DNA from: Streptomyces sp. NBC_00539 | Lineage (GTDB): Bacteria; Actinomycetota; Actinomycetes; Streptomycetales; Streptomycetaceae | Length of the DNA stretch: 64,000 nucleotides | Direction of reading: 5' to 3' | NCBI RefSeq assembly: GCF_036346105.1 | Contig: NZ_CP107811.1 | Location: forward strand, 5,723,501 to 5,787,500 | Shown: piece after piece, positions 1 to 64,000 of the stretch | How the letters are laid out: the number at the start of each line of letters is the position of its first letter | Position numbering within the stretch: the first letter of the stretch is position 1 | Translations under genes and position numbers: made by a program | Notes under the pieces: generated by a model | Database searches by the model: none | What the model was told of the DNA's origin: nothing | What the model saw: only the letters and a program-made list of their open reading frames with translations

Positions 1-2
1 TC

Positions 3-35
3 CGGATCAGGATCGACCCGCCGGACATCGGCTGA
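3..35 (+). CDS. priA: 3' end of a gene, probably priA (primosomal protein N')
   Basis: The window opens inside a forward reading frame that ends with residues RIRIDPPDIG and a TGA at 33-35. PriA proteins commonly end in a short strand of the form xDxDPxxxG, and in Streptomyces priA lies just upstream of fmt, so priA is the best guess. Only ten codons are visible, so the identification rests mainly on position. No other frame here has a more credible gene end. Confidence 0.4.
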   Translation, partial: RIRIDPPDIG

Positions 36-67
36 GGGGCGGCGCCGACGGGGCCGGCCCGCGTGCC

Positions 68-143
68 GCGCAGGCGTCCGGCGCAGGCGTGTCGGGCAGG
101 TCCACCGACCCAGACGAGACGTCCGCCTACGTGGACGAGACGT
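68..143. repeat. Short direct repeats in the gap after the probable priA end
   Basis: A 13-bp unit beginning GCGCAGGCGT occurs back to back at 68-80 and 81-93 with changes in its last bases, and GACGAGACGT occurs at 113-122 and 134-143. They lie in the gene-free stretch 36-279 between two converging genes. Frames across this gap are open only because of the extreme GC content and none has a convincing start or domain. The function, if any, is unknown. Confidence 0.4.
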
Positions 144-279
144 GCCGTGCAGGAGTCCCGCGCAGGCGGCCGCCCCCCTGCGGGAGCGGCCTCGGGGGAG
201 GGTTGCTCCGCCGGGGGGCGGGGTCAGGGCTGGGCGCGCCCGGCCGTCAGGGGTCGGCGTCCCGGCGGCAGGCCGCGCG

Positions 280-813
280 TCAGCCGTTGCGCGGGCCGGG
301 GAACGCGGGCGACCGGGAGGCCGCCGCACCCTGTGCCCCGGCGGCCGACTCCTCGCGCACGGGCTGCGGCGGTACGGAGCGCGCCGCCGGGACGGTCGGG
401 AGCGGCGCCAGGGTCCGGGTGGTGGTCGTCCCGTCGGCGGCCACTTCGACGGGCTCGGCGGCCTGGGCGCGCCGGGCCCCGTAACGGCGGTGCACGGCCT
501 GCTTGGTGACGCCGAGCGCCGAGCCGACGGCGTCCCAGGAGAAGCCGAGCGAGCGGTCGAAGTCCACCGCGGCGGTGACCAGCGTCTCGACGCTGTCCCG
601 CAGTTCCTGCGCGAGCCGGACGGTGGGGGCGGGGGCCCTGCCGTAGACGACGAAGCCCGTGGAGGGACCGGAGCGGCGCGGGCGGTACACGTTGCCGAGC
701 TGGGCGGTGAGCGTGCGCAGAGCATCCACCTGCCGGCGGACCCGCTCGATGTCCCGCACCAGGAGATGCAGGCTGGCCCGTGCTTGGGCGTCGTGGGTGG
801 CGTGGTCGGCCAT
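280..813 (-). CDS. Helix-turn-helix domain protein of unknown function
   Basis: A 177-residue protein read from ATG 813, which has GAGAGG about seven bases upstream; an in-frame start at 861 lacks such a site. The middle (about residues 85-115) contains a helix-turn-helix-like segment, [16 protein letters not shown], preceded by an alpha-helical region that resembles the small DNA-binding proteins common in Streptomyces. The last 60 residues are rich in Ala, Pro and Ser and look disordered. It lies divergent from fmt and convergent to the probable priA. A regulatory, DNA-binding role is inferred from the HTH only; I do not know its target. Confidence 0.6.
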
Positions 814-1061
814 GAAGAAGCCTCTCGAACCGTGCTTAAGAGCGGATCGGGCCGCAGACACCGTTCTCGATCGCGGCCCGTTTCGGTCAATCTCTCTTGA
901 CCAACGCGTCAGCGGTCGTCCAGGTCACGCTCCGGGGGCGTGTCGGCATATGCGAGAGGCGCGCGTCCCGCGGTACGCCCCGGGCGCACGGAGTGGGCCG
1001 TGCGCGGCGCGGCCCATAGACTGGTGCGCTGCTGACAGCCGAGATAGCGAGGTAGGACCCA

Positions 1062-2006
1062 GTGAAGCTCGTCTTCGCAGGCACCCCCGAGGTCGCCGTA
1101 CCCGCCCTGGACGCCCTGATCGCCTCCGGGCGCCACGAGGTCGCGGCCGTCGTCACCCGGCCCGACGCCCCGGCCGGGCGGGGCCGCCGGCTCGTGGCCA
1201 GTCCCGTCGCCGAACGCGCCGAGGAGGCCGGGATCGAGGTCCTCAAGCCGGTGCGGCCGCGCGACCCGGAGTTCCAGGCGCGGCTGCGCGAGATCGCGCC
1301 GGACTGCTGCCCGGTCGTCGCGTACGGGGCGCTGCTCCCCAAGAGCGCCCTCGACATCCCCAAGCACGGGTGGGTCAACCTGCACTTCTCGCTGCTGCCC
1401 GCGTGGCGCGGGGCCGCCCCCGTCCAGCACTCGATCATGGCGGGTGACCAGGTCACCGGCGCGTCCACCTTCCTCATCGAGGAGGGACTGGACTCCGGGC
1501 CGGTCTACGGCCACCTGACCGAGGAGATCCGGCCCACCGACACCAGCGGCGATCTGCTGACCCGGCTCGCCTTCGCCGGGTCGGGCCTGCTCGTCGCCAC
1601 CATGGACGGCATCGAGGACGGCACCCTGCGCGCCGTGCCGCAGCCCACCGACGGGATCTCCCTCGCACCCAAGATCACGGTCGAGGACGCCCGGATCGAC
1701 TGGAAGGCCCCCGCGATGCGCGCCGACCGCGTCGTGCGCGGCTGCACCCCCGCACCCGGCGCCTGGACCGTCTTCCGCGGGGAGCGCCTCAAGCTGATCT
1801 CGGTCGCTCCGGTGCCCGACCGCACGGACCTGGAGCCCGGCGTGCTGGCCCCGGCCAAGAACAACGTCCACGTCGGCACCGGCTCGCACGCCGTGGAACT
1901 GCTCTGGGTCCAGCCCCAGGGCAAGAAGCCGATGAAGGGCGCCGACTGGGCGCGCGGGGTGCGGATCGCGCCCGGCGAGCGCCTGGGCGGAGCAGACGTA
2001 GGCTGA
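1062..2006 (+). CDS. fmt: Methionyl-tRNA formyltransferase
   Basis: Transfers a formyl group from 10-formyl-tetrahydrofolate to initiator Met-tRNA in the cytoplasm. The 314-residue length is normal. The N-terminal domain opens with [16 protein letters not shown] and carries the formyl-folate motif SLLP at residues 110-113 and the catalytic trio N106, H108 and D144 (in EEGLDSGPV). The C-terminal tRNA-binding OB-type domain follows from about residue 205. The start is GTG 1062 with GAGGTAGG just upstream. rsmB follows after 73 bp in the same direction, the usual bacterial fmt-rsmB pairing. Confidence 0.97.
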
Positions 2007-2079
2007 TACCGGCCGCGCCGAACCCCACCACCTCTGTCGACACACCCCGAGCACCACGTACAACCGGAGCACCTTTCAC

Positions 2080-3588
2080 GTGAGCGAACAGCCCCGTCAG
2101 CCCCGTCAGAGCCCCCGGCGCAACGCCGCGGGCGGCAACGGCAAGCCGTCCGGCAACCAGGGCGGCAAGCAGGGCAAGCCCTACCGCCGGCCGCAGAAGG
2201 ACCCCGTCCGGCTGCTGGCCTTCGAGGTGCTGCGGGCGGTGGACGAGCGCGACGCGTACGCGAACCTCGTCCTGCCGCCGCTGCTGCGCAAGGCCCGCCA
2301 GGACGAGAGCTTCCAGGCGCGCGACGCCGCGCTGGCCACCGAGCTGGTGTACGGGACGCTGCGCCGGCAGGGCACGTACGACGCGGTGATCAAGGCCTGC
2401 ATCGACCGTCCGCTGCGGGAGGTCGACCCGCCGGTGCTGGACGTGCTGTCGCTCGGCGCGCACCAGTTGCTCGGCACCCGGATCCCGCCGCACGCGGCCG
2501 TGTCGGCGAGCGTGGAGCTGGCCCGCGTCGTGCTCGGGGACGGGCGCGCGAAGTTCGTGAACGCAGTCCTGCGCAAGATCACCGCGCACGACCTGGAAGG
2601 CTGGCTGGAGCGGGTCGCGCCGCCCTACGAGGACGACGCCGAGGAACACCTCGCGGTGTACCACTCGCACCCGCGCTGGGTCGTCAGCGCCCTGTGGGAC
2701 GCGCTGGGCGGTGGCCGCGCCGGTATCGAGGACCTGCTGGAGGCCGACAACGAGCGGCCCGAGGTCACCCTCGTCGCCCGCCCGGGCCGCTCCACGCCGC
2801 AGGAGCTGCTGGAGGCCGTCGGCGAGGAGTCGGCGCTGCCGGGGCGCTGGTCCCCGTACGCGGTACGGATGGCCGAGGGCGGCGAGCCGGGCGCGCTGGA
2901 GGCGGTGCGCGAGGGCCGCGCCGGTGTGCAGGACGAGGGCAGCCAGCTGGTGGCGATGGCCCTGGCGGCGGCGCCCGTGGAGGGCCGTGACGAGCGCTGG
3001 CTGGACGGTTGCGCGGGCCCGGGCGGCAAGGCGGCCCTGCTCGGGGCGCTGGCCGCGCAGCGCGGGGCGTTCCTGCTCGCCTCCGAGAAGCAGCCGCACC
3101 GGGCGCGGCTGGTGGAGAAGGCGCTGGCCGGCAACCCCGGCCCGTACCAGGTCATCGCGGCGGACGGCACCCGCCCGCCGTGGCTGCCGGGATCCTTCGA
3201 CCGGGTCCTGGTGGACGTCCCCTGCTCCGGCCTCGGCGCCCTGCGCCGGCGCCCCGAGGCGCGGTGGCGGCGCCGGCCGGAGGACCTGGAGGGCTTCGCG
3301 CCGCTCCAGCGCGGGCTGCTGCGCGAGGCGCTGTCGGCGGTGCGGGTCGGCGGCGTCGTCGGCTACGCGACCTGCTCGCCGCACCTGGCGGAGACCCGGG
3401 TCGTGGTGGACGACGTCCTCAAGGGCCGCGGCGCGGGCGCGTCGGCGCGGGTGTCGGCGGAACTGATCGACGCCCGTCCGTACATGTCGGGTGTCCCGGC
3501 CCTCGGCGAAGGCCCGGACGTCCAGCTCTGGCCCCACCTCCACGGCACGGACGCGATGTACCTCGCCCTCCTGCGCCGCACGGCGTAG
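2080..3588 (+). CDS. rsmB: 16S rRNA (cytosine-967-C5)-methyltransferase
   Basis: SAM-dependent enzyme that makes m5C967 in 16S rRNA. The 502-residue protein has a basic, Gln/Gly-rich tail (about 45 residues), then a NusB-like RNA-binding domain, then a Rossmann methyltransferase domain from about residue 250. SAM motif I reads DGCAGPGGKAAL near residue 309. Motif IV has the Pro-Cys pair DVPCSGLGALRRR near 380, and motif VI has the second Cys in TCSPH near 432, so both cysteines of the RNA m5C mechanism are present. It starts at GTG 2080 with CCGGAGC upstream and is probably co-transcribed with fmt. Confidence 0.95.
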   Translation: MSEQPRQPRQSPRRNAAGGNGKPSGNQGGKQGKPYRRPQKDPVRLLAFEVLRAVDERDAYANLVLPPLLRKARQDESFQARDAALATELVYGTLRRQGTYDAVIKACIDRPLREVDPPVLDVLSLGAHQLLGTRIPPHAAVSASVELARVVLGDGRAKFVNAVLRKITAHDLEGWLERVAPPYEDDAEEHLAVYHSHPRWVVSALWDALGGGRAGIEDLLEADNERPEVTLVARPGRSTPQELLEAVGEESALPGRWSPYAVRMAEGGEPGALEAVREGRAGVQDEGSQLVAMALAAAPVEGRDERWLDGCAGPGGKAALLGALAAQRGAFLLASEKQPHRARLVEKALAGNPGPYQVIAADGTRPPWLPGSFDRVLVDVPCSGLGALRRRPEARWRRRPEDLEGFAPLQRGLLREALSAVRVGGVVGYATCSPHLAETRVVVDDVLKGRGAGASARVSAELIDARPYMSGVPALGEGPDVQLWPHLHGTDAMYLALLRRTA

Positions 3589-3629
3589 CGCCCTCCCCGG
3601 CAGCCCCCCGCCCTCCGCCCGGCCGCAGT

Positions 3630-3663
3630 CGGCACGGGCGGGGAGGCCCCGCCGCCCGTGCCG
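3630..3663. terminator. Stem-loop terminator after rsmB
   Basis: A perfect 12-bp stem (CGGCACGGGCGG at 3630-3641 with its complement at 3652-3663) and a 10-base loop sit 41 bp after the rsmB stop. There is no U-tract, as is usual in Streptomyces. It probably ends the fmt-rsmB transcript. Confidence 0.75.
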
Positions 3664-3833
3664 GGGCGAGCCGTCCGACGACGACGCAAAGGTGTGCCGG
3701 TGACGGCCGACCCCGCAGAGAGTGTCACTGCTCCGTAACAGGTGCCGATCTGATCGAAACTCACTTTGCAGACGGCAATGGGTAGTTGATAGACATGGAA
3801 CGTCAGTGCGGGACGTGCAGAACGGGGGGCACC
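3664..3833 (+). promoter_or_regulatory. Leader and probable promoter of the ESX-like toxin locus
   Basis: This stretch is clearly more AT-rich than its surroundings between about 3735 and 3800, and lies just ahead of a run of genes with lower GC. A promoter is expected here, but I cannot assign -35 and -10 boxes with confidence. An in-frame ATG at 3786 would extend the next gene by 16 residues; the GTG at 3834, preceded by AACGGGGGGCACC, is the better start. Confidence 0.35.
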
Positions 3834-4550
3834 GTGTCGACGTGGGACATAAAGCCTGAGGGCGTTCAAGGAGTCCTGAACAAGACCGTCGAGGCCGGCG
3901 GCAAGTTCGAGGAAGAGTTCACGGCGTACGGGGACGGTCTGGTCGGCGCCGCCACGTGGGCGGGCACGATGGTCCTGGGCGGGACCGAAATTCCCAAGGA
4001 GGGCGCGTTCGGCCCCGTGGCGCAGGCGTTGCTGGAGTTCCAGCAGCACACGGAGAACGACGTGAAATTCCTTCCGGTCCGGACGGGGAAGTCCGTCACC
4101 GGGGTGCGCCTGGCCACTGAGGAGTACCTCAAGGGCGACCTCGCGATGGCGAAGAACAAGCAGGAGGAGTACTCCAAGGCTCCGACTCCGGAAGAGTTGA
4201 AGGGCCCCAAGAAGCGATCTGGGGAAGATACCGACTTTCACCGGCAATCTGGAGACGTTGGAGACGCATGCGGCCTCGCTGAAGACGACTGCCTCCGGCA
4301 TTCGAGGTACGGGCAAGGACGTGCACAACGCCTTTCAGGCGTTGGATGCCGTCTACGACGCGCCCGAGCAGGAAGAGCTGCTCAACTCGACGGTCCCGGT
4401 ACGGGACAAGGCCGACGAGTTCGCGAAGAAGCTGGAATCCGTCAGCGGCGCGCTGACGAGCTTCGCGACGAGTGCCCGTCCGTTGGTGAGCAAGATGAAG
4501 CAACTCCGTGCGGACGCAGAGAAGTTCGTCGCGGAGAACAAGGACGATGA
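3834..4550 (+). CDS. DUF6507-type ESX-like small protein (reading frame lacks its normal stop)
   Basis: From GTG 3834 the protein begins VSTWDIKPEGVQGVLNKT. It then follows the pattern I know from DUF6507 proteins of Streptomyces: a WD motif near the start, GPVAQALLEF, RTGKSVTGV and YLKGDLAMA, an all-helical protein of about 120-130 residues usually found beside type VII-type effectors. The family-like part ends at about 4212 (ELKGPKK). Beyond this the frame stays open to 4550 but overlaps the next gene out of frame and loses all resemblance, so the last 110 codons are probably spurious. A normal stop would be expected near 4215. Role inferred: secretion partner or chaperone of the downstream toxin. 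Confidence 0.6.
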   Translation: MSTWDIKPEGVQGVLNKTVEAGGKFEEEFTAYGDGLVGAATWAGTMVLGGTEIPKEGAFGPVAQALLEFQQHTENDVKFLPVRTGKSVTGVRLATEEYLKGDLAMAKNKQEEYSKAPTPEELKGPKKRSGEDTDFHRQSGDVGDACGLAEDDCLRHSRYGQGRAQRLSGVGCRLRRARAGRAAQLDGPGTGQGRRVREEAGIRQRRADELRDECPSVGEQDEATPCGRREVRRGEQGR

Positions 4551-6462
4551 CGACTGGCAGCAGGACCAGCACAAGATCGACGAGAACGCGCGTCTGGTCC
4601 GCGAGGTCGGCACGACGTGGGTGGCATTCCAGGGCGTCGAGCGCGATGCGGCCAACAAGATCACTGCGTTGGTGGGCGGCACGCACTTCGTCGTCGATGA
4701 CGGGTCGCACAAGACCGGCATGTACGGCTTCAGGGAAAGCGACGTCAAGGACGCCAAGGAAACGCCTTGGGGGACGGCCGACGAACGTGAGTACACGGGC
4801 CTGCGGGCCGCGTGGGAGTGGACGAAGGACCATACCGGCGGTGTGCTGAAGGGGTTCTTCGTCGACGGTGTCTGGGGCACCCTCAAGGGCCTGGGCAGCA
4901 TGGTCAACGTGTTCGACTGGGACAACTTCAAGAAGACGTGGTCAGGCATCGGGAACGTCTTCGGTGGTATCAGCGCTTACATCGCGACCCCGTACGACTG
5001 GGCGATGGACAAGATGTTCGGCCCGGTCGACCACAGTGACACCGACAAGCAGAAGGCGGCCCTGCGCAACTTCGGCAAGTCACTGGTCGCGTGGGACGAG
5101 TGGGACAAGAATCCCTCGCGGGCGTCCGGGACGGTCCTGTTCAACGCCCTGACCCTTGGCTCGGGCACGCTGCTCAAACTCGGCAAGGCCGGCCAGGCCG
5201 GAAGGCTGGGCGCGGCCGCGGAGGCCGCGACCGCGCTGGGTAAGGCGGGGGCGCTCGTCGACCCGATGAGCTACCTCGGCAAGGCGGCCGTCGTCACCAA
5301 GTTCAAGGTCGGCGACCTCATGGAGAGCTTGAGGGCCAGCCGTGCGGGCGTCGACGACATGGCCCGCAGCATGCCCTCCGGTACCTCGCCGCACCCTGGC
5401 GAGGCACCCGCGATTCCCGGGCGCGACTACGTCGACCACGCGGGCAACAAGCGCGTCATCGGCGACGACGGGCACATCAGGGACGAGCACGGCAACGTGG
5501 TCCCGGACACCGAACCCGTCAGGGAACCGCACAAGAGCGACCTACCCAACATCCACGAGCACGAGACCGCCCCGGCCATGGAAGAGCCGAAGGTCCTCGA
5601 AGGCGCGGGTGGCCCGGGCCGCATGGAAAACGGCACGAGCCACCCGGCCGGCGGATCCCGCCCGACCTCGATGCACCCGGGCGACGGTGCACACCCGGCC
5701 GGCGGTGGGGGGCCGCACAACACGCCCTCCACGGGCGGTCACGCCGCGGACCATTCGACCGGTGGCGGCTCGGGCAACGGCCCAGGTGCACACGCGCCCG
5801 GTAACGGTGGGTCCTATGCGGATCATGTATCCGGTGGCAGCGCCGAGGGCCATGTGCAGCACCACGCCTCCAGTGGGGAGACGCACGACCACACGGGTAG
5901 CGGGACGCCGGACACCTCGGAGAACGCGGGATCGGGTCATGGCGGACGTGCGAACGAGCCGATTCCGGAGTTGACAGCAGAGGAAAAGGCGGCGCACTGG
6001 GGTCATCTCGATGACGTGCAACGTCGGGCTCCAGAGGAATTCGATCACTTGAAGCACGACCCGGATCACAAGAACCAGGTCGATGACAGATCGATGGATG
6101 AGGCCCGAGTCGGCCTCGACCTGCGAGAGAGTGGGCGGCTCCCGGCGGACATCCGCCGTCCGGATATACCGGACAGGGGTGAGTTTTATTCCGAGACCAC
6201 CGGTGAATACTATGACATCAAGGGTGTTCACTCCGACTATCCGCCATTCAACAACGTGCGAGACAAGTCCCAGCCGTTCAAGGGTGCGTATGACCCGGGC
6301 AACAACGAGTCATGGGTCAACAAGCAGCTGGCGAAGCAGATTGAGAAACGCGGGCGTGTAGTCATCATTGACGTCCGGAATGCAAATCAAGCGGCGATCG
6401 ACAGTGTCAAGGCAGTTGTCGAGAGCCGCGGTTGGGGAGATCGTGTCATCTGGTATCCGTAA
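4258..6462 (+). CDS. Large polymorphic toxin with ESX-like N-terminus and nuclease-like C-terminus
   Basis: The frame codes a protein of about 735-750 residues. The N-terminal 150 residues are helical (LETHAASLKTTASGIRGTGK onward), like WXG/LXG-type secreted effectors. A Gly/Ala-rich amphipathic region follows around residues 190-340, then a Gly-His-Pro-rich linker (about 380-570). The C-terminal 150 residues form a compact domain with YYDIKG, VIIDVRNANQ and a final GDRVIWYP, resembling contact-dependent CdiA-type nuclease ends; the D-x-K motif would suit a metal-dependent nuclease. The only near-cognate start is TTG 4258, yet homologous-looking sequence (DLGKIPTFTGNLE) continues upstream to 4216, so the true start seems damaged. 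GC is lower than in neighbouring genes. The pentapeptide protein downstream is the likely immunity factor. Confidence 0.7.
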   Translation: METHAASLKTTASGIRGTGKDVHNAFQALDAVYDAPEQEELLNSTVPVRDKADEFAKKLESVSGALTSFATSARPLVSKMKQLRADAEKFVAENKDDDDWQQDQHKIDENARLVREVGTTWVAFQGVERDAANKITALVGGTHFVVDDGSHKTGMYGFRESDVKDAKETPWGTADEREYTGLRAAWEWTKDHTGGVLKGFFVDGVWGTLKGLGSMVNVFDWDNFKKTWSGIGNVFGGISAYIATPYDWAMDKMFGPVDHSDTDKQKAALRNFGKSLVAWDEWDKNPSRASGTVLFNALTLGSGTLLKLGKAGQAGRLGAAAEAATALGKAGALVDPMSYLGKAAVVTKFKVGDLMESLRASRAGVDDMARSMPSGTSPHPGEAPAIPGRDYVDHAGNKRVIGDDGHIRDEHGNVVPDTEPVREPHKSDLPNIHEHETAPAMEEPKVLEGAGGPGRMENGTSHPAGGSRPTSMHPGDGAHPAGGGGPHNTPSTGGHAADHSTGGGSGNGPGAHAPGNGGSYADHVSGGSAEGHVQHHASSGETHDHTGSGTPDTSENAGSGHGGRANEPIPELTAEEKAAHWGHLDDVQRRAPEEFDHLKHDPDHKNQVDDRSMDEARVGLDLRESGRLPADIRRPDIPDRGEFYSETTGEYYDIKGVHSDYPPFNNVRDKSQPFKGAYDPGNNESWVNKQLAKQIEKRGRVVIIDVRNANQAAIDSVKAVVESRGWGDRVIWYP

Positions 6463-7090
6463 GAACTGGAATCCGGCGGTGTTCCCGGCTGACCCGGAAG
6501 CGGCGCGGCGGCTGCAGGAGTGGCTGGCTTCGGAGGATTACAACCTCAATGGCATGGGGAGTGACTTCCGGGGCGCCGACCTTTCGGGCGGGGATTTCTC
6601 CAATGCTTGGTTCACCGATGCGGTCCTCGTGGGCGTGAAGTTTGTCAGCGCCTCCTTCTACCGGGCCGACCTGCAGTCGGCGGATCTGACTGGGGCGGAT
6701 CTGACCGGAGCAGATTGCGTCCGGGCGAACTTGGACGAGGCTGTGCTTCGATCGGCGCGGCTCGATGGGGCCGACATGGTGGGGGCGTCGCTGTGTGACG
6801 TCGATGCGTCGGGAGCGAGCTTCCGTGGAACGAGATTCCTCGGTGCTTCGCTGATTGACACCGACATGAGGGGGGCGGATCTGGCCGATGCCGTCCTTGA
6901 TGAGAATCTCTTCGAGATCAAAGTCGACGATGCCACGGTGGTGCGGGGCCTGGCCGGGACGGTTTTCGGCCCGATCACCGTCTTCAGCGGAGCGTCGTCC
7001 CGAGAGCTGGCCGGCGGGGAACTCGAAGCCTGGATCGCTGCACGTGGCGGTCATGTGCAGGTCATTCCTTCGCGTCGGCCACCCAGGTAG
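6443..7090 (+). CDS. Pentapeptide-repeat protein, probable immunity protein
   Basis: A 215-residue protein started at GTG 6443, which has GGGGAGA five bases upstream; the frame is also open further upstream, inside the toxin gene. Residues about 30-155 form a run of A(D/N)LXX pentapeptide repeats (GADLSGG, SADLTGADLTGAD, RANLDEA, ARLDGAD, GADLADA), which fold as a right-handed quadrilateral beta-helix. The start overlaps the toxin's end by 20 bp, the tight coupling expected of a toxin-immunity pair. Pentapeptide proteins occur among immunity families, and the helix could also mimic nucleic acid. The role is inferred from position. Confidence 0.7.
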   Translation: MSSGIRKNWNPAVFPADPEAARRLQEWLASEDYNLNGMGSDFRGADLSGGDFSNAWFTDAVLVGVKFVSASFYRADLQSADLTGADLTGADCVRANLDEAVLRSARLDGADMVGASLCDVDASGASFRGTRFLGASLIDTDMRGADLADAVLDENLFEIKVDDATVVRGLAGTVFGPITVFSGASSRELAGGELEAWIAARGGHVQVIPSRRPPR

Positions 7091-7124
7091 CGCAACGGCC
7101 GAAACCCACGGGAGAGGAACGCGG

Positions 7125-7184
7125 ATGGTCTGCGGAGGTATCCGTACTCGGAACCTCGGCAGCAGCGCACTCCACGTGCCGTAG
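7125..7184 (+). CDS. Possible 19-residue small protein
   Basis: A very short frame (MVCGGIRTRNLGSSALHVP) has a near-ideal ribosome site, GGAGAGGAA, a few bases before its ATG and lies 34 bp after the pentapeptide gene. There is no homology I recognise and the length is too small for codon statistics. It could be a leader peptide for the DUF6177 gene or just the remnant of a gene. The rest of the gap to 7347 shows no gene. Confidence 0.2.
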   Translation: MVCGGIRTRNLGSSALHVP

Positions 7185-7347
7185 TTCTCCGGGACTGCCG
7201 AGCCGAGCGTTTCGGGGGTGGTAGGTGACAGCCGACAGCCCGTACACATGCATTCGTGCGATGCCGAAGGTGCCGTCCTCCGGTAGAACCAGGTGCCGGG
7301 GCGCTGCTCGGGGACAACAATGATCAAGCAGCCAGGGGGAACACCGC

Positions 7348-8802
7348 ATGACCACGGATGTGATCGCGCTCACCGAGAGGGTGCCCGACCCGCTGAGCGT
7401 GCTGGCAGGGCTGCTCGCGGGCGGGCCTGACCTGCGGGTCGAGACCGCCGGTGAGGGTGCCGTGGTGCAGCTCTGTGATGCCGAAGGGCGGCCGCTCGTC
7501 TCGATCGAGGTGCCGCTGATGCTCCGGGTACCGGGCGAGGCGTCCAGGTTGCTGGGCCCCGGGGCCGAGCCGTCCGGCGACGGCCCGGCCTGGTGGATCG
7601 AGGCTCGGGCCGCCGTCGGCGTCCCCCGGGCAGAGCGGCTCGCGGGTGCGTTCGCGGCCCGTATGGCCATGCTCCTGGGCGGCCGGGTGTGGCCGCCGGA
7701 CGCCCCCGGCACCGTCGGCGCGGCCCGCCCCGTCGATGTCTCGGGCGTCACCGCGGTACCGGTCCCCGCCGCCGCCCGGCCGGCCGTCGACATGCTCACC
7801 GACGAAGCCGCCGTGGTTCTCCAGGACCGGCCGGTCGTCCCCATGACGAGCTGGCTCTCCGATGCCCTGCGCGCCACCGTGGAGAGCGACCGGTCCCTGC
7901 AGATCGTCACCCCGCCGCACTGTCGCCTTTCGTTGCCCACCCGCATGCTGCTGCAGTCCACCCCCTCGCGCTGGGTGGTGCGGGACGAGCGGTGCGGGTA
8001 CTACGACGGGCTGACCGGCGCGGTACTGGAGTGGCAGGACGGCGCCTTCCGGCCCGATCGGGGCGACAGCGGTGAGACCCCGGTGGCGGACGCCTTCACG
8101 GACGGGTACCGGCCCACCGGCGAGCGTCAGCTCATCGTCAGCTTCCGTACCCTGCACCGCGCCGAGGCCGACCTCGTCCTCGGGGGTGCGGTGGAGGCCG
8201 CCTGGCGGGCCCTCACCGGCAGCCCGCCGGCCGGATGGGGGACCTCGGAGCCGGCCGGGCTCAGCTGGTCGCGGCGGCAGCTGACCGAGCTGGCGTACGA
8301 GCGCGCTCCCCGCCCCACTTGGACGGTGGTCGTCGGCACCCCGGACCGCCCTGCCATGGCCACCCTGCGCGTGATCCGTACCCCGGAGGGCGTGGAGGAG
8401 GACGTCACCCTCACCGTGGGCCACGGCCGCGGTGAGAAGCCCGCCCTGGAGGCACTGCCGGAGCTGGCCGACGAGCTGGTGACCCGGCACGGGCTCAAGA
8501 CCATGATGTGCCAGGTGCGCGAGGCGCGCCGGGACCTGAGCGCGCCGCCGCGCTTCGAGCCCCCGCCGCTGCCGTACGCGTTCGTGCTGGGACCCGCGGA
8601 GGTCGCCCAGGCGGGGCGCGACACGGCGGGCAGGACGCCGCTGAAGGAACCGCCGGTGCGGTTGGGCCATGGCGGCCGGCCGGGCTACTACTACCCGCTC
8701 GGCGACGGCGAGAGCGCCGAAAGCTGGACCGCCCTGGAACAGCTCATGCGCCACTTGCGCGGGGCGCCGCCGCTGGGAGGGATGGCGGGGAACGCAGGGT
8801 GA
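7348..8802 (+). CDS. DUF6177 family protein
   Basis: A 484-residue cytoplasmic protein without signal peptide or membrane segments. Length and features (VPMTSWLSDALR near residue 165, GYYDGLTG near 213, and a C-terminal GRPGYYYPLGDG) match what I recall of DUF6177, a Streptomyces family that is repeatedly found next to DUF6507 and WXG-type toxin genes. It starts at ATG 7348 after AGGGGGAACACC. The biochemical function is unknown; the association suggests a role in handling or secreting the toxin at 4258-6462. GC returns to the chromosome average within this gene. Confidence 0.6.
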   Translation: MTTDVIALTERVPDPLSVLAGLLAGGPDLRVETAGEGAVVQLCDAEGRPLVSIEVPLMLRVPGEASRLLGPGAEPSGDGPAWWIEARAAVGVPRAERLAGAFAARMAMLLGGRVWPPDAPGTVGAARPVDVSGVTAVPVPAAARPAVDMLTDEAAVVLQDRPVVPMTSWLSDALRATVESDRSLQIVTPPHCRLSLPTRMLLQSTPSRWVVRDERCGYYDGLTGAVLEWQDGAFRPDRGDSGETPVADAFTDGYRPTGERQLIVSFRTLHRAEADLVLGGAVEAAWRALTGSPPAGWGTSEPAGLSWSRRQLTELAYERAPRPTWTVVVGTPDRPAMATLRVIRTPEGVEEDVTLTVGHGRGEKPALEALPELADELVTRHGLKTMMCQVREARRDLSAPPRFEPPPLPYAFVLGPAEVAQAGRDTAGRTPLKEPPVRLGHGGRPGYYYPLGDGESAESWTALEQLMRHLRGAPPLGGMAGNAG

Positions 8803-8911
8803 GGGTTAAGGACGTGTGAAGTGAGCGGGCGCATCTGTTAAGCACGGCTGAGGGGTGTGGGACTTACGGGGTCGTGGCCGGAAGTGGGCTTGGGCATGGC
8901 ACGCTTGGGGC

Positions 8912-9610
8912 ATGGCCGTTCAGATCAATCCCAGCATCCTGTCCGCCGACTTCGCCCGACTCGCCGAGGAGGCGAAGGCCGTCGAGGGGGCCGACTGGCT
9001 GCATGTCGACGTCATGGACAACCATTTCGTCCCCAACCTCACGCTCGGCGTGCCGATCGTGGAGTCCCTGAGCCGCGCGACGGACATTCCGCTCGATCTG
9101 CACCTCATGATCGAGAACCCGGACCGCTGGGCCCCGCAGTACGTGGAGGCCGGAGCCGGATCGGTCACCTTCCACGCCGAGGCCGCCGCCGCGCCTGTGC
9201 GGCTGGCCCGGGAGATCCGGGCCAAGGGCGCCCGGGCGGCCATGGCGCTCAAGCCCGCCACCCCGATCGAGCAGTACGAGGACATCCTGCCCGAATTGGA
9301 CATGGTGCTGATCATGACCGTCGAGCCCGGCTTCGGCGGTCAGGCCTTCCTCGACATCATGCTGCCCAAGATCCGCCGTACCCGGGAGATGATCGCCAAG
9401 CACGGGCTGGAGCTGTGGCTCCAGGTCGACGGCGGGGTCTCGGCGTCGACGATCGAGCGGGTCGCCGAGGCCGGCGCGGACGTCTTCGTCGCCGGGAGCG
9501 CGGTCTACGGGGCGCCCGATCCGGCCGCCGCCGTACGGACGCTGCGCGAGCAGGCGGGCGCGGCGATCGCGGCCGCGCCCTGGGCTTGCGACCACGGGGC
9601 CAAGGCTTGA
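8912..9610 (+). CDS. rpe: Ribulose-phosphate 3-epimerase
   Basis: Interconverts ribulose 5-phosphate and xylulose 5-phosphate in the pentose phosphate pathway. The 232-residue TIM barrel shows all family landmarks: [10 protein letters not shown] at the start, [12 protein letters not shown] with the metal-binding His and Asp, [20 protein letters not shown] with the third metal ligand region, and QVDGGVS near the end. ATG 8912 gives the standard N-terminus; in-frame upstream starts add a Trp-rich stretch with no family counterpart. A SorC-type regulator follows 103 bp downstream. Confidence 0.95.
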
Positions 9611-9698
9611 TGAACAGCTCGGTGAACGAGGGCTGTACGGGCTGATCAACGGCCGTCGGATCTGACAGGATGAACGGCGAGTCGAGAGTGTGAACAGC
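9611..9698. promoter_or_regulatory. Repeated TGAAC elements ahead of the SorC-type regulator
   Basis: The octamers TGAACAGC (9611-9618), TGAACGAG (9623-9630), TGAACGGC (9671-9678) and TGAACAGC (9691-9698) recur in the 103-bp gap between rpe and the regulator, with a related TGATCAAC at 9643. Regulators of this family often bind direct repeats near their own promoter, so autoregulation is plausible. This is pattern reading only. Confidence 0.35.
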
Positions 9699-9713
9699 AG
9701 TGAGGAGAACGCG

Positions 9714-10736
9714 GTGTCTGCAATGTCGGCGGGACGGTCAGCCCTGCGGATGGGACCCGCGGAGCTGGTGCAGGCGGCGGCCATGGCGCGCCGTTTCTAC
9801 CTGGAGGGCAAGTCCAAGATCCAGATCGCCGAGGAGTTCGGCGTGAGCCGCTTCAAGGTGGCCCGGGTCCTGGAGACCGCCCTCGAACGCGACCTCGTAC
9901 GGATCGAGATCAGGGTCCCCGCGGAGCTGGACGCCGAGCGCTCCGACGCGCTGCGTGCCCGGTACGGGCTGCGGCACGCCGTGGTGGTCGAGTCCCCGGC
10001 CGATGCGACCGAGGACGCCCCGGACCCGGAGAACCTCGGCGCGGTCGCCGCCGACCTGCTGGGCGAGCTGGTCAACGAGGGCGACGTACTCGGTCTCGCC
10101 TGGGGCCGCTCGACCATCCACATGGCGGCCTCCCTGCACCGGCTGCCGCCGTGCACCGTGGTCCAGCTGACCGGTGTGTACGACGCGGGTACGGCGGAGC
10201 GGGGCTCGGTGGAGGCCGTGCGCCGGGCCGCCCAGGTCTCGGGCGGGGACGCGCACCCGATCTACGCTCCGATGCTGCTGCCCGACCCGGCGACGGCGGC
10301 CGCGCTGCGCAGCCAGACGGGCATCGCGCGGGCCTTCGAGTACTTCGACAAGGTGACCGTCGCCGCGGTGTCCATCGGATCGTGGGAGCCCGGCATCTCG
10401 ACCGTGCACGACATGCTCAGCGACGAGGAGCGGGCCCACTACGCCTCGCTCGGCGTCGCGGCCGAGATGTCCGCGCACCTGTTCGACACCGAGGGCCGGC
10501 GGGTCGGCCGGGACCTCGGCGAGCGCTGCATCACCGTCGAGGCGGACCGGCTGCGCCGGATCCCCGAGGTGGTGGCGATTGCCGGCGGACTGCGCAAGGC
10601 CTCCGCGATCGGCGCAGTGCTCCGGTCGGGTCTCGTGACCAGCCTGGTCACCGACACGGCCGTGGCGGACTACCTGCTGACGGAATCCCAGCCGGGGCTG
10701 CGCCCGGCCCTGGAACGGGCCGATCCCGACGACTGA
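9714..10736 (+). CDS. SorC/DeoR-type sugar-binding transcriptional regulator
   Basis: A 340-residue regulator. An N-terminal HTH (FYLEGKSKIQIAEEFGVSRF, about residues 26-45) is followed by a sugar-phosphate-binding domain of the SorC/CggR type, with GDVLGLAWGRST near 125 and VAIAGGLRKASAI near 290. Such proteins repress or activate sugar genes and respond to a phosphorylated sugar. The start chosen is GTG 9714 because GAGGAG lies six bases upstream; GTG 9690 would add eight residues. Its place after rpe suggests pentose-phosphate or related sugar control. Confidence 0.85.
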   Translation: MSAMSAGRSALRMGPAELVQAAAMARRFYLEGKSKIQIAEEFGVSRFKVARVLETALERDLVRIEIRVPAELDAERSDALRARYGLRHAVVVESPADATEDAPDPENLGAVAADLLGELVNEGDVLGLAWGRSTIHMAASLHRLPPCTVVQLTGVYDAGTAERGSVEAVRRAAQVSGGDAHPIYAPMLLPDPATAAALRSQTGIARAFEYFDKVTVAAVSIGSWEPGISTVHDMLSDEERAHYASLGVAAEMSAHLFDTEGRRVGRDLGERCITVEADRLRRIPEVVAIAGGLRKASAIGAVLRSGLVTSLVTDTAVADYLLTESQPGLRPALERADPDD

Positions 10737-10755
10737 GCGGGGCCGCGGGGTCCGC

Positions 10756-10773
10756 CTCCGGGACGTCCCGGAG
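10756..10773. promoter_or_regulatory. Perfect 18-bp palindrome downstream of the regulator
   Basis: CTCCGGGACGTCCCGGAG is exactly self-complementary with no loop, 19 bp after the regulator's stop and 70 bp before the CarD-like gene. With no loop it is a better candidate for a dimeric protein-binding site than for a terminator, though a terminator with a few central bases unpaired remains possible. Confidence 0.45.
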
Positions 10774-10842
10774 CGGATGGTGCCGCAATTGAGATCCGAA
10801 CGGCGGACCGCGGGGCGGCCCGCTGGGCGCATACTGGACCCA

Positions 10843-11064
10843 ATGACTAAGTCAGCAGTACCTCGCCGCCATTTGCCGTCCAGCCCGTTCAAGGCCCCCG
10901 TGGAACCGCCGCTCCGGCAGTTCAGCGTCGGCGACCGGGTCACTCACGACGAGCACGGCCTCGGCCGTGTCGTCGGTATCGAGGAGGGGATCGCTGTCCT
11001 CGTCGACTTCGGATCGGTTCAGAAACGCATCCTGAGCCCCTACACCAAGATGGCTGCGCTCTAA
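10843..11064 (+). CDS. Small CarD/CdnL-like domain protein
   Basis: A 73-residue protein from ATG 10843. The C-terminal half, FSVGDRVTHDEHGLGRVVGI followed by LVDFGSVQKRILSPYTKMAAL, resembles the Tudor-like RNA-polymerase-interaction fold at the start of CarD, CdnL and TRCF proteins. The DNA-binding helical domain of full CarD is absent. It stands alone, and no obvious ribosome site precedes the ATG, so leaderless translation is possible. A role in binding RNA polymerase is an inference from the fold. Confidence 0.7.
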   Translation: MTKSAVPRRHLPSSPFKAPVEPPLRQFSVGDRVTHDEHGLGRVVGIEEGIAVLVDFGSVQKRILSPYTKMAAL

Positions 11065-11157
11065 GCCGTCTTCACACCCCGCTTCTCCACGGCCCGGTTC
11101 TCCACGTCCCGCCCCGCGCGAGTCGCGGACGAATCGGTTGTTTGGCACGATCGGCGC

Positions 11158-11625
11158 ATGATCCTTCGGAACGTGCCCCGATCGCTGCTGCGTGCGCTGG
11201 GGGCCCTGTTCCTGTGCGCCGCGCTGGTGACCGCGGTCGGCTGCGCCGGCAAGACGCCCGGGGCGGCGCGGACCGGCGCGCCCGCGAGCCCCGGCACCGC
11301 GAGCCCGGGCCAGGGGGGTCGCCCCGTCGTGCCCGGATGGGCCAAGGGGATGGCCACCGTACGGGCGGACGCGCTGCCGGAGCAGGCGCGCGAGGTACTG
11401 GCACTGATCGACAAGGGCGGTCCGTACCCGTACCGGCAGGACGGCACGGTCTTCGGGAACTTCGAGAAGGCCCTGCCCCGCCGCGAGCGCGGCTACTACC
11501 ACGAGTTCACCGTGAGGACACCGGGGGAACGCGACCGCGGGGCCCGGCGGATCGTGACCGGCTCGGGCGGGGAGCTGTTCTACACGGACGACCACTACGA
11601 CACCTTCAAGGCGGTTCTGCGATGA
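11158..11625 (+). CDS. Exported lipoprotein ribonuclease of the RNase Sa/barnase family
   Basis: A 155-residue protein. Residues 1-29 form a signal sequence ending at a lipobox-like Cys29 (VTAVGCAG), then a Pro/Ala/Gly-rich spacer. Residues 65-155 match guanyl-specific microbial RNases: GGPYPYRQDGTVFGNFE, YHEFTV with the catalytic Glu (E116), GARRIV with the substrate Arg (R130/R131) and DDHYDTF with the catalytic His (H146). The RNase Sa disulphide cysteines are not obvious. The stop overlaps the next start (ATGA), and that gene encodes barstar, the specific inhibitor of this enzyme class. Confidence 0.9.
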   Translation: MILRNVPRSLLRALGALFLCAALVTAVGCAGKTPGAARTGAPASPGTASPGQGGRPVVPGWAKGMATVRADALPEQAREVLALIDKGGPYPYRQDGTVFGNFEKALPRRERGYYHEFTVRTPGERDRGARRIVTGSGGELFYTDDHYDTFKAVLR

Positions 11626-12017
11626 CCCTTGGAGCGGGGCCGCTGGCCCCGGCGCTGGCCGCCGCCGAGGAGGCCGGCTGGACGACGCTCCGGCTGGACC
11701 TGGACGGCGTCGGCGGCAAGGCGGAGCTGCTGCGGCGGTGTGGGGAGGCCCTGCACGTGCCCCAGTGGTTCGGGGAGAACTGGGACGCGCTGGCGGACGT
11801 GCTGACCGACCTGTCGTGGCTGCCGGACGGGCCCGGGCGGCTGGTGGCGGTCACGTCCTGGCACGACTACGCGCGGGCCCGGCCCGGTGAGTGGGCGACC
11901 CTGCGCGAGATCCTGGAACAGGCCGTCGACTTCTGGCGGGGCCAGGGCGAGGGCGAGGGCGCGGCCCCGTTGGCGGTGGTGCTCGCCGACCGGCCCGCGG
12001 GATACCTTCGCGACTGA
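11622..12017 (+). CDS. Barstar-family ribonuclease inhibitor
   Basis: A 131-residue cytoplasmic protein containing the barstar core: LRLDLDGVGGKAELLRRCGE, then FGENWDALADVLTDLSWLP, the helix and loop whose acidic Asp residues plug the RNase active site. It starts at ATG 11622 inside the RNase stop codon, so the toxin and its antidote are translationally coupled. It protects the cell from RNase that has not yet been exported. A long upstream extension of the same frame is only a shadow of the RNase gene. Confidence 0.9.
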   Translation: MTLGAGPLAPALAAAEEAGWTTLRLDLDGVGGKAELLRRCGEALHVPQWFGENWDALADVLTDLSWLPDGPGRLVAVTSWHDYARARPGEWATLREILEQAVDFWRGQGEGEGAAPLAVVLADRPAGYLRD

Positions 12018-12037
12018 GCCGTCCGGGCGCTGCGCCG

Positions 12038-12106
12038 CCGCACCAGCTCCACTCGGGCGGCCGCACCAGGCCCACTGCGACGGCCGCACCAGGCCCATTG
12101 CGACGC
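12038..12106. repeat. Three tandem copies of a 23-bp repeat
   Basis: Units start at 12038, 12061 and 12084, each beginning CCGCACCAG. The second and third differ at only two of 23 positions; the first is more diverged. They fill the gap between the converging barstar and haemoglobin genes. No coding function is apparent. Confidence 0.75.
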
Positions 12107-12164
12107 GGCAGGGCCGTCCCGACGGGGCGCTGCCGGGCAGGCCCGACAGCGCCCCCGGGCCGGG

Positions 12165-12644
12165 TCAGGACTTCGGGATCCAGGGCGGGGTCTGTCCCCA
12201 GGACCAGACGGGGATCTTCGCCGCGTCGACCGGCGGCGGGTTGGGGCCCGAGTAGATCAGGGCCATCCGGGTGCCCCACTCGATGTAGTAGGCGAACACC
12301 GCCCGGAATTCCGGGTCGGTCGGCAGGCCGACCTCGTCCGCCGTGTCCATCAGCAGGTCCACCCACCGGCGGCGCTGCTGCTCGGTGATGCCGCGGCCCA
12401 GGTGCTTGGTGGCCATGTGCTGGTGGCCGCCGTGGTGGGCCGAGTAGTCGGCGGGGCCGCCGAAGACCTCCGACAGCCAGATGGCGACGTGCTGCGGGTG
12501 GTTCGAGTCCATGCCGGCGAAGACCGGGGCCAGGATCTCGTCCTGGAGGGCGTGCGCGTAGAAGACGTCGGTGAGGCGGTCGAGCGCCTCGGCCCCGCCC
12601 ATCCACTCGTAGATGGTGGGCGTCGTGTCGGGCGTGGTGCTCAT
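12165..12644 (-). CDS. Group II truncated haemoglobin (TrHbO-like)
   Basis: A 159-residue haem protein, likely binding oxygen or NO in the cytoplasm. After a short tail the globin fold begins at IYEWMGGAEALDRLTDVFY, with Tyr29 at the B10 position. The proximal His is H81 (KHLGRG), and the group II Trp at G8 is W94 (RRRWVDLL). The C-terminal 25 residues after NPPP are an extension. Its ATG overlaps the stop of the monooxygenase gene (ATGA), so the two are made together; the pairing is common in Streptomyces and suggests a shared redox or detoxification role. Confidence 0.9.
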   Translation of the reverse strand: MSTTPDTTPTIYEWMGGAEALDRLTDVFYAHALQDEILAPVFAGMDSNHPQHVAIWLSEVFGGPADYSAHHGGHQHMATKHLGRGITEQQRRRWVDLLMDTADEVGLPTDPEFRAVFAYYIEWGTRMALIYSGPNPPPVDAAKIPVWSWGQTPPWIPKS

Positions 12645-12970
12645 GACTGGGAGGCGGCCTTTCCCGTGCCGAAGACGTCGGTGACGCGGTAGTGCTTCAT
12701 TTCCTCGATGTTGTTCAGGTACGGGCGGATCGCGGCGAAGAACGCCGGGAACTGCTCGCCCTTGCGGAAGCCCTGGAGGTGGTCCTCGACCGAGGTCCAG
12801 CGGATCCGGAGGATGTAGCGCTCGGCCTCCTCCTCGCTGTGGGCCAGTTCGTAGTCGATGCACTCGGGCGAGGCGGCCAGGGACTCGGCCGCCCGCGCGT
12901 AGGCGTCCTCGAACGCCGGCTGGTCGTCCGCTGCGATCCGGTAGCGGATGTATTCGACGGTGGTGGTCAT
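12641..12970 (-). CDS. Antibiotic-biosynthesis-monooxygenase (ABM) domain protein
   Basis: A 109-residue ferredoxin-like alpha+beta barrel protein of the ABM/YgiN group (VEYIRYRI, ASPECIDYELAHS, YILRIRWTSVEDHLQGFR). Such small dimers act on quinones, haem or polyketides, mostly without a cofactor. The start is ATG 12970. The gene is translationally coupled to the truncated haemoglobin that follows, so a partnership with a haem protein is more likely than antibiotic synthesis. The exact substrate is unknown. Confidence 0.85.
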   Translation of the reverse strand: MTTTVEYIRYRIAADDQPAFEDAYARAAESLAASPECIDYELAHSEEEAERYILRIRWTSVEDHLQGFRKGEQFPAFFAAIRPYLNNIEEMKHYRVTDVFGTGKAASQS

Positions 12971-13050
12971 CGTGTGGGGCCTCTCCCTGCGGTCGGTTGT
13001 CCCGTCCCGGCTACCTTTCCGGGATCTTGCGTGCCCGGCGAGGATTTCCG

Positions 13051-13554
13051 CTATTCGGAGTCGGACTTCGTGATGTCCGCCTTGACGTCGGGGCCCTGCG
13101 AGCGGACCCGCTGGACCGTGTCGAGGGACTCGCGCAGCTCGGCGAGCCAGGTTTCGGTGTTGCGGCCGACGAGGCGGACGCACCACGCCAGCGCGTCGGC
13201 GCGGCTGCGGGCCACGCCGCTCGCGACCAGGGTGTCGAGCACCTGGCGTTCGGACTGGCGCAACCGCGTCATCACCGGGACCGCGAGGTGGGTGAACAGG
13301 GTCGTCTCGTCGCCGGAGCGCACGCCCCAGGACACCTTGCGGCGGTAGAGCTCCTCCGCCTCGCGGGCCACCTCGATGCGCTGTTCGCGGGTGCGTTCGC
13401 GGAAGTCCTTGACCGACTCGTTCGCCGGGAGGGTGCCGATGACCGTGATCTCCTCGCGGTCGGCGGTGACGGAGACCAGGGACTCGTAGACGTCCACCGG
13501 CAGGCGGTCCGCGAACCAGGTACGGAGCTGTGTCTGCTGCTCGGGTGTAATCAT
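13051..13554 (-). CDS. Conserved actinobacterial protein of unknown function
   Basis: A 167-residue protein starting MITPEQQTQLRTWFADRLP. It has a beta-rich N-terminal half (VDVYESLVSVTADREEITVIGTLP) and a strongly helical, Arg/Glu-rich second half with VASGVARSRADALAWCVRLV near residue 112. Similar Streptomyces proteins have been loosely labelled caldesmon-like because of this charged helix. The RSRADALAWCV segment could be a small DNA- or protein-binding helix pair. ATG 13554 is the only sensible start. No function can be given. Confidence 0.7.
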   Translation of the reverse strand: MITPEQQTQLRTWFADRLPVDVYESLVSVTADREEITVIGTLPANESVKDFRERTREQRIEVAREAEELYRRKVSWGVRSGDETTLFTHLAVPVMTRLRQSERQVLDTLVASGVARSRADALAWCVRLVGRNTETWLAELRESLDTVQRVRSQGPDVKADITKSDSE

Positions 13555-13640
13555 GTAATCAACGTTGCATCCGCTGCCTTCTTGATCGCAAGGAGTCGCC
13601 CACGATTGCCCGTTCGCTCTCAGCTGGTCCCGCGCGGGGT

Positions 13641-15458
13641 TCAGCCCATCGAGCGGTAGCGGTGGATCAAGGAGACGGCCATCGCCCCCTCGCCGACGCC
13701 CGACGCGACCCGCTTGACGGAGTGGGCGCGGACGTCGCCCGCCGCGAAGACGCCGGGGACGCTGGTCTCCAGCGGGTACGGCGCGCGCTCCAGGCTCCAC
13801 TCCGCCGGGAGCTCGCCCCCGTTGGAGATCAGGTCGGAGCCGGTGAGCACGAAGCCGTACTCGTCGCGTTCCACGACCCCCGCCAGCCAGTCCGTGTGCG
13901 GGCGGGCGCCGATGAACGTGAACATGAACCGGGCCGGGACCTCGGTGTCGGCGCCCGTGTCGGCGTCGTGCAGGGTCAGCCGCTCCAGGTGCTCGTCGCC
14001 GTCCAGCGAGACGACGGTGGTGCGCACCTTGACCTCGATGTTGGGGGTGCGGGCGATCTCGTCGATCAGGTAGCGGGACATGCTGGCGTCGAGGGACGCC
14101 GCCCGGACGAGGATCGTGACGCGGGCCGCGTACTTGGCGAAGTGCACCGCCGCCTGGCCGGCCGAGTTGGCGCCGCCCACGATGAACACGTGCTGCGAGA
14201 TGCAGGCCGAGCTCTCGGTGGTGGCCGCGCCGTAGTACAGCCCGGCGCCCTCGAAGCGGTCCGCTCCCGGTGCCTGCAGGCGGTTGTACGAGACCCCGGT
14301 GGCGAGCAGGACCGTCTCCGCGCTGATCTCCGTACCGTCCGCCAGGGTGAGGATCTTCGCCGGGTCGTCGCGGGTCAGCGAGACCACCTCCACCGGGTGC
14401 AGGATCTCGGCGCCGAAGCGGGAGGCCTGGATGGTGGCCCGGCGGGTCAGGTCGCCGCCCGAGAGGCCCGACGGGAACCCGAGGTAGTTCTCGATCAGGC
14501 TGGAGGTGCCGGCCTGGCCGCCCGGGGCGCGGGAGTCCAGCATGAGCGTGGACAGGCCCTCGGACGCCGAGTACACCCCGGCCGCCAGCCCCGCCGGACC
14601 GGCGCCGACGATGACGCACTCGTAGTGCGGGCGGGAGGCGGTGGTCGCCAGGCCCAGGCGCTGGGCGAGCTGCGTGTCGGTCGGCGCGGAGAGCACCGTC
14701 CCGTCCGGGAACCGGACCAGCGGCAGCGCCGCATCGGGGTCGGCGGCCGCGAGCACCGTCAGCGCCTCGGGGTCGCGCTCGACGTTCAGGAAGCGGAACG
14801 GCTGCCCGTTGCGGGTGAAGAAGTCCCGGACGGCGTGGGTGCCGGGCGACACCAGGTGGCCGGCGACGATGATCCCGTCGTAGGCGGGGCGGTAGGTGGC
14901 GAGCCAGTCCGAGAGCAGGTCGTCCAGGACCGGGAACAGCCGCTCGTGCGGCGGGTCCCAGGGCTTGAGCAGGTAGTAGTCCAGGCGCACCCGGTTGATG
15001 GCGGTGATCGCCGCGTCGGTCTCCGCGTAGGCGGTCAGCAGGACCCGGCGGGCGTCGGGGAAGCGGCTGACGGCCTCCAGGAGGAACTCCACCCCGGTCA
15101 CGTCCGGCATCCGCTGGTCCACCAGGAACAGCGCCGGGTCGTGGCCGCGTTCGTCCAGGGAGTCCAGGATCTTGAAGGCGTCGGCGGCCGAGGAGGCGCC
15201 GAGCACCCGGTAGCGGTCCCCGTACGCGCTGCGCAGGTCGCGCCGGACGGCCCGCAGCACCTGGGGGTCGTCGTCCACGGCGAGGATGACGGGCTTGCGG
15301 TTCTCGGACCGCTCGGTGGCCGCCGGGGAGTGCCCCGCCGTGGTCGCCGGCGCGGTCGACCCGGTCCGGTCGACGGCGGAGGAGGGGCCGACGGAGGGGA
15401 CGGCGGAGGAGCGGCCCGCGGGGGAGGGGGCCTCGGCGTGCTCCCGGGACGCGCTCAC
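13641..15458 (-). CDS. Receiver domain fused to a thioredoxin-reductase-like flavoprotein
   Basis: A 605-residue fusion. After a 55-residue disordered Ser/Ala/Pro tail, a response-regulator receiver covers about residues 56-175: VDDDPQVLRAV, phosphoacceptor Asp in LFLVDQRMPDVTG, and YYLLKPWDPP with the conserved Lys. A degenerate glutaredoxin-like linker follows, then an FAD/NAD(P) pyridine nucleotide-disulphide oxidoreductase from about 290 (CVIVGAGPAGLAAG, FIVGGANSAGQAA, VFAAGDVR). The usual CxxC redox motif is missing: the site reads GAATTESSAC. The start is GTG 15458, which overlaps the stop of the UBP zinc-finger gene (GTGA). It may couple two-component signalling to redox state; the electron acceptor is unknown. 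Confidence 0.85.
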   Translation of the reverse strand: MSASREHAEAPSPAGRSSAVPSVGPSSAVDRTGSTAPATTAGHSPAATERSENRKPVILAVDDDPQVLRAVRRDLRSAYGDRYRVLGASSAADAFKILDSLDERGHDPALFLVDQRMPDVTGVEFLLEAVSRFPDARRVLLTAYAETDAAITAINRVRLDYYLLKPWDPPHERLFPVLDDLLSDWLATYRPAYDGIIVAGHLVSPGTHAVRDFFTRNGQPFRFLNVERDPEALTVLAAADPDAALPLVRFPDGTVLSAPTDTQLAQRLGLATTASRPHYECVIVGAGPAGLAAGVYSASEGLSTLMLDSRAPGGQAGTSSLIENYLGFPSGLSGGDLTRRATIQASRFGAEILHPVEVVSLTRDDPAKILTLADGTEISAETVLLATGVSYNRLQAPGADRFEGAGLYYGAATTESSACISQHVFIVGGANSAGQAAVHFAKYAARVTILVRAASLDASMSRYLIDEIARTPNIEVKVRTTVVSLDGDEHLERLTLHDADTGADTEVPARFMFTFIGARPHTDWLAGVVERDEYGFVLTGSDLISNGGELPAEWSLERAPYPLETSVPGVFAAGDVRAHSVKRVASGVGEGAMAVSLIHRYRSMG

Positions 15459-15727
15459 GCGGGGTCCAGCATCAGCTTGTCGGCGTAGCACCAGGCCCAG
15501 TCCTCGCCGGGCTCGTGCGAGGCCGCGACGGGGTGCCCGACGGTGCGGTAGTGCCGGGTGGCATGGCGGTTCTTCGAGGAGTCGCAGCAGCCGACGTGCC
15601 CGCAGCTCAGGCACATCCGCAGGTGCACCCAGTCGTCTCCGGTCGCCAGGCACTCCTCGCAGCCGTCGGTCCCCGGCTTCACCGGACGTATCTGGTCGAT
15701 GTGTGTGCACAACAGGTCCATCGTCAT
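15455..15727 (-). CDS. UBP-type zinc-finger protein
   Basis: A 90-residue protein consisting almost entirely of a ZnF-UBP domain: CTHIDQIRPV, CEECLATGDDWVHLRMCLSC, GHVGCCDSSKNRHATRHYR, HPVAAS. The Cys/His ligand pattern is complete. In eukaryotes this finger binds the free C-terminus of ubiquitin; bacteria have no ubiquitin, so its ligand here is unknown. ATG 15727 follows GGACGGGGACG; ATG 15721 is also possible. It is translationally coupled to the receiver/reductase fusion, so it probably recruits or regulates that enzyme. Confidence 0.9.
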   Translation of the reverse strand: MTMDLLCTHIDQIRPVKPGTDGCEECLATGDDWVHLRMCLSCGHVGCCDSSKNRHATRHYRTVGHPVAASHEPGEDWAWCYADKLMLDPA

Positions 15728-15837
15728 CGTCCCCGTCCCTCTCCTCGCGCACTCGTACCGCTCGTCACGCCGGTGAATCACGGGCGCGTCCAGACCTTAG
15801 GACGGGGGCCCCGGAAAGGTTCATCGATTCGGCCGAA

Positions 15838-15916
15838 GTCATGGAGTAACGGACCTACTTCATGACCTCGCGCGGCGACTACCTGAGGTGTGGGGACGGC
15901 ATGTCCTTCTACCTCA
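15838..15916. promoter_or_regulatory. Two inverted repeats ahead of the DJ-1/ThDP cluster
   Basis: GTCATGGAGTA (15838-15848) and TACTTCATGAC (15856-15866) form an inverted repeat with one mismatch around a 7-base spacer. Next to it, TGAGGT (15884-15889) pairs with ACCTCA (15911-15916), with inner GGAC/GTCC. Both lie in the 277-bp gap between the divergent UBP zinc-finger gene and the first gene of the 16-39.6 kb cluster, where operators would be expected. No regulator gene is adjacent. Confidence 0.45.
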
Positions 15917-16004
15917 CGAAGTCGCATACGGGCGCTTTGACGCAGGCCCCGCACAGAAGCAGGGTGGGGGACGCCAACACAACAGGCGGCGCCTGGAGGA
16001 ATCT

Positions 16005-16829
16005 GTGAGCAGAAAGATTCTGGTCATTGTCTCCGAACACGGTTACTGGGCCGAAGAACTGATCGGGCCCGTATCGCAGTTCGACGAGCGGGGCTACGAA
16101 GTCGTATTCGCCACGCCGACCGGGAAGCGCGCCCACGCACTTCCGCCGAGCCTCGACGCCGACTACATCGACCCCCCGCTGGGCCGTTCGGTGACCACCG
16201 AGGAGAACGCCCGGCTGGGCCGCGAGTTCGAGCAGTCGAGCCGGCTCGACTCACCGCTCGACATCGAGGCGTGGGCGCCCGAACGCCCGTACACCAGCGA
16301 CAAGGACTACCTGCCCAAGCTGGAGCAGTACCACCGCGATCTCGACAAGCTCCAGGAGGACATCGCCTCCTTCGACGCGGTCCTCATCGTCGGCGGCAGC
16401 GGCCCCATCGTCGACCTCGCCAACAACGAGCGGGTCCACGCCCTCATCCTCGCCTTCAAGAACGCCGGCAAGGTCGTGGCGGCCGAGTGCTACGGGGTGG
16501 CCTGCCTGGCCTTCGCCCGCGACTGGGGCGACCGCAAGAGCATCATCTGGGGCAAGCACGTCACCGGCCACTGCAAGGAATACGACTACAAGGACGGAAC
16601 CGGATTCCTCGGTACCGACTTCAACATGGGACCGCCGCCGTACCCGCTGGAGTACATCCTGCGCGACGCCACCGGACCGCGCGGCGCGTACCACGGGAAT
16701 TTCGGCCACCCCCTGTCGGTGATCGTCGACTTCCCCTTCGTCACCGGACGTTCGACCCCCGATTCCTATCTGACGGGGCGCAAGATCGTGGAAGTCCTGG
16801 AGGACGGGCTCACCCGGTACGGATGGTAG
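16005..16829 (+). CDS. DJ-1/PfpI family protein (Hsp31/glyoxalase III-like)
   Basis: A 274-residue class I glutamine-amidotransferase-like protein. The nucleophile elbow is AAECYGVACLA with Cys162, and the acidic partner lies in WAEEL (E17/E18). The long insert between residues 45 and 110 is typical of the larger Hsp31-like members, which act as glutathione-independent glyoxalases, deglycases or chaperones. The start is GTG 16005 with TGGAGGA four bases upstream. It is the first gene of a long co-directional cluster and one of three DJ-1 proteins in it. The substrate is unknown; a reactive carbonyl is the likeliest guess. Confidence 0.85.
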   Translation: MSRKILVIVSEHGYWAEELIGPVSQFDERGYEVVFATPTGKRAHALPPSLDADYIDPPLGRSVTTEENARLGREFEQSSRLDSPLDIEAWAPERPYTSDKDYLPKLEQYHRDLDKLQEDIASFDAVLIVGGSGPIVDLANNERVHALILAFKNAGKVVAAECYGVACLAFARDWGDRKSIIWGKHVTGHCKEYDYKDGTGFLGTDFNMGPPPYPLEYILRDATGPRGAYHGNFGHPLSVIVDFPFVTGRSTPDSYLTGRKIVEVLEDGLTRYGW

Positions 16830-16860
16830 TCCGGTAACTCCTGGGAAAGAGGGGGAATTC

Positions 16861-18498
16861 ATGGAAGCCACTCCCGGACGGGAAAGGCTGATCGAGCAGT
16901 TCAAGGCCGACGGCCTGAATGTGATGTTCGGAAATCCGGGGACGGTCGAACAGGGATTCCTCGACGCGGTCGACGCGGCAGCGGACTTCCGGTACGTCCT
17001 CGCCCTCCAGGAGACCGTCGCCGCCGGCATCGCCGACGGCTACGCCCGGGCCACCGGCGGCGCGGCCCTGCTCCAACTGCACTCCGGCGTGGGCCTGGGC
17101 AACGGCATCGGCATGCTCTACCAGTCGTTGCGCGGCCACACCCCGCTCGTCGTGGTCGCCGGTGACGCCGGGGTCCGCTACGACGCCATGGACGCCCAGA
17201 TGGCGTCAGACCTGGTGGCGATGGCCAAACCGGTGACGAAGTACGCGACCCGGGTCACCGACCCGCGCTCCGTACTGCGCACCATCCGGCGCGCGGTCAA
17301 GATCGCCCTCACCCCGCCGCGGGGACCGGTGTTCGTCGCGCTGCCTATGGACGTGCTGGACGAGCTGAACTCCGAGCCCGTACTGCCCGCCACCGTGCCG
17401 CTCACGGACACCTCGCCCTCACCCGCCTCGGTGGGCCGGGCGGCCGAGCTGCTCGCCGCCGCCGCACGCCCGGTCGTGCTGATCGGTGACGGGGTGGCGC
17501 TCTCCGGGGCGCAGGCCGAACTCGCACGGGTCGCCGAGATGCTGGGCGCCGACGTGTACGAGGTCGACTCCTCCGAGGTGAACATCGCGGCGTCGCACCC
17601 GCTGCGCCGCGGCCAGACGGGCCACATGTTCGGCCCGCACAGCAAGGAGCTGATCGCCGACGCGGACGGGGTGCTGATCGTCGGCACCTACGTCTTCCCC
17701 GAGGTGTTCCCCGAACTGGAGAGCCCCTTCCGGGCCGGCGCGAAGGTCGTGCACATCGACCTCAACGCCTACGAGATCGCCAAGAACCACCCGGTGGACC
17801 TGGGCCTGGCCGCCGACCCCAAGCAGGCGCTGCGCGCACTGGCGGGCGTACTGGAGCACCGGCTCACCACCGCGCAGCGCACGGCCGCGCGCGCCCGGCT
17901 GGACGCCCGCTCCCGGGAGCGGGCCGCGCAGGCGGACGCACCGGACACCGACGGCACGCCGATCGCGGTCTTCCTGCGGACCCTGGCCGAGCGGACGGGC
18001 GGGGACCTCATCGTCTTCGACGAGGCGCTGACCACCTCGCCGCTGGTCACCAAGTACCTGCCGGCGGAGCGGCCGGGCGACTACCACCTCACCCGGGGCG
18101 GTTCGCTCGGGGTGGGCTTCCCGGGGGCGGTCGGGGCCAAGCTGGCCCGCCCGGACCGGCTCGTCGTCGGCTTCGCGGGCGACGGCGGGTCGATGTACAC
18201 CTACCAGGCGCTGTGGACCGCGGTCCGGCACGGCATCAACGCCAAGTTCGTGGTCTGCAACAACCGCAAGTACCGGCTGCTGGACGACAACATCGCCCAG
18301 TACTGGCGGGAACGGGACATCCCCGAGCACGGCTTCCCGGGATCCTTCGACCTCTCCCACCCCGAGATCGACTTCGCCGGGCTGGCACGTGCCCTCGGCG
18401 CGGACGGGACGCGGGTGGAGAAGCCGGACGAGGCGGTCGCGGCCGTGGGCCGGATGCTGGCCCACCCCGGCCCGTACCTCGTGGACATCCAGGTCTGA
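16861..18498 (+). CDS. Thiamine-diphosphate-dependent enzyme (decarboxylase/acetolactate synthase-like)
   Basis: A 545-residue three-domain ThDP enzyme. The N-terminal PYR domain has FGNPGTVEQGF and the catalytic Glu51 in LALQE; the central Rossmann-like domain begins near 185; the PP domain carries the ThDP/Mg motif GDGGSMYTYQALWTAV near 440, ending in VCNNRKYR. Such enzymes decarboxylate 2-oxo acids or join and split hydroxyketones. It resembles benzoylformate decarboxylase-type enzymes more than true acetolactate synthase, and no regulatory subunit is nearby. ATG 16861 follows AGAGGGGGAATTC. The substrate cannot be read from sequence. Confidence 0.85.
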   Translation: MEATPGRERLIEQFKADGLNVMFGNPGTVEQGFLDAVDAAADFRYVLALQETVAAGIADGYARATGGAALLQLHSGVGLGNGIGMLYQSLRGHTPLVVVAGDAGVRYDAMDAQMASDLVAMAKPVTKYATRVTDPRSVLRTIRRAVKIALTPPRGPVFVALPMDVLDELNSEPVLPATVPLTDTSPSPASVGRAAELLAAAARPVVLIGDGVALSGAQAELARVAEMLGADVYEVDSSEVNIAASHPLRRGQTGHMFGPHSKELIADADGVLIVGTYVFPEVFPELESPFRAGAKVVHIDLNAYEIAKNHPVDLGLAADPKQALRALAGVLEHRLTTAQRTAARARLDARSRERAAQADAPDTDGTPIAVFLRTLAERTGGDLIVFDEALTTSPLVTKYLPAERPGDYHLTRGGSLGVGFPGAVGAKLARPDRLVVGFAGDGGSMYTYQALWTAVRHGINAKFVVCNNRKYRLLDDNIAQYWRERDIPEHGFPGSFDLSHPEIDFAGLARALGADGTRVEKPDEAVAAVGRMLAHPGPYLVDIQV

Positions 18499-18630
18499 TC
18501 CCCGCGCCACTGATCCCCGCGCCACGAGCACCGCACAGCGATCCCCGCACGGCGCATCGAGATCCCTGCACAGCGAGCCCCGCACAGCGCACCTGACATC
18601 ACCGCCCCTGACATCACCGCACCGGTACGG
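18496..18630. repeat. Degenerate 15-bp-period tandem repeat
   Basis: TGATCCCCGCGCCAC is duplicated exactly at 18496-18510 and 18511-18525 (the first copy includes the upstream gene's stop codon). Further diverged 15-bp units follow, including CCTGACATCACCGC at 18592-18605 and again at 18607-18620. This fills almost all of the only sizeable gap (147 bp) in the first half of the cluster. It looks like a young minisatellite; a regulatory effect is possible. Confidence 0.7.
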
Positions 18631-18645
18631 ACAGGAGGAGACCGC

Positions 18646-19077
18646 ATGCCCGTCGAGCGGCTGACCGAGGACGCGATCCGCAGTTTCGCCGAGAACTGGT
18701 ACGTGGCCCTGGACCAGCACCTTCCGCTGGATCAGGTGCTCGCCATGATCACCGAGGACCTGGAGTTCAAGGTCCCCGAGGACACCTTCCTCGGACACGA
18801 GGGCTTCGGCCGCTGGTACGCCGCCGTGACCTCCCGCTTCTTCGACGAGGTCCACACCGTCACCAAGGTCGAGCCCGTCATCGAGGGCGACCGGGCCATC
18901 GTCCGGGTCCTCGTGAACTGGCAGGCCAAGATCTGGGACCCGCCCGCTCCGCGCAGCCAGTGGCTCGGCTTCGACGCCGACCAGACCTGGGTCGTCGTGG
19001 CAGGCCAGGACGGACCGCTGATCAAGCAGTACACCGTCAACGAACTGGCGCCCATGCCGGGTTCCGGCTCCCTCTGA
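18646..19077 (+). CDS. NTF2/SnoaL-like fold protein
   Basis: A 143-residue protein of the cone-shaped NTF2-like superfamily (ENWYVALDQHLPLDQVLAMI, EFKVPEDTFLGHEGFGRWY, IVRVLVNWQAKIW). Members are cyclases, isomerases, hydratases or binding proteins. ATG 18646 follows GGAGGAGACCGC. It is the first of three consecutive NTF2-like genes, all different in sequence, which is unusual and suggests consecutive pocket chemistries on one intermediate. No catalytic residue can be assigned safely. Confidence 0.75.
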   Translation: MPVERLTEDAIRSFAENWYVALDQHLPLDQVLAMITEDLEFKVPEDTFLGHEGFGRWYAAVTSRFFDEVHTVTKVEPVIEGDRAIVRVLVNWQAKIWDPPAPRSQWLGFDADQTWVVVAGQDGPLIKQYTVNELAPMPGSGSL

Positions 19078-19106
19078 CCGGCTGCGAAGACGTAGGAGGA
19101 GCGGCG

Positions 19107-19562
19107 ATGACCGAAGTGACACGGGAGCGGGTGCGAGCGGCCTACCAGGCGCTCGGCTCCGGCGACCGGGCGCGCATCCTGGAGTACTACTCCGAGGACC
19201 TGCGCTGGCTGGTGCCGGGCAACCATCCGCTCGCCGGCTGGTACGAGAGCCTGGACGCCTTCCTGGAGTTGATGGGGCAGACCCACAAGCTCACGGGCGG
19301 CACCTTCCGGATGGACATCCAGGCGGTTCTCGTCGGTGACGACTGCAGCGCCGACGTGTGCCGCAACGTCGCCGTGCGCGACGGCGCGGACGGGGCGAGC
19401 GGGTCCCCGTACGAGCGGATGGACTACCCGGTCTTCCACTTCATGCGGTGGCGGGACGGGCGGATCGTCGAGGGCCGCGACGGCCTCTTCGGCGACACGG
19501 CGACCGCCTTCAGCCAGTTCTGGGCGCCCTTCACGCCGGACGGCACCCGCAGGGACCGATAG
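19107..19562 (+). CDS. NTF2/SnoaL-like fold protein
   Basis: A 151-residue protein with the classic SnoaL start (VRAAYQALGSGDRARILEYY), LRWLVPGNHPLAGWY, and a closing FHFMRWRDGRIVEGRDGLF strand pair. The start ATG 19107 has a perfect AGGAGGA site. It lies 29 bp after the previous NTF2 gene and 13 bp before the next. By family it is a small cytoplasmic enzyme or binding protein; its substrate is not known. Confidence 0.8.
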   Translation: MTEVTRERVRAAYQALGSGDRARILEYYSEDLRWLVPGNHPLAGWYESLDAFLELMGQTHKLTGGTFRMDIQAVLVGDDCSADVCRNVAVRDGADGASGSPYERMDYPVFHFMRWRDGRIVEGRDGLFGDTATAFSQFWAPFTPDGTRRDR

Positions 19563-19575
19563 GGGGATGAGCGCG

Positions 19576-19956
19576 ATGAGCGCGTTGGACGCACGAGAGA
19601 TTCTGCGGAAGTACTACGAGTACGCCAATGCCGGGGACTGGGACCGCTGGTGCGACCTGTTCGCCGACGACCAGGTCATGGACGAGCAGCTGGCCGGACA
19701 CATCGAGGGCCTGGAGGTCCTGCGCTCGATGATGAAGGGCATGGGGACGATGTACCGGGTCTTCCGGAACGAGCCCGTGCACTTCCTCGTCGACGGGGAG
19801 AAGGCCGCGGCCGTCTCCCACCTCACCGCCGTCAGCGCCTCCGGCGAGGCCATCGAGGCCGAGGTCATGAACTACTTCCGGATCGTGGACGGAAAGATCG
19901 TCTACATGGCGAACTACCACGACACCGTGCCCTTCCAGGTGCTCGGCCAGGGCTGA
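19576..19956 (+). CDS. NTF2/SnoaL-like fold protein
   Basis: A 126-residue NTF2-like protein (ILRKYYEYANAGDWDRWCDL, DEQLAGHIEGLEVLRSMM, MNYFRIVDGKIVYMANYHD). ATG 19576 is preferred because GGGGG lies nine bases upstream; ATG 19567, only four bases after the previous stop, would add three residues. It is the third NTF2 protein in a row and precedes the GMC oxidoreductase by 9-12 bp. The function is inferred only as part of the cluster's pathway. Confidence 0.75.
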   Translation: MSALDAREILRKYYEYANAGDWDRWCDLFADDQVMDEQLAGHIEGLEVLRSMMKGMGTMYRVFRNEPVHFLVDGEKAAAVSHLTAVSASGEAIEAEVMNYFRIVDGKIVYMANYHDTVPFQVLGQG

Positions 19957-19965
19957 GGGGCGGGC

Positions 19966-21573
19966 GTGATGGCGAGAGATGAGTACGACTACATCATCGT
20001 GGGATCCGGTACCGCCGGCAGTGTCCTGGCGAACCGGCTCTCCGAGGACCCGGACGTCTCCGTCCTCGTCCTGGAGGCCGGCGGCGACCGCATCCCGCCC
20101 GAGGTGGACGACCCGTCCTCCTGGTACAAGCTGCTGGGCGGCCCCGTCGACTGGGGCTACACCAGCGTCCCGCAGCCCGGACTCGACGGCCGCCGTACGT
20201 ACGAACCGCGCGGCAAGGCCCCGGGCGGCAGCAGCAACCTCTACATCATGATGCACATCCGGGGCCACGCCTCGGACTTCGACAACTGGGCCTACCAGGG
20301 GGCGGCGGGCTGGTCCTACGAGGACGTACTGCCCTACTTCGCCCTCCTGGAGGGCCAGGAGGACGCCACGGCGCCCACCACCGGCACCCGCGGCCCGCAG
20401 CGCATCACCAACGCCGGGCAGCACGGCCCCAACCCCGTCTCCCGCGCCTTCATCGACGCGGCGGTCGAGCTCGGCCACCAGGAGATCGCCGACTTCAACA
20501 CGGACGGCCCCCGGCGCGGCCTCTTCGGCACCGGCTGGCACCACATCGACGTCGCGGACGGCCGCCGCCAGGGCGCCCTCGCCGCCTACCTGGAGCCGGC
20601 CCTGGAGCGGGCCAACCTGACCCTGCGCACCAGCGCGCAGAGCACCCGGCTCCTCTTCGACGGGCAGACCTGCACGGGCGTGGAGTACGTCCGGCTCGCG
20701 CCGCCCGCCCCGATCGCGGGCCGCGTGGTGGGCGACGGGCACAGCGCCGCCGCCGAGCCGGGGACGCACACCGTGCGGGCCCGCCGGGAGGTGATCGTGG
20801 CCGCCGGGGCGATCGAGTCCCCGAAGCTGCTGCTGCTCTCCGGCATCGGACACCCCGAGCAGCTGCGCGAACACGGCATCGCGGTCACCGCGGCCCTGCC
20901 CGGGGTCGGCGAGAACTTCCACAACCACGTGCTGACCGGGCTGATGGCGGAGGTCACCCAGGAACTGCCGCCGCCGGCGCAGAACCTGTCGGAGAGCGCT
21001 CTGTTCCTGTCCTCCCGGCCCGGCCTGCCCGCGCCCGACCTGCAGATCGCCTTCGTGCACGTGCCGTTCGACGTGATCGTCGGCCAGGACCACCCCCACA
21101 CGGTGAGCATCCTGCCCGGGGTCGTCCGGCCCGTCTCGCGCGGCTGGATCAGGCTCGCGAGCACCGACCCGCTGGCCCACCCGCTGATCAACCCGAACTA
21201 CCTGGGCGACCGGTGGGACCTGGAGCGGATGGTGCAGGGCGTCAAACTCGCCCGGGAGCTCTTCGCGACCTCCGCGTTCTCCCCCTGGTACAAGCAGGAG
21301 CTCCAGCCCGGGCCGGGCTACGTGAGTGACGAGGACCTGCGGACCTTCGTGAAGCAGAAGTCGGAGAGCTACCACCACCAGGCGGGCTCCTGCCGCATGG
21401 GCATCGACGACCTCAGCGTCGTCGACCCGGAGCTGCGGGTGCACGGCGTACGGAACCTGCGCGTCGTCGACGCCAGCGTGATGCCCGCGGTCCCGTCGGG
21501 CAACTGCCACACCGCCATCGCGATGATCGCCGAGCGCGCGGCGGACTTCCTGAAGGGAGTGTCCCGTGCCTGA
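19966..21573 (+). CDS. GMC-family FAD-dependent oxidoreductase
   Basis: A 535-residue flavoenzyme related to choline dehydrogenase and glucose oxidase. It shows the dinucleotide-binding fold DYIIVGSGTAGSVLANRL, the GMC signature around GKAPGGSSNLYIMMHIRG (residues 82-100), EVIVAAGAIESPKLLLLSGI, and a C-terminal catalytic region with SYHHQAGSCRMG and PSGNCHTAIAMIAERAAD (the H/N or H/H pair). Enzymes of this class oxidise alcohols or sugars to aldehydes, ketones or lactones. It starts at GTG 19966 or ATG 19969, both served by GAGGGG. The stop overlaps the next DJ-1 gene. Confidence 0.9.
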   Translation: MMARDEYDYIIVGSGTAGSVLANRLSEDPDVSVLVLEAGGDRIPPEVDDPSSWYKLLGGPVDWGYTSVPQPGLDGRRTYEPRGKAPGGSSNLYIMMHIRGHASDFDNWAYQGAAGWSYEDVLPYFALLEGQEDATAPTTGTRGPQRITNAGQHGPNPVSRAFIDAAVELGHQEIADFNTDGPRRGLFGTGWHHIDVADGRRQGALAAYLEPALERANLTLRTSAQSTRLLFDGQTCTGVEYVRLAPPAPIAGRVVGDGHSAAAEPGTHTVRARREVIVAAGAIESPKLLLLSGIGHPEQLREHGIAVTAALPGVGENFHNHVLTGLMAEVTQELPPPAQNLSESALFLSSRPGLPAPDLQIAFVHVPFDVIVGQDHPHTVSILPGVVRPVSRGWIRLASTDPLAHPLINPNYLGDRWDLERMVQGVKLARELFATSAFSPWYKQELQPGPGYVSDEDLRTFVKQKSESYHHQAGSCRMGIDDLSVVDPELRVHGVRNLRVVDASVMPAVPSGNCHTAIAMIAERAADFLKGVSRA

Positions 21574-22177
21574 CGCCGTACTGCGCGAGGGCGCCCTGAC
21601 CGGGACCCGGATCGCGGTCCTGGTCGAGAGCGACTTCTACGAGCCCGAGATCTTCTACTACAGCCGCCGGTTCGCCGAGGAGGGCGCCGAGGTCGACTTC
21701 CTGACCCGGCTGTGGGGCAACGGCTCCATCACCTTCACGGGCCACGAGTACCGGGCGCCGTTCACCGCCGACAAGTCCCTGGAGGGGCTGGACGACGACG
21801 CGCTGCGCCGGTACGCGGCGATCATCGTCCCCTCGGGCATGGTGGCCGACCGGCTGCGCTACACCGAGGACGTGGACGTCCTCGCACCCGCCACGGAGCT
21901 GCTGCGCCGGGCCTTCGAGGAGCCGACGGTCCTCAAGGGGATCATCTGCCACGGCATGTGGCTGGCCGCCTCGATCCCCGACAAGATCCGCGGTCGCAAG
22001 GTGGTCTGCCACAACAACCTCATCGGCGACGTCCGCAACATGGGCGCCGAGTACGTCAACGAGGACGTGGTGGTCGACGGTGACCTGGTCACCGGACGCA
22101 CCGGCGCCCACCACCACCTCTTCGCCCGCCGGATCATCGAGCTGATCGCGGCGGGGCGGGGACGGGGGAGCGCCTGA
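21566..22177 (+). CDS. DJ-1/PfpI family protein
   Basis: A 203-residue compact PfpI-type protein. The core begins RIAVLVESDFYEPEIFYY with the acidic residues E26/E28, and the nucleophile elbow is IICHGMW with Cys128 next to His129. This Cys-His arrangement fits the protease/deglycase-type PfpI group rather than the larger Hsp31 type at 16005. GTG 21566 has AAGGGAG upstream and overlaps the GMC gene by 8 bp; its own stop overlaps the next start. It acts probably on a product of the GMC or ThDP enzymes; the substrate is unknown. Confidence 0.85.
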   Translation: MPDAVLREGALTGTRIAVLVESDFYEPEIFYYSRRFAEEGAEVDFLTRLWGNGSITFTGHEYRAPFTADKSLEGLDDDALRRYAAIIVPSGMVADRLRYTEDVDVLAPATELLRRAFEEPTVLKGIICHGMWLAASIPDKIRGRKVVCHNNLIGDVRNMGAEYVNEDVVVDGDLVTGRTGAHHHLFARRIIELIAAGRGRGSA

Positions 22178-22632
22178 TGGCCGGGACGGTCTGGTCCCAC
22201 GTGGGCCTGAACTGCACGGACCAGAAGACCACCGAGGAGTTCTACACCCGCTACTTCGGTTTCGCCCGGGCCAGGGTGGTCGACCTCGGCGAGTCGCAGA
22301 TCGTGTTCCTGCGCAAGGGGGACGCGTACCTGGAGCTCTTCGCGGCCGGCACCGACCCGGCCCGCCCCGCGCAGGGCAACCTCCCGGCGCCGGCCGCGGG
22401 CGACGGGCCGCAGGCCCCGGGCCTGATGCGCCACCTGGCCTTCCAGACCGAGAGCGTGGACGCGTTCCTGGCGGAGTTGGGCGAAGCGGCGGAAGTGACC
22501 CTGGGGCCGCTGGACTTCGACGACTTCATCTGCGGGTGGCGGACCGTATGGGTCCGCGATCCCGACGGGGTGATCGTCGAGGTCAGCCAGGGATACGAGG
22601 ACGACAGCTCTCACGACAAGGACGGTGTGTGA
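22177..22632 (+). CDS. VOC (glyoxalase/dioxygenase fold) protein
   Basis: A 151-residue vicinal-oxygen-chelate protein made of two babab modules: WSHVGLNCTDQKTTEEFYTR, FGFARARVVDLGES, AYLELF, MRHLAFQTESVDAFLAEL, and VWVRDPDGVIVEVSQGY. The likely metal ligands are H8, E111-region acid residues and the final E of VIVEV. The family includes glyoxalase I, epimerases and resistance proteins. It starts at ATG 22177, sharing a base with the previous stop. With DJ-1 neighbours this supports carbonyl handling. Confidence 0.85.
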   Translation: MAGTVWSHVGLNCTDQKTTEEFYTRYFGFARARVVDLGESQIVFLRKGDAYLELFAAGTDPARPAQGNLPAPAAGDGPQAPGLMRHLAFQTESVDAFLAELGEAAEVTLGPLDFDDFICGWRTVWVRDPDGVIVEVSQGYEDDSSHDKDGV

Positions 22633-22635
22633 AAC

Positions 22636-24456
22636 ATGGCTGACGCCGTGAGTTTCTCCTTCTCCGACACGATCGCGGGCTACGTCGTCCGCTTCGACTC
22701 CCGCAGCCGGGTGCTGCGGCTCAAGACCTCCGACGGCCGCGAGTTCGACGTGTCGCTGGCCGGGGACCCGAGCGCCGAGCTGGTCCGCAACCTCGACGAG
22801 CCGTACATCGACGCCTCCGGGCACATCGACGAGATGCTCTCGCCGGGCCGCCTCCTGTTCGTCTACGGCATCCACTACCCGGGGTCCGGCGGGCGCTTCG
22901 ACGCCAAGCGCCTGGTCTTCCTGGGCCGCGGCGCCGAGGACTACCGGTTCGAGGAGCCCAGCTGGTGGATCAAGCAGATCGAGTCACTGGCCGACTTCTA
23001 CAAGCGGGCCCAGTTCGGTGACGGACCGGTGGACTTCACCGAGTACCGCACCGAGATCCGGCTCGGCGGCGACAAGACCGCCAGCCACGTCCAGGAGACC
23101 GACACGATCTCCCGGCTGGTCTACGGCATGGCCTCGGCCTACCTGCTGACCGGCAAGGACGAGTACCTGGAGGTCGCCGAGCGGGGCACCGAGTACCTGC
23201 GCAAGCACATGAGGGTCGTGGACAGCGAGGAGGACGTGGTCTTCTGGTACCACGGCATCCGCGTCGACGGGGACAGCGAGCGCAAGCTGTTCACCTCGGA
23301 GTTCTCCGACGACTACGACGCGATCCCGATGTACGAGCAGATCTACGCCCTGGCCGGCCCCATCCAGACGTACCGCGTCACCGGAGACGTACGCATCAAG
23401 AACGACGCGGACGCCACCATCCGGCTGTTCGACAAGTTCTTCAAGGACGAGGAACTGGGCGGCTACTACTCGCACATCGACCCCATCCTGTTCAGCGCCG
23501 ACCACGAGTCGCTGGGCGAGAACGCGGAGCGCAAGAACTGGAACTCGGTCGGCGACCACGCGCCCGCCTACCTGATCAACCTGTACCTGGCGACCGGCGA
23601 CCAGAGGTACGCCGATTTCCTGGAGTACACCTTCGACACCATCGCGGACAAGTTCCCGGACTACAAGAACAGCCCCTTCGTCCAGGAACGCTTCCACCGC
23701 GACTGGTCGCACGACACGGCGCACAGCTGGCAGCAGAACCGCGCCGTGGTCGGGCACAACCTCAAGATCGCCTGGAACCTGATGCGGATGAACTCCCTCA
23801 AAGCCAAGCCGGCCTACGAGGAGCTCGCCCGCAAGATCGGCGAGATCATGCCGGCCGTCGGCAGCGACCGCCAGCGCGGCGGCTGGTACGACGTGGTCGA
23901 GCGCGTGAAGGAGGACGGCGAAGAGGCGTACCGCTTCGCCTGGCACGACCGCAAGGCGTGGTGGCAGCAGGAGCAGGCGATCCTGGCCTACCTCATCCTG
24001 AACGGCACGGTCGGCGGCGAGGACTTCCTGCGCGAGGCCCGGCAGGCGGAGTCCTTCTACAACACCTTCTTCCTCGACCACGACGAGGGGGCCGTCTACT
24101 TCAACGTGCTCGCCAGCGGTACGCCGTACCTGCTCGGCACCGAGCGGCTCAAGGGCAGCCACTCGATGTCCATGTACCACTCGGCGGAGCTCTGCTACCT
24201 CTCCGCCGTCTACAACAACCTGCTCATCAACGGCCGGGAAATGGACTTCCACTTCCAGCCCGACCCCAGCGACCTGCCCGACCGCGTCCTGCGCGTCTCA
24301 CCCGACCTCCTGCCCGCGGGCTCCATCGAGGTCGCGTCCGTCGAGATCGACGAGAAGCCGTGGACGGACTTCGACGCGAAGGGCCTCACGGTCCGGCTGC
24401 CCGACGTCCAGAGCCGGGTCAAGGTCAAGGTCCGGCTGCGGCCGGTCACCAGGTAA
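22636..24456 (+). CDS. AGE-like (alpha/alpha)6-barrel protein with N-terminal beta domain
   Basis: A 606-residue protein. The first 95 residues look like a small beta barrel (SFSDTIAGYVVRFDSRSRVL, LSPGRLLFVYG). From about 110 to 560 there is an all-helical barrel of the N-acylglucosamine 2-epimerase/cellobiose epimerase type, with SWWIKQIESLADFY, DTISRLVYGMASAYLLTG, GGYYSHIDP, a central HDTAHSWQQNRAVVGHNLK carrying the His expected to catalyse epimerisation, and HSMSMYHSAELCYL. Typical members have about 400 residues, so the N-terminal domain is an addition. It probably acts on a sugar or sugar-like substrate. It begins 3 bp after the VOC gene. Confidence 0.75.
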   Translation: MADAVSFSFSDTIAGYVVRFDSRSRVLRLKTSDGREFDVSLAGDPSAELVRNLDEPYIDASGHIDEMLSPGRLLFVYGIHYPGSGGRFDAKRLVFLGRGAEDYRFEEPSWWIKQIESLADFYKRAQFGDGPVDFTEYRTEIRLGGDKTASHVQETDTISRLVYGMASAYLLTGKDEYLEVAERGTEYLRKHMRVVDSEEDVVFWYHGIRVDGDSERKLFTSEFSDDYDAIPMYEQIYALAGPIQTYRVTGDVRIKNDADATIRLFDKFFKDEELGGYYSHIDPILFSADHESLGENAERKNWNSVGDHAPAYLINLYLATGDQRYADFLEYTFDTIADKFPDYKNSPFVQERFHRDWSHDTAHSWQQNRAVVGHNLKIAWNLMRMNSLKAKPAYEELARKIGEIMPAVGSDRQRGGWYDVVERVKEDGEEAYRFAWHDRKAWWQQEQAILAYLILNGTVGGEDFLREARQAESFYNTFFLDHDEGAVYFNVLASGTPYLLGTERLKGSHSMSMYHSAELCYLSAVYNNLLINGREMDFHFQPDPSDLPDRVLRVSPDLLPAGSIEVASVEIDEKPWTDFDAKGLTVRLPDVQSRVKVKVRLRPVTR

Positions 24457-24496
24457 TGCCCAACGGGGGGCGCCCCACCATGAGGGGAAGAAGACA

Positions 24497-24841
24497 ATGA
24501 CTCTTCACGTGAAAGAACGCCGGAACAAGGGCGGCACGGTAGTCGTCGCCACCGGCGAGATCAACAGCGAGACCTCGGGGCAGCTGCTCCAGGCCCTGCT
24601 GCCGCTCGTCCGCGAAGGCCGGTCGCTGCGCATCGACCTCACCGCCGTCACCTACGTCTCCAGCGCCGGCCTGCGCACCCTGCTCGTCGTCTACCGCGAG
24701 GCCCAGCACGCCGGTGTCGCCGTCACCCTGTACGGGGTGAGCGAGGAAGTCCGGTTCGTCATGTCGGCCACCGGCTTCCTGGACTTCTTCTCCGCCGGCG
24801 AGGCCGAGGCGGCCAACGCGAAGGCCCGGGCCGCGCTATGA
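24497..24841 (+). CDS. STAS-domain anti-anti-sigma-factor-like protein
   Basis: A 114-residue STAS protein of the RsbV/SpoIIAA type: VVVATGEINSETSGQLLQAL, then IDLTAVTYVSSAGLRTLLVV, in which a Ser of SSAGLR (about residue 57-58) is the expected phosphorylation site of an RsbW-type kinase. ATG 24497 has GAGGGGAAGAAG upstream. The last codons overlap the start of glgX (ATGA), so this regulator and a metabolic enzyme are translationally coupled, which is unusual. The probable partners are the kinase at 27319 and phosphatase at 27765. Confidence 0.85.
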   Translation: MTLHVKERRNKGGTVVVATGEINSETSGQLLQALLPLVREGRSLRIDLTAVTYVSSAGLRTLLVVYREAQHAGVAVTLYGVSEEVRFVMSATGFLDFFSAGEAEAANAKARAAL

Positions 24842-26985
24842 GCGAATCCACGACCGAACAGGTACTGCGCGTCGACGCCTACCCCACCCACGAGGTGGGC
24901 GGGTTCCGCGTCCGCGCCGGAAAGCCGTTCCCCTTCGGGGCCAACGTGGTCCCCGGCGGGGTCAGCTTCTCCGTCTTCTCCGACCAGGCCACCTCCATGA
25001 CCCTGGTCATCTACAAGCGCGGCGAGGCCGAACCGATGGCCGAGCTGCAGTTCCCCGAGGAATTCCGCACCGGCAGCGTCTTCGCGATGACGGTCTTCGG
25101 CCTCGACCACGAGAACATCGAGTACGGGTACCGGGCCGACGGACCCTACGACCCCGTCACCGGCCACCGCTTCGACGCCCGCCAGGTCCTCTCCGACCCC
25201 TACGCGCGGCTGATCGCCGGCCGCGACGTGTGGGGCGTGGAGCCGGACCGCAGCCGCGGCTACCAGTACCGCTCGCGGGTCTGCCTCCAGGACTTCGACT
25301 GGGGCGACGACACCCCGCTGCGGATCCCCGCCGAGGACCTCGTGGTCTACGAGGCCCACGTGCGCGGCTTCACCCGGCACCCCTCCTCGGGGGTCACCGC
25401 CCCCGGCACCTTCGCGGGGCTGCGCGAGAAGATCCCGTACCTCAAGGAACTCGGGATCAACTGCATAGAGCTGCTCCCGGTGTTCGAGTTCGACGAGAGC
25501 GACAACCCGCGCAGCAACCCGGAGACCGGCGAGAAGCTCTACGACTACTGGGGCTACAACACCGTCTCCTTCTTCGCACCCAAGGCCGGCTACGCGGCCA
25601 CCGGGCGCTACGGGATGCAGGGCGACGAGTTCCGCACCCTGATCAAGGACCTGCACGCGGCCGGCATCGAGGTCATCCTCGACGTCGTCTTCAACCACAC
25701 GGCCGAGGGCAACGAGCAGGGCCCGACGATCTCCTTCAAGGGGCTCGACAACGCCACGTACTACATGCTCACGCCGGAGGGCTACTACTTCAACTTCAGC
25801 GGCACCGGCAACACCGTCAACTGCAACCACCCCGTGGTGCGCAACTTCGTGCTCGACTGCCTGCGCCACTGGGTCGCCGACTACCACATCGACGGTTTCC
25901 GCTTCGACCTCGCGGCCATCCTCGGCCGCTCCGCCGACGGCACCCCGCTGCCCAACCCGCCGCTGCTGGAGTCGCTCGCCTTCGACCCGGTGCTGCGGCA
26001 CACCAAGCTGATCGCCGAGGCATGGGACGCCGGCGGCCTCTACGAGGTCGGCAACTTCCCGGCGTACGGACGCTGGGCCGAGTGGAACGGCAAGTACCGC
26101 GACACCGTGCGCAGCTTCCTCAAGGGCGACCCCGGGGTCACCGGGGAACTCGCCACCCGGGTGGCGGGCTCGCCCGACCTCTACGCCACCCGCGGCACCT
26201 CGGCGTCGGTCAACTTCCTGACCGCGCACGACGGGTTCACCCTCGCCGACCTGGTCTCGTACAACGACAAGCACAACGAGGCCAACGGCGAAGGCAACAA
26301 CGACGGCGGCAACGACAACGCCAGCTGGAACTGCGGGGCCGAGGGACCCACGGACGACCCCGAGGTCAACGCCCTGCGCCTGCGCCAGATGAAGAACGCC
26401 ATGGCCATCCTCTTCACCAGCCAGGGCATCCCGATGCTGCTGTCCGGCGACGAGGTGGCGCGCACCCAGCAGGGCAACAACAACACCTACTGCCAGGACA
26501 ACGAACTGTCCTGGTTCGACTGGGACCAGGTCGACCAGAACACCGAACTGCTGCGCTTCACCCGGGAGATGATCGCCTTCCGCAAGCACCACCGGGAACT
26601 GCGCTCCACCTCCCACCCCACCGGGCAGATGCGGGACACCCTGGGGCTGCCCGACATCAGCTGGCACGGCGAACGGGCCTGGCAGCCCGACTGGTCGCAG
26701 GACAGCCGGCTGCTGGCGGTGGCCCGCTGCGGCACCGGGGACGACGACGTGGTGTACGTGGCCATGAACGCGCACTGGGAGTCGCACGACCTGGAGCTGC
26801 CCGCCCTGCCGGGCGGACGGACCTGGCACCTGTTCGCCGACACCTCGGCCGAGGCGCCGTACGACATCCGCACCCCCGGTGCGGAACAGGAGCTGGACAA
26901 CGCCGGCAAGTACCTGATCGGCCCCCGCTCCGTCGTGATCCTCGTGGGCCGTACGAACGAGCCCGAGACGACCGGGACGTTCTGA
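24838..26985 (+). CDS. glgX: Glycogen debranching enzyme (GlgX/TreX type)
   Basis: A 715-residue GH13 enzyme hydrolysing alpha-1,6 branches of glycogen or maltodextrin. An N-terminal CBM48-like domain (PFGANVVPGGVSFSVFS) precedes the TIM barrel. The catalytic triad is complete: nucleophile D357 in GFRFDLAAI, acid/base E394 in LIAEAWDAGG, and transition-state D465 in FLTAHDGFTL. The GlgX hallmark YNDKHNEANGEGNNDG follows. Streptomyces has other glgX copies in glycogen operons; this one sits instead between two STAS genes, which suggests a special role. ATG 24838 overlaps the preceding stop. Confidence 0.92.
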   Translation: MSESTTEQVLRVDAYPTHEVGGFRVRAGKPFPFGANVVPGGVSFSVFSDQATSMTLVIYKRGEAEPMAELQFPEEFRTGSVFAMTVFGLDHENIEYGYRADGPYDPVTGHRFDARQVLSDPYARLIAGRDVWGVEPDRSRGYQYRSRVCLQDFDWGDDTPLRIPAEDLVVYEAHVRGFTRHPSSGVTAPGTFAGLREKIPYLKELGINCIELLPVFEFDESDNPRSNPETGEKLYDYWGYNTVSFFAPKAGYAATGRYGMQGDEFRTLIKDLHAAGIEVILDVVFNHTAEGNEQGPTISFKGLDNATYYMLTPEGYYFNFSGTGNTVNCNHPVVRNFVLDCLRHWVADYHIDGFRFDLAAILGRSADGTPLPNPPLLESLAFDPVLRHTKLIAEAWDAGGLYEVGNFPAYGRWAEWNGKYRDTVRSFLKGDPGVTGELATRVAGSPDLYATRGTSASVNFLTAHDGFTLADLVSYNDKHNEANGEGNNDGGNDNASWNCGAEGPTDDPEVNALRLRQMKNAMAILFTSQGIPMLLSGDEVARTQQGNNNTYCQDNELSWFDWDQVDQNTELLRFTREMIAFRKHHRELRSTSHPTGQMRDTLGLPDISWHGERAWQPDWSQDSRLLAVARCGTGDDDVVYVAMNAHWESHDLELPALPGGRTWHLFADTSAEAPYDIRTPGAEQELDNAGKYLIGPRSVVILVGRTNEPETTGTF

Positions 26986-27001
26986 CCGAAGGAGATCTGA
27001 C

Positions 27002-27313
27002 ATGCCGCTTTCCGTGACCCTGAGCATCGAGGGTGACACCACCGTGATCGAACTGGAGGGCGAGCTGGACGCCAAGACGGCCCCGGACTTCCACCAGACC
27101 ATCGAGAAGGCCGCGGGCCACGGCACCAGCACCGTCGAGATCCGGATGGCCGGCGTCGGCTACATGGCCAGCGCCGGACTGCGCTCCCTGGTCTTCGCCC
27201 AGCAGAAGGTGGCGGACCACGTCACCATCAAGGTGGTCGGCGCCATCGAGCCCGTCTCCCGGACCATCCGCACCGCCGGACTGGACCGGAGCATCCAGCT
27301 CTCCGACGACTGA
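27002..27313 (+). CDS. STAS-domain anti-sigma-factor antagonist
   Basis: A 103-residue STAS protein (VTLSIEGDTTVIELEGELDA, VEIRMAGVGYMASAGLRSLV). The likely phosphoacceptor is the Ser of MASAGLR, near residue 60. It is distinct from the STAS protein at 24497, so the cluster holds two antagonists for one kinase. ATG 27002 has an ideal AAGGAG site. It is followed after 5 bp by the kinase gene, the usual antagonist-kinase order. Confidence 0.9.
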   Translation: MPLSVTLSIEGDTTVIELEGELDAKTAPDFHQTIEKAAGHGTSTVEIRMAGVGYMASAGLRSLVFAQQKVADHVTIKVVGAIEPVSRTIRTAGLDRSIQLSDD

Positions 27314-27318
27314 CGGCC

Positions 27319-27783
27319 GTGGGCGACATGGTCGAACTGGCGAGCAAACCCTCCGTACTGGACGTGCCCGCGAAGATCGGGGCGCTGGGCGAGATCGCCG
27401 CGTTCGTCCTGCGACTGGCCGGCCGGGCGGGCCTGGGCAAACAGGCGACGTACCGGATCCGGCTGGCCGTGGACGAGCTGGCCACGAACATCGTCATGCA
27501 CGGGTACCGGGGCGGCGGCGGACGCATCACCGTCCGCGGCCACTCCGGCCCCGGCGGGGTGCGGATCGTCCTGGAGGACACCGCACCCCCCTTCGACCCC
27601 GTCGAAGGCCGCCTGGCCCCCGCCCTCGGGGTACCCCCGCACCGGCGGCGGGTCGGCGGTCTCGGCATCCACCTGGCACTCACCAGCGTGGACGACTACA
27701 GCTACGCACGCATGGACGGCCGGAACACCAGCACGCTGACTGTGAAGGCTGAGGAGACGGACCCATGCCCTCCACGACCGTGA
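27319..27783 (+). CDS. RsbW-type ATP-binding serine kinase (anti-sigma-factor-like)
   Basis: A 154-residue HATPase_c_2 protein. The N-box is VDELATNIVMHGYRGG (about residues 53-68), the G1 box DTAPPFDPV and the G2 box GGLGIHLALTSVDDYSY. Such kinases phosphorylate STAS partners and may bind a sigma factor. No sigma factor lies in the cluster, so the target is either remote or not a sigma factor. The start is taken at GTG 27319, though ATG 27328 is possible; neither has a strong ribosome site. Overlaps the phosphatase gene by 19 bp. Confidence 0.88.
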   Translation: MGDMVELASKPSVLDVPAKIGALGEIAAFVLRLAGRAGLGKQATYRIRLAVDELATNIVMHGYRGGGGRITVRGHSGPGGVRIVLEDTAPPFDPVEGRLAPALGVPPHRRRVGGLGIHLALTSVDDYSYARMDGRNTSTLTVKAEETDPCPPRP

Positions 27784-29015
27784 TCATCCTCGACGAGTAC
27801 CCGCCCCCCACGCCCGAACTGCTCGACGCACTCAGGCTGATGGACGCGGAACTCGTCCCCCGCACCCTCGCGGAACTGCTGCGCGGCCCACTGGAAGTGC
27901 TGCCCGTGGCGGACGTGCTGCTCGCCCCGGCCGAGGCCGACGGCGAGAACATCCGGTCAGCCGTACGCAGGCTGCGCCGCTGGGCCGGGGCCCCGATCGT
28001 GGTCGTCTGGACCGTCGCGGAATTCGCCGCACTGGAGCACCACGTGCGGCTCGGCCACGACTACCTCGTACCGCCGTTCCTGCCGGCCCTGGTCGGTGCC
28101 CGGCTGCACAGCTGCTCCGAGCGGGCCGGGCTCGGCCGTACCCTGCGCGAGGCGGACGCCCGCGCCGAACTGATGGGCTACGAGAAGGAGCTGGAGATCG
28201 GCCGGGAGATCCAGGCCGGCTTCCTGCCCGAATCACTGCCCGTCCCGCAGGGCTGGGAGATCGACGTACGCTTCCGGCCCGCACGACAGGTCGCCGGGGA
28301 CTTCTACGACGTCTTCGAGATGTCCCGGGGCCGCCGGCTCGCGGTGGTCGTCGCCGACGTCTGCGACAAGGGCGTCGGAGCCGCCCTGTTCATGGCCCTC
28401 ATCCGCTCGCTGCTGCGGCACACCGCCGAGAACAGCGGCCTGCAGCACCTGATGGCGGCGGGCCGCACCGGGGGCAGCCGGCGTACGCCGGTCGTCGGCG
28501 CCACCCCGCTGCTCAACGCGGTCACCGCCACCAACGGCTACCTCACCCGCAACCACCTGCGGCAGGGCTACTTCGCCACCCTGTTCTTCGGCGTGCTCGA
28601 CCCGCTCACCGGAAGCCTCGTCTACATCAACGGTGGCCACAACCCGCCCCTGCTGCTGTCCGGCTCCGGTGACGTGCCCGTACCGCTCGACGTCACCGGA
28701 CCGGCCGTCGGCGTACTGCCCGACTGCGTCTACCACCTCGGCTACGCCCAGCTGAACCCGGGCGACACCCTCTTCGTGTTCACGGACGGGGTACCCGAGG
28801 CCCGCTGTCCGCAGGGAACCTTCCTGGGCGACGAGCGGATGCTGGAACTGCTCTCCGGCCCCCCGGCGAGCGGCAAGGACGTGGTCGACCGGATCGACCT
28901 GGCGGTGCGCGAGCACACCGGCAGTGCCGAACAGCACGACGACGTCACCATGCTGGCCCTGCACCGGCCACGTGCGGCGCGGGGGCCGCACGCAGACCTG
29001 AGGGCGGCGGCCTGA
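27765..29015 (+). CDS. PP2C/SpoIIE-type phosphatase with receiver-like N-terminus
   Basis: A 416-residue protein. Residues 1-120 look like a receiver-type fold (TTVIILDEYPPPTPELLDAL) but lack an Asp at the usual acceptor place (VLLAPAEADG), so it is probably a pseudo-receiver. A helical linker with EIGREIQAGFLPESLP leads to the PPM catalytic domain, with metal residues in GDFYDVF, VVADVCDKGVGAALFMA, YINGGHNPP, FTDGVPEA and QHDDVTMLAL. It should dephosphorylate the STAS proteins. ATG 27765 follows GAGGAG. The final codons overlap the next gene (TGATG). Confidence 0.9.
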   Translation: MPSTTVIILDEYPPPTPELLDALRLMDAELVPRTLAELLRGPLEVLPVADVLLAPAEADGENIRSAVRRLRRWAGAPIVVVWTVAEFAALEHHVRLGHDYLVPPFLPALVGARLHSCSERAGLGRTLREADARAELMGYEKELEIGREIQAGFLPESLPVPQGWEIDVRFRPARQVAGDFYDVFEMSRGRRLAVVVADVCDKGVGAALFMALIRSLLRHTAENSGLQHLMAAGRTGGSRRTPVVGATPLLNAVTATNGYLTRNHLRQGYFATLFFGVLDPLTGSLVYINGGHNPPLLLSGSGDVPVPLDVTGPAVGVLPDCVYHLGYAQLNPGDTLFVFTDGVPEARCPQGTFLGDERMLELLSGPPASGKDVVDRIDLAVREHTGSAEQHDDVTMLALHRPRAARGPHADLRAAA

Positions 29016-29758
29016 TGACCCGGACCATCGTGGTGCACTCACACCGCGGCGGCACCGGGAAGTCCTCGGTACTGGCGAACCTCGCGCTGCTGATAGCGGC
29101 CGGGGGACGCCGGGTGGGGGTGGTCGACACCGACATCCACTCACCCACCCTGGACCAGTTGTTCCGCATCGCCCCCGGCGCCTCCCTGGCCGACTACCTC
29201 CTCGGCCGCTGCGAGATCGAGGCCGCCGCCCGGCAGACCGGTGTGCCGGGGCTGTACGTGGTACCGGCCCGGACCGGGACCGCGGCCCTGCGCGAGCTCA
29301 TGTCCACCGGCTACGACGTGGGGCTGCTCCCCGAGGGCTTCGACCGGCTCGCCGATCACTACGCCCTCGACGTGCTGCTGCTCGACACCCACGCCGGGCT
29401 CAACAACGAGTCGGTGACGGCCATGGCCAGCGCCGACGTGGTGGTGATCCTGGCCCGCGCCGACCGCGTCGACCTCTCCGGGGTCGAGGAGACCGTCTCC
29501 CTCGCCGGGCGCCTGGCCTGCCGGCGGGCCCTGGTCCTGAGCATGGCCCCCGAGGGGGTCGACCGGGTGGACGCCCGCCGGCGCGCCGAGGAGGTCTACG
29601 GCGCACCCCTGGCCGGGATCCTTCCGTACGTACCGGAAATGGCCGCCTTGTACGGCGAGCGCATATTCGCAGAAGCCCATCCCGACCATCCCCTGGTCGG
29701 TGAATTCCGCACCATCATGTCGGCGCTGGACGCACGTGACGAAGTATCGCGCGCCTGA
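29015..29758 (+). CDS. MinD/ParA-like ATPase
   Basis: A 247-residue P-loop ATPase. The deviant Walker A reads HRGGTGKSSVLANLALLIA, with Arg where the signature Lys of KGGxGK usually stands. A Walker A'-like VGVVDTDIHSPTLDQLF and the switch II/Walker B DVLLLDTHAGLNNESV follow. No partner like ParB or MinE is nearby, so chromosome or septum positioning is less likely than a regulatory or localisation role linked to the phosphatase, to which it is translationally coupled. A stem-loop follows the gene. Confidence 0.85.
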   Translation: MTRTIVVHSHRGGTGKSSVLANLALLIAAGGRRVGVVDTDIHSPTLDQLFRIAPGASLADYLLGRCEIEAAARQTGVPGLYVVPARTGTAALRELMSTGYDVGLLPEGFDRLADHYALDVLLLDTHAGLNNESVTAMASADVVVILARADRVDLSGVEETVSLAGRLACRRALVLSMAPEGVDRVDARRRAEEVYGAPLAGILPYVPEMAALYGERIFAEAHPDHPLVGEFRTIMSALDARDEVSRA

Positions 29759-29770
29759 CGCTCCCCCCTT

Positions 29771-29790
29771 ACGCCCCCGCAGGGGGGCGT
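29771..29790. terminator. Stem-loop terminator after the ATPase gene
   Basis: ACGCCCCC (29771-29778) pairs perfectly with GGGGGCGT (29783-29790) around a 4-base loop, 12 bp after the ATPase stop. It divides the cluster into a first transcription unit (16005-29758) and a second starting with the next DJ-1 gene, although read-through is possible. Confidence 0.7.
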
Positions 29791-29828
29791 GTTGAATCGG
29801 CAGCGATTCCAGAACAAGGAGATCAGTC

Positions 29829-30569
29829 ATGAAGATCCTCGTCGTCATGACGGCAAAGGCCACGCTCCATCTGCTCGACGGGGAACAGCACCCCTCGGGA
29901 TTCTGGGCCGAGGAATTCGTCGTGCCCTACACCCTCTTCCGCGCCGCCGGCCACACCGTGGACGTGGCGACGATCGGCGGCCAGGCCCCGACGGTCGACC
30001 AGACCAGCATCGACCCGCAGTTCCTCCAGTGGGTCCGCCCGGCGGGCTCCCCCGACGAGGACGCCGCCAACGCGGCCGCATACGTACGGGTCATCGAGGA
30101 CACCCCGCAGCTCAAGAACCCGATCGCGCTCGAAGCCCTCGGTGAGAAGGACATCGCCGACTACGACGGGATCTACGTCAGCGGCGGCCACGGCGCGATC
30201 GGGGACCTGCCCAAGTCCGACGAACTGGCCCAGGTCCTGCGGTGGGCCATCGCCCAGGACAAGCCGCTGGCCACCGTCTGCCACGGCCACACCTCGCTCC
30301 TGGCGCTGCGCGACGGCGAGGGCCGCTGGCCGTTCGAGGGCTACCGGATGACGGCGTTCTCGCACAGCGAGGAGCTCGTCACCAACATGGCCGGCCGGCT
30401 CCCGCTGATCCTGGAGGTCGAACTGACCCGGCTCGGCGCCCGCTACGAGAAGGCCGAGGCGATCTGGGACTCCCACGTCGTCGTCGACCGCCGGCTCACC
30501 ACCGGCCAGAACCCGTACTCCTCCAAGGCCCTCGCCGAGACCTTCTTAGCGCAGCTCGCGAAGGGCTGA
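29829..30569 (+). CDS. DJ-1/PfpI family protein with a TTA codon
   Basis: A 246-residue Hsp31-like class I amidotransferase-fold protein: MKILVVMTAKATLHLLDGEQ, GFWAEEF with the acidic partner, YVSGGHGA, and the nucleophile elbow TVCHGHTS with Cys151-His152. It resembles yeast Hsp31/glyoxalase III-type enzymes that convert methylglyoxal to lactate. Leu240 is encoded by TTA (30546-30548), a codon almost absent from Streptomyces core genes and read by the bldA tRNA, so full translation may be tied to development. ATG 29829 has AAGGAGATCAGTC upstream. It is the third DJ-1 member of the cluster and precedes the aldehyde dehydrogenase by 32 bp. Confidence 0.88.
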   Translation: MKILVVMTAKATLHLLDGEQHPSGFWAEEFVVPYTLFRAAGHTVDVATIGGQAPTVDQTSIDPQFLQWVRPAGSPDEDAANAAAYVRVIEDTPQLKNPIALEALGEKDIADYDGIYVSGGHGAIGDLPKSDELAQVLRWAIAQDKPLATVCHGHTSLLALRDGEGRWPFEGYRMTAFSHSEELVTNMAGRLPLILEVELTRLGARYEKAEAIWDSHVVVDRRLTTGQNPYSSKALAETFLAQLAKG

Positions 30570-30601
30570 CAGGCCCCCGCACCCCGACACGGAAGGCAGC
30601 C

Positions 30602-32086
30602 ATGACCAAGCGTGAGCTGAGCGGCCAGCCCCTCGCCAACCCCGGGAAACTCTTCATCGGCGGCAGATGGGTCCCGTCCCGGGACGGCCGGACCGAACCC
30701 GACGTCAGCCCCGTGGACGGCCGGGAGATCGTGCCGGTGGCCCAGGCCACCGCCGCCGACGCGGACGCGGCCGTGGCCGCCGCCCGGGCGGCGTACGAGG
30801 AAGGCCCGTGGAGCAGACTCTCCGCCCAGGAACGCGCGCTGCGGCTGAACCGGGTCGGGGAGCTCATCGAGCGGGACCTGGAGGAGATCGCCCTGCTGGA
30901 GACGGTGGACATGGGCAAACCGTTCGCCTTCTCCAGCACCGTCGACGCCCCCATGGCCGCCCAGCTCATGCACTACTACGCGGGCGCGGTCACCCGCGTC
31001 GACGGCTCGTCCCGGGCGCCGGCCGGCGGGCAGCTCGCCTACACCCTGCGCGAACCGCTGGGGGTGGTGTGCGCCATCACCCCCTTCAACTTCCCGCTGC
31101 TGCTCTCGATGACCAAGATCGCCCCGGCCCTCGCCGCGGGCAACACGGTCGTCCACAAGCCCTCCCCGGCCACCCCGCTCACCGCCCTCAAGATCGCCGA
31201 GCTCTTCCAGGAGGCGGAGATCCCCGACGGGGTGCTGAACGTCATCACCGGACCGGGCGTGGAACTGGGCGAGACCCTCACCGACCACCCCGGCATCGAC
31301 AAGATCGCCTTCACCGGCTCCACCGCGGTCGGCCAGTCGATCATCCGCAAATCGGCCGGCACCCTCAAGAAGGTGACGATGGAGCTCGGCGGCAAGTCCG
31401 CCAACATCGTCTTCGCCGACGCCGACCTGGACGCCGCCGAGGAGCTCGCCTTCTTCGGCATCTACTACAACAAGGGCGAGATCTGCACCGCCGGCTCCCG
31501 GCTGCTCCTGCAGCGCCCGGTCCACGACGAACTCGTCGAACGCCTGGTCCGCCGGGCCGCCGCCCTCAAACCCGGCGACCCCCGCGACCCGGCGACCCTG
31601 TTCGGGCCGCTCGCCCACCGCGGGCAGTTCGAGAAGGTCAGCTCGTACATCGAGATCGGGGAGAAGGAAGGCGCCGTCCTGCGGACCGGCGGCACCGGCT
31701 GGACCCCCGAGGGGGCCTCCAGCCAGGGCCTGTACTTCCTGCCGACCGTCTTCACCGGGGTCGACAACAGCATGCGCATCGCCCAGGAGGAGATCTTCGG
31801 CCCGGTGCTGTCGATCATCCCCTTCGACACCGAAGAAGACGCCATCCGCATCGCCAACGACAGCGCGTACGGACTGGCGGCCGGCGTGCACACCAAGGAC
31901 CTGCGCCGGGCCCACCGGGTCGCCTCGCAGATCAAGGCGGGCACCGTCTGGGTCAACTGCTACAACCAGTACGACCCCTCCGTGCCGTACGGCGGCTACA
32001 AGGCCTCCGGTTACGGCCGTGAGTGCGGGCCCGAATCCCTCGAGAGCTACACCCAGACCAAGTCGGTCTGGATCGGCATGGACTGA
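30602..32086 (+). CDS. Aldehyde dehydrogenase (NAD(P)+-dependent)
   Basis: A 494-residue ALDH superfamily enzyme that oxidises an aldehyde to an acid. The landmarks are complete: N163 in ITPFNFP, TGSTAVGQ (cofactor binding), general base E261 in MELGGKS, nucleophile C295 in GEICTAGSR, and EEIFGPV near 400. The substrate is not evident, but it most resembles betaine/gamma-aminobutyraldehyde and phenylacetaldehyde-type enzymes. ATG 30602 follows GGAAGGCAGCC. The surrounding DJ-1 and molybdenum hydroxylase genes point to aldehyde metabolism. Confidence 0.92.
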   Translation: MTKRELSGQPLANPGKLFIGGRWVPSRDGRTEPDVSPVDGREIVPVAQATAADADAAVAAARAAYEEGPWSRLSAQERALRLNRVGELIERDLEEIALLETVDMGKPFAFSSTVDAPMAAQLMHYYAGAVTRVDGSSRAPAGGQLAYTLREPLGVVCAITPFNFPLLLSMTKIAPALAAGNTVVHKPSPATPLTALKIAELFQEAEIPDGVLNVITGPGVELGETLTDHPGIDKIAFTGSTAVGQSIIRKSAGTLKKVTMELGGKSANIVFADADLDAAEELAFFGIYYNKGEICTAGSRLLLQRPVHDELVERLVRRAAALKPGDPRDPATLFGPLAHRGQFEKVSSYIEIGEKEGAVLRTGGTGWTPEGASSQGLYFLPTVFTGVDNSMRIAQEEIFGPVLSIIPFDTEEDAIRIANDSAYGLAAGVHTKDLRRAHRVASQIKAGTVWVNCYNQYDPSVPYGGYKASGYGRECGPESLESYTQTKSVWIGMD

Positions 32087-32095
32087 GGAGCGTCA

Positions 32096-32710
32096 ATGCG
32101 GACAGGCATCATCGGCACCGGCCGGATCGGCACGGTCCTCGCACGGATCCTCGTCGCCGCCGGCCACGAGGTCGTCCTCGCAGGCGCCCGCGGGCCGCAG
32201 GCCCTGGCCCCGCTGGTGGCCGAACTCGGCGCCGCGGCTTCGGCGGCGCACCCCGCCGAAGCCGCGGGCCGGGCCGACCTGGTGGTGCTGATGGTGCCGT
32301 TCGACCACGTACGGGGGCTGCTGCCGCCGCACGTGGTGCAGGACAAGGTCCTCGTGGACGCGACCAACGCGTTCGGCGGGCCCGGTACCCCCGCCGATCT
32401 CGGCGGACGCGGCTCCAGCGACCTGGTCGCCGAGTGGTACCCCGGCGCCCGGGTCGTGAAATCCCTGAACACCATGCATTTCGAGACCCTCGCCGTGGCC
32501 GGTACCGCAGGGGGCGAACGACTGGCCCATTTCACGGCGGGCGACGACGGGAAATCGAAGGAAATCGTCGCGGGAATCATTTCGGATCTCGGATTCGCCC
32601 CCGTCGACACCGGCCCGCTGCACTCCGGAGGAATTCTCCAACAGCCCGGCGGACCCCTCTTCAACCGGCCGCTCACGGAAGCGCAGGCGCTCGCATGGAT
32701 CTCTCACTGA
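32096..32710 (+). CDS. F420/NADP-oxidoreductase-like Rossmann protein
   Basis: A 204-residue protein with an N-terminal dinucleotide-binding fold ([18 protein letters not shown]) and the domain organisation of coenzyme F420-dependent NADP oxidoreductase-like proteins ([35 protein letters not shown]). Streptomyces makes F420, so hydride transfer with F420 or NAD(P) is possible. It begins 9 bp after the aldehyde dehydrogenase and overlaps the iron-sulphur subunit by 16 bp. The substrate is unknown. Confidence 0.75.
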
Positions 32711-33216
32711 ACGTGAACGGAAGACCCGAGCAGTTCTCGGCCCCGCCGAACGAACTGCTCGTGGAACGGCTGCGCGACGGCCTGGGACTGACCGGGACCA
32801 AAGTCGGCTGCGACACCGGCCAGTGCGGCACGTGCGTCGTCCGCCTCGACGGCAGGTCCGTCAAGAGCTGCCTGGTCCTCACCGCAGCGGCCGCCGGCGC
32901 CCGGGTGACCACCATCGAGGGCGTCACCACCCGAGGTGGCGAGCTCACCGGTCTCCAGGAGGCCCTGCGCGAAGAGCACGGCACCCAGTGCGGCTTCTGC
33001 ACCCCCGGCATGGTCATGGCCCTCGGGGAACTCGTCGACAACACCGCCGACCGCGAGGCCCCCACCGAGCCGGAGATCCGTGAGTGGCTCACCGGCAACC
33101 TGTGCCGGTGCACCGGCTACCACAGCGTCGTACGCGGAGTGCAGCGCGCCTGCTCCGCCGCCCGCGCCGGGGAACCGGCAGCCGAGGCCGCCGCCGCGCC
33201 CGGACAGGAGGTGTGA
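32695..33216 (+). CDS. [2Fe-2S] subunit of a molybdenum hydroxylase (CoxS/XdhA type)
   Basis: A 173-residue electron-transfer subunit with two iron-sulphur clusters. The plant-ferredoxin-type site uses C39, C44, C47 and C59 ([13 protein letters not shown]...KSC); the second, helical-domain site uses C99, C102, C137 and C139 (QCGFCTPG and CRCTGY). The C-terminal 20 residues are Ala/Glu-rich. ATG 32695 lies within the end of the preceding gene. It forms a heterotrimer with the molybdopterin subunit at 33221 and the FAD subunit at 35623. Confidence 0.95.
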
Positions 33217-33220
33217 GGCC

Positions 33221-35626
33221 GTGACCGCTGTGACGGGGGAGAGCGCTCTCCAGGGCAACGGAGTGCTGGGACAGCCGCTGGACATCCGCGAGGATCCGCA
33301 GCTGCTGCGCGGCGAAGCCACGTACGTCGCGGACATCGACCTGCCGGACACCGCGCACATGGCCATCCTCGGCAGTCCGGTGGCCCACGCACGGATCGTG
33401 TCCATCGAGACCAAGGCCGCGCAGGAGCTGCCCGGCGTACTGAAAGTGGCCACCGCGGCCGACTTCACCGACGTCATGCCGTTGCCCTGCATCTGGATAC
33501 CCGGCGGGGTCGAGAGCCACTTCCCGCCCCACCCCTACGGGCTTCCCGGCGCCCGCCCGGTCCTGACCGGTGACCGCGTCCGGCACGTCGGCGACCCGAT
33601 CGCCGTGGTCGTCGCCGAAACCCCGCGCCAGGCCGCCGCGGCCCTGGCCGCCATCGCGGTCGAGTACGAACCGCTGCCCGTGGTCACCCGCGCCGACGAG
33701 GCCCTGGCCGAGGGCGCGCCCCAGCTGCACGAGGCCGTCCCCGGCAACCTGAACGCGTACTGGACCTGCGGCGACAAGGACCGCACCGACGCGGCCATCG
33801 CCGAGGCCGAGGTCACCGTCGAACTCGACCTCGTCAACCAGCGCACCATCAACAGCCCCATCGAGCCCCGCGGGGCCGTCGGCGACTTCGACGCCACCAC
33901 CGGCGAGTACACCCTCTACGCCTCCACCCAGGGCCCGCACAACCACCGCTTCCTGCTCGCCGCGCTGGTCCTCGGCATCCCCTTCAACAAGCTGCGCGTG
34001 ATCGCGCCGACCGTGGGCGGGAGCTTCGGCACCAAGGGCTACCTCTACCCCGACATGGCGCTGGTCCTGCTGCTCTCCAAGGCGCTCGGCCGCCCCGTGA
34101 AGTGGGTGGACACCCGCACCGGCCTGATGAACTCCACCGTCCAGGGCCGCGACCACCGCCAGCACGTCACCCTCGCCGGCACCCGCGACGGCCGCATCAC
34201 CGCCGTGCGCGCCACCAGCCACGCCAACCTGGGCGCGTACCCCTCCACCATCGGCCCCGGCGTCGCCACCGCCCTGATGGGCCGCTCCATCAGCGGCATG
34301 TACGACATCGACGCCGCCTTCTGCGAGGTCTACGCCGCCTTCACCAACACCGTCCCGCTCGGCGCCCAGCGCGGCAGCGGGCGCGCCGAGGCCGCCTTCC
34401 TGATGGAGCGCCTCGTCGACCGGTACGCCTTCGAGATCGGCATGGACCCGGCGGCCGTGCGGCGCAAGAACCTGGTGCCGAAGGAGAAGTTCCCCTACGA
34501 CAACGGGCTCGGCTGGACCTACGACTCCGGTGACTACCAGCTGAACTTCGACAAGGCGATCGAGCTGTCGGGGTACGCCGACATGCCCGCCCGCAAGGCG
34601 CAGGCCCGCGCCCGCGGCAAGCGCCTCGGCGTCGGCATCGCCTCCTACGTCGCCATCTGCGGGGTCGGCCCCTCCACGAGGATGTCCAAGGAGGGCATGC
34701 TCGGCGGCACCTGGGAGAGCGCGAACATCCGCGTCCACCCCACCGGCGAGGTCACCGTGACCGTCGGCTCCGCCTCCACCGGCCAGAGCCACGCCACCGT
34801 GTTCGCGCAGGTGGCCGCCGACGAACTCGGCATCGACCCGGCGCAGGTCCAGGTCCTGGAGGGGGACACGCAAAAGGCCCCGTACGGGCAGGGCACCTAC
34901 GGCTCGCGCTCCTACAGCATGGCCGCGCCGGCCGTCGCCCTCACCGCCCGCAAACTCAAGGCGAAGCTGGTCAAGGCGGGAGCCGTCTTCCTCGGGGTCC
35001 CCGAGGACAAGGTCGTCTACGCGGGCGGCGGCGTCCACGAAGAGGGCAACGAGGAGAACGCGAAGACCTTCGCCGAGCTGGCGATGGCCATGTGGTACGG
35101 CTGGGGGCTGCCCCCCGAGATCGAACCCGCCCTCGACGAGACCACCCACTTCGACCCGCCGGACTTCAACTACCCCTTCGGGACGCACGTCGCGGTGGTC
35201 GAGATCGACGAACTGACCGGCGAGACCGAGGTGGTGGCCTACACCGCCGTGGACGACGCCGGCAACATCGGCAACCCGAAGATCGTCCACGGTCAGATCG
35301 AGGGCAGCATCGTCCACGGCCTGGGCCAGGCCCTCATGGAGGCCGCCGAGTACGACGAGGACGGGCTGCTCATCAGCTCCGACCTCAGCCACTACGCCCT
35401 GCCGCGCGCCGCCGACGTGCCCTTCTTCGCCCTGGACAAGACGACCACGCCGAGCCCGCACAACCCGCTCGGCGCCAAGGGGGCCGGCGAGATCGCCACC
35501 GTGCCCCCGGCCGCCGCCGTCGTCAACGCCGTCGTGGACGCCCTCTCCGACCTGGGCGTCCGGCACATCGACATGCCCCTCACCCCCGAGAAGGTCTGGC
35601 GCCGCCTGAGAGGGGAAGCCCAGTGA
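33221..35626 (+). CDS. Molybdopterin-binding catalytic subunit of a xanthine dehydrogenase/CO dehydrogenase-family enzyme
   Basis: An 801-residue catalytic subunit. It has the small aldehyde-oxidase domain (RGEATYVADIDLPDTAHMAI), the cofactor-binding loop VGGSFGTKGY near residue 266, a QRGSGRAEAAF segment where true CO dehydrogenases carry the AYRCSFR copper loop, and the catalytic Glu757 in KGAGEIATVPP. It is therefore a hydroxylase of aldehydes or N-heterocycles, not CO dehydrogenase. GTG 33221 has a weak site; AGGAGG lies 12 bases upstream. Its stop overlaps the FAD subunit start (GTGA). Confidence 0.93.
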   Translation: MTAVTGESALQGNGVLGQPLDIREDPQLLRGEATYVADIDLPDTAHMAILGSPVAHARIVSIETKAAQELPGVLKVATAADFTDVMPLPCIWIPGGVESHFPPHPYGLPGARPVLTGDRVRHVGDPIAVVVAETPRQAAAALAAIAVEYEPLPVVTRADEALAEGAPQLHEAVPGNLNAYWTCGDKDRTDAAIAEAEVTVELDLVNQRTINSPIEPRGAVGDFDATTGEYTLYASTQGPHNHRFLLAALVLGIPFNKLRVIAPTVGGSFGTKGYLYPDMALVLLLSKALGRPVKWVDTRTGLMNSTVQGRDHRQHVTLAGTRDGRITAVRATSHANLGAYPSTIGPGVATALMGRSISGMYDIDAAFCEVYAAFTNTVPLGAQRGSGRAEAAFLMERLVDRYAFEIGMDPAAVRRKNLVPKEKFPYDNGLGWTYDSGDYQLNFDKAIELSGYADMPARKAQARARGKRLGVGIASYVAICGVGPSTRMSKEGMLGGTWESANIRVHPTGEVTVTVGSASTGQSHATVFAQVAADELGIDPAQVQVLEGDTQKAPYGQGTYGSRSYSMAAPAVALTARKLKAKLVKAGAVFLGVPEDKVVYAGGGVHEEGNEENAKTFAELAMAMWYGWGLPPEIEPALDETTHFDPPDFNYPFGTHVAVVEIDELTGETEVVAYTAVDDAGNIGNPKIVHGQIEGSIVHGLGQALMEAAEYDEDGLLISSDLSHYALPRAADVPFFALDKTTTPSPHNPLGAKGAGEIATVPPAAAVVNAVVDALSDLGVRHIDMPLTPEKVWRRLRGEAQ

Positions 35627-36447
35627 TCCTCACCGAGTTCGACTACGTACGGCCCGTCGGCCTCGAAGAGGCGCTGGCCCTCCTCGCCGGCACCCCCGGT
35701 GCGCGGGCCCTGGCCGGCGGCCAGAGCCTGCTGCCCGACCTGCGCACCGGCGCCGCCCGGGCCCGCCTGCTGGTCGACGTACGGCACCTGGAGGAACTCC
35801 GCGGCGTCGAGACCGCCCCGGACGGGACGCTGCGGATCGGGGCGCTGACCACGCTCGCCGAACTCGCGGCCCATCCGATGGTGCTGGCGCAGGCCCCGGA
35901 GATCGCCGCCGCGGCCCGGGCCAACGGCGACCCCCAGGTCCGCAACCTCGGCACCACCGGGGGGAACCTGGCGGCCACCGGCCGGGCCACCGACCTGCCG
36001 GTCGCGGCCATCGCCGCGGGCGCAGAGGCGGAACTGGCCGGGCGCCGGGGACGCTCCACGGTGACGGCCGAGGAACTCGCCGCCTCCGGAGTGCCGGCGG
36101 ACACCGTGATCACGGCCCTGCTGGTGCCGCCCGGGGGACCGGCGGGCGCCTTCGAGAAGAGCGCCGACCGGGCCACCCGCTACCCGCTGTGCGCGAGCGC
36201 CGTACGCCTCACCGAAGACGGTCCCCGCATCGCGGTCACCGGAGCCACCGCCCGCGCCCTGCGCCTGCGCGGGGTCGAGGACCGGCTGGGCGGGGGCCCG
36301 TACACCACGGACAACGTGCTCGCGGCCTTCCGCGCCGAGCCCCGGGAGCTGTTCGTCCCGGGCCGCGGCACCTCGGCCGAGTACCTCGGCCACCTCGCGG
36401 GGGTCCTGACCGCCCGCGCACTGGCGAGGGCCCAGGCGCACGCCTGA
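35623..36447 (+). CDS. FAD-binding subunit of a molybdenum hydroxylase (CoxM type)
   Basis: A 274-residue flavoprotein that passes electrons from the iron-sulphur clusters to an acceptor. It shows FDYVRPVGLEEALALLA, the FAD-binding LAGGQSLLPDLRTG near residue 36, GALTTLAELAAHP, and VRNLGTTGGNLA near 107, all standard for CoxM/XdhB subunits, and a C-terminal CO-dehydrogenase-flavoprotein domain. It begins at GTG 35623 overlapping the previous gene. The order small-large-medium differs from the classical coxMSL order. Confidence 0.93.
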   Translation: MILTEFDYVRPVGLEEALALLAGTPGARALAGGQSLLPDLRTGAARARLLVDVRHLEELRGVETAPDGTLRIGALTTLAELAAHPMVLAQAPEIAAAARANGDPQVRNLGTTGGNLAATGRATDLPVAAIAAGAEAELAGRRGRSTVTAEELAASGVPADTVITALLVPPGGPAGAFEKSADRATRYPLCASAVRLTEDGPRIAVTGATARALRLRGVEDRLGGGPYTTDNVLAAFRAEPRELFVPGRGTSAEYLGHLAGVLTARALARAQAHA

Positions 36448-36477
36448 TCACCGCCCACCACGGGGGAGTTGACAAGA

Positions 36478-37737
36478 GTGGCCGAACCGACCAAGACGAC
36501 CACGGGGGACATCGTGCACCCGGCCGGCCGGCGGGCCGGTGCGCCCAGAGGCTCCGGCTTCTGGGTGGTGGGCGCGGTCCTCGTCCTGCTCATGCTCTCC
36601 TCCTCCGTGCCCTCCGCCCTCTACGTGCTCTACCAGCAGAGATGGGGGCTGTCGGCGGGCACCATCACGGTGGTCTTCGCCCTGTACGCCGTCACCGTCC
36701 TGGCAGGGCTGCTGCTGTTCGGGTCGCTGTCCGACACCCTCGGACGGCGGCCCGTGCTGGGCGCCGCACTGGTCCTCGCGATCGTGTCCATGGGCCTGTT
36801 CGCCGGGGCCCAGGGGCTCGGACTGCTCCTCGCCGCCCGCGCCGTACAGGGGCTCGCGGTCGGCCTGGCCACCGGGGCGATGGGCGCGGCCCTGCTCGAG
36901 CTGACCCCGCGCTCCAAACCCGCACTCGGCGCCCAGGTCAACAGTGCGGGCCCCACCGTCGGCATCGGGCTCGGCGGCCTGGGCGCCGGATTCCTCGTCC
37001 AGTACGGGCCCGCACCGACCGTACTGAGCTACGCCCTGCTCGTCGGGGCCTTCGCGCTCACCCTGGTCGGGGTGGTCCGGATGGGCGAGAGCGCACCAGG
37101 GCTGCAGGGCGGCCGTTTCCGGGTCGTCCCGCGCCGCATCCGGATACCGCCGGGCACGGGCGGCCGGTTCGCCGTCCTGGTGCTCACGATCGTCGCCGTC
37201 TGGTCGGTCGGAGGCTTCTACCTCTCGCTCGGCCCGCACCTGGCCCTGTCCCTGCTCCGCAGCACCAACTACCTGGTCGGCGGCGCCACCGTCGCCCTGC
37301 TCGCGGGCGCCGCGACCGGCGCACAGCTGCTGCTCGGCCGCACCGAGGCGCTGCGCACGGCGGTCATCGGGCTGCTGGGGCTGCTGGCCGGCCTGGCGCT
37401 GGTGCTGCTGGCGCTCGGGCTGGGCTCCGCGCCCGTCTTCCTCATCGCCACGGCCGTGCTGGGCAGCGGCTGGGGCGCCGCCTTCCTGGGCTCCTTCCGC
37501 GCCCTCAGCACGCTCGCCGAGCCCGAACACCGCGGCGAACTCACCGCCGCCGTCTACGTGTTCGCCTACCTCGCCATGAGCGTCCCGTCGGTGCTCGCCG
37601 GAATGCTGACCAACATCCACGGCCTGCACCGCACCTCGGTCGGCTTCATGGCCGTCGTCGCCGGGGTGTGCGCGCTGGCCCTGATCGTCACCTTGCGGCT
37701 GTCCGCCCGTACGCGGGCAGAGGGGAGTACGGCATGA
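36478..37737 (+). CDS. Major facilitator superfamily transporter
   Basis: An MFS protein of about 420 residues with 12 predicted membrane helices. Between helices 2 and 3 it has the MFS motif GSLSDTLGRRPVLG. The start is taken as GTG 36478 (GGGGAG about nine bases upstream); TTG 36469 would add three residues. It is probably an exporter or importer for the substrate or product of the adjoining oxidising enzymes. Its stop overlaps the histidine kinase start (ATGA), so transporter and sensor are co-translated. Confidence 0.88.
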   Translation: MAEPTKTTTGDIVHPAGRRAGAPRGSGFWVVGAVLVLLMLSSSVPSALYVLYQQRWGLSAGTITVVFALYAVTVLAGLLLFGSLSDTLGRRPVLGAALVLAIVSMGLFAGAQGLGLLLAARAVQGLAVGLATGAMGAALLELTPRSKPALGAQVNSAGPTVGIGLGGLGAGFLVQYGPAPTVLSYALLVGAFALTLVGVVRMGESAPGLQGGRFRVVPRRIRIPPGTGGRFAVLVLTIVAVWSVGGFYLSLGPHLALSLLRSTNYLVGGATVALLAGAATGAQLLLGRTEALRTAVIGLLGLLAGLALVLLALGLGSAPVFLIATAVLGSGWGAAFLGSFRALSTLAEPEHRGELTAAVYVFAYLAMSVPSVLAGMLTNIHGLHRTSVGFMAVVAGVCALALIVTLRLSARTRAEGSTA

Positions 37738-39212
37738 GCGACCCGGAGTTGCGGTCCGCCCTGCGCGAGCTGGAGATCTTCGCCGGTCTCACCGAGGAGC
37801 AGCTGGACTGGCTGGTCTCGGTCACCGAGCCCCGGGTGCTGGCCGACGGCGACGTGCTCTTCCGCGACGGGGACGAGGCCACCTGCTTCCACGTGCTGCT
37901 CGCGGGAGGCCTCGTCGTCACCAAGGTCATCGACGGCCGGGAGGAAGTGCTCACCCGCCACTCCACCGAGGAGGAGAGCGCCGCGGCCGAGGAGCACGAC
38001 GGCAAGCCCTCCGCCGCGCACCGTTTCACCGGGGAGCTGCCGCTGCTGACGGACGGCTCCTACGTGGCCACCGCGTCCGCGTCCGGTCCCGCGACCACCG
38101 TCGTCGGCTACCCCAAGCCGGTGTTCTTCGAGATGCTGTCCCGCTGCCACGGCGTGGCCGCCGTGCTGCTGCCCGTACTTGCCTGGCGGATCAAGTCCTC
38201 CGAGGTGCAGGCCCGCAAACGGGCCACCGTGGAGGCACTGGGCACCCTCGCGGCGGGCCTCGCGCACGAGCTGAACAACCCGGCGGCCGCGGTGGCGCGC
38301 GCGGCGCAGGAGCTCGCCCCCGCCCTGGAGCGGCTGACCCGCACCGCGCACGCCTGGGGCGCGGCCGCCTCGGGGGCCGAACGCTCCCTGCTGGACCGGC
38401 TCACCGACGAGCTGGACAAACTGCCGCCGCCGCAGACCTCCGACCCGCTGGCGCAGGCGGACGCCGAGGAGGAGATCACCGACTGGGCCGAGGAGGCGGG
38501 CACCGAGCGGCCGGGGCTGCTCGGCTCGGGCGTCTCGGACCTCGGCCTGGAGCTGGGCTGGCTGCTGGAGCGGCTGGAGGGGATCGGGGAGCCGGCCCTG
38601 CCGGCCGCCCTGGACCACCTGGCGGCGCTGCTGGAGATCCGCTCCCTGGCCGCCGAGCTGCGGGCCGCGGGCCCGCGCATCTCCCAGCTCGTCGCCGCCA
38701 CCCGCGATTACGCCAATCTCGACCGCGCCCCCGAACAGCGCTTCCCGGTGACGGAAGGACTGGAGAACACGCTGGTCGTGCTCCGGTCGAAGCTCTCCGG
38801 CATCACCGTGGTGCGTGAGTACGAACCCGGCCTGCCCGAACTGACGGGCTATCCAGGCGAGTTGAACCAGGTGTGGACCAACCTCGTCGACAACGCGGCC
38901 GAGGCCATGGAAGGGGCCGGCACCCTCACCCTGCGCGCCCGGGCGGAGGGCGTGTGCATGGTCGTGGAGGTCGTCGACACCGGCCGGGGCATCCCCGAGG
39001 ACGTCCTGCCGCGGATCTTCGAGCCCTTCTACACCACCAAGGACGTGGGGAAGGGGACGGGGCTGGGGCTGCACCTCAGCTACCGGATCGTGACCCAGCG
39101 CCACCACGGGTCGCTCGCGGCCCGCTCCCGTCCGGGGGAGACCCGGATGGTCGTCCGGCTGCCGCTCGCCACACCGCCGGCGGCGACCGCCGCCGGTTCC
39201 CGCACCAGTTGA
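37734..39212 (+). CDS. Soluble histidine kinase with N-terminal cyclic-nucleotide-binding-like domain
   Basis: A 492-residue cytoplasmic kinase without membrane segments. Residues 10-145 form a cNMP-binding/Crp-like beta roll (LEIFAGLTEEQLDWLVSVTE, GDVLFRDGDEAT, TGELPLLTDGSYVATA). Then comes HisKA with H178 in GLAHELNNPAAAVARA, an unusually long helical insert (about 200-310), and HATPase_c with TNLVDNAAEAM, VDTGRGIPEDV, FEPFYTTKDVGKGTGLGLHL. No response regulator gene is adjacent. It may sense a small ligand connected with the co-translated transporter; whether it binds cAMP cannot be judged from the motif. Confidence 0.88.
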   Translation: MSDPELRSALRELEIFAGLTEEQLDWLVSVTEPRVLADGDVLFRDGDEATCFHVLLAGGLVVTKVIDGREEVLTRHSTEEESAAAEEHDGKPSAAHRFTGELPLLTDGSYVATASASGPATTVVGYPKPVFFEMLSRCHGVAAVLLPVLAWRIKSSEVQARKRATVEALGTLAAGLAHELNNPAAAVARAAQELAPALERLTRTAHAWGAAASGAERSLLDRLTDELDKLPPPQTSDPLAQADAEEEITDWAEEAGTERPGLLGSGVSDLGLELGWLLERLEGIGEPALPAALDHLAALLEIRSLAAELRAAGPRISQLVAATRDYANLDRAPEQRFPVTEGLENTLVVLRSKLSGITVVREYEPGLPELTGYPGELNQVWTNLVDNAAEAMEGAGTLTLRARAEGVCMVVEVVDTGRGIPEDVLPRIFEPFYTTKDVGKGTGLGLHLSYRIVTQRHHGSLAARSRPGETRMVVRLPLATPPAATAAGSRTS

Positions 39213-39243
39213 GCCACCACCAGCCCAGAGAGTGGAGACGCAC

Positions 39244-39585
39244 ATGGCCACGTACGACATCTCCAAGCTGCACCCGGTCTTCGTCCGCCAGATGGAGGCG
39301 CTCGCCGCCCTCGACATCGAGGCGGTCATGAAGAACTACACGGACGACGCCGTGCTCCTGCGCTTCGAAGGGGCCTCGGTGGGCATCGAGGCCGTCCGCG
39401 AGACGTTCACCGGCTACCTCTCGGTCAAGCCCACGCTGGTCGAACTCCAGGAGTACATCGAGACCGAGGACACGATCTTCTACCGCGCGATCATGAACCT
39501 GAACGGTCAGCCGGAGCACGCGTTCGGGACACTTGTGGTCCGCGATGGCCGGATCTGGCGTCAGACCGCCGGGTTCGGCAGCTGA
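39244..39585 (+). CDS. NTF2/SnoaL-like fold protein
   Basis: A 113-residue protein (VFVRQMEALAALDIEAVMKN, YTDDAVLLRFEGASVGIEAV, HAFGTLVVRDGRIWRQTAGF), the fourth NTF2-like member of the region. ATG 39244 has GGAG seven bases upstream; the in-frame TG start at 39232 is weaker. It lies 31 bp after the kinase gene and appears to close the cluster. It is probably a small binding protein or isomerase. Confidence 0.75.
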   Translation: MATYDISKLHPVFVRQMEALAALDIEAVMKNYTDDAVLLRFEGASVGIEAVRETFTGYLSVKPTLVELQEYIETEDTIFYRAIMNLNGQPEHAFGTLVVRDGRIWRQTAGFGS

Positions 39586-39669
39586 ACCCCGAGAACTGGG
39601 TAGCGTGTGCGGGGAGAGCGGGGGCAGCGCTCTCCCCGCACACGCGGAACGAGTGACAAAGGGGAGCCA

Positions 39670-40317
39670 ATGGAGCGCGAAACCGGACGCGTCGAGGCAT
39701 TCAGCGACGGCGTGTTCGCCATCGTCATCACCATTCTCGTTCTGGAACTGAAAGTTCCGAAAGAAACGGGATCGGAGTTCTGGAGCGGGGTGTGGGAGCA
39801 GTGGCCGCATTACGCCGCCTATGTGGTGAGTTTCCTCATCATCGGCGTGATGTGGGTGAACCACCACACCATCTTCAGTCACCTCAAACGGGTCGACCGC
39901 CCGCTGTTGTTCCTGAATCTCCTGGTGCTGATGGTGGTGTCGGTGATCCCGTACACCACCACCGTGCTCGCCGAACACCTCATGGAGGAGGGCGGATCGG
40001 CCAACGCGGCCGCCATCCTCTACAGTTCGGTCACCGTGGCGTACGCCCTGGCCTTCCTCGCCTTCTGGTGGTACGTCACGCGGGTCGGCCACCTCTTCCA
40101 CGAACGGGTGGACAAAGAAGGCGCCCGGGCGACCCGAATGCGGTTCGGCCTGGGGGCGGTCGCCTACCCCATGACGGTGCTCCTGTCCTTTTTCTCCGCA
40201 CCGCTCACTCTGGTCGCACACTTCCTGATCGCGCTCTACTATGCGGCGAACCAGATCCCGATCCCACTCGTGGTAGAGGAAGAGCGGCTCGCAACTGCCG
40301 GCGACCTCAGGAAGTAG
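39670..40317 (+). CDS. TMEM175-family potassium channel protein
   Basis: A 215-residue membrane protein with six hydrophobic segments. The TMEM175 signature RVEAFSDGVFAIVITILVLE opens the first helix, including the FSD motif and the hydrophobic gate residues characteristic of this K+ channel family. Prokaryotic members are single six-helix repeats that tetramerise, which fits the length. ATG 39670 follows GGGGAGCCA. No functional link with neighbours is evident. Confidence 0.88.
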   Translation: MERETGRVEAFSDGVFAIVITILVLELKVPKETGSEFWSGVWEQWPHYAAYVVSFLIIGVMWVNHHTIFSHLKRVDRPLLFLNLLVLMVVSVIPYTTTVLAEHLMEEGGSANAAAILYSSVTVAYALAFLAFWWYVTRVGHLFHERVDKEGARATRMRFGLGAVAYPMTVLLSFFSAPLTLVAHFLIALYYAANQIPIPLVVEEERLATAGDLRK

Positions 40318-40389
40318 CCGCCCTGGCCTACGGCCGTTCTCCGCGGTCAAGTAGGGTATTGGATCTAGCTGGTCGCGGGGGAGGCCCAG

Positions 40390-41670
40390 ATGGCTCGCGT
40401 AGTCCTGCCGGAGGATTCCGCAAAGGAAATCTCCGAGTTGATCGACGTCCTGATCTCTTTGTTCTTCGAGTCATTACCCCGGCGGGACCAGCGAAACTGG
40501 GCCCGCGTATATCTCAACGGTCTCGTGCGGACCAACGGGAAGAAAACGATCCGCAACCTCGCCGGGACCGGGGCCAGTTCCGTCGAACAGAGCCTCCAGC
40601 AGTTCATCAGCAAGTCCCCGTGGGACTGGACCCCCGTACGCCGCTCCCTCGCCCAGCACATCGAACGCACCGCCCAGCGACCGCTGGCCTGGGTGGTGCA
40701 GCCGATGGTCATCGAGAAGGCCGGCGACCGCTCCGTCGGCGTGGGCCGCCAGTTCGTCCCCCAGCTCGGCCGCACCGCCAACTGCCAGCAGGCGGGCGGC
40801 ATCTGGCTCGCCTCCAGCGAGGCCAGCTTCCCGGTCGAATGGACCCTCACCCTCCCCGGGCCCTGGACCAGCGAACTGCTGCGCCGGCGCCGGGCCGGCA
40901 TCCCCGACACGGCGCGCTCGCTCACCCCCGCCCAGGACGCCGTGCACGCAGTCCAGCGCATGGCCGCCACCTGGCAGCTCCAGCGGCGCCCGGTGGTGAT
41001 GGAGGTCTCCAACAGCGACCTCCCGCAGTGCATCGAGTCCTTCGCGCTCCAGGACATCCCCTTCGTCTTCAAGGTCGACGGCTCACTGCCCGTCTCCTTC
41101 GGCGGGTCCGGACGCCACAAGCCCGGACCGCACACCGCGCCGGCCCGGGAACTCATCGACTCCCTGCGCTCCCAGCGCCGGGTCGTCGAATGGACCCGCC
41201 ACGGCCGCGCCGAAGGCGCGGTGACCCTGCTGACCTCGGCTTCCATCCTCGCCACTCCCGGCGAGGACCGGCCCGCCCCCGCGCCGCCCACCCCGCTGCT
41301 GCTCGTCGGGGCCTGGACGGAGGCCGCCCTGCTGCCGTCGGAGTTCTGGATCACCAATATCGGGGACCGGCCGCTCGCCCAGCTCTTCCTGCTGGCCAAG
41401 CTCACCGACCGGGTCTCCCTCGACTTCGCCGAGACCTGCGAACCCGTCGGGATCCGCGACTTCGAGGGCCGCTCCTTCCGCGGGTGGCACCACCACGCCA
41501 CCCTCGCCAGCGTCGCCCACGCCGCCCGGCTGCTGGGCAGCGCCGGCACCCGCCTTCCCGAACCCGCGGCCCTGCCCTACCAGGGCCCGGCCCGGCCCCG
41601 CCCGGCGGCCGTCCTGCCGCCGAGGCCGCTCATACCCGGGCAGGTCGCACGCCGGGAGTACATACGCTGA
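40390..41670 (+). CDS. IS701-like transposase-derived protein lacking catalytic Asp, with a TTA codon
   Basis: A 426-residue protein colinear with IS701-family DDE transposases: RNWARVYLNGLV, SVGVGRQFVPQLGRTANCQQ, and DFEGRSFRGWHHHATLASVA with the final Glu region. The first catalytic motif, VDDTGFxKKG in active enzymes, here reads VVQPMVIEKAG (102-112), so the aspartates are lost; the second Asp region (VVMEVSNSDL) is also altered. There are no terminal inverted repeats I could find. Leu29 is a TTA codon (40474-40476). The stop shares a base with the xdhC start. It looks like a domesticated protein, perhaps a regulator, rather than a live element. Confidence 0.75.
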   Translation: MARVVLPEDSAKEISELIDVLISLFFESLPRRDQRNWARVYLNGLVRTNGKKTIRNLAGTGASSVEQSLQQFISKSPWDWTPVRRSLAQHIERTAQRPLAWVVQPMVIEKAGDRSVGVGRQFVPQLGRTANCQQAGGIWLASSEASFPVEWTLTLPGPWTSELLRRRRAGIPDTARSLTPAQDAVHAVQRMAATWQLQRRPVVMEVSNSDLPQCIESFALQDIPFVFKVDGSLPVSFGGSGRHKPGPHTAPARELIDSLRSQRRVVEWTRHGRAEGAVTLLTSASILATPGEDRPAPAPPTPLLLVGAWTEAALLPSEFWITNIGDRPLAQLFLLAKLTDRVSLDFAETCEPVGIRDFEGRSFRGWHHHATLASVAHAARLLGSAGTRLPEPAALPYQGPARPRPAAVLPPRPLIPGQVARREYIR

Positions 41671-42827
41671 TGCTCGACATCGCGGGGGAACTGCGCACCT
41701 GGTGCGCCGAGCGGCGCGACTTCGCGCTCGCCACCGTCATCGCCGTCAGCGGGAGCGCGCCGCGCGGCCCCGGTGCCTCGCTGGCCGTCGACGCCGCCGG
41801 CACCGCCCTCGGCTCCCTGTCCGGGGGCTGCGTCGAGTCCGCCGCCCACGAGCTGTGCCTGGAGGCGATCGCCACCGGGGAGGGGGGCGTCCACCGCTTC
41901 GGGTACAGCGACGACGACGCCTTCGCGGTAGGGCTGACCTGCGGTGGGGTCCTGGACGTGCTGATCACCCCGGTACGCGGGCACGACCCCGTGCGCCCCG
42001 TCCTGCGCGCGGTGCTCGACCACGCCGAGGCCGGCACCCGCACCGCGCTCGCCCGGGTGGTCGCCGGGCCGCCCCGGCAGCTCGGCCGGGCGCTGGCCGT
42101 CCACGCCGACGGCTCCTACGAGGGCCACCTGGGCGGCGGCCCCGACCTGGACCGGGCCGCCGCCGAACGGGTACGGGACCTGCTGCTCGCCGGGCGGACC
42201 GGCACCGCCGAGCTGGGCACGGCCGGCGGGCTGTGCGGGCAGCCCCTGACCCTGTTGGTCGAGTCGGCCGCCGAGCCGCCCCGGCTGATCGTCTACGGGG
42301 CCATCGACTTCGCCGCCGCCCTGGCGCGGATCGGGGCCTTCCTGGGGCACCGGGTCACCGTCTGCGACGCCCGGGCCGTCTTCGCCACCCCGGCCCGCTT
42401 CCCCGGCGCCGACGAGGTCGTCGTCCAGTGGCCGCACCGCCACCTCGCCGCCGAATGGGAGGCGGGCCGCCTCGACGCCCGTACCGCCGTCTGCGTCCTG
42501 ACCCACGACGCGAAGTTCGACGTACCGCTGCTGGCCCTCGCCCTGCGGCTGCCGCTCGCGTACGTGGGGGCCATGGGGTCGCGGCGCACCCACGCCGAGC
42601 GGGCCGCCCGGCTGCGGGAGGAGGGCCTGTCCGAGGCCGCGCTGGCCCGGCTGCGCTCACCCATCGGCCTGGACCTGGGCGGCGGCACCCCCGAGGAGAC
42701 CGCCCTCGCCATCGCCGCCGAATTCACCGCCGTCCGCCACGGCGGAACCACGACTCCCCTGGCCGCCCGGCCCGGCCCGGTGCACCGGCGGGTGCTCCCG
42801 GTGGGCGGGCCGGCCGGGCGGGGATGA
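41670..42827 (+). CDS. XdhC-family molybdenum-enzyme maturation factor
   Basis: A 385-residue XdhC/CoxI-type protein that binds and sulphurates the molybdenum cofactor before insertion into xanthine dehydrogenase-type enzymes. The N-terminal XdhC_CoxI domain has AVSGSAPRGPGASLAV, GSLSGGCVESAAHE and GLTCGGVLDV; the C-terminal Rossmann domain has VYGAIDFAAALARIGAFLGH, VCVLTHDAKFDVPLLALAL, YVGAMGSRRTH and PIGLDLGGGTPEETALAIAAE. It is the obvious chaperone for the hydroxylase at 32695-36447, 5 kb upstream. ATG 41670 overlaps the transposase-like gene. Confidence 0.9.
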   Translation: MLDIAGELRTWCAERRDFALATVIAVSGSAPRGPGASLAVDAAGTALGSLSGGCVESAAHELCLEAIATGEGGVHRFGYSDDDAFAVGLTCGGVLDVLITPVRGHDPVRPVLRAVLDHAEAGTRTALARVVAGPPRQLGRALAVHADGSYEGHLGGGPDLDRAAAERVRDLLLAGRTGTAELGTAGGLCGQPLTLLVESAAEPPRLIVYGAIDFAAALARIGAFLGHRVTVCDARAVFATPARFPGADEVVVQWPHRHLAAEWEAGRLDARTAVCVLTHDAKFDVPLLALALRLPLAYVGAMGSRRTHAERAARLREEGLSEAALARLRSPIGLDLGGGTPEETALAIAAEFTAVRHGGTTTPLAARPGPVHRRVLPVGGPAGRG

Positions 42828-44420
<1,593 letters not shown>

Positions 44421-44430
44421 CCCGCACCGC

Positions 44431-44477
44431 CCCGTGGCCCCGCCCCCCTCCGCCAGGACGGGGGGCGGGGCCACGGG
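44431..44477. terminator. Strong bidirectional stem-loop terminator after guaB1
   Basis: An 18-bp perfect stem (44431-44448 CCCGTGGCCCCGCCCCCC, complement at 44460-44477) with an 11-base loop lies between the converging guaB1 and LytS-like kinase genes. It can serve both strands. Confidence 0.9.
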
Positions 44478-44497
44478 CATGCCCGGACGTGATGCGC

Positions 44498-45757
44498 TCA
44501 AACCCGGTCGGGCCGCTCCCCGGGCCCCGACGGGTGGACGCCCGGGCGGTACTTGGGGATCCGGACCGTGACCTTCATCCCGGCGCCGATCCCCGTCTCG
44601 ATGACGAGTCCGTAGTCGTCCCCGTAGACCTGCCGCATCCGCTCGTCCACGTTCGGCAGCCCCACCCCGGACGAGGAACCCGTCCGCTCACCGGCCAGGA
44701 TGCGGCGCAGCAGGGCGGGATCCATCCCGACGCCGTTGTCCTCGATGGTCAGCACCGCCTCCGGACCCGCGTCCCGGGCGGCGATGGTGATCCGGCACCG
44801 GGCGGTGGAGTCCTCCAGCCCGTGCCTGACCGCGTTCTCCACCAGCGGCTGCAGGCACAGGAACGGCAGGGCCACCGGCAGCACCTCCGGCGCCACCTGC
44901 AAGGTCACCGTCAGCCGGTCGCCGAACCGGGCCCCGGCCAGGGCCAGGTACTGCTCGATGGAACGCAACTCCTCGGCGAGCGTGGTGAAATCGCCGTGCC
45001 GCCGGAACGAGTACCGGGTGAAGTCGGCGAACTCCAGCAGCAGTTCCCGCGCCCCCTCCGGGTCGGTGCGCACGAACGAGGCGATCGCCGCGAGGGAGTT
45101 GAAGATGAAGTGCGGGGAGATCTGCGCCCGCAGCGCCTTGATCTCCGCCTCCATCAGCCGGGTCCGCGACCGGTCGAGCTCCGACAGCTCCAGCTGGACC
45201 GACACCCAGCGCGCCACCTCCGTCGCGGCGCGCACCAACACCGCCGACTCCCGCGAGCCGTACGCCACGAGCGCGCCCAGCACCCCGTCCTCACCCGTCA
45301 GCGGGGCGAACACCGCCCACTTGAGGGGGCAATCGGGCCGCTGGCAGTCCGTGCGCAGGCTCATGCTCCGCCCCGACTCCAGCATCCGCGCCACCCGGGC
45401 CATCGCCCGCCGCTCGTGGTGGTCGGCGCCCGGCCCGTCCCAGGCCAGCACCGCCTCCCGGTCCGTGAGGCACAGCGCCTCGGTACCGAGCAGCGAGCGC
45501 AGCCGCCGGGCCGCCTTGCGGGCGGCGTCCTCGGTCAGCCCCGCCCGCAGCGGGGGAGCGGCCAGCGAAGCGGTGTGCAGGGTGTGGAAGGTGGCCCGCT
45601 CGACGGGGGTGCCCAGGTCCAGCCCCGTGGCCCGCTCCTTGCGCCGGGCCTGCCACCTGCCGCCGGCCCAGCCGAGGGCCGGCAGGGCCGCCGCGCCCAG
45701 CAGCGCCAACGCCGAGGGCACCGCCCCCGTCACGGCCTGTGTCACCGCCCCGTCCAC
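44498..45757 (-). CDS. LytS-type sensor histidine kinase
   Basis: A 419-residue membrane-bound kinase. One N-terminal hydrophobic helix (about residues 11-31) precedes a GAF-like domain with a CQRPDC pair at C138/C143, which might bind a metal or be redox-active. The His_kinase domain has H216 in ISPHFIFNSLAAIASF, and the HATPase has LQPLVENAVRHGLED, IEDNGVGMD, GVGLPNVDERMRQVYG. This is the LytS/YehU class that pairs with LytTR regulators, and one lies at 48116. GTG 45757 lies inside the end of the symporter gene. Probably senses the symporter's substrate or activity. Confidence 0.88.
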   Translation of the reverse strand: MDGAVTQAVTGAVPSALALLGAAALPALGWAGGRWQARRKERATGLDLGTPVERATFHTLHTASLAAPPLRAGLTEDAARKAARRLRSLLGTEALCLTDREAVLAWDGPGADHHERRAMARVARMLESGRSMSLRTDCQRPDCPLKWAVFAPLTGEDGVLGALVAYGSRESAVLVRAATEVARWVSVQLELSELDRSRTRLMEAEIKALRAQISPHFIFNSLAAIASFVRTDPEGARELLLEFADFTRYSFRRHGDFTTLAEELRSIEQYLALAGARFGDRLTVTLQVAPEVLPVALPFLCLQPLVENAVRHGLEDSTARCRITIAARDAGPEAVLTIEDNGVGMDPALLRRILAGERTGSSSGVGLPNVDERMRQVYGDDYGLVIETGIGAGMKVTVRIPKYRPGVHPSGPGERPDRV

Positions 45758-47484
45758 CGCGCGCCCCCGCTCCGGTCCCCGGCGACGTCCTCCGGCAGGT
45801 GCAGCCGGGCCAGCGTCGCCGCCGTACCGGCGGGGACGCGGGAACGGGTGGCCAGGGACACCGCCACCATCGTCAGGAACCCCAGCGGGACCGACCACAC
45901 CGCCGGCCACGCCAACAGGGTGTGCGCCCAGCCCGCCGGCACGAGCCCGACCCGGGTCGCCACCACCGCTCCCAGCGCCGCCCCGCCACCGGTGACCAGC
46001 CCCGCCACCGCGCCCGGCGGGGTCAGTCCCCGCCACCAGATGCCCAGCACCAGCAGCGGGCAGAACGACGACGCCGACACCGCGAAGGCCAGCCCCACCG
46101 CGTCCGCCACCGGCACGTCCGCCGAGGCCACCGCCCCCACCAGCGGCACCAGCATCGCCACCACCACCGCGAACCGGAACGTCCGCACCCGCCGCCCCGG
46201 CAGCACGTCCTGGTGCAGCACCCCGGCCACCGCCATCGTCAGCCCCGACGCGGTGGACAGGAACGCCGCGAAGGCGCCCCCGGCCAGCAGCGCCCCCAGC
46301 AGCTCCCCGAGCAGCCCGCCCAGCATCCGCCCCGGCAGCACGAGCACCGCGGCGTCGGCGTCCCCCGTCAGGGCCAGCTCGGGCGCGTAGATCCGGCCCA
46401 GCGCCCCGTACACCGGCGGCAGCAGGTAGAACACCCCGACCAGGCCGAGCACCACCAGCGTGGTGCGGCGGGCGGTCCGCCCGTCGGGGCTGGTGTAGAA
46501 CCGCACCGCGACGTGCGGCAGGCCCATCGTGCCGAGGAACGTGGCCAGGACCAGCCCGTACGTGGCGTACAGCTGGTGGTGGTGCCGGTTGCCGGACAGC
46601 GGCTCCGACCAGCTCGACACGCCCAGCCCCGCCTCCGCCCGGGCATCGGGCACCACGCTGTCCGGGGTGAACCGGAGCAGCGCGCGGGCCCGTACGGTGT
46701 GCTGCCCGGCGGCCAGCGTCACCGGCTGCCCCGTGTACGAGCGGCCGTCCACCAGCCCCGTCACCGTCAGCGTGAGTGGCGCGCCCAGCGTGATCCGCAT
46801 GTCCTGGGCGGCGGTGACGGCGGTGTGCTCGCGGAACACCGCCGGGGCGTCGAAGGTGGCCCGCGGCGCCCCGTCCGCGGCCCAGGCACCGATCAGGAAG
46901 AACGCGGGGACCAGCAGGGCGGTGAACTTGAGCCAGTACTGGAAGGCCTGCACGAAGGTGATGCTGCGCATCCCGCCCGCCCCCACGGCCGCCGTGACCA
47001 CCGTCGCGACGACGACGCCCCCCACCCAGTGCGGGGCCCCGGTCAGGATCTTCAACGTCAGCCCGGCCCCTTGCAGTTGGGGCAGCAGGTACAGCCAGCC
47101 GACGCCGACCACGAACAGCACCGCGATCCGCCGCACGGCCCGGGACTCCAGCCGGGCCTCGGCGAAGTCCGGCAGGGTGTACGCGCCCGAGCGCCGCAAC
47201 GGGGCCGCCACCAGGACCAGCAGCACCAGGTACCCGGCCGTGTACCCCACGGGGTACCAGAGCATCTCGGGCCCCTGGAGCAGCACGAGCCCCGCGATCC
47301 CGAGGAAGGAGGCGGCGGAGAGGTACTCGCCGCTGATGGCCGCCGCGTTGAGGCGGGGGCCGACGGTGCGCGAAGCCACGTAGAAGTCGGAGGTGGTACG
47401 GGATATGCGCAGCCCCAGCGCGCCGACCAGCACGGTGACCAGGACGACGACGGTGACCGCGGTCAGCGCGTACGTCTGGTTCAC
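45742..47484 (-). CDS. Sodium:solute symporter (SSS family, ActP-like)
   Basis: A 580-residue transporter with about 13 membrane helices, related to cation/acetate symporters (GEYLSAASFLGIAGLVLLQG, SGAYTLPDFAEARL, FVQAFQYWLKFTALLVPAFF, FLGTMGLPHVAVRFYT). A roughly 90-residue soluble insertion (around 225-315) between helices is a feature of the actinobacterial subgroup. GTG 47484 is chosen because GAAGGA lies seven bases upstream; a 60-residue upstream extension has no family resemblance. It is translationally coupled to the LytS-like kinase, as in known pyruvate/acetate uptake systems controlled by LytS/LytTR pairs. Substrate inferred: a short carboxylate. Confidence 0.88.
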   Translation of the reverse strand: MNQTYALTAVTVVVLVTVLVGALGLRISRTTSDFYVASRTVGPRLNAAAISGEYLSAASFLGIAGLVLLQGPEMLWYPVGYTAGYLVLLVLVAAPLRRSGAYTLPDFAEARLESRAVRRIAVLFVVGVGWLYLLPQLQGAGLTLKILTGAPHWVGGVVVATVVTAAVGAGGMRSITFVQAFQYWLKFTALLVPAFFLIGAWAADGAPRATFDAPAVFREHTAVTAAQDMRITLGAPLTLTVTGLVDGRSYTGQPVTLAAGQHTVRARALLRFTPDSVVPDARAEAGLGVSSWSEPLSGNRHHHQLYATYGLVLATFLGTMGLPHVAVRFYTSPDGRTARRTTLVVLGLVGVFYLLPPVYGALGRIYAPELALTGDADAAVLVLPGRMLGGLLGELLGALLAGGAFAAFLSTASGLTMAVAGVLHQDVLPGRRVRTFRFAVVVAMLVPLVGAVASADVPVADAVGLAFAVSASSFCPLLVLGIWWRGLTPPGAVAGLVTGGGAALGAVVATRVGLVPAGWAHTLLAWPAVWSVPLGFLTMVAVSLATRSRVPAGTAATLARLHLPEDVAGDRSGGARWTGR

Positions 47485-47635
47485 CGGCACGTCCTTCGGC
47501 AGGCTGAGGGGTCCGGCGAGTGTACGCAGCGCCGTACGCCGGGCGACAGACGCGATCAGGCACGAAGGTGGCCGAACGGCGTGCCCCGGGCCGGGGGTGG
47601 GCGGGGGTTCGGCGGCGGGGCCCAGGCGGCGGGGC

Positions 47636-47911
47636 TCAGACGGCGGGGTCGCGGTGCTCCGCACAGTCCCGCAGGGCGATCTCCAGCTCCACGTACGACT
47701 CTTCGGCCCGACGGAAGGCCAGCGTCAGTGCCGCCTCCGCACGCGGCGGCAACTGCCGCCGGGCCCCGTCCTGGGCCTCGTACAGCACGTCGGCCCAGCG
47801 TGCCGCCACGCTGCGCAGCCGGGCCAGCAGGGCCTCGGCCTCGACGGGGCCGGCGGGCCGGGTGCGCGGCAGTCCGGTGAGCGCGTCCAGCAGTGCCTGG
47901 ATGTCGGGCAT
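47636..47911 (-). CDS. Small helical protein of unknown function
   Basis: A 91-residue protein from ATG 47911 (MPDIQALLDALTGLPRTRPA). It is nearly all helical with many charged residues (VEAEALLARLRSVAARWADV, RAEESYVELEIALRDCAEH). It has no signal peptide or membrane segment. It lies between the symporter and the LytTR regulator in the same direction, so it is probably part of that regulatory unit. I do not recognise a family. Confidence 0.55.
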   Translation of the reverse strand: MPDIQALLDALTGLPRTRPAGPVEAEALLARLRSVAARWADVLYEAQDGARRQLPPRAEAALTLAFRRAEESYVELEIALRDCAEHRDPAV

Positions 47912-48115
47912 GTGCGGGGCTCCTCCCGGACCGGAAGATCCACGATACGCGCGGGCTGCCCGGACGGTGCGGGTACCGTCCACCGCTGCGGCCGACGGGC
48001 CCGGGGCGTCGCCGTACGCCCGTCCCGGCGCGACGAACGGCGACCGGCGCGCGCCGGACGGTCGGCGGGCGCCGGTCGCCGCGGGCCCGGCGGCGGGGCC
48101 GGTCCGGGGCGTCCG

Positions 48116-48919
48116 TCAGCCGGTCGCGTGCCGCATCAGCAGGTCCCGCAGCTCCCGCGAGTGGCGGCGGCTGACCTGGAGCTCCGCCGACCCCACGCGG
48201 ACGCTGGTGGTTCCCCCGTCGAGCCGCAGTTCGTCGATCCGGCCGAGAGCCACCAGGTGGCGCCGGTGGATCCGGACGAAGCCGCGCGCCGCCCAGCGTT
48301 CCTCCAGGGTCGACAGCGGGATCCGCACCAGGTGGCTGCCGTCGCCGGTGTGCAGCCGGGCGTAGTCGCCCTGGGCCTCCACGTACGCGATGTCGGCGAT
48401 CGCCACGAAGCGGGTCACCCCGCCCAGTTCGACCGCGATCTGCTCGGTGGACCGGTCGGTGGCGGTGGCCCCGGGGGCCGGCGTGCGCTGCACGGGCAGG
48501 GCCGGGTCCGCCGCGGGTCCGGTGGGCCTTTCCAGCTGGGCGCACGCCCGGCGGACGGCTTCCGCCAGCCGCTGCGGCCGCACCGGTTTGAGCACGTAGT
48601 CCACCGCCTTCAAGTCGAAGGCCTGGACGGCGAACCCCTCGTGCGCGGTGACGAACACCACCAGCGGGGGACGGGCGAACCCGGCCAGCAGCCGGGCGAT
48701 GTCCAGCCCGGTCAGCCCGGCCATGTGGATGTCGAGGAAGACCACGTCGATGCCGTCGGGCCCGTCCGGTCCGCTCTCCAGCGCCCGCGTGACCCTGCGC
48801 AGGGCCTCCGTGGCGTCCTGGGCACCCACGGCGCTGCTCACCCGCGCGTCGGAGCGCAGCAGGTAGAGGAGTTCCTCCAGGAGGGGCTTCTCGTCGTCGA
48901 CGGCGAGTACGCGCAGCAT
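48116..48919 (-). CDS. LytTR-family response regulator
   Basis: A 267-residue regulator. The receiver domain has the acidic pocket VLAVDDEKPLLEELL, phosphoacceptor D63 in VVFLDIHMAG, and the Lys in VDYVLKPVRP. The C-terminal LytTR DNA-binding domain (about 165-262) shows FVAIADIAYVEAQGDYARLH and GFVRIHRRHLVALGRID. It starts at ATG 48919. The cognate kinase is almost certainly the LytS-like protein at 44498-45757, separated by the symporter gene. It likely activates symporter expression. Confidence 0.92.
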   Translation of the reverse strand: MLRVLAVDDEKPLLEELLYLLRSDARVSSAVGAQDATEALRRVTRALESGPDGPDGIDVVFLDIHMAGLTGLDIARLLAGFARPPLVVFVTAHEGFAVQAFDLKAVDYVLKPVRPQRLAEAVRRACAQLERPTGPAADPALPVQRTPAPGATATDRSTEQIAVELGGVTRFVAIADIAYVEAQGDYARLHTGDGSHLVRIPLSTLEERWAARGFVRIHRRHLVALGRIDELRLDGGTTSVRVGSAELQVSRRHSRELRDLLMRHATG

Positions 48920-49038
48920 GGAGCCGAGTCTAGGTTCCGTCCCCCGCCTGCGGAACGGTGCGCCGGGCACGGGTGCGCGGCCCCGGCCCCGGGGGGAGGG
49001 GAGGGCGGGGCCGCGCGGTCAGGTGGTCTGCGGGGGGC

Positions 49039-49971
49039 TTACTGGGCCGTGATGAGCTTGCCGTCGGGGGCGACCGCGTACCAGGTGCCGCCCGCGCCCT
49101 GGCCGTTGGTGTCGCCGGCCTTCTTGTCGCCGGTGAAGGTGTAGACCGGCCAGCAGTTCACCGTCTGCTGCTTCTTGCCGTCGGGGCGGTCCAGCACCAG
49201 GAAGTTCTTCTCGACGATGCCCTTGGCGTTCGCCTTGTCCACCGGGGGCACCACCGGCCACTTGGCGACGCAGTCGCCCTCGCACTTGGAGACCATCGGC
49301 CAGGCGGTGTCCGGCTTGAACCGGTAGACCGTCATCCCGTTGCCGTCGACGATGTGCTCCCCGAGCTTGGGGTCCTGCGCCACGGTCAGCGCGCCCGTGG
49401 TCTGACCGGCGCCGGCCGGCGCGGTGGCCGGCTTCGCGGCCTTCTTGCCGTCCGGTGCCGCCGCGAACCAGGTCCCGCCGACGCCCTGGCCGTTGGTGTC
49501 GCCCGCCTTGGTGTCCTTGGCGAACCGGTACACCGGCCAGCCGGCCACCGTCAGCTGCTTGCTGCCGTCGGTGCGCACGACCTCGCCGAGCAGCGACGCG
49601 TCCATGCCCGCGGCGGCCGTGGCGTCGCCGGCCGCGACCGCCGGCCAGGCCTTGGCGCAGTCGCCGTCGCAGGTGGACTTGGGCGGCTTGGCGGTGTCCT
49701 TGTCGAAGCGGTAGAGGGTGAAGCCGGCGCTGTCGGTGAGGACCGGGCCCAGCTTCTCGTTGGCGGCGATCGCCAGCTGGCCTGCGCCCTTGGCGCCGGG
49801 GGCGCCGGCCGCCGCCGGGTCGGCTCCGTAGGAGTCCGCGGCGGGAGCCTGGGCGGCGGCCCCGGCCGGCGCGGTACTGCCGGCCGCCTTGTCGTCGCCG
49901 CCGCACGCGGTCGCCGTCATGGTGACGACGATCGCGATCGCGGCCAGGGAAGTTCCGCGCTTGATACCCAT
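49039..49971 (-). CDS. SCO0930-type lipoprotein with tandem secreted repeats
   Basis: A 310-residue exported lipoprotein. The signal peptide ends at TATACGGDD with Cys23 for lipid attachment. After an Ala/Gly-rich spacer come four copies of a secreted repeat (COG4315/PF03640 type), seen as GFTLYRFDKDT, GWPVYRFAKDTKAGDTNGQG, GMTVYRFKPDT and CWPVYTFTGDKKAGDTNGQG; two repeats carry a CDGDCAKAWP or CEGDCVAKWP Cys pair. The Cys pairs may form disulphides or bind a cofactor. ATG 49971 follows GGGAG at eight bases. The cellular role is unknown. Confidence 0.85.
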   Translation of the reverse strand: MGIKRGTSLAAIAIVVTMTATACGGDDKAAGSTAPAGAAAQAPAADSYGADPAAAGAPGAKGAGQLAIAANEKLGPVLTDSAGFTLYRFDKDTAKPPKSTCDGDCAKAWPAVAAGDATAAAGMDASLLGEVVRTDGSKQLTVAGWPVYRFAKDTKAGDTNGQGVGGTWFAAAPDGKKAAKPATAPAGAGQTTGALTVAQDPKLGEHIVDGNGMTVYRFKPDTAWPMVSKCEGDCVAKWPVVPPVDKANAKGIVEKNFLVLDRPDGKKQQTVNCWPVYTFTGDKKAGDTNGQGAGGTWYAVAPDGKLITAQ

Positions 49972-50087
49972 GTTGATCACTCCCACGTGTGGTGTCCGCC
50001 GAGTCCGTCGCCGGAGGTCGGCAAGTCGTGCAGGACACGTCGTGGGGACGGCGCTCCGTTCACCCGGGGCGGTGTGTCCTCTTTCAC

Positions 50088-51137
50088 CTATCCCGCGTCG
50101 AACCCGGCCCGCCGCAGGGCCGTGACCACAGCGAGGCCCAGGACCCGGTGCCCGTCGTCGTTGGGGTGCAGCCCGTCCGCGAGGTGCTCGGGTGCGAGCA
50201 GGTCCCGGCCCGGCAGGAGGGCCAGGCGGCCGTCCCCGGCGGTGATCCGGTCGCGGACGGCGCGCTCCATGGCGTCGCGCAGGGCGCCCAGGGTGGCGCC
50301 GAGCCGGTTCGGGGTGCGCTCCGCCTCGGGGCGCAGTACGGGGGACAGGAGCAGCAGCGGGGTCTGGGGGTGGCCCTGCCGGACGAGGTCGAGGAACGCG
50401 CGCGTGGTCTCGTAGAGCATCGGCGCGGAGAAGGGCACCCGGGACCAGCAGTTGGTGCCGAAGGCGAGGGTCAGGGCGTCGGCGGGGAGCCGCGCGAGCT
50501 GTTCGGCGGTGGCCATCTCCCCCCGTGCGGCGCCCGCGTACCCGAGGTTGACGGTGTCCCAGCCCAGTTCCCGGCCGGCGACGGCCGCCCACCCGTGGGC
50601 GGGGCGCGTGGACCACCAGCCCTCGGTGATGGAGTCTCCGTGCACCACCCAGCGCGGGACCCGCGGGGCGGGGGCCAGGGGGCCGCCGATCCCGCGCAGG
50701 CCGAGCACCAGCGGCGACTGCGCCTCCGGCGGGTGGACGGTGAACGGTCCGCCCCCGCCGGGCAGGTCGATCCGGACCACGGCCTCGGCGGCCGGCTCGG
50801 TCCACACCTCGTGGACCGCCCCGTGCCGGTCCCACAGGGCGAAGCCGTGCGCGATGTCACGCAGCGCGTCGGTGGGGCCGGGCACGGTCGCCCGGTAGCG
50901 GATCTCCACGGCGCGGGCCCGATCGGCGGTGAACTCCAGCCGGACCCCGATGGGCAGCGCGGCCCGTTCGCCGGTGTCCCAGGGCAGCCGCATGGTGTCC
51001 GCCGGGTCCGCGCGCACCGGCCGGCCCTCGTCCAGCCAGGCGACCCCGCGCAGGAAGGGGCCCGGGTCCTGCCACGCGTCGTCCGCGCCGCTCCCGGGGT
51101 CCTGCCACGCCTCGTCCGCGCCGCTCACTGCTCTCAC
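50088..51137 (-). CDS. SGNH/GDSL hydrolase with N-terminal jelly-roll-like domain
   Basis: A 349-residue probable esterase. The C-terminal SGNH domain has block I VVHGDSITEGWW with the nucleophile Ser, block II LGYAGAARG, block III FGTNCW with the Asn, and block V DGLHPNDDGH with catalytic Asp and His. The N-terminal 150 residues form a beta-rich domain like that of carbohydrate esterase-type SGNH proteins. GTG 51137 follows GGAGG at six bases. The N-terminus carries a tandem repeat, SGADEAWQDPG then SGADDAWQDPG (about 51062-51127), an unusual slippage-like feature. There is no signal peptide, so it acts in the cytoplasm. Confidence 0.82.
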   Translation of the reverse strand: MRAVSGADEAWQDPGSGADDAWQDPGPFLRGVAWLDEGRPVRADPADTMRLPWDTGERAALPIGVRLEFTADRARAVEIRYRATVPGPTDALRDIAHGFALWDRHGAVHEVWTEPAAEAVVRIDLPGGGGPFTVHPPEAQSPLVLGLRGIGGPLAPAPRVPRWVVHGDSITEGWWSTRPAHGWAAVAGRELGWDTVNLGYAGAARGEMATAEQLARLPADALTLAFGTNCWSRVPFSAPMLYETTRAFLDLVRQGHPQTPLLLLSPVLRPEAERTPNRLGATLGALRDAMERAVRDRITAGDGRLALLPGRDLLAPEHLADGLHPNDDGHRVLGLAVVTALRRAGFDAG

Positions 51138-51506
51138 GCATCGCCTCCGGTCTCGGGTGCGGGAACCGCTTCGATTCGTACCCCGCATCGAGGACTTCGA
51201 CCGCCGCGCGGGCGAACCCGTGGAAATGGGACGCGGAAGCGGTCTGCGCAGTGATCGATCGTCCCCGCGCAACAAAGGGCCATCTGGGACAGATCCGCGC
51301 AACGATCGTGCGGCAATGTGCAAGGATGGTGCATTACGGGCGGTATCACTCAGCTCGTAGGCTCACTCGCTGTACGTGGAGTGGCGAGGACCGCCTGCTC
51401 GGCGGTCCCCCCATGCCCAGGCAGGCTCCTGCTCGCCTGTTCCTGCTCCGGACCGCTGCGGTCGACGCCTGAGAGTCCCCATCCGCAGTGTCAAAGGAGT
51501 CCTTTC
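51138..51506. promoter_or_regulatory. 369-bp divergent control region with paired CGCGCAAC elements
   Basis: This gap separates the SGNH hydrolase from the amino-acid permease. No gene is convincing in it. CGCGCAAC occurs at 51266-51273 and 51296-51303, exactly 30 bp apart, followed by GCGGCAATGTGCAAGG. The permease leader is long (about 150-200 bases) and GC-rich with potential hairpins around 51390-51420; I could not match it to a known riboswitch. The elements may be operators for the Lrp/AsnC regulator downstream of the permease. Confidence 0.4.
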
Positions 51507-52961
51507 GTGCTCGAAACCGGCCAGGCGCCACCGCTCACGTCCGAGCCCAGCAAGCCTGCCCATCCTTTGCTGCGCCGCAAGCCGGTCGAGCAGCTGGTCG
51601 CCGAGGGCGGCCAGGGTGAGGGCGGATCGCTGCGCCGCTCGCTCACCATGTGGCAGCTCACGATGATCAGCATCGGCGCGACCCTGGGCACCGGCATCTT
51701 CGTCGTCCTCGGCGAAGCCGCTCCCAAGGCCGGCCCGGCCGTGACGATCTCCTTCGTCATCGCGGGCCTGACCGCGCTGTTCTCGGCCCTGTCCTACGCC
51801 GAACTGGCCGGGTCCGTCCCGGTGTCGGGATCCTCGTACTCGTACTCCTACGCCACCATGGGCGAGTTCATCGCCTGGATCTGCGGCTGGTGCCTGGTCC
51901 TGGAGTACGCGGTGTCCGTCGCGGCGGTCGCCGTCGGCTGGGGCCAGTACCTCAACGAACTGCTCGACGGGACCATAGGCGTCACCCTCCCGGAGAAGCT
52001 CGCCGCCCCGATGGGCGAGGGCGGCTGGATCAACCTGCCCGCGCTGGTCGTGGTCCTGCTCGCGATGGTCTTCCTGATGCGCGGCGCCAAGGAGAGCGCC
52101 ACGATCAACTCGATCATGGTCGGCGTGAAGATCGTGACGCTCGTGCTCTTCATCGGCATCGGCGTCATGGGCATCAAGTCCGGCAACTACACCCCGCTGG
52201 CACCGCTCGGCGTCACCGGCATCAGCGCCGCCGCCTCCACGCTCTTCTTCTCCTACATCGGCTTCGACGCCGCCTCCACCGCCGGTGAGGAAGCCAAGAA
52301 CCCGAAGAAGGACCTGCCGCGCGCGATCATGCTCTCGCTGGGCATCGTCACGGTCCTCTACGTCCTCGTCGCCTTCGTCGCCGTCGGCGCCATGCCCTGG
52401 CAGGACTTCGAGGGCACCGAGGCCGCGCTCGCCCAGATCATGACCAACGTCACCGGCACCAGCGTCTGGGGCGTCGTCCTCGCCGCCGGCGCGGTCGTCG
52501 CCATCGCCTCCGTCGTCTTCGCCGTGCTCTACGGCCAGACCCGCATCCTCTTCGCGATGTCCCGCGACGGCCTGGTCCCGAAGGTCTTCGCCAAGGTCGA
52601 CGCCAAGACCGGCGCCCCGCGCGCCAACGTGGTGATCGTCTCGCTGTTCTGCGGCGCGCTCGCCGCCTTCATCCCGCTCGGCGAGCTGGCGAACGCCACC
52701 AGCATCGGCACGCTCTTCGCCTTCGCCCTGGTCAACGTCGCCGTCGTCATCCTGCGCCGCACCAAGCCCGACATGCCGCGCACCTTCAAGGTGGCGCTGT
52801 TCCCGGTGACGCCGATCCTCGGCTTCCTCGCCTGCGCCTACATGATGTACAGCCTGCCGGGCGCCACGTGGGTCGCGTTCGGTGTCTGGATGGCCGTCGG
52901 CCTCGTGGTCTACTTCCTGTACGGCATCCGCCGCTCCCGATTGGCCACGGCAGAGAAGTGA
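51507..52961 (+). CDS. APC-family amino-acid permease
   Basis: A 484-residue transporter with about 12 membrane helices, of the cationic-amino-acid/YfnA type. The first helix carries the consensus ISIGATLGTGIFVVLGEAA; others include SYAELAGSVPVSGSSYSYSY, FSYIGFDAASTAGEEAKNPK and YGQTRILFAMSRDGL. GTG 51507 has AAGGAG eight bases upstream. The neighbouring Lrp/AsnC regulator, and the lysine monooxygenase pathway 2 kb away, make lysine or another basic amino acid a reasonable substrate guess. Confidence 0.88.
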   Translation: MLETGQAPPLTSEPSKPAHPLLRRKPVEQLVAEGGQGEGGSLRRSLTMWQLTMISIGATLGTGIFVVLGEAAPKAGPAVTISFVIAGLTALFSALSYAELAGSVPVSGSSYSYSYATMGEFIAWICGWCLVLEYAVSVAAVAVGWGQYLNELLDGTIGVTLPEKLAAPMGEGGWINLPALVVVLLAMVFLMRGAKESATINSIMVGVKIVTLVLFIGIGVMGIKSGNYTPLAPLGVTGISAAASTLFFSYIGFDAASTAGEEAKNPKKDLPRAIMLSLGIVTVLYVLVAFVAVGAMPWQDFEGTEAALAQIMTNVTGTSVWGVVLAAGAVVAIASVVFAVLYGQTRILFAMSRDGLVPKVFAKVDAKTGAPRANVVIVSLFCGALAAFIPLGELANATSIGTLFAFALVNVAVVILRRTKPDMPRTFKVALFPVTPILGFLACAYMMYSLPGATWVAFGVWMAVGLVVYFLYGIRRSRLATAEK

Positions 52962-52971
52962 TCCACCCGCA

Positions 52972-53427
52972 GTGCGACTGAACGATCTCGACGAACGCAT
53001 CGTGCACGCCCTCGCCGAGGACGCCCGCCGCTCCTACGCGGACATCGGCTCCGAGGTCGGGCTCTCCGCCCCCGCCGTCAAGCGGCGCGTGGACCGGCTG
53101 CGCGCGGAAGGAGCCATCACCGGCTTCACCGTCCGTGTGGACCCGGCCGCCATGGGCTGGGAGACCGAGGGCTTCATCGAGATCTACTGTCGCCACAACA
53201 CCTCGCCGGACGACATCCGGCGCGGCCTGGAGCGGTACCCCGAGGTGGTGTCCGCGTCGACCGTCACCGGCGACGCGGACGCCCTCGTCCAGATCTTCGC
53301 CTCCGACATGCGGCACTTCGAGCGGGTCCTGGAGCGCATCGCGGGCGAGCCGTTCGTAGAGCGCACCAAGTCGGTCCTGGTCCTCTCCCCGCTGCTGCGC
53401 CGCTTCACCTCCGGCGCCCCGGCCTGA
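52972..53427 (+). CDS. Lrp/AsnC-family transcriptional regulator
   Basis: A 151-residue regulator: the HTH is YADIGSEVGLSAPAVKRRVD (about residues 20-40), followed by the RAM ligand domain (VSASTVTGDADALVQIFASD). Such proteins form octamers, bind an amino acid and wrap DNA. GTG 52972 lies 10 bp after the permease stop, so the two are co-transcribed; the permease probably carries its effector. No good ribosome site precedes it, suggesting coupled translation. Candidate operators are described at 51138-51506 and 54646-54945. Confidence 0.92.
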   Translation: MRLNDLDERIVHALAEDARRSYADIGSEVGLSAPAVKRRVDRLRAEGAITGFTVRVDPAAMGWETEGFIEIYCRHNTSPDDIRRGLERYPEVVSASTVTGDADALVQIFASDMRHFERVLERIAGEPFVERTKSVLVLSPLLRRFTSGAPA

Positions 53428-53443
53428 CCCCTGGGCGGTCCGC

Positions 53444-53746
53444 CTAGGCCGATTGCTTGACGCGGGCCGGCGCGTGCGCGTCGAGGAGGGCCCGGCGCTC
53501 CTCCTCGGTGAGGCCGCCCCACACCCCGAAAGGCTCGCGGGTCGTCAGCGCGTGCTCCAGGCAGGCCGCGCGCACGGGGCATCCGGCGCAGACGCGCTTG
53601 GCCGCCTCGTCCCGGACCTCGCGGTCCTCGCCCCGCTCACCGGCGGGGTGGAAGAACCGGCCGGAACCCAGGTCCCTACAGGCGGCGCGGGACTGCCACT
53701 GCCAGTAGTGGTGGGCGGAACCCGGCAGGCGGGAGACGTCGGACAT
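53444..53746 (-). CDS. WhiB-like (Wbl) iron-sulphur transcription factor
   Basis: A 100-residue actinobacterial Wbl protein. The four cluster ligands are C23 (AACRD), C53 and C56 (CAGCPVRAAC) and C62. The G(V/I)WGG turn follows in FGVWGGLTEEERRAL, and a short basic tail ends the protein. Wbl proteins bind a [4Fe-4S] cluster and act with the primary sigma factor. I cannot assign it to a named Wbl. ATG 53746 has AAAGGA seven bases upstream. A three-unit 20-bp repeat lies in its upstream region. Confidence 0.93.
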   Translation of the reverse strand: MSDVSRLPGSAHHYWQWQSRAACRDLGSGRFFHPAGERGEDREVRDEAAKRVCAGCPVRAACLEHALTTREPFGVWGGLTEEERRALLDAHAPARVKQSA

Positions 53747-53801
53747 GGCGGTTCCTTTCCGTGGGAAGTCGTCGGTACCAGCGCGTGTGACCCTTCCCCG
53801 C

Positions 53802-53861
53802 GCACTGAAACCCCTTCTCCCGCACCGAAGCCCCTTCTCCCGTACGGGAATCCCCGTCTTC
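53802..53861. repeat. 20-bp tandem repeat upstream of the WhiB-like gene
   Basis: Units at 53802-53821 and 53822-53841 share 18 of 20 positions (GCACYGAARCCCCTTCTCCC in IUPAC code), and a diverged third unit covers 53842-53861. The repeat lies 56-115 bp upstream of the WhiB-like start on the opposite strand, where regulator sites would be expected. Confidence 0.65.
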
Positions 53862-53898
53862 CGGCCCACCGCCGCCGGCCGTACTCGACGAACCCGCG

Positions 53899-54645
53899 TT
53901 ACGGCTTCCTCTCCCCGGCCGGGTCCGCGTCCGGCCCGGCGCCCGGGGTGCGCAGCCCGATGAACACCGGCTCGCGGCGCAGGGTGAACCCCATCGACCG
54001 GTACAGCCGGATCGCGCCGGTGTTCGCGGCGGCCGCGTGCAGGAAGGGGACGTCCCCGCGCTCGCGCACGGCGGCGGCCACCGCGCGGACCAGCCGCCCG
54101 GCCAGGCCCTCACCCCGGTGGCCGGGATGCGTGCACACCGCGCTGATCTCCGACCAGCCGGGCGGCCGCATCCGCTCCCCGGCCATCGCGACCAGCCGGC
54201 CCCCGCGCCGGATCCCGAGGTACGTGCCCAGCTCCACGGTGCGCACGGCGAACGGGCCCGGCTGGGTGAGGCGCACCAGCTCCAGCATTTCGGGTACGTC
54301 GGCCGGGCCCAGCCGGACCGCCTCCGGGTCGGCCTCGGCCCGTACCTCGCGGCCGTCCAGCTGCACGCCCGGGATGGAGCGCAGCGTCCGCCACCCGTCG
54401 GGGGGCGTCGGCAGGCCGGTGAGCCACACCTCCCGGCCCGGCCCGACCAGTGACGCCAGGTCCGCCCAGGCCAGCGGGTCCGCCGGGTCGGCGAGGGCGG
54501 CGAAGGCGTTGGCGTCCGGCTGGTAGCGGGCCGCGCGGCCGGCCACCTCGGCGAAGTCCCGGTGCGTACCCGTGAGGGCGGCCCAGACCGGGTTGTCGAG
54601 GGGGTGGGCGCCGGTGGCGGTGAGGGTGTCCGAGTCGGGGGACAT
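53899..54645 (-). CDS. GNAT-family acetyltransferase
   Basis: A 248-residue protein whose C-terminal 110 residues are a FR47/GNAT domain: EISAVCTHPGHRGEGLAGRLVRAV contains the acetyl-CoA pyrophosphate motif (R/Q-x-x-G-x-G/A as HRGEGLAGRL), and AAANTGAIRLYRSMGFTLR is the closing motif B. The N-terminal half is divergent, as in other two-lobe members. ATG 54645 is used; ATG 54681 would add 12 residues, and neither has a clear ribosome site. The substrate is unknown. Confidence 0.82.
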   Translation of the reverse strand: MSPDSDTLTATGAHPLDNPVWAALTGTHRDFAEVAGRAARYQPDANAFAALADPADPLAWADLASLVGPGREVWLTGLPTPPDGWRTLRSIPGVQLDGREVRAEADPEAVRLGPADVPEMLELVRLTQPGPFAVRTVELGTYLGIRRGGRLVAMAGERMRPPGWSEISAVCTHPGHRGEGLAGRLVRAVAAAVRERGDVPFLHAAAANTGAIRLYRSMGFTLRREPVFIGLRTPGAGPDADPAGERKP

Positions 54646-54945
54646 GGAGTGCCGGATCCTTCGGGTCGGGGGGAGGGCCAAGGGCGTCAGCGTCCGCGAG
54701 GGGCGGTTTATGCCCGGCTGACCGGGGGCTCGTCACCGTCCGGCGTCCGCCCCCGCGTACCCTCGTAGCTACGCCGCCGACGCCCAGGGGCCCAGCCGTG
54801 AAGGCCCCGCGCAACGAATCTCCGTACCGGCTGCGAAATACGCAACGAATCGATGCTCCGAGCGCAACGGAGACATCTTGTCGCGGTCGAACGGACGAAC
54901 GTACCGTCTAAGGACACCCTCCCCACCCGTCACAGAGGTACGCCC
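54646..54945. promoter_or_regulatory. 300-bp divergent control region ahead of davA
   Basis: No convincing gene is present. GCAACGAATC occurs at 54811-54820 and 54842-54851, exactly 31 bp apart, and a third partial copy (GCAACG) is at 54864-54869. The core with flanks (GCGCAACGA/ACGCAACGA) resembles the CGCGCAAC pair ahead of the amino-acid permease. The spacing of about three helical turns would place proteins on the same DNA face, as expected of an Lrp/AsnC octamer. The davA ATG is preceded by CAGAGGTACGCCC. Confidence 0.45.
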
Positions 54946-55746
54946 ATGCCCCCGCTGCGCACCGCTCTCCTCCAGAGCTCCGGAGTCCTCGGCGATCCCG
55001 CCGGGAACCTCAAGAGGCTCGACGAGGCCGCGTCGCGCGCCGCACAGGGCGGGGCCGGGCTCCTCGTGACTTCGGAGATGTTCCTGACCGGCTACGCGCT
55101 GGACCTCCAGGACATCCCCGGGCTCGCCGAAGCGGCCGACGGCCCGTCCGCCGTCGCCATCGGCGAGATCGCCCGCCGCCACGGCGTCGCCGTCCTGTAC
55201 GGCTACCCGGAGCGGGCGGGCGGGGCGGTCTACAACTCCGCCCAGCTCATCGGCCCCGACGGGACCGCGCTGGCGAACTACCGCAAGACCCACCTCTTCG
55301 GCTGCTTCGAACAGGACGCCTTCACCCCCGGCGACGCCCCCGTCGTCCAGGCGGACCTGAACGGCCTCCGCGTCGGCATCATGATCTGCTACGACGTGGA
55401 GTTCCCCGAGAACGTCCGGGCCCACGCGCTCGCCGGGACCGACCTCCTCCTGGTCCCGACCGCGCAGATGCACCCGTTCCAGTTCGTCGCCGAACAGCTG
55501 GTCCCGGTACGGGCCTTCGAGAACCAGATGTACGTCGCGTACGTCAACCGGACCGGCCCCGAGGGCGAATTCGAGTTCGTCGGCCTCAGCTGCCTGGCCA
55601 GCCCCGACGGGGTCACCCGCACCCGGGCCGGCCGCGGCGAGGAGATGGTCCTCGGCGACGTCGACCCGGAGCTGCTGCGGGTCTCGCGCGAGACCAACCC
55701 GTACCTGCGCGACCGCCGCCCGGGGCTCTACGCCTCCCTCGTCTGA
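54946..55746 (+). CDS. davA: 5-aminopentanamidase-like carbon-nitrogen hydrolase
   Basis: A 266-residue nitrilase-superfamily amidase with the complete Glu-Lys-Cys triad: E44 in VTSEMFLTGY, K114 in NYRKTHLFG, and C148 in MICYDVEFPE. Segments such as AEAADGPSAVAIGEIARRHG, YGYPER, YNSAQLIGPDG and NPYLRDRRP are very like the Pseudomonas DavA I recall, which hydrolyses 5-aminopentanamide to 5-aminovalerate and ammonia. The next gene encodes the matching lysine 2-monooxygenase, which supports the assignment. ATG 54946 gives the family's usual start. Confidence 0.8.
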   Translation: MPPLRTALLQSSGVLGDPAGNLKRLDEAASRAAQGGAGLLVTSEMFLTGYALDLQDIPGLAEAADGPSAVAIGEIARRHGVAVLYGYPERAGGAVYNSAQLIGPDGTALANYRKTHLFGCFEQDAFTPGDAPVVQADLNGLRVGIMICYDVEFPENVRAHALAGTDLLLVPTAQMHPFQFVAEQLVPVRAFENQMYVAYVNRTGPEGEFEFVGLSCLASPDGVTRTRAGRGEEMVLGDVDPELLRVSRETNPYLRDRRPGLYASLV

Positions 55747-55815
55747 CCTCCCCGGGCCGCCCCCGCCCGCACCCACCACCTGCCGCACAGTCCGTTCGCA
55801 AGGAGCCGTACCCCC

Positions 55816-57525
55816 ATGACGTCCACGGTGCCCCCCGCCGTCCCGCACAGCGACGGACAGCCCCCGATCACCATGTTCGGTCCGGACTTCCCGTACGCGT
55901 ACGACGACTTCCTCGCCCACCCGGCGGGGCTCGGCCAGATACCGGCGACCGAGTTCGGCACCGAGGTCGCCGTCATCGGAGGCGGGCTCTCCGGCATCAT
56001 CTCCGCCTACGAGCTGATGAAGATGGGCCTCAAGCCCGTCGTCTACGAGGCGGACCAGATCGGCGGCCGCCTGCGCACCGTCGGCTTCGAGGGCGCCGGC
56101 ACCGAGGGCCTGACCGCGGAGATGGGCGCCATGCGCTTCCCGCCCTCCTCCACCGCCCTCCAGCACTACATCGACCTCGTCGGCCTGGTGACGGAGCCCT
56201 TCCCGAACCCGCTCGCCGAGTCCACCCCCTCCACGGTCGTCGACCTCAAGGGCGAGACGCACTACGCCGAGACCATCGCGGACCTCCCGCAGATCTACCG
56301 CGACGTGTCCGCCGCCTGGAACGCCTGCCTGGACGAGGGCGCCGACTTCTCCGACATGAACACCGCGATGCGCGAGCGGGACGTCCCGCGCATCCGCGAG
56401 ATCTGGGCCAAGCTGGTCGAGAAGCTCGACGACGAGACCTTCTACGGCTTCCTCTGCAAGTCCGAGGCCTTCCAGTCCTTCCGCAAGCGCGAGATCTTCG
56501 GGCAGGTCGGCTTCGGTACCGGTGGCTGGGACACCGACTTCCCGAACTCCATCCTGGAGATCCTGCGCGTCGTCTACACCGAGGCCGACGACCACCACCG
56601 CGGCATCGTCGGCGGCTCGCAGCAGCTGCCGCTGCGCCTGTGGGAGCGCGAGCCCGAGAAGATCGTCCACTGGGCCCAGGGCACCTCGCTGTCGTCCCTG
56701 CACGACGGCACCCCGCGCCCGGCCGTGACCCGCCTGCACCGCACCGCCGGCAACCGCATCACGGTCACCGACGCCTCCGGCGACATCCGCACGTACCGCG
56801 CCGCGATCTTCACGGCCCAGTCCTGGATGCTCCTGTCGAAGATCGAGTGCGACGACACGCTCTTCCCGATCGACCACTGGACGGCGATCGAGCGCACCCA
56901 CTACATGGAGTCCAGCAAGCTCTTCATCCCCGTCGACAGGCCGTTCTGGCTGGACAAGGCCGTCGACGACGCGGGGAACCCGACGGGCCGGGACGTCATG
57001 TCGATGACGCTGACGGACCGCATGACCCGCGGCACCTACCTGCTGGACAACGGCCCGGACCAGCCGGCCGTCATCTGCCTGTCGTACACCTGGTGCGACG
57101 ACAGCCTCAAGTGGCTGCCGCTGTCCGCGAACGAGCGGATGGAGGTCATGCTCAAGTCCCTCGGCGAGATCTACCCGAAGGTCGACATCCGCCGCCACAT
57201 CATCGGCAACCCGGTGACCGTGTCCTGGGAGAACGAGCCCTACTTCATGGGCGCGTTCAAGGCCAACCTGCCCGGCCACTACCGCTACCAGCGCCGCCTG
57301 TTCACCCACTTCATGCAGGACCGCCTCCCCGAGGACAAGCGCGGCATCTTCCTCGCGGGCGACGACATCTCCTGGACGGCGGGCTGGGCCGAGGGTGCGG
57401 TCCAGACGGCCCTCAACGCGGTCTGGGGCGTGATGCACCACCTGGGCGGCTCCACCGACTCCACCAACCCCGGCCCGGGCGACGTCTACGACGAGATCGC
57501 CCCGGTCGAACTCCCCGAGGACTGA
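55816..57525 (+). CDS. davB: L-lysine 2-monooxygenase-like flavoprotein (DavB)
   Basis: A 569-residue flavin monoamine-oxidase-family enzyme. The FAD fold is VAVIGGGLSGIISAYELMKM with YEADQIGGRLRT; other blocks are EMGAMRFPPSSTA, FGQVGFGTGGWDTDFPNS, MSMTLTDRMTRGTYL, SWENEPYFMGAFK and the FAD-closing FLAGDDISWTAGWAEGAVQT. These closely follow Pseudomonas DavB, which converts L-lysine to 5-aminopentanamide, CO2 and water. A tryptophan 2-monooxygenase (IaaM-like) activity is the main alternative, since the two enzymes are related, but the DavA-like partner favours lysine. It lies 69 bp after davA in the same direction. Confidence 0.78.
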   Translation: MTSTVPPAVPHSDGQPPITMFGPDFPYAYDDFLAHPAGLGQIPATEFGTEVAVIGGGLSGIISAYELMKMGLKPVVYEADQIGGRLRTVGFEGAGTEGLTAEMGAMRFPPSSTALQHYIDLVGLVTEPFPNPLAESTPSTVVDLKGETHYAETIADLPQIYRDVSAAWNACLDEGADFSDMNTAMRERDVPRIREIWAKLVEKLDDETFYGFLCKSEAFQSFRKREIFGQVGFGTGGWDTDFPNSILEILRVVYTEADDHHRGIVGGSQQLPLRLWEREPEKIVHWAQGTSLSSLHDGTPRPAVTRLHRTAGNRITVTDASGDIRTYRAAIFTAQSWMLLSKIECDDTLFPIDHWTAIERTHYMESSKLFIPVDRPFWLDKAVDDAGNPTGRDVMSMTLTDRMTRGTYLLDNGPDQPAVICLSYTWCDDSLKWLPLSANERMEVMLKSLGEIYPKVDIRRHIIGNPVTVSWENEPYFMGAFKANLPGHYRYQRRLFTHFMQDRLPEDKRGIFLAGDDISWTAGWAEGAVQTALNAVWGVMHHLGGSTDSTNPGPGDVYDEIAPVELPED

Positions 57526-57545
57526 CCGGTCCCCGGCCCCTGATC

Positions 57546-57587
57546 ACGGGCCGCCCCCGCGCTTCCCCCGGCGCGGCGGCGGCCCGT
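57546..57587. terminator. Stem-loop terminator after davB
   Basis: ACGGGCCGCCCCCGCGC (57546-57562) pairs with 57571-57587 at 16 of 17 positions around an 8-base loop. It lies between the converging davB and DUF5995 genes and can serve both. Confidence 0.8.
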
Positions 57588-57612
57588 TCTCATGCCCGGC
57601 GCCGCGGAACCC

Positions 57613-58287
57613 TCACGTGGCGAAGGCGCGGGCCGTACGGGGAACCGGCGCCGTCGGAGTCAGCAGGCACCGGCCCACCAGGCCGACGCCCGCGTCGAGG
57701 GACTCGCGGAACTCCTCGGCGAGCTCCGGGGCGCCGCGCAGCGTCCACAGGAGCCGGGCCGCCGCCCAGGCGCCCGAGCGGGCGCGGTCCAGGCTCCAGG
57801 AGCCGAGCAGGTGCGTCAGCGGATCGGCGACCTCCAGCAGGTCGGGGCCGGGCATCAGGTCCTCGCGGATGCGTTCCTCCAAGGAGACCAGCACGTCCCC
57901 GACCCGGTCGAAGTCCGCTTCCAGGGCCGCCGGTTCGCAGTCCAGGCGGCGGCAGGTGGAGACCACCGCCAGCGCCAGGTCGTGGCCGATGTGCGCGTTG
58001 ATCCCGGCCAGCGCGTGCTGGAGCGGGCGCACGCCGGGGTGGCGGCGGTACTGGAGCAGAGGCCGCCAGCAGGCCGGGGCCCGGTCCGTTTCCACCGCCG
58101 CCAGATAGCGCTCGGCGAAGCGGACCGTGAGGGTCTGGGCCCGGCGCGGCGCGGGGAAGTCCCCGTCCCGGACGCGCCGCTGGAGCGCCTCCGTCACCGT
58201 CAGGTAGACCCGGTTGAAGACCGCGACACCGTCCCGCGCGGGCAGCCGCTCGTCCAGGGCGCGCATCCGCGCGAGCACCGCTTCCAT
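57613..58287 (-). CDS. DUF5995 family protein
   Basis: A 224-residue all-helical protein matching the DUF5995 pattern as I recall it: GVAVFNRVYLTVTEALQRRV, FAERYLAAVETDRAPACWRP, then ALAGINAHIGHDLALAVVST with invariant Asn, His and Asp, and a helical C-terminal half. The His/Asp/Asn arrangement suggests a metal-dependent hydrolase-like site, but no activity is known to me. ATG 58287 is preferred; the 41-residue upstream extension is low-complexity and overlaps the permease gene. Confidence 0.75.
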   Translation of the reverse strand: MEAVLARMRALDERLPARDGVAVFNRVYLTVTEALQRRVRDGDFPAPRRAQTLTVRFAERYLAAVETDRAPACWRPLLQYRRHPGVRPLQHALAGINAHIGHDLALAVVSTCRRLDCEPAALEADFDRVGDVLVSLEERIREDLMPGPDLLEVADPLTHLLGSWSLDRARSGAWAAARLLWTLRGAPELAEEFRESLDAGVGLVGRCLLTPTAPVPRTARAFAT

Positions 58288-58363
58288 GGGAGGCAGCGTC
58301 GCAGCCCGGACCGCCCGATCGGGGAACTTGGCCGTGGCCTTCCCCGGTTCGGGCGAAACACCG

Positions 58364-59758
58364 TCAACCGCGCTTGTCCCCGGACTCCGGGTCGTCGTAG
58401 CCGGAGGCACCCGCGTCGAGCAGCGGCCGCTGCTCCTTGAGGTGCGCGGGGGCGAAGTACCGCAGCGTGTGGTAGCCGGTGATCACCACGATCGTGCCGA
58501 GCGCGATGCCGCCCAGCTCGAACGTGCCAGTGATGTGCAGCTCGACCCCGCCGATGCCGATGATGATGCCCGCGGCGGCCGGTACGAGGTTCAGCGGATT
58601 GCGCAGGTCCACCCGGGCGTTCAGCCAGATCTGCGCCCCGAGCAGGCCGATCATCCCGTAGAGGACCACGGTGATGCCGCCGAGCACCCCGCCGGGGATC
58701 GCCGCGACGACCGCCCCGAACTTCGGGCACAGGCCGAACAGCAGGGCGAAGCCCGCCGCCGCCCAGTACGCCGCCGTCGAGTAGACGCGCGTCGCCGCCA
58801 TGACGCCGATGTTCTCGGAGTACGTGGTGTTCGGCGGGCCGCCGAGCGCGGTCGACAGCATGGAGGCCGCGCCGTCGGCCGCGATGGCGGTACCGAGCTT
58901 GTCGTCGAGCGGGTCGCCGGTCATCTCCCCGACGGCCTTGATGTGTCCCGCGTTCTCCGCGATGAGCGCGATGACGACGGGCAGCGCGATGAGGATCGCC
59001 GACCATTCGAAGGCGGGGGCGTGGAAGGACGGCAGCCCGATCCACTCCGCCTCGCCGACCCCCGAGAGGTCCAGGCGCCAGTGGTCGACCGCCGGCCCGC
59101 CGCCCACCGTCGAGTGGATCTTGCCGAAGACGAGGTCGAAGACCCAGGAGATCGCGTACCCGAAGAGCAGCCCCAGGAAGATCGCGATCCGCGACCAGAA
59201 GCCGCGCAGGCAGACCACGGCCAGCCCGGTGAAGAGCATCACCAGCAACGCCGTCCACTGGTCCTGCGGCCAGTACGTCGACGCCGTCACCGGAGCCAGG
59301 TTGAAGCCGATCAGCATCACCACGGCGCCCGTGACCACCGGAGGCATCGCCGCGTGGATGATCCGCGCCCCGAAGCGCTGTACGGCCAGACCCGCGAGGA
59401 AGAGCGCCGCCCCGACCACGAACACCGCGCCCGTGACGACGGCGCTGTCCCCGCCGCCCGCCCGGATCGCCGCGGCGACACCCACGAAGGACAGGGAACA
59501 GCCCAGGTAGGAAGGCACCCGGCCGCGCGTCGCCAGCAGGAACACGACGGTCGCGACACCCGACATCATGATGGCGAGGTTCGGGTCCAGGCCCATGAGG
59601 ACCGGAGCGACGAAGCTGGCGCCGAACATCGCCACCACGTGCTGGGCGCCGAGCCCGGCGGTACGCGGCCACGACAGCCGTTCGTCCGGCCGGACCACCG
59701 CGCCGGGTGCGGGGGTCCGCCCGTCCCCGTGCAGGGTCCAGCCCACGCCGAAGCCCAT
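58364..59758 (-). CDS. NCS2-family uracil/xanthine permease
   Basis: A 464-residue nucleobase transporter with about 12-14 membrane helices. It contains the NCS2 signatures LGAQHVVAMFGASFVAPVLM, IALIAENAGHIKAVGEMTG (substrate-binding Glu in helix 8) and LGGPPNTTYSENIGVMAATR (helix 10). These match uracil permeases (UraA/PyrP type) better than xanthine ones. ATG 59758 has GGAAG eight bases upstream; GTG 59767 is less well placed. It imports uracil by proton symport for salvage. Confidence 0.9.
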   Translation of the reverse strand: MGFGVGWTLHGDGRTPAPGAVVRPDERLSWPRTAGLGAQHVVAMFGASFVAPVLMGLDPNLAIMMSGVATVVFLLATRGRVPSYLGCSLSFVGVAAAIRAGGGDSAVVTGAVFVVGAALFLAGLAVQRFGARIIHAAMPPVVTGAVVMLIGFNLAPVTASTYWPQDQWTALLVMLFTGLAVVCLRGFWSRIAIFLGLLFGYAISWVFDLVFGKIHSTVGGGPAVDHWRLDLSGVGEAEWIGLPSFHAPAFEWSAILIALPVVIALIAENAGHIKAVGEMTGDPLDDKLGTAIAADGAASMLSTALGGPPNTTYSENIGVMAATRVYSTAAYWAAAGFALLFGLCPKFGAVVAAIPGGVLGGITVVLYGMIGLLGAQIWLNARVDLRNPLNLVPAAAGIIIGIGGVELHITGTFELGGIALGTIVVITGYHTLRYFAPAHLKEQRPLLDAGASGYDDPESGDKRG

Positions 59759-59837
59759 GTCCACCACTTCCGTTCCGCCGACCGGTCACCGATATCGGCT
59801 GCAGCCGGTCAACCACCCGCGCGAGCCAGCGGACATC

Positions 59838-61055
59838 CTACGGCCGGGTGGCGGCCGGTTCGTCCTGAGCGGCGGGGCCGCGGCCGCCCTCGCCCGCCGG
59901 CCCGCGCCGCAGCACCGCCGCCCCCGCGACCAGGCCGAACGCCAGCAGCGTGACCAGCCCGAACGACACCACGAGCGAGGTCGCGTCGGCCACCGCCCCG
60001 ATCGCCGACGGCGCGATCAGGCCCGAGGTGTACGTGATCGTCGCCACCCCGGCGATGGCCTGCGCCGGAGCGGGCCCGCTCCGCGCCGCCGCGGCGAAGG
60101 CCAGCGGCACGACCACGGCGATGCCGAGCCCGATCAGGGCGAATCCCGCCAGGGCCCCCGCCGGATGCCGGACCGCGACCACCGACAGCCCGCCCGCGGT
60201 GGCCAGTACGCCGCCCGCCCGCACGGTGCGCACCGGGCCGAAGCGGTCCACCACCCGGTCCCCGCAGAGCCGTGCGACGGCCATGGTCAGTGCGAACGCG
60301 GTGGTGCAGGCGGCCGCGAGGCCCGCGTCGGTGTGCAGTACGTCGCGCAGGTAGACGGCGGACCAGTCCAGGTCCGCGCCCTCGGCGAAGACGGCGCAGA
60401 ACCCGACCGCGCCGATGAGCAGCGCCGACTTCGGCGGCAGGGTGAAGTGCGGGGGCGCCTCGGCCTGCGCGTCACCGCCCGGATCCAGGACCCCGTGCAC
60501 GGCGACCAGCCCGGCCGCCGTCAGGGCGAGCGCGGCCAGGAGGTGGTGCAGCCGGGCATCGGTACCCGCGTGCGCGGCGACCGTACCGGCGGCCGAGCCG
60601 ATCAGGGCCCCCACGCTCCACATGCCGTGCAGGGAGGACATGATCGAGCGGCCGAGCCGGTCCTCGGTCTCCACGCCGAGCGCGTTCATCGCCACGTCGG
60701 ACATGCCGGAGGTGGCGCCGTAGACGAACAGGGCGCCGCAGAGGGCGGGCAGGCCGGGGGCGAGGCCCGGCAGGACGAGGGACGCGGTCCACAGGACCAG
60801 CAGGCCGCGCAGCGCGGTACGCGTCCCGAAGCGGTGGCTGATCCGGCCGGCGAGCGGCATCGCGAGGGCGGCGCCGAGGGCGGGGAAGGCGAGGGCCAGG
60901 CCCAGCGTGCCCGCGCCGAGCCCGGCGTGCTCCTGGATCCAGGGGATGCGGGTGGCGAACGAGCCGGTGACCGCACCGTGGACGCAGAAGACGGCGGCGA
61001 TCGCGAGCCGGGCGCTGCGCAGGCGGGTGGGGGTGGGGGCGGGCCCGGTCGTCAT
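59838..61055 (-). CDS. Major facilitator superfamily transporter
   Basis: A 405-residue protein with 12 membrane helices. It resembles the YbjJ-like/fucose-permease-like branch (FATRIPWIQEHAGLGAGTLG, MPLAGRISHRFGTRTALRG as the MFS loop motif, FVYGATSGMSDVAMNALGVE). The last 25 residues are a charged tail. ATG 61055 is the start. The substrate is unknown, and no metabolic gene is linked closely. Confidence 0.88.
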   Translation of the reverse strand: MTTGPAPTPTRLRSARLAIAAVFCVHGAVTGSFATRIPWIQEHAGLGAGTLGLALAFPALGAALAMPLAGRISHRFGTRTALRGLLVLWTASLVLPGLAPGLPALCGALFVYGATSGMSDVAMNALGVETEDRLGRSIMSSLHGMWSVGALIGSAAGTVAAHAGTDARLHHLLAALALTAAGLVAVHGVLDPGGDAQAEAPPHFTLPPKSALLIGAVGFCAVFAEGADLDWSAVYLRDVLHTDAGLAAACTTAFALTMAVARLCGDRVVDRFGPVRTVRAGGVLATAGGLSVVAVRHPAGALAGFALIGLGIAVVVPLAFAAAARSGPAPAQAIAGVATITYTSGLIAPSAIGAVADATSLVVSFGLVTLLAFGLVAGAAVLRRGPAGEGGRGPAAQDEPAATRP

Positions 61056-61162
61056 GCCGACAACCTACCGGTGGTTGCCGCGGCGAGGACGGGGCCCGTG
61101 CCCGGCCCGTGCCCGGCCCGGGGCCGCCCGAGGTGCGGTGCGGCGCCGCGGCGCGAGCGGTC

Positions 61163-61228
61163 CCGGCTGCGCCGGGCCCCGCGGGGCTCCGCCCCGCACC
61201 CCGCGCCTCAAACGCCGGCGGGGCTGGG
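61163..61228. repeat. Dispersed Streptomyces-type intergenic repeat
   Basis: The sequence around GGGGCTCCGCCCCGCACC and GCGCCTCAAACGCCGGCG is of a kind I have seen in very many Streptomyces intergenic regions, usually downstream of genes. It lies in the 232-bp gap between the SDR and MFS genes, both on the minus strand. It contains GGGGC/GCCCC hairpins and may act as a terminator or a dispersed extragenic palindrome-like element. The rest of the gap is GC-rich and shows no gene. Confidence 0.6.
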
Positions 61229-61287
61229 AGGGGTTCGGCGGGGCCGGATGGGCCGGCCCAGATGCCGGCGGGGCCGGGCGGGGGTGG

Positions 61288-62025
61288 TCAGTGGGGGGTC
61301 TTCAGGTATTCAGCGAAGCTCTGGTGGCCCACCGCGCGGGTCGGGGTCAGGTGGCCGCCGCGGCGGAAGGCCGCGTAGGCCTTGCCCGCCAGCGGGACGT
61401 CCAGTACGCGGCGGCGGCGGCCCGTCGCCGCGAGGCCGGCGCGGGCCAGGTCCGACAGCGAGTGGATCTCCGGGCCGCCCATGTCCGGGACCCGCCCCGC
61501 CGGCACCGGCACCGCCAGTTCCGCGAGCCGGTCCGCGACCTCCCCGACCGAGATCGGCTGCATCCGTACCCCCTTGGGCACCGGTACCACCGGCAGCTTC
61601 CCCATCACGTCCACCACCCGCGCCACCAGGTCGTGGAACTGGGTCGTCCGCAGGATCGTGAGACCCAGCCCCGACTCCTCCAGCATCCGTTCCACCTTGA
61701 GCTTCGTCACGTAGTAGCCGTACGGCACCACGTCCACCCCGACGATCGAGATGTAGACGATGTTGGTCACGGTCCCCGCCCGCCGGGCCGCCTCGATCAG
61801 GTGCCCCGCCGCCACGTCGTCACCGCCCCGCGGTGAGCTCGCGCAGTGCACGACGACCTCGACGCCCGCCATCGCCGCGTCCAGTCCGCTGCCGTCCCGG
61901 AGGTCGACGGGGTACTCCTGCGAGTGCCGGCTCAGGACACGGACCTCGTGGCCCGCGTCCCGCAGCCGGGTGACGACGAGCGCCCCGACGGTGCCGGTGC
62001 CTCCGGTGACCAGGATCGTGCTCAT
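61288..62025 (-). CDS. NAD(P)-binding SDR/NmrA-like protein, ECF41 partner
   Basis: A 245-residue atypical short-chain dehydrogenase. The N-terminal TILVTGGTGTVGALVVTRLR is the cofactor-binding motif; VVHCASS, IVYISIVGVDVVPYGYYVTK (Tyr-x-x-x-Lys) and LTILRTTQFHDLVARVVDVM follow. ECF41 sigma factors are typically encoded next to an epimerase/oxidoreductase or carboxymuconolactone decarboxylase gene; this one lies 31 bp downstream of such a sigma factor gene and is probably its principal target. ATG 62025 has GGAAGGAAG upstream. Confidence 0.87.
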   Translation of the reverse strand: MSTILVTGGTGTVGALVVTRLRDAGHEVRVLSRHSQEYPVDLRDGSGLDAAMAGVEVVVHCASSPRGGDDVAAGHLIEAARRAGTVTNIVYISIVGVDVVPYGYYVTKLKVERMLEESGLGLTILRTTQFHDLVARVVDVMGKLPVVPVPKGVRMQPISVGEVADRLAELAVPVPAGRVPDMGGPEIHSLSDLARAGLAATGRRRRVLDVPLAGKAYAAFRRGGHLTPTRAVGHQSFAEYLKTPH

Positions 62026-62056
62026 GATGGGGTCTTCCTTCCCGGTAGAGGTGTGT

Positions 62057-62974
62057 TCACCAGCCAGGACCGGACGGCCTCCCCGGATGTGACAGCTGCC
62101 GCCGCAGGAACTCCAGCTTTTCCGGATTCAGCACGGCCCGCATGCCGGTCACCAGCCCGTCCGGCCCGTCCCCGAACTCCACGACCAGCACCCCCAGCTC
62201 GCCGAACACGAGCGCGGGCATCCCGTTGACCTCCGCCGGGGCGACCGGCAGGTCCGCCGCGTACTTGTTCAGGACGCCCACCAGGAACCGGGCCACCTTG
62301 TCCCGGCCCACGACCGGCCGCCGGGCCGCGCTGACCACCCCGCCGCCGTCCGACACCACCCGGACGTCGGCGCTCAGCAGGGTCTCCAGCCGTGCCACGT
62401 CCCCGTCGCGCGCGGCCGCCATGAAGGTGTCCACCAGGCCCTGCCAGCGCTGCGGGTCCGGCCGGAAGCGCGGACGCGGGGCCTCCACCCGCTGGGCCGC
62501 ACGCCGGTACAGCTGCCGGGAGTTGGCCTCGGTGATGTCGAGCAGCCCGGCGATCTCCCGGTGCCCGTACGCGAAGGCCTCGCGCAGCACGTACACCGCC
62601 CGCTCGACCGGTGTGAGCTGCTCCAGCAGCACCAGCAGGGCCATCGAGACGCTGTCCCGCCGCTCCGCGGAGTCCAGTGGGCCGAGCGTGCCGTCCGAGG
62701 TGAGCACCGGTTCCGGGAGCCAGGGGCCGACGTACTCCTCGCGCCGGGCCCGGGCCGAGGTCAGCCGGTTCAGGCACAGGCGGGTCACCGTCTTCGCGAG
62801 CCAGGCGCCGGGGTGCTCGACGTCGCCCCGGTCGGCCGCGCTCCAGCGCAGGTACGCGTCCTGGACGGTGTCCTCGGCCTCGTGCGCGGAGCCCAGCATC
62901 CGGTAGGCGATGCCGAACATCCGGCCCCGGTGTTCTTCGAAGTCGGCCGCGGAGGCGGCTACAGGCGTGCTCAC
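62057..62974 (-). CDS. ECF41-type sigma factor with C-terminal SnoaL-like domain (SigJ-like)
   Basis: A 305-residue sigma factor. Region 2 is FEEHRGRMFGIAYRMLGSAH to EDTVQDAYLRW, region 4 is LTPVERAVYVLREAFAYGHR followed by EIAGLLDITEANSRQLYRRA. About 125 C-terminal residues form an NTF2/SnoaL fold that regulates the sigma in place of a separate anti-sigma factor, ending in the NPEKL motif typical of ECF41. GTG 62974 is chosen: a longer start at 63037 would run through a perfect terminator hairpin at 62993-63024. It is co-oriented with the SDR gene downstream. Confidence 0.9.
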   Translation of the reverse strand: MSTPVAASAADFEEHRGRMFGIAYRMLGSAHEAEDTVQDAYLRWSAADRGDVEHPGAWLAKTVTRLCLNRLTSARARREEYVGPWLPEPVLTSDGTLGPLDSAERRDSVSMALLVLLEQLTPVERAVYVLREAFAYGHREIAGLLDITEANSRQLYRRAAQRVEAPRPRFRPDPQRWQGLVDTFMAAARDGDVARLETLLSADVRVVSDGGGVVSAARRPVVGRDKVARFLVGVLNKYAADLPVAPAEVNGMPALVFGELGVLVVEFGDGPDGLVTGMRAVLNPEKLEFLRRQLSHPGRPSGPGW

Positions 62975-62992
62975 GTCGGCAGCGTACGCGGG

Positions 62993-63024
62993 AGGACCCG
63001 GTGGCCGCGGGGCCACCGGGTCCT
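62993..63024. terminator. Perfect stem-loop terminator after the chitinase gene
   Basis: AGGACCCGGTGGCC (62993-63006) and its exact complement (63011-63024) enclose a 4-base loop. It lies 23 bp after the chitinase stop and 19 bp before the sigma factor start, both on the minus strand, so it separates the two transcripts. Confidence 0.9.
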
Positions 63025-63046
63025 GACCGTCACTCACCTGCGCGTG

Positions 63047-64000
63047 TCAGCAGGCGCCCTGGTCCCTCCAGACGCCCCAGTCGCCCGTGGTGCCGGGCTC
63101 CTCGTTCTGCGTCCACCACTGGGCCTTCCAGGTGTGGCCCTTGTGGGAGACGAGGTTCCCGCTGTTGTATACCGTGCCCGCGACGTACGCCGGGGCGGTG
63201 CAGGTCCCCCCGGGGGGAGTGGTCGGCGGGGTGGTCGGGGGAGTGGTCGGCGGGGTCGTGGGCGGCGTCGTCGGGGGCTGGGTGCCGCCCGGCTCGACCA
63301 CCGTCGTGCCGCGCGCCAGGTCGCCGGCGAGGGCGTAGGCGGTGCCGGAGATGTTCACCGTCCAGTTGGAGGGTGTGGAGACAGGCAGGTAGTAGTTGAA
63401 CGCCAGGTCCACCGAGGCGCCGGGAGCCAGCGTCTGCCAGGCCGGGAGTTTCAGCGAGACCCGCTGGAAGTCGCCCTTGAGGCCGCCGACGTTGTTGCCG
63501 GTGTGGCCGGCGCTGATCACCTTGGTGCCGAATCCGGACTGGTCGGAGGCGTTGGCCGGGGCCGAGGTCCCGTAGTCGAACTGGAACTCGGTGCCGCCGG
63601 GCAGCGTGGTCTTCGTGTTGTTCGTGATCTTGAGCTTGGGGGTGATCGGGTAGTTGGAGTCGCCCAGCTTGAACTCGGTGAACTCCGTCTTGATGTCCAC
63701 GGCCCGCGCCGGGAGCGCGCTGCCCGCCGTCTTCGCCCCGTAGGGCGCGGCCGACTTGAACTTCTCGTACATCGTCGTGGTGAGCGTGTCACCCATCTCG
63801 TACTGGCCCTTGGCGGCGTTGTAGCCGTAGTCGCCCGCCAGTTCCCAGACCATCGTGCCGCCGATTCCCTTGTCCACCACGTAGTCGGCCTTGGCTGCGA
63901 CGGACTGTTCGTCCTCCGTCGACAGGAAGACCTTCTTCTGGTCGTTCCACAGCCACGGAGCCACCAGCGTGGAGTCGTACTTGCGGACGTAGGTGCCGGT
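63047..64000 (-). CDS. GH18 chitinase, C-terminal part (5' end beyond the window)
   Basis: The gene runs leftward into the window, so only its last 317 codons are present. Residues just inside the edge (VRKYDSTLVAPWLWND) and ADYVVDKGIGGTMVWELAGD are the end of a GH18 chitinase barrel. A beta-sandwich domain of the ChiC type follows (FKLGDSNYPITPKLKITNN to NWTVNISGTAYAL), then a PPTTPP-repeat linker, and finally a CBM5/12 chitin-binding module (PAYVAGTVYNSGNLVSHKGH, WKAQWWTQNEEPG, WGVWRDQGAC) with its aromatic Trp residues. It is secreted and degrades chitin. The start and signal peptide cannot be seen. Confidence 0.93.
   Translation of the reverse strand, partial: TGTYVRKYDSTLVAPWLWNDQKKVFLSTEDEQSVAAKADYVVDKGIGGTMVWELAGDYGYNAAKGQYEMGDTLTTTMYEKFKSAAPYGAKTAGSALPARAVDIKTEFTEFKLGDSNYPITPKLKITNNTKTTLPGGTEFQFDYGTSAPANASDQSGFGTKVISAGHTGNNVGGLKGDFQRVSLKLPAWQTLAPGASVDLAFNYYLPVSTPSNWTVNISGTAYALAGDLARGTTVVEPGGTQPPTTPPTTPPTTPPTTPPTTPPGGTCTAPAYVAGTVYNSGNLVSHKGHTWKAQWWTQNEEPGTTGDWGVWRDQGAC

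Follow-up and report, generated by a model that had tools for sequence, protein, structure and literature searches.

The window analysed here is a 64,000-nt stretch of Streptomyces sp. NBC_00539 (NZ_CP107811.1, positions 5,723,501–5,787,500; assembly GCF_036346105.1). It raises the question of whether a long run of genes, in which sugar enzymes stand beside a partner-switching module, forms one unit, and what that module would control.

Gene run and inserted block

The run comprises 24 genes on the plus strand (16005–39585). Neighbouring genes overlap at 8 of the 23 junctions, 21 of the 23 junctions measure no more than 50 bp, and the largest gap is 147 bp, which bears out the tight co-directional run of about 24 genes described in a first-pass annotation of this DNA. 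All families named there were found within the run by Pfam, the GlgX protein scored above the TIGR02100 cut-off, and the molybdenum hydroxylase has three subunits. Of the limits proposed at that time (15838–39585), the right-hand one was retained and the left-hand one moved to 16005. The list of genes was incomplete, an NAD(P)-binding protein of the F420_oxidored family (32096–32710, +; Pfam) having been missed.

The inserted block is wider than the run. Comparison with nine island-free Streptomyces loci placed it at approximately 12018–42860 (~12.0–42.86 kb, ~31 kb), between a barstar gene (11142–12017) and guaB1 (42861–44420). The left flank is common to seven of the eight island-bearing genomes examined. 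In genome G407, only the right side of the island (guaB1) agrees with the window, and the 25 kb to the left of the island contain no match to the window's left flank; G407 was therefore dropped as a genome sharing the insertion site on both sides. Outside the run, the block carries an ABM-domain monooxygenase-like gene at its left end (12641–13186, −; Pfam ABM), which adjoins the cluster in the window clade and in Sphaerisporangium melleum (L091), a TMEM175-type potassium channel gene (39607–40317, +), and an IS701/DDE_5 transposase-like gene (40390–41670, +; above the NCBIfam cut-off). The transposase-like gene is without the first catalytic Asp, as placed by a motif which we take to mark that residue.

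The GC content of the insertion is 0.708 and that of the flanks 0.712 and 0.731, with no mark of foreign origin for the block in these values. No flanking repeats were found at the insertion edges beyond one shared 14-mer (positions 11876 and 42769), which is at chance level, its score being equalled in 39 of 287 random pairs. A promoter scan of 15300–30100 gave no promoter-like site, and terminator-like sites in this interval were at the level of shuffled sequences, by which one transcript is not shown.

Core shared with the icfG cluster

The core of the run (21566–29015, all genes +) contains DJ-1B of the PfpI type (21566–22177; Pfam), an AGE-like enzyme of 606 aa (22636–24456; counterpart of Slr1855), STAS 1 (24497–24841; Slr1856), the debranching enzyme GlgX (24838–26985), STAS 2 (27002–27313; Slr1859), an RsbW-type serine kinase/anti-sigma protein (27319–27783; Slr1861), and, adjoining the kinase, a SpoIIE-type PP2C (27765–29015; IcfG). 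Judged by gene content and order, this DJ-1/AGE-like/STAS/GlgX/STAS/RsbW-kinase/PP2C core is the Synechocystis icfG cluster (slr1852–slr1862 in Synechocystis sp. PCC 6803), with which it has a gene set in a row in common; the copy used for comparison was that of Synechocystis salina rather than that of PCC 6803. The earlier view that the island is not a described cluster was thus abandoned for the core, for which switch biochemistry has been reported in excerpts of a Synechocystis study (PMC12329169). No description of an icfG-type cluster outside cyanobacteria was found in the literature searched, which was one limited collection.

At the S. salina locus (L109), the genes for DJ-1B, AGE, STAS, GlgX, STAS, PP2C, and kinase follow in a row. 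The window keeps this order from DJ-1, which has an equivalent position in S. salina, to the second STAS gene (21566–27313), with one VOC (glyoxalase-superfamily) gene (22177–22632, +; Pfam) between DJ-1B and AGE. AGE and GlgX of the two copies are each 62% identical, and the acceptor Ser and the kinase motifs are conserved in both. When searched against the whole 7.5-Mb genome, the S. salina kinase had a single match, the window kinase (1.3e-21), and S. salina STAS1 had nine, of which window STAS1 was the best (5e-19) and window STAS2 the second. The copies differ in that the PP2C/kinase order is swapped, and in the N-terminus of the PP2C, which is soluble and receiver-like in the window, whereas it is hydrophobic and probably membrane-bound in S. 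salina. Compared with the icfG cluster, the window copy is a chromosomal insertion in an actinobacterium, and it adds MinD, DJ-1A, ThDP, SnoaL, GMC, and VOC genes, as well as ALDH, molybdenum hydroxylase, RR-TrxR, and cNMP kinase genes.

A genome scan yielded at least 498 AGE-like relatives, of which 80 were retained for comparison, and 89 loci were dereplicated to 40 lineages. Among these, GlgX was present in 38 (leaving out L052, with a distant amylase match, and L121, on a truncated contig), DJ-1B in 35, STAS1 in 32, STAS2 in 31 (counting the STAS domains that are part of a fusion in L051 and L117), the kinase in 26, the PP2C in 25, DJ-1A in 23, and ThDP in 23 (taking in one weak match of 25% identity, L051). 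L052 retains AGE and STAS without GlgX, and a more distant GlgX type was seen in 6 of the 38; in 14 of the 40 lineages the kinase, and in 15 the PP2C, is either missing or lies beyond the fetched stretch. The order AGE>STAS and GlgX>STAS is kept in 27 of the 40, spanning cyanobacteria, Deinococcota, Chloroflexota, Bacteroidota, and actinobacteria (five phylum-level groups). In 37 of the 40 lineages, no more than 1.5 kb separates GlgX from the AGE-like gene, to be set against four GlgX genes in this 7.5-Mb genome. The conservation of the core is far above chance. For 12 of the 12 genes tested, identities track AGE identities (for each gene, none of 500 permutations reached the observed value), in a correlation that still contains shared ancestry and some poor rows, including the L052 amylase as GlgX and fused STAS domains as STAS2; the parts of the cluster show correlated evolution.

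That unrelated stress genes became neighbours by chance is hardly credible. The right-hand block (DJ-1C to SnoaL 4) fits such an origin in being found in few lineages, but Sphaerisporangium melleum also has DJ-1C and the molybdenum hydroxylase next to the cluster, as do two Streptosporangium in inverted orientation, and the retained order in five phylum-level groups and the correlated identities also stand against it. For the core, this explanation is refuted by gene order and content conserved across the 40 lineages, and the gene-neighbourhood comparison thereby upheld the first-pass proposal of one unit.

Switch and its possible output

The locus is read here, with a probability of about 0.7, as an enlarged, horizontally distributed icfG-type cluster with a phosphorylation switch, a second input, and accessory enzymes. 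As in SpoIIA/RsbVW partner-switching modules, a STAS antagonist, a Bergerat-fold kinase, and a PP2C are present. The window motifs are intact: the acceptor Ser is kept in STAS 1 (VSSAGL) and STAS 2 (ASAGL; both Pfam), and the kinase (Pfam HATPase_c_2) has its N-box and G-box. In the locus comparison, the acceptor SAG motif was found in 32/32 STAS1 and 28/31 STAS2 and the kinase N-box in 25/25. These motifs agree with the earlier suggestion that sugar enzymes are combined with what is predicted to be a working partner-switching module.

In Synechocystis, according to excerpts of the published work (PMC12329169), Slr1861 phosphorylates Slr1856 and Slr1859, IcfG dephosphorylates Slr1856, and icfG-type mutants, described in this organism only, are impaired in low-carbon/glucose growth. 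In the window, the PP2C and the RsbW-type kinase would determine whether the two STAS proteins are phosphorylated. In its unphosphorylated form, STAS would bind the kinase, freeing whatever the kinase holds, and/or would dock on the AGE-like enzyme and GlgX, and alpha-glucan debranching and the AGE step would be confined to the appropriate carbon/stress state.

The same excerpts describe Slr1861 as an anti-SigC factor antagonised by a STAS protein (PMC12329169), and the output may therefore be transcription rather than enzymes. The corresponding explanation, a partner switch that controls a sigma factor encoded elsewhere, as with Slr1861 and SigC, with the enzymes as co-transferred and co-transcribed targets, is given somewhat less than an even chance. 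It finds a genome with 48 Sigma70_r2 matches and a precedent in Ssr1600, a STAS antagonist that in Synechocystis is likewise encoded away from the kinase gene (PMC12329169, excerpts). However, 0 of the 48 matches lie in the insertion, and when fragments of 30 of the 48 sigma genes were compared with the fetched stretches, a sigma gene was found at 1 of 40 loci (L052). A co-moving module would thus need a new partner in each phylum. The Synechocystis operon, as described in the excerpts, also has no sigma gene among its listed genes, so that a missing sigma gene lowers the probability of a sigma target without removing it.

Unlike SpoIIA/RsbVW modules, the window insertion is without a sigma gene and has its two STAS genes interleaved with GlgX, and in some lineages the window-type cluster has STAS fused to the AGE-like enzyme (7 of the 89 loci, three phyla). 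Given such fusions and the lack of a sigma gene inside, the enzymes themselves may be the target of the switch. A metabolic output, in which the AGE-like enzyme and GlgX would have the two STAS proteins as subunits under phosphorylation control, the whole forming a portable, phosphorylation-gated machine for alpha-glucan processing that crosses phyla with an interchangeable accessory layer of carbonyl-handling enzymes, is proposed tentatively, as possible rather than probable.

The AGE-like enzyme has the AGE fold and differs from the AGE superfamily (mannose isomerase, cellobiose and glucose 2-epimerases) in extra N- and C-terminal beta domains around the barrel; superfamily entries among the matches listed are ~13–20% identical to it. 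The residues of the AGE GHN motif have a catalytic role. The active-site motif GHNSE of a characterised AGE enzyme reads GHNLK in the window enzyme, with the His of GHN kept and the acidic residue three places on replaced by Lys; by sequence comparison, H, N, and K are invariant in 32/32. With its active site departing from that of the characterised enzyme, the window enzyme is assigned no reaction. GlgX, the fourth of this genome, has both catalytic motifs that were checked intact. The N-terminal part of the PP2C was spanned only by RssB rows in a structure comparison of the entire protein, and Pfam called no receiver in it. Compared with Pseudomonas aeruginosa RssB, the receiver-like domain has no acidic phospho-acceptor by eye, and the window PP2C is embedded in a glucan-enzyme cluster.

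Possible second input, accessory enzymes, and spread

The second input would run from a cNMP-domain histidine kinase (37734–39212, +; Pfam, HELNNP box) to RR-TrxR, a response regulator fused to a thioredoxin-reductase-like oxidoreductase (13641–15305, −; Pfam Response_reg and Pyr_redox_2), and would report redox or cyclic-nucleotide state. RR-TrxR adjoins the cluster in 32 of the 89 loci (7 of the 40 after dereplication) and is adjacent to a cNMP-domain histidine kinase in some other lineages. Its sequence has no CxxC redox motif and falls below the cut-off of NCBIfam TRX_reduct.

Left of DJ-1B, the run (+) holds DJ-1A (16005–16829; ThiJ-like, Pfam PF17124/PF01965), a ThDP enzyme of the benzoylformate-decarboxylase/ALS type (16861–18498; Pfam and PDB sequence search, below the NCBIfam cut-offs shown), SnoaL/NTF2-like 1 to 3 (18646–19077, 19107–19562, and 19567–19956), and a GMC oxidoreductase (19969–21573). 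To the right of the PP2C follow a MinD/ParA-like ATPase (29015–29758; Walker A RGGTGKS), HchA-like DJ-1C (29829–30569), an aldehyde dehydrogenase (ALDH; 30602–32086), the small (2Fe-2S), large, and FAD subunits of the molybdenum hydroxylase (32695–33216, 33221–35626, and 35623–36447), an MFS transporter (36469–37737), and SnoaL/NTF2-like 4 (39244–39585), all assigned by Pfam. The DJ-1, ThDP, GMC, VOC, SnoaL, ALDH, and molybdenum hydroxylase proteins would process products of the core, and their handling of reactive carbonyls is the weakest step of the proposal.

No NCBIfam cut-off was passed by the ThDP, GMC, ALDH, or DJ-1 proteins or the molybdenum hydroxylase large subunit (among the best 25 models for ThDP and ALDH, and among all matched models for the rest), and therefore no substrate is claimed for them. 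The three DJ-1 proteins fell below the cut-offs of the matched PfpI, HchA, and DJ-1 glyoxalase III models. Aerobic CO dehydrogenase, the active-site loop of which has the motif AYXCSFR, was rejected for the large subunit (642.6 bits against a cut-off of 991), which by eye has GAQRGSGR at the expected loop. This subunit had a match at E ≤ 1e-200 in 1 of the 60 other relatives searched, the island-bearing G407.

The first-pass annotation had proposed a single pathway or stress system, by which a reactive carbonyl derived from sugar would be made or removed; this is considered unlikely. Such a system would account for three DJ-1 proteins (the nucleophilic Cys motif is kept in DJ-1A, as AECYG, and in DJ-1B; DJ-1C reads VCHG) in one run with VOC, ALDH, molybdenum hydroxylase, GMC, and ThDP genes, and for the wide occurrence of DJ-1B. 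In excerpts of Synechocystis studies, slr1854 is up under butanol (PMC3726282) and has ratios of ~1.8–2.1 under ethanol (PMC3564720), but excerpts of a salt-stress study call the operon salt-repressed (PMC8670252). Actinobacterial clusters add DJ-1, ThDP, GMC, SnoaL, and VOC genes, and the window lineage further adds ALDH and molybdenum hydroxylase; ALDH, molybdenum hydroxylase, and DJ-1C are each found in only 2–3 of the 40 lineages. The layer of DJ-1A, ThDP, GMC, VOC, and SnoaL genes occurs in actinobacteria, Deinococcota, Chloroflexota, Chlorobi, Runella, and Gemmobacter. Carbonyl-type genes are sparse in cyanobacterial copies (DJ-1A in 0/15, ThDP in 1/15 and weak, GMC in 1/15, VOC in 3/15), and because these genes are largely absent there, they are unlikely to represent the core function.

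A biosynthetic cluster for a diffusible small molecule, in which cyclase-like SnoaL proteins, GMC, a ThDP carboligase, the molybdenum hydroxylase, and an exporter would take part and the glucan enzymes would feed precursors, is quite improbable. The run has SnoaL, GMC, and MFS genes, and two plasmid copies have butyrolactone-type ScbA/ScbR genes nearby; however, no scaffold-building enzyme is among the genes counted as recurrent, and the cyanobacterial form is, in the excerpts, a small operon tied to carbon control. The patchy distribution of the AGE-like gene in Streptomyces (37 of 296 genomes in a genus search) would also suit such a cluster. In a phylum-wide sample, the gene was matched at E ≤ 0.001 in 5 of 396 genomes, two of these being full matches.

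AGE-like relatives with similar neighbourhoods were found on plasmids of Streptomyces, Deinococcus, Nostoc, Gemmobacter, Runella, and Gloeothece, and cluster copies occur on Streptomyces linear plasmids as well as in the chromosomal insertion. The AGE rows of Runella and Chloroflexota nest among cyanobacteria, which suggests that these clusters moved across phyla. Since the 17 actinobacterial rows stay together, the AGE tree does not point to any recent transfer into the window lineage from cyanobacteria.

Work on the icfG cluster in Synechocystis has dealt with it as an operon for carbon/glucose control, and the literature consulted, in excerpts, treats it in cyanobacteria. The presence of icfG-type order in five phylum-level groups, on linear plasmids, and in a chromosomal insertion provides a comparative handle on the AGE-like protein and DJ-1B and moves the question of this cluster to non-photosynthetic hosts. 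It also raises the testable question of whether the partner switch drives a sigma factor or the interleaved enzymes.

Gene run and insertion site

The window covers positions 5723501–5787500 of a 7.5-Mb Streptomyces genome. The 24 genes at 16005–39585 are co-directional; eight of their 23 junctions overlap, and 21 are no longer than 50 bp. The families named in the first-pass annotation were borne out by Pfam, and an F420_oxidored-type gene (32096–32710), overlooked there, was found in addition.

Nine Streptomyces loci beside guaB1, from genomes with no match to the AGE-like gene (a predicted sugar enzyme, 22636–24456, + strand), were compared with the window. In all nine, the sequence at 8.9–10.7 kb of the window lay near guaB1, and the island did not intervene. 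Four of them (L134, L135, L137, and L139) also showed homology to the barstar region, up to 11615–11942, immediately before guaB1; in the remaining five, the gap before guaB1 ranged from approximately 0.3 kb at L133 to 5 kb at L136, and the site can therefore hold other genes. Of eight island-bearing genomes examined on the left side, seven run from 8.9 kb into the island like the window; in G407, an island-bearing relative, the island ends at guaB1 as in the window, but the left flank differs. The comparison thus places an inserted block of approximately 12.0–42.86 kb at a shared site. Composition gave no mark of insertion (GC 0.708 vs 0.712 and 0.731), and no convincing flanking repeats were found at the block. 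Further left, approximately 3630–8860 had no match of ≥ 200 bp in the nine island-free loci, nor in the seven island-bearing loci matching both sides; it is a further variable block.

On the left, transcribed divergently from the run, the inserted block contains an ABM gene along with a gene that joins a response regulator to a thioredoxin-reductase-like enzyme (RR-TrxR, 13641–15305, − strand). On the right are a TMEM175-type potassium channel (39607–40317, + strand) and an IS701-family transposase-like gene (40390–41670, + strand), which scored above the NCBIfam cut-off and which 10 of 17 actinobacterial lineages carried within the stretch fetched. A first catalytic Asp is expected in the IS701-type transposase motif; it was missing in the window and in all eight aligned cluster-linked homologues, and the gene is probably a domesticated, inactive transposase.

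Distribution and conservation

A profile-based scan of genomes confirmed at least 498 AGE-like relatives. By tblastn with the AGE-like protein, 20 of 72,556 plasmid records were matched (17 at ≥ 80% coverage), from Streptomyces, Nostoc, Gloeothece, Gloeocapsopsis, Deinococcus, Gemmobacter, and Runella, and nine of these regions were read gene by gene. Together with the best 80 of the at least 498 relatives, in which near relatives are over-represented because the best were retained, they gave 89 loci, dereplicated at 85% AGE identity to 40: 17 actinobacterial, 15 cyanobacterial, three Deinococcota, two Chloroflexota, and single loci from Alphaproteobacteria, Bacteroidota, and Chlorobi. By AGE gene, S. 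cirratus (98%) was the closest named locus among those best 80. Within Streptomyces, 37 of 296 genomes carried the AGE gene.

GlgX was present in 38 of the 40 fetched stretches (≤ 1.5 kb from the AGE-like gene in 37), with lower counts for DJ-1B (35), STAS1 (32), STAS2 (31), kinase (26), PP2C (25), DJ-1A and ThDP (23 each), GMC (15), VOC (14), and MinD (12); four loci were shorter than 12 kb, and gene absences in those mean little. The window order recurred almost gene for gene on a Deinococcus plasmid (DJ-1, ThDP, NTF2-like, GMC, DJ-1, VOC, AGE, STAS, GlgX, STAS, kinase, SpoIIE phosphatase, MinD; the kinase was detected by tblastn). Pairwise identities of all 12 tested genes correlated with AGE identities (rho 0.41–0.76; none of 500 permutations as high), in a test that took in a few poor rows. 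The earlier proposal of a single unit, switched by STAS proteins, kinase, and PP2C, stands: the unit is real and conserved, with same-strand AGE then STAS and GlgX then STAS in 27 of 40 lineages.

The DJ-1C to Mo-hydroxylase stretch was conserved within the window's own clade. DJ-1C together with the Mo-hydroxylase was found again in Sphaerisporangium melleum, and two Streptosporangium had this combination in inverted orientation; the Mo-hydroxylase large subunit was matched (E ≤ 1e-200) in one of 60 other relatives, G407, itself island-bearing. This right-hand block is an accessory of a sub-lineage.

The Streptomyces plasmid copies (L047, L049, L052) adjoin alpha-glucan genes: a glgE-type gene in L047 and L049, a maltotransferase-domain gene in L052, treS in L049 and L052, and maltokinase with glgB in L047. 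Nucleotidyltransferases are also near these copies. The MinD-like ATPase (29015–29758, + strand) has a deviant Walker A motif, RGGTGKS, with Arg replacing the usual first Lys; among 12 cluster homologues this position was Arg in 10 and Tyr in two Streptosporangium. In the AGE-like enzyme, N- and C-terminal beta domains (residues approximately 1–99 and 540–606) are predicted outside the AGE barrel, and the structure prediction for them was mostly good.

Signalling genes and possible outputs of the switch

A C-terminal STAS domain was fused to the AGE-like enzyme at seven of the 89 loci (Gemmobacter, five cyanobacteria, and one Chlorobi MAG; e.g., L045, L051, L117, and L132). Such natural fusions speak for STAS being able to act on the enzyme in cis. 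The acceptor Ser was lost from the Gemmobacter and Chlorobi copies, and no kinase or PP2C match was found at those loci. Against an enzyme output, the one characterised kinase of this kind reportedly targets a sigma factor (PMC12329169). None of the 48 Sigma70_r2 matches in the genome was inside the insertion, and when fragments of 30 of the 48 sigma genes were compared with the 40 loci, a sigma gene was found near the cluster in L052 only. Both outputs can be true together.

RR-TrxR was near the cluster (≥ 51% identity) at 32 of 89 loci and seven of 40 dereplicated ones, in Streptomyces, Sphaerisporangium, Kibdelosporangium, Saccharothrix, Nonomuraea, and cyanobacteria; the cyanobacterial order was AGE::STAS, RR-TrxR, cNMP-kinase-like gene. 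We infer that the cNMP kinase and the RR-TrxR regulator signal to each other. CxxC, the usual thioredoxin reductase motif, was missing in all nine sequences inspected, with one Cys and the receiver Asp kept; RR-TrxR may be a phospho-controlled redox enzyme or sensor.

Kinship with the icfG cluster

In Synechocystis salina (L109), DJ-1B, AGE, STAS, GlgX, STAS, PP2C, and kinase were contiguous. This locus was taken as the icfG cluster, known from Synechocystis sp. PCC 6803, whose own copy was outside the compared loci. A salt-repressed operon, slr1852–1862, has been described with Slr1855 (N-acetylglucosamine 2-epimerase), Slr1856, GlgX1, and IcfG (PMC8670252). In searches of the whole Streptomyces genome, the S. 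salina kinase matched the window kinase (1.3e-21) and nothing else at E ≤ 0.001. S. salina STAS1 had nine matches, led by window STAS1 (5e-19), with window STAS2 next (1.6e-9). The first-pass annotation had recognised no described cluster, which fails for the core: by the S. salina gene set and the kinase and STAS1 matches, it is of the icfG kind. The carbonyl pathway proposed in that annotation is a possible reading of the run. The window cluster is a mobile unit of this kind, enlarged in actinobacteria.
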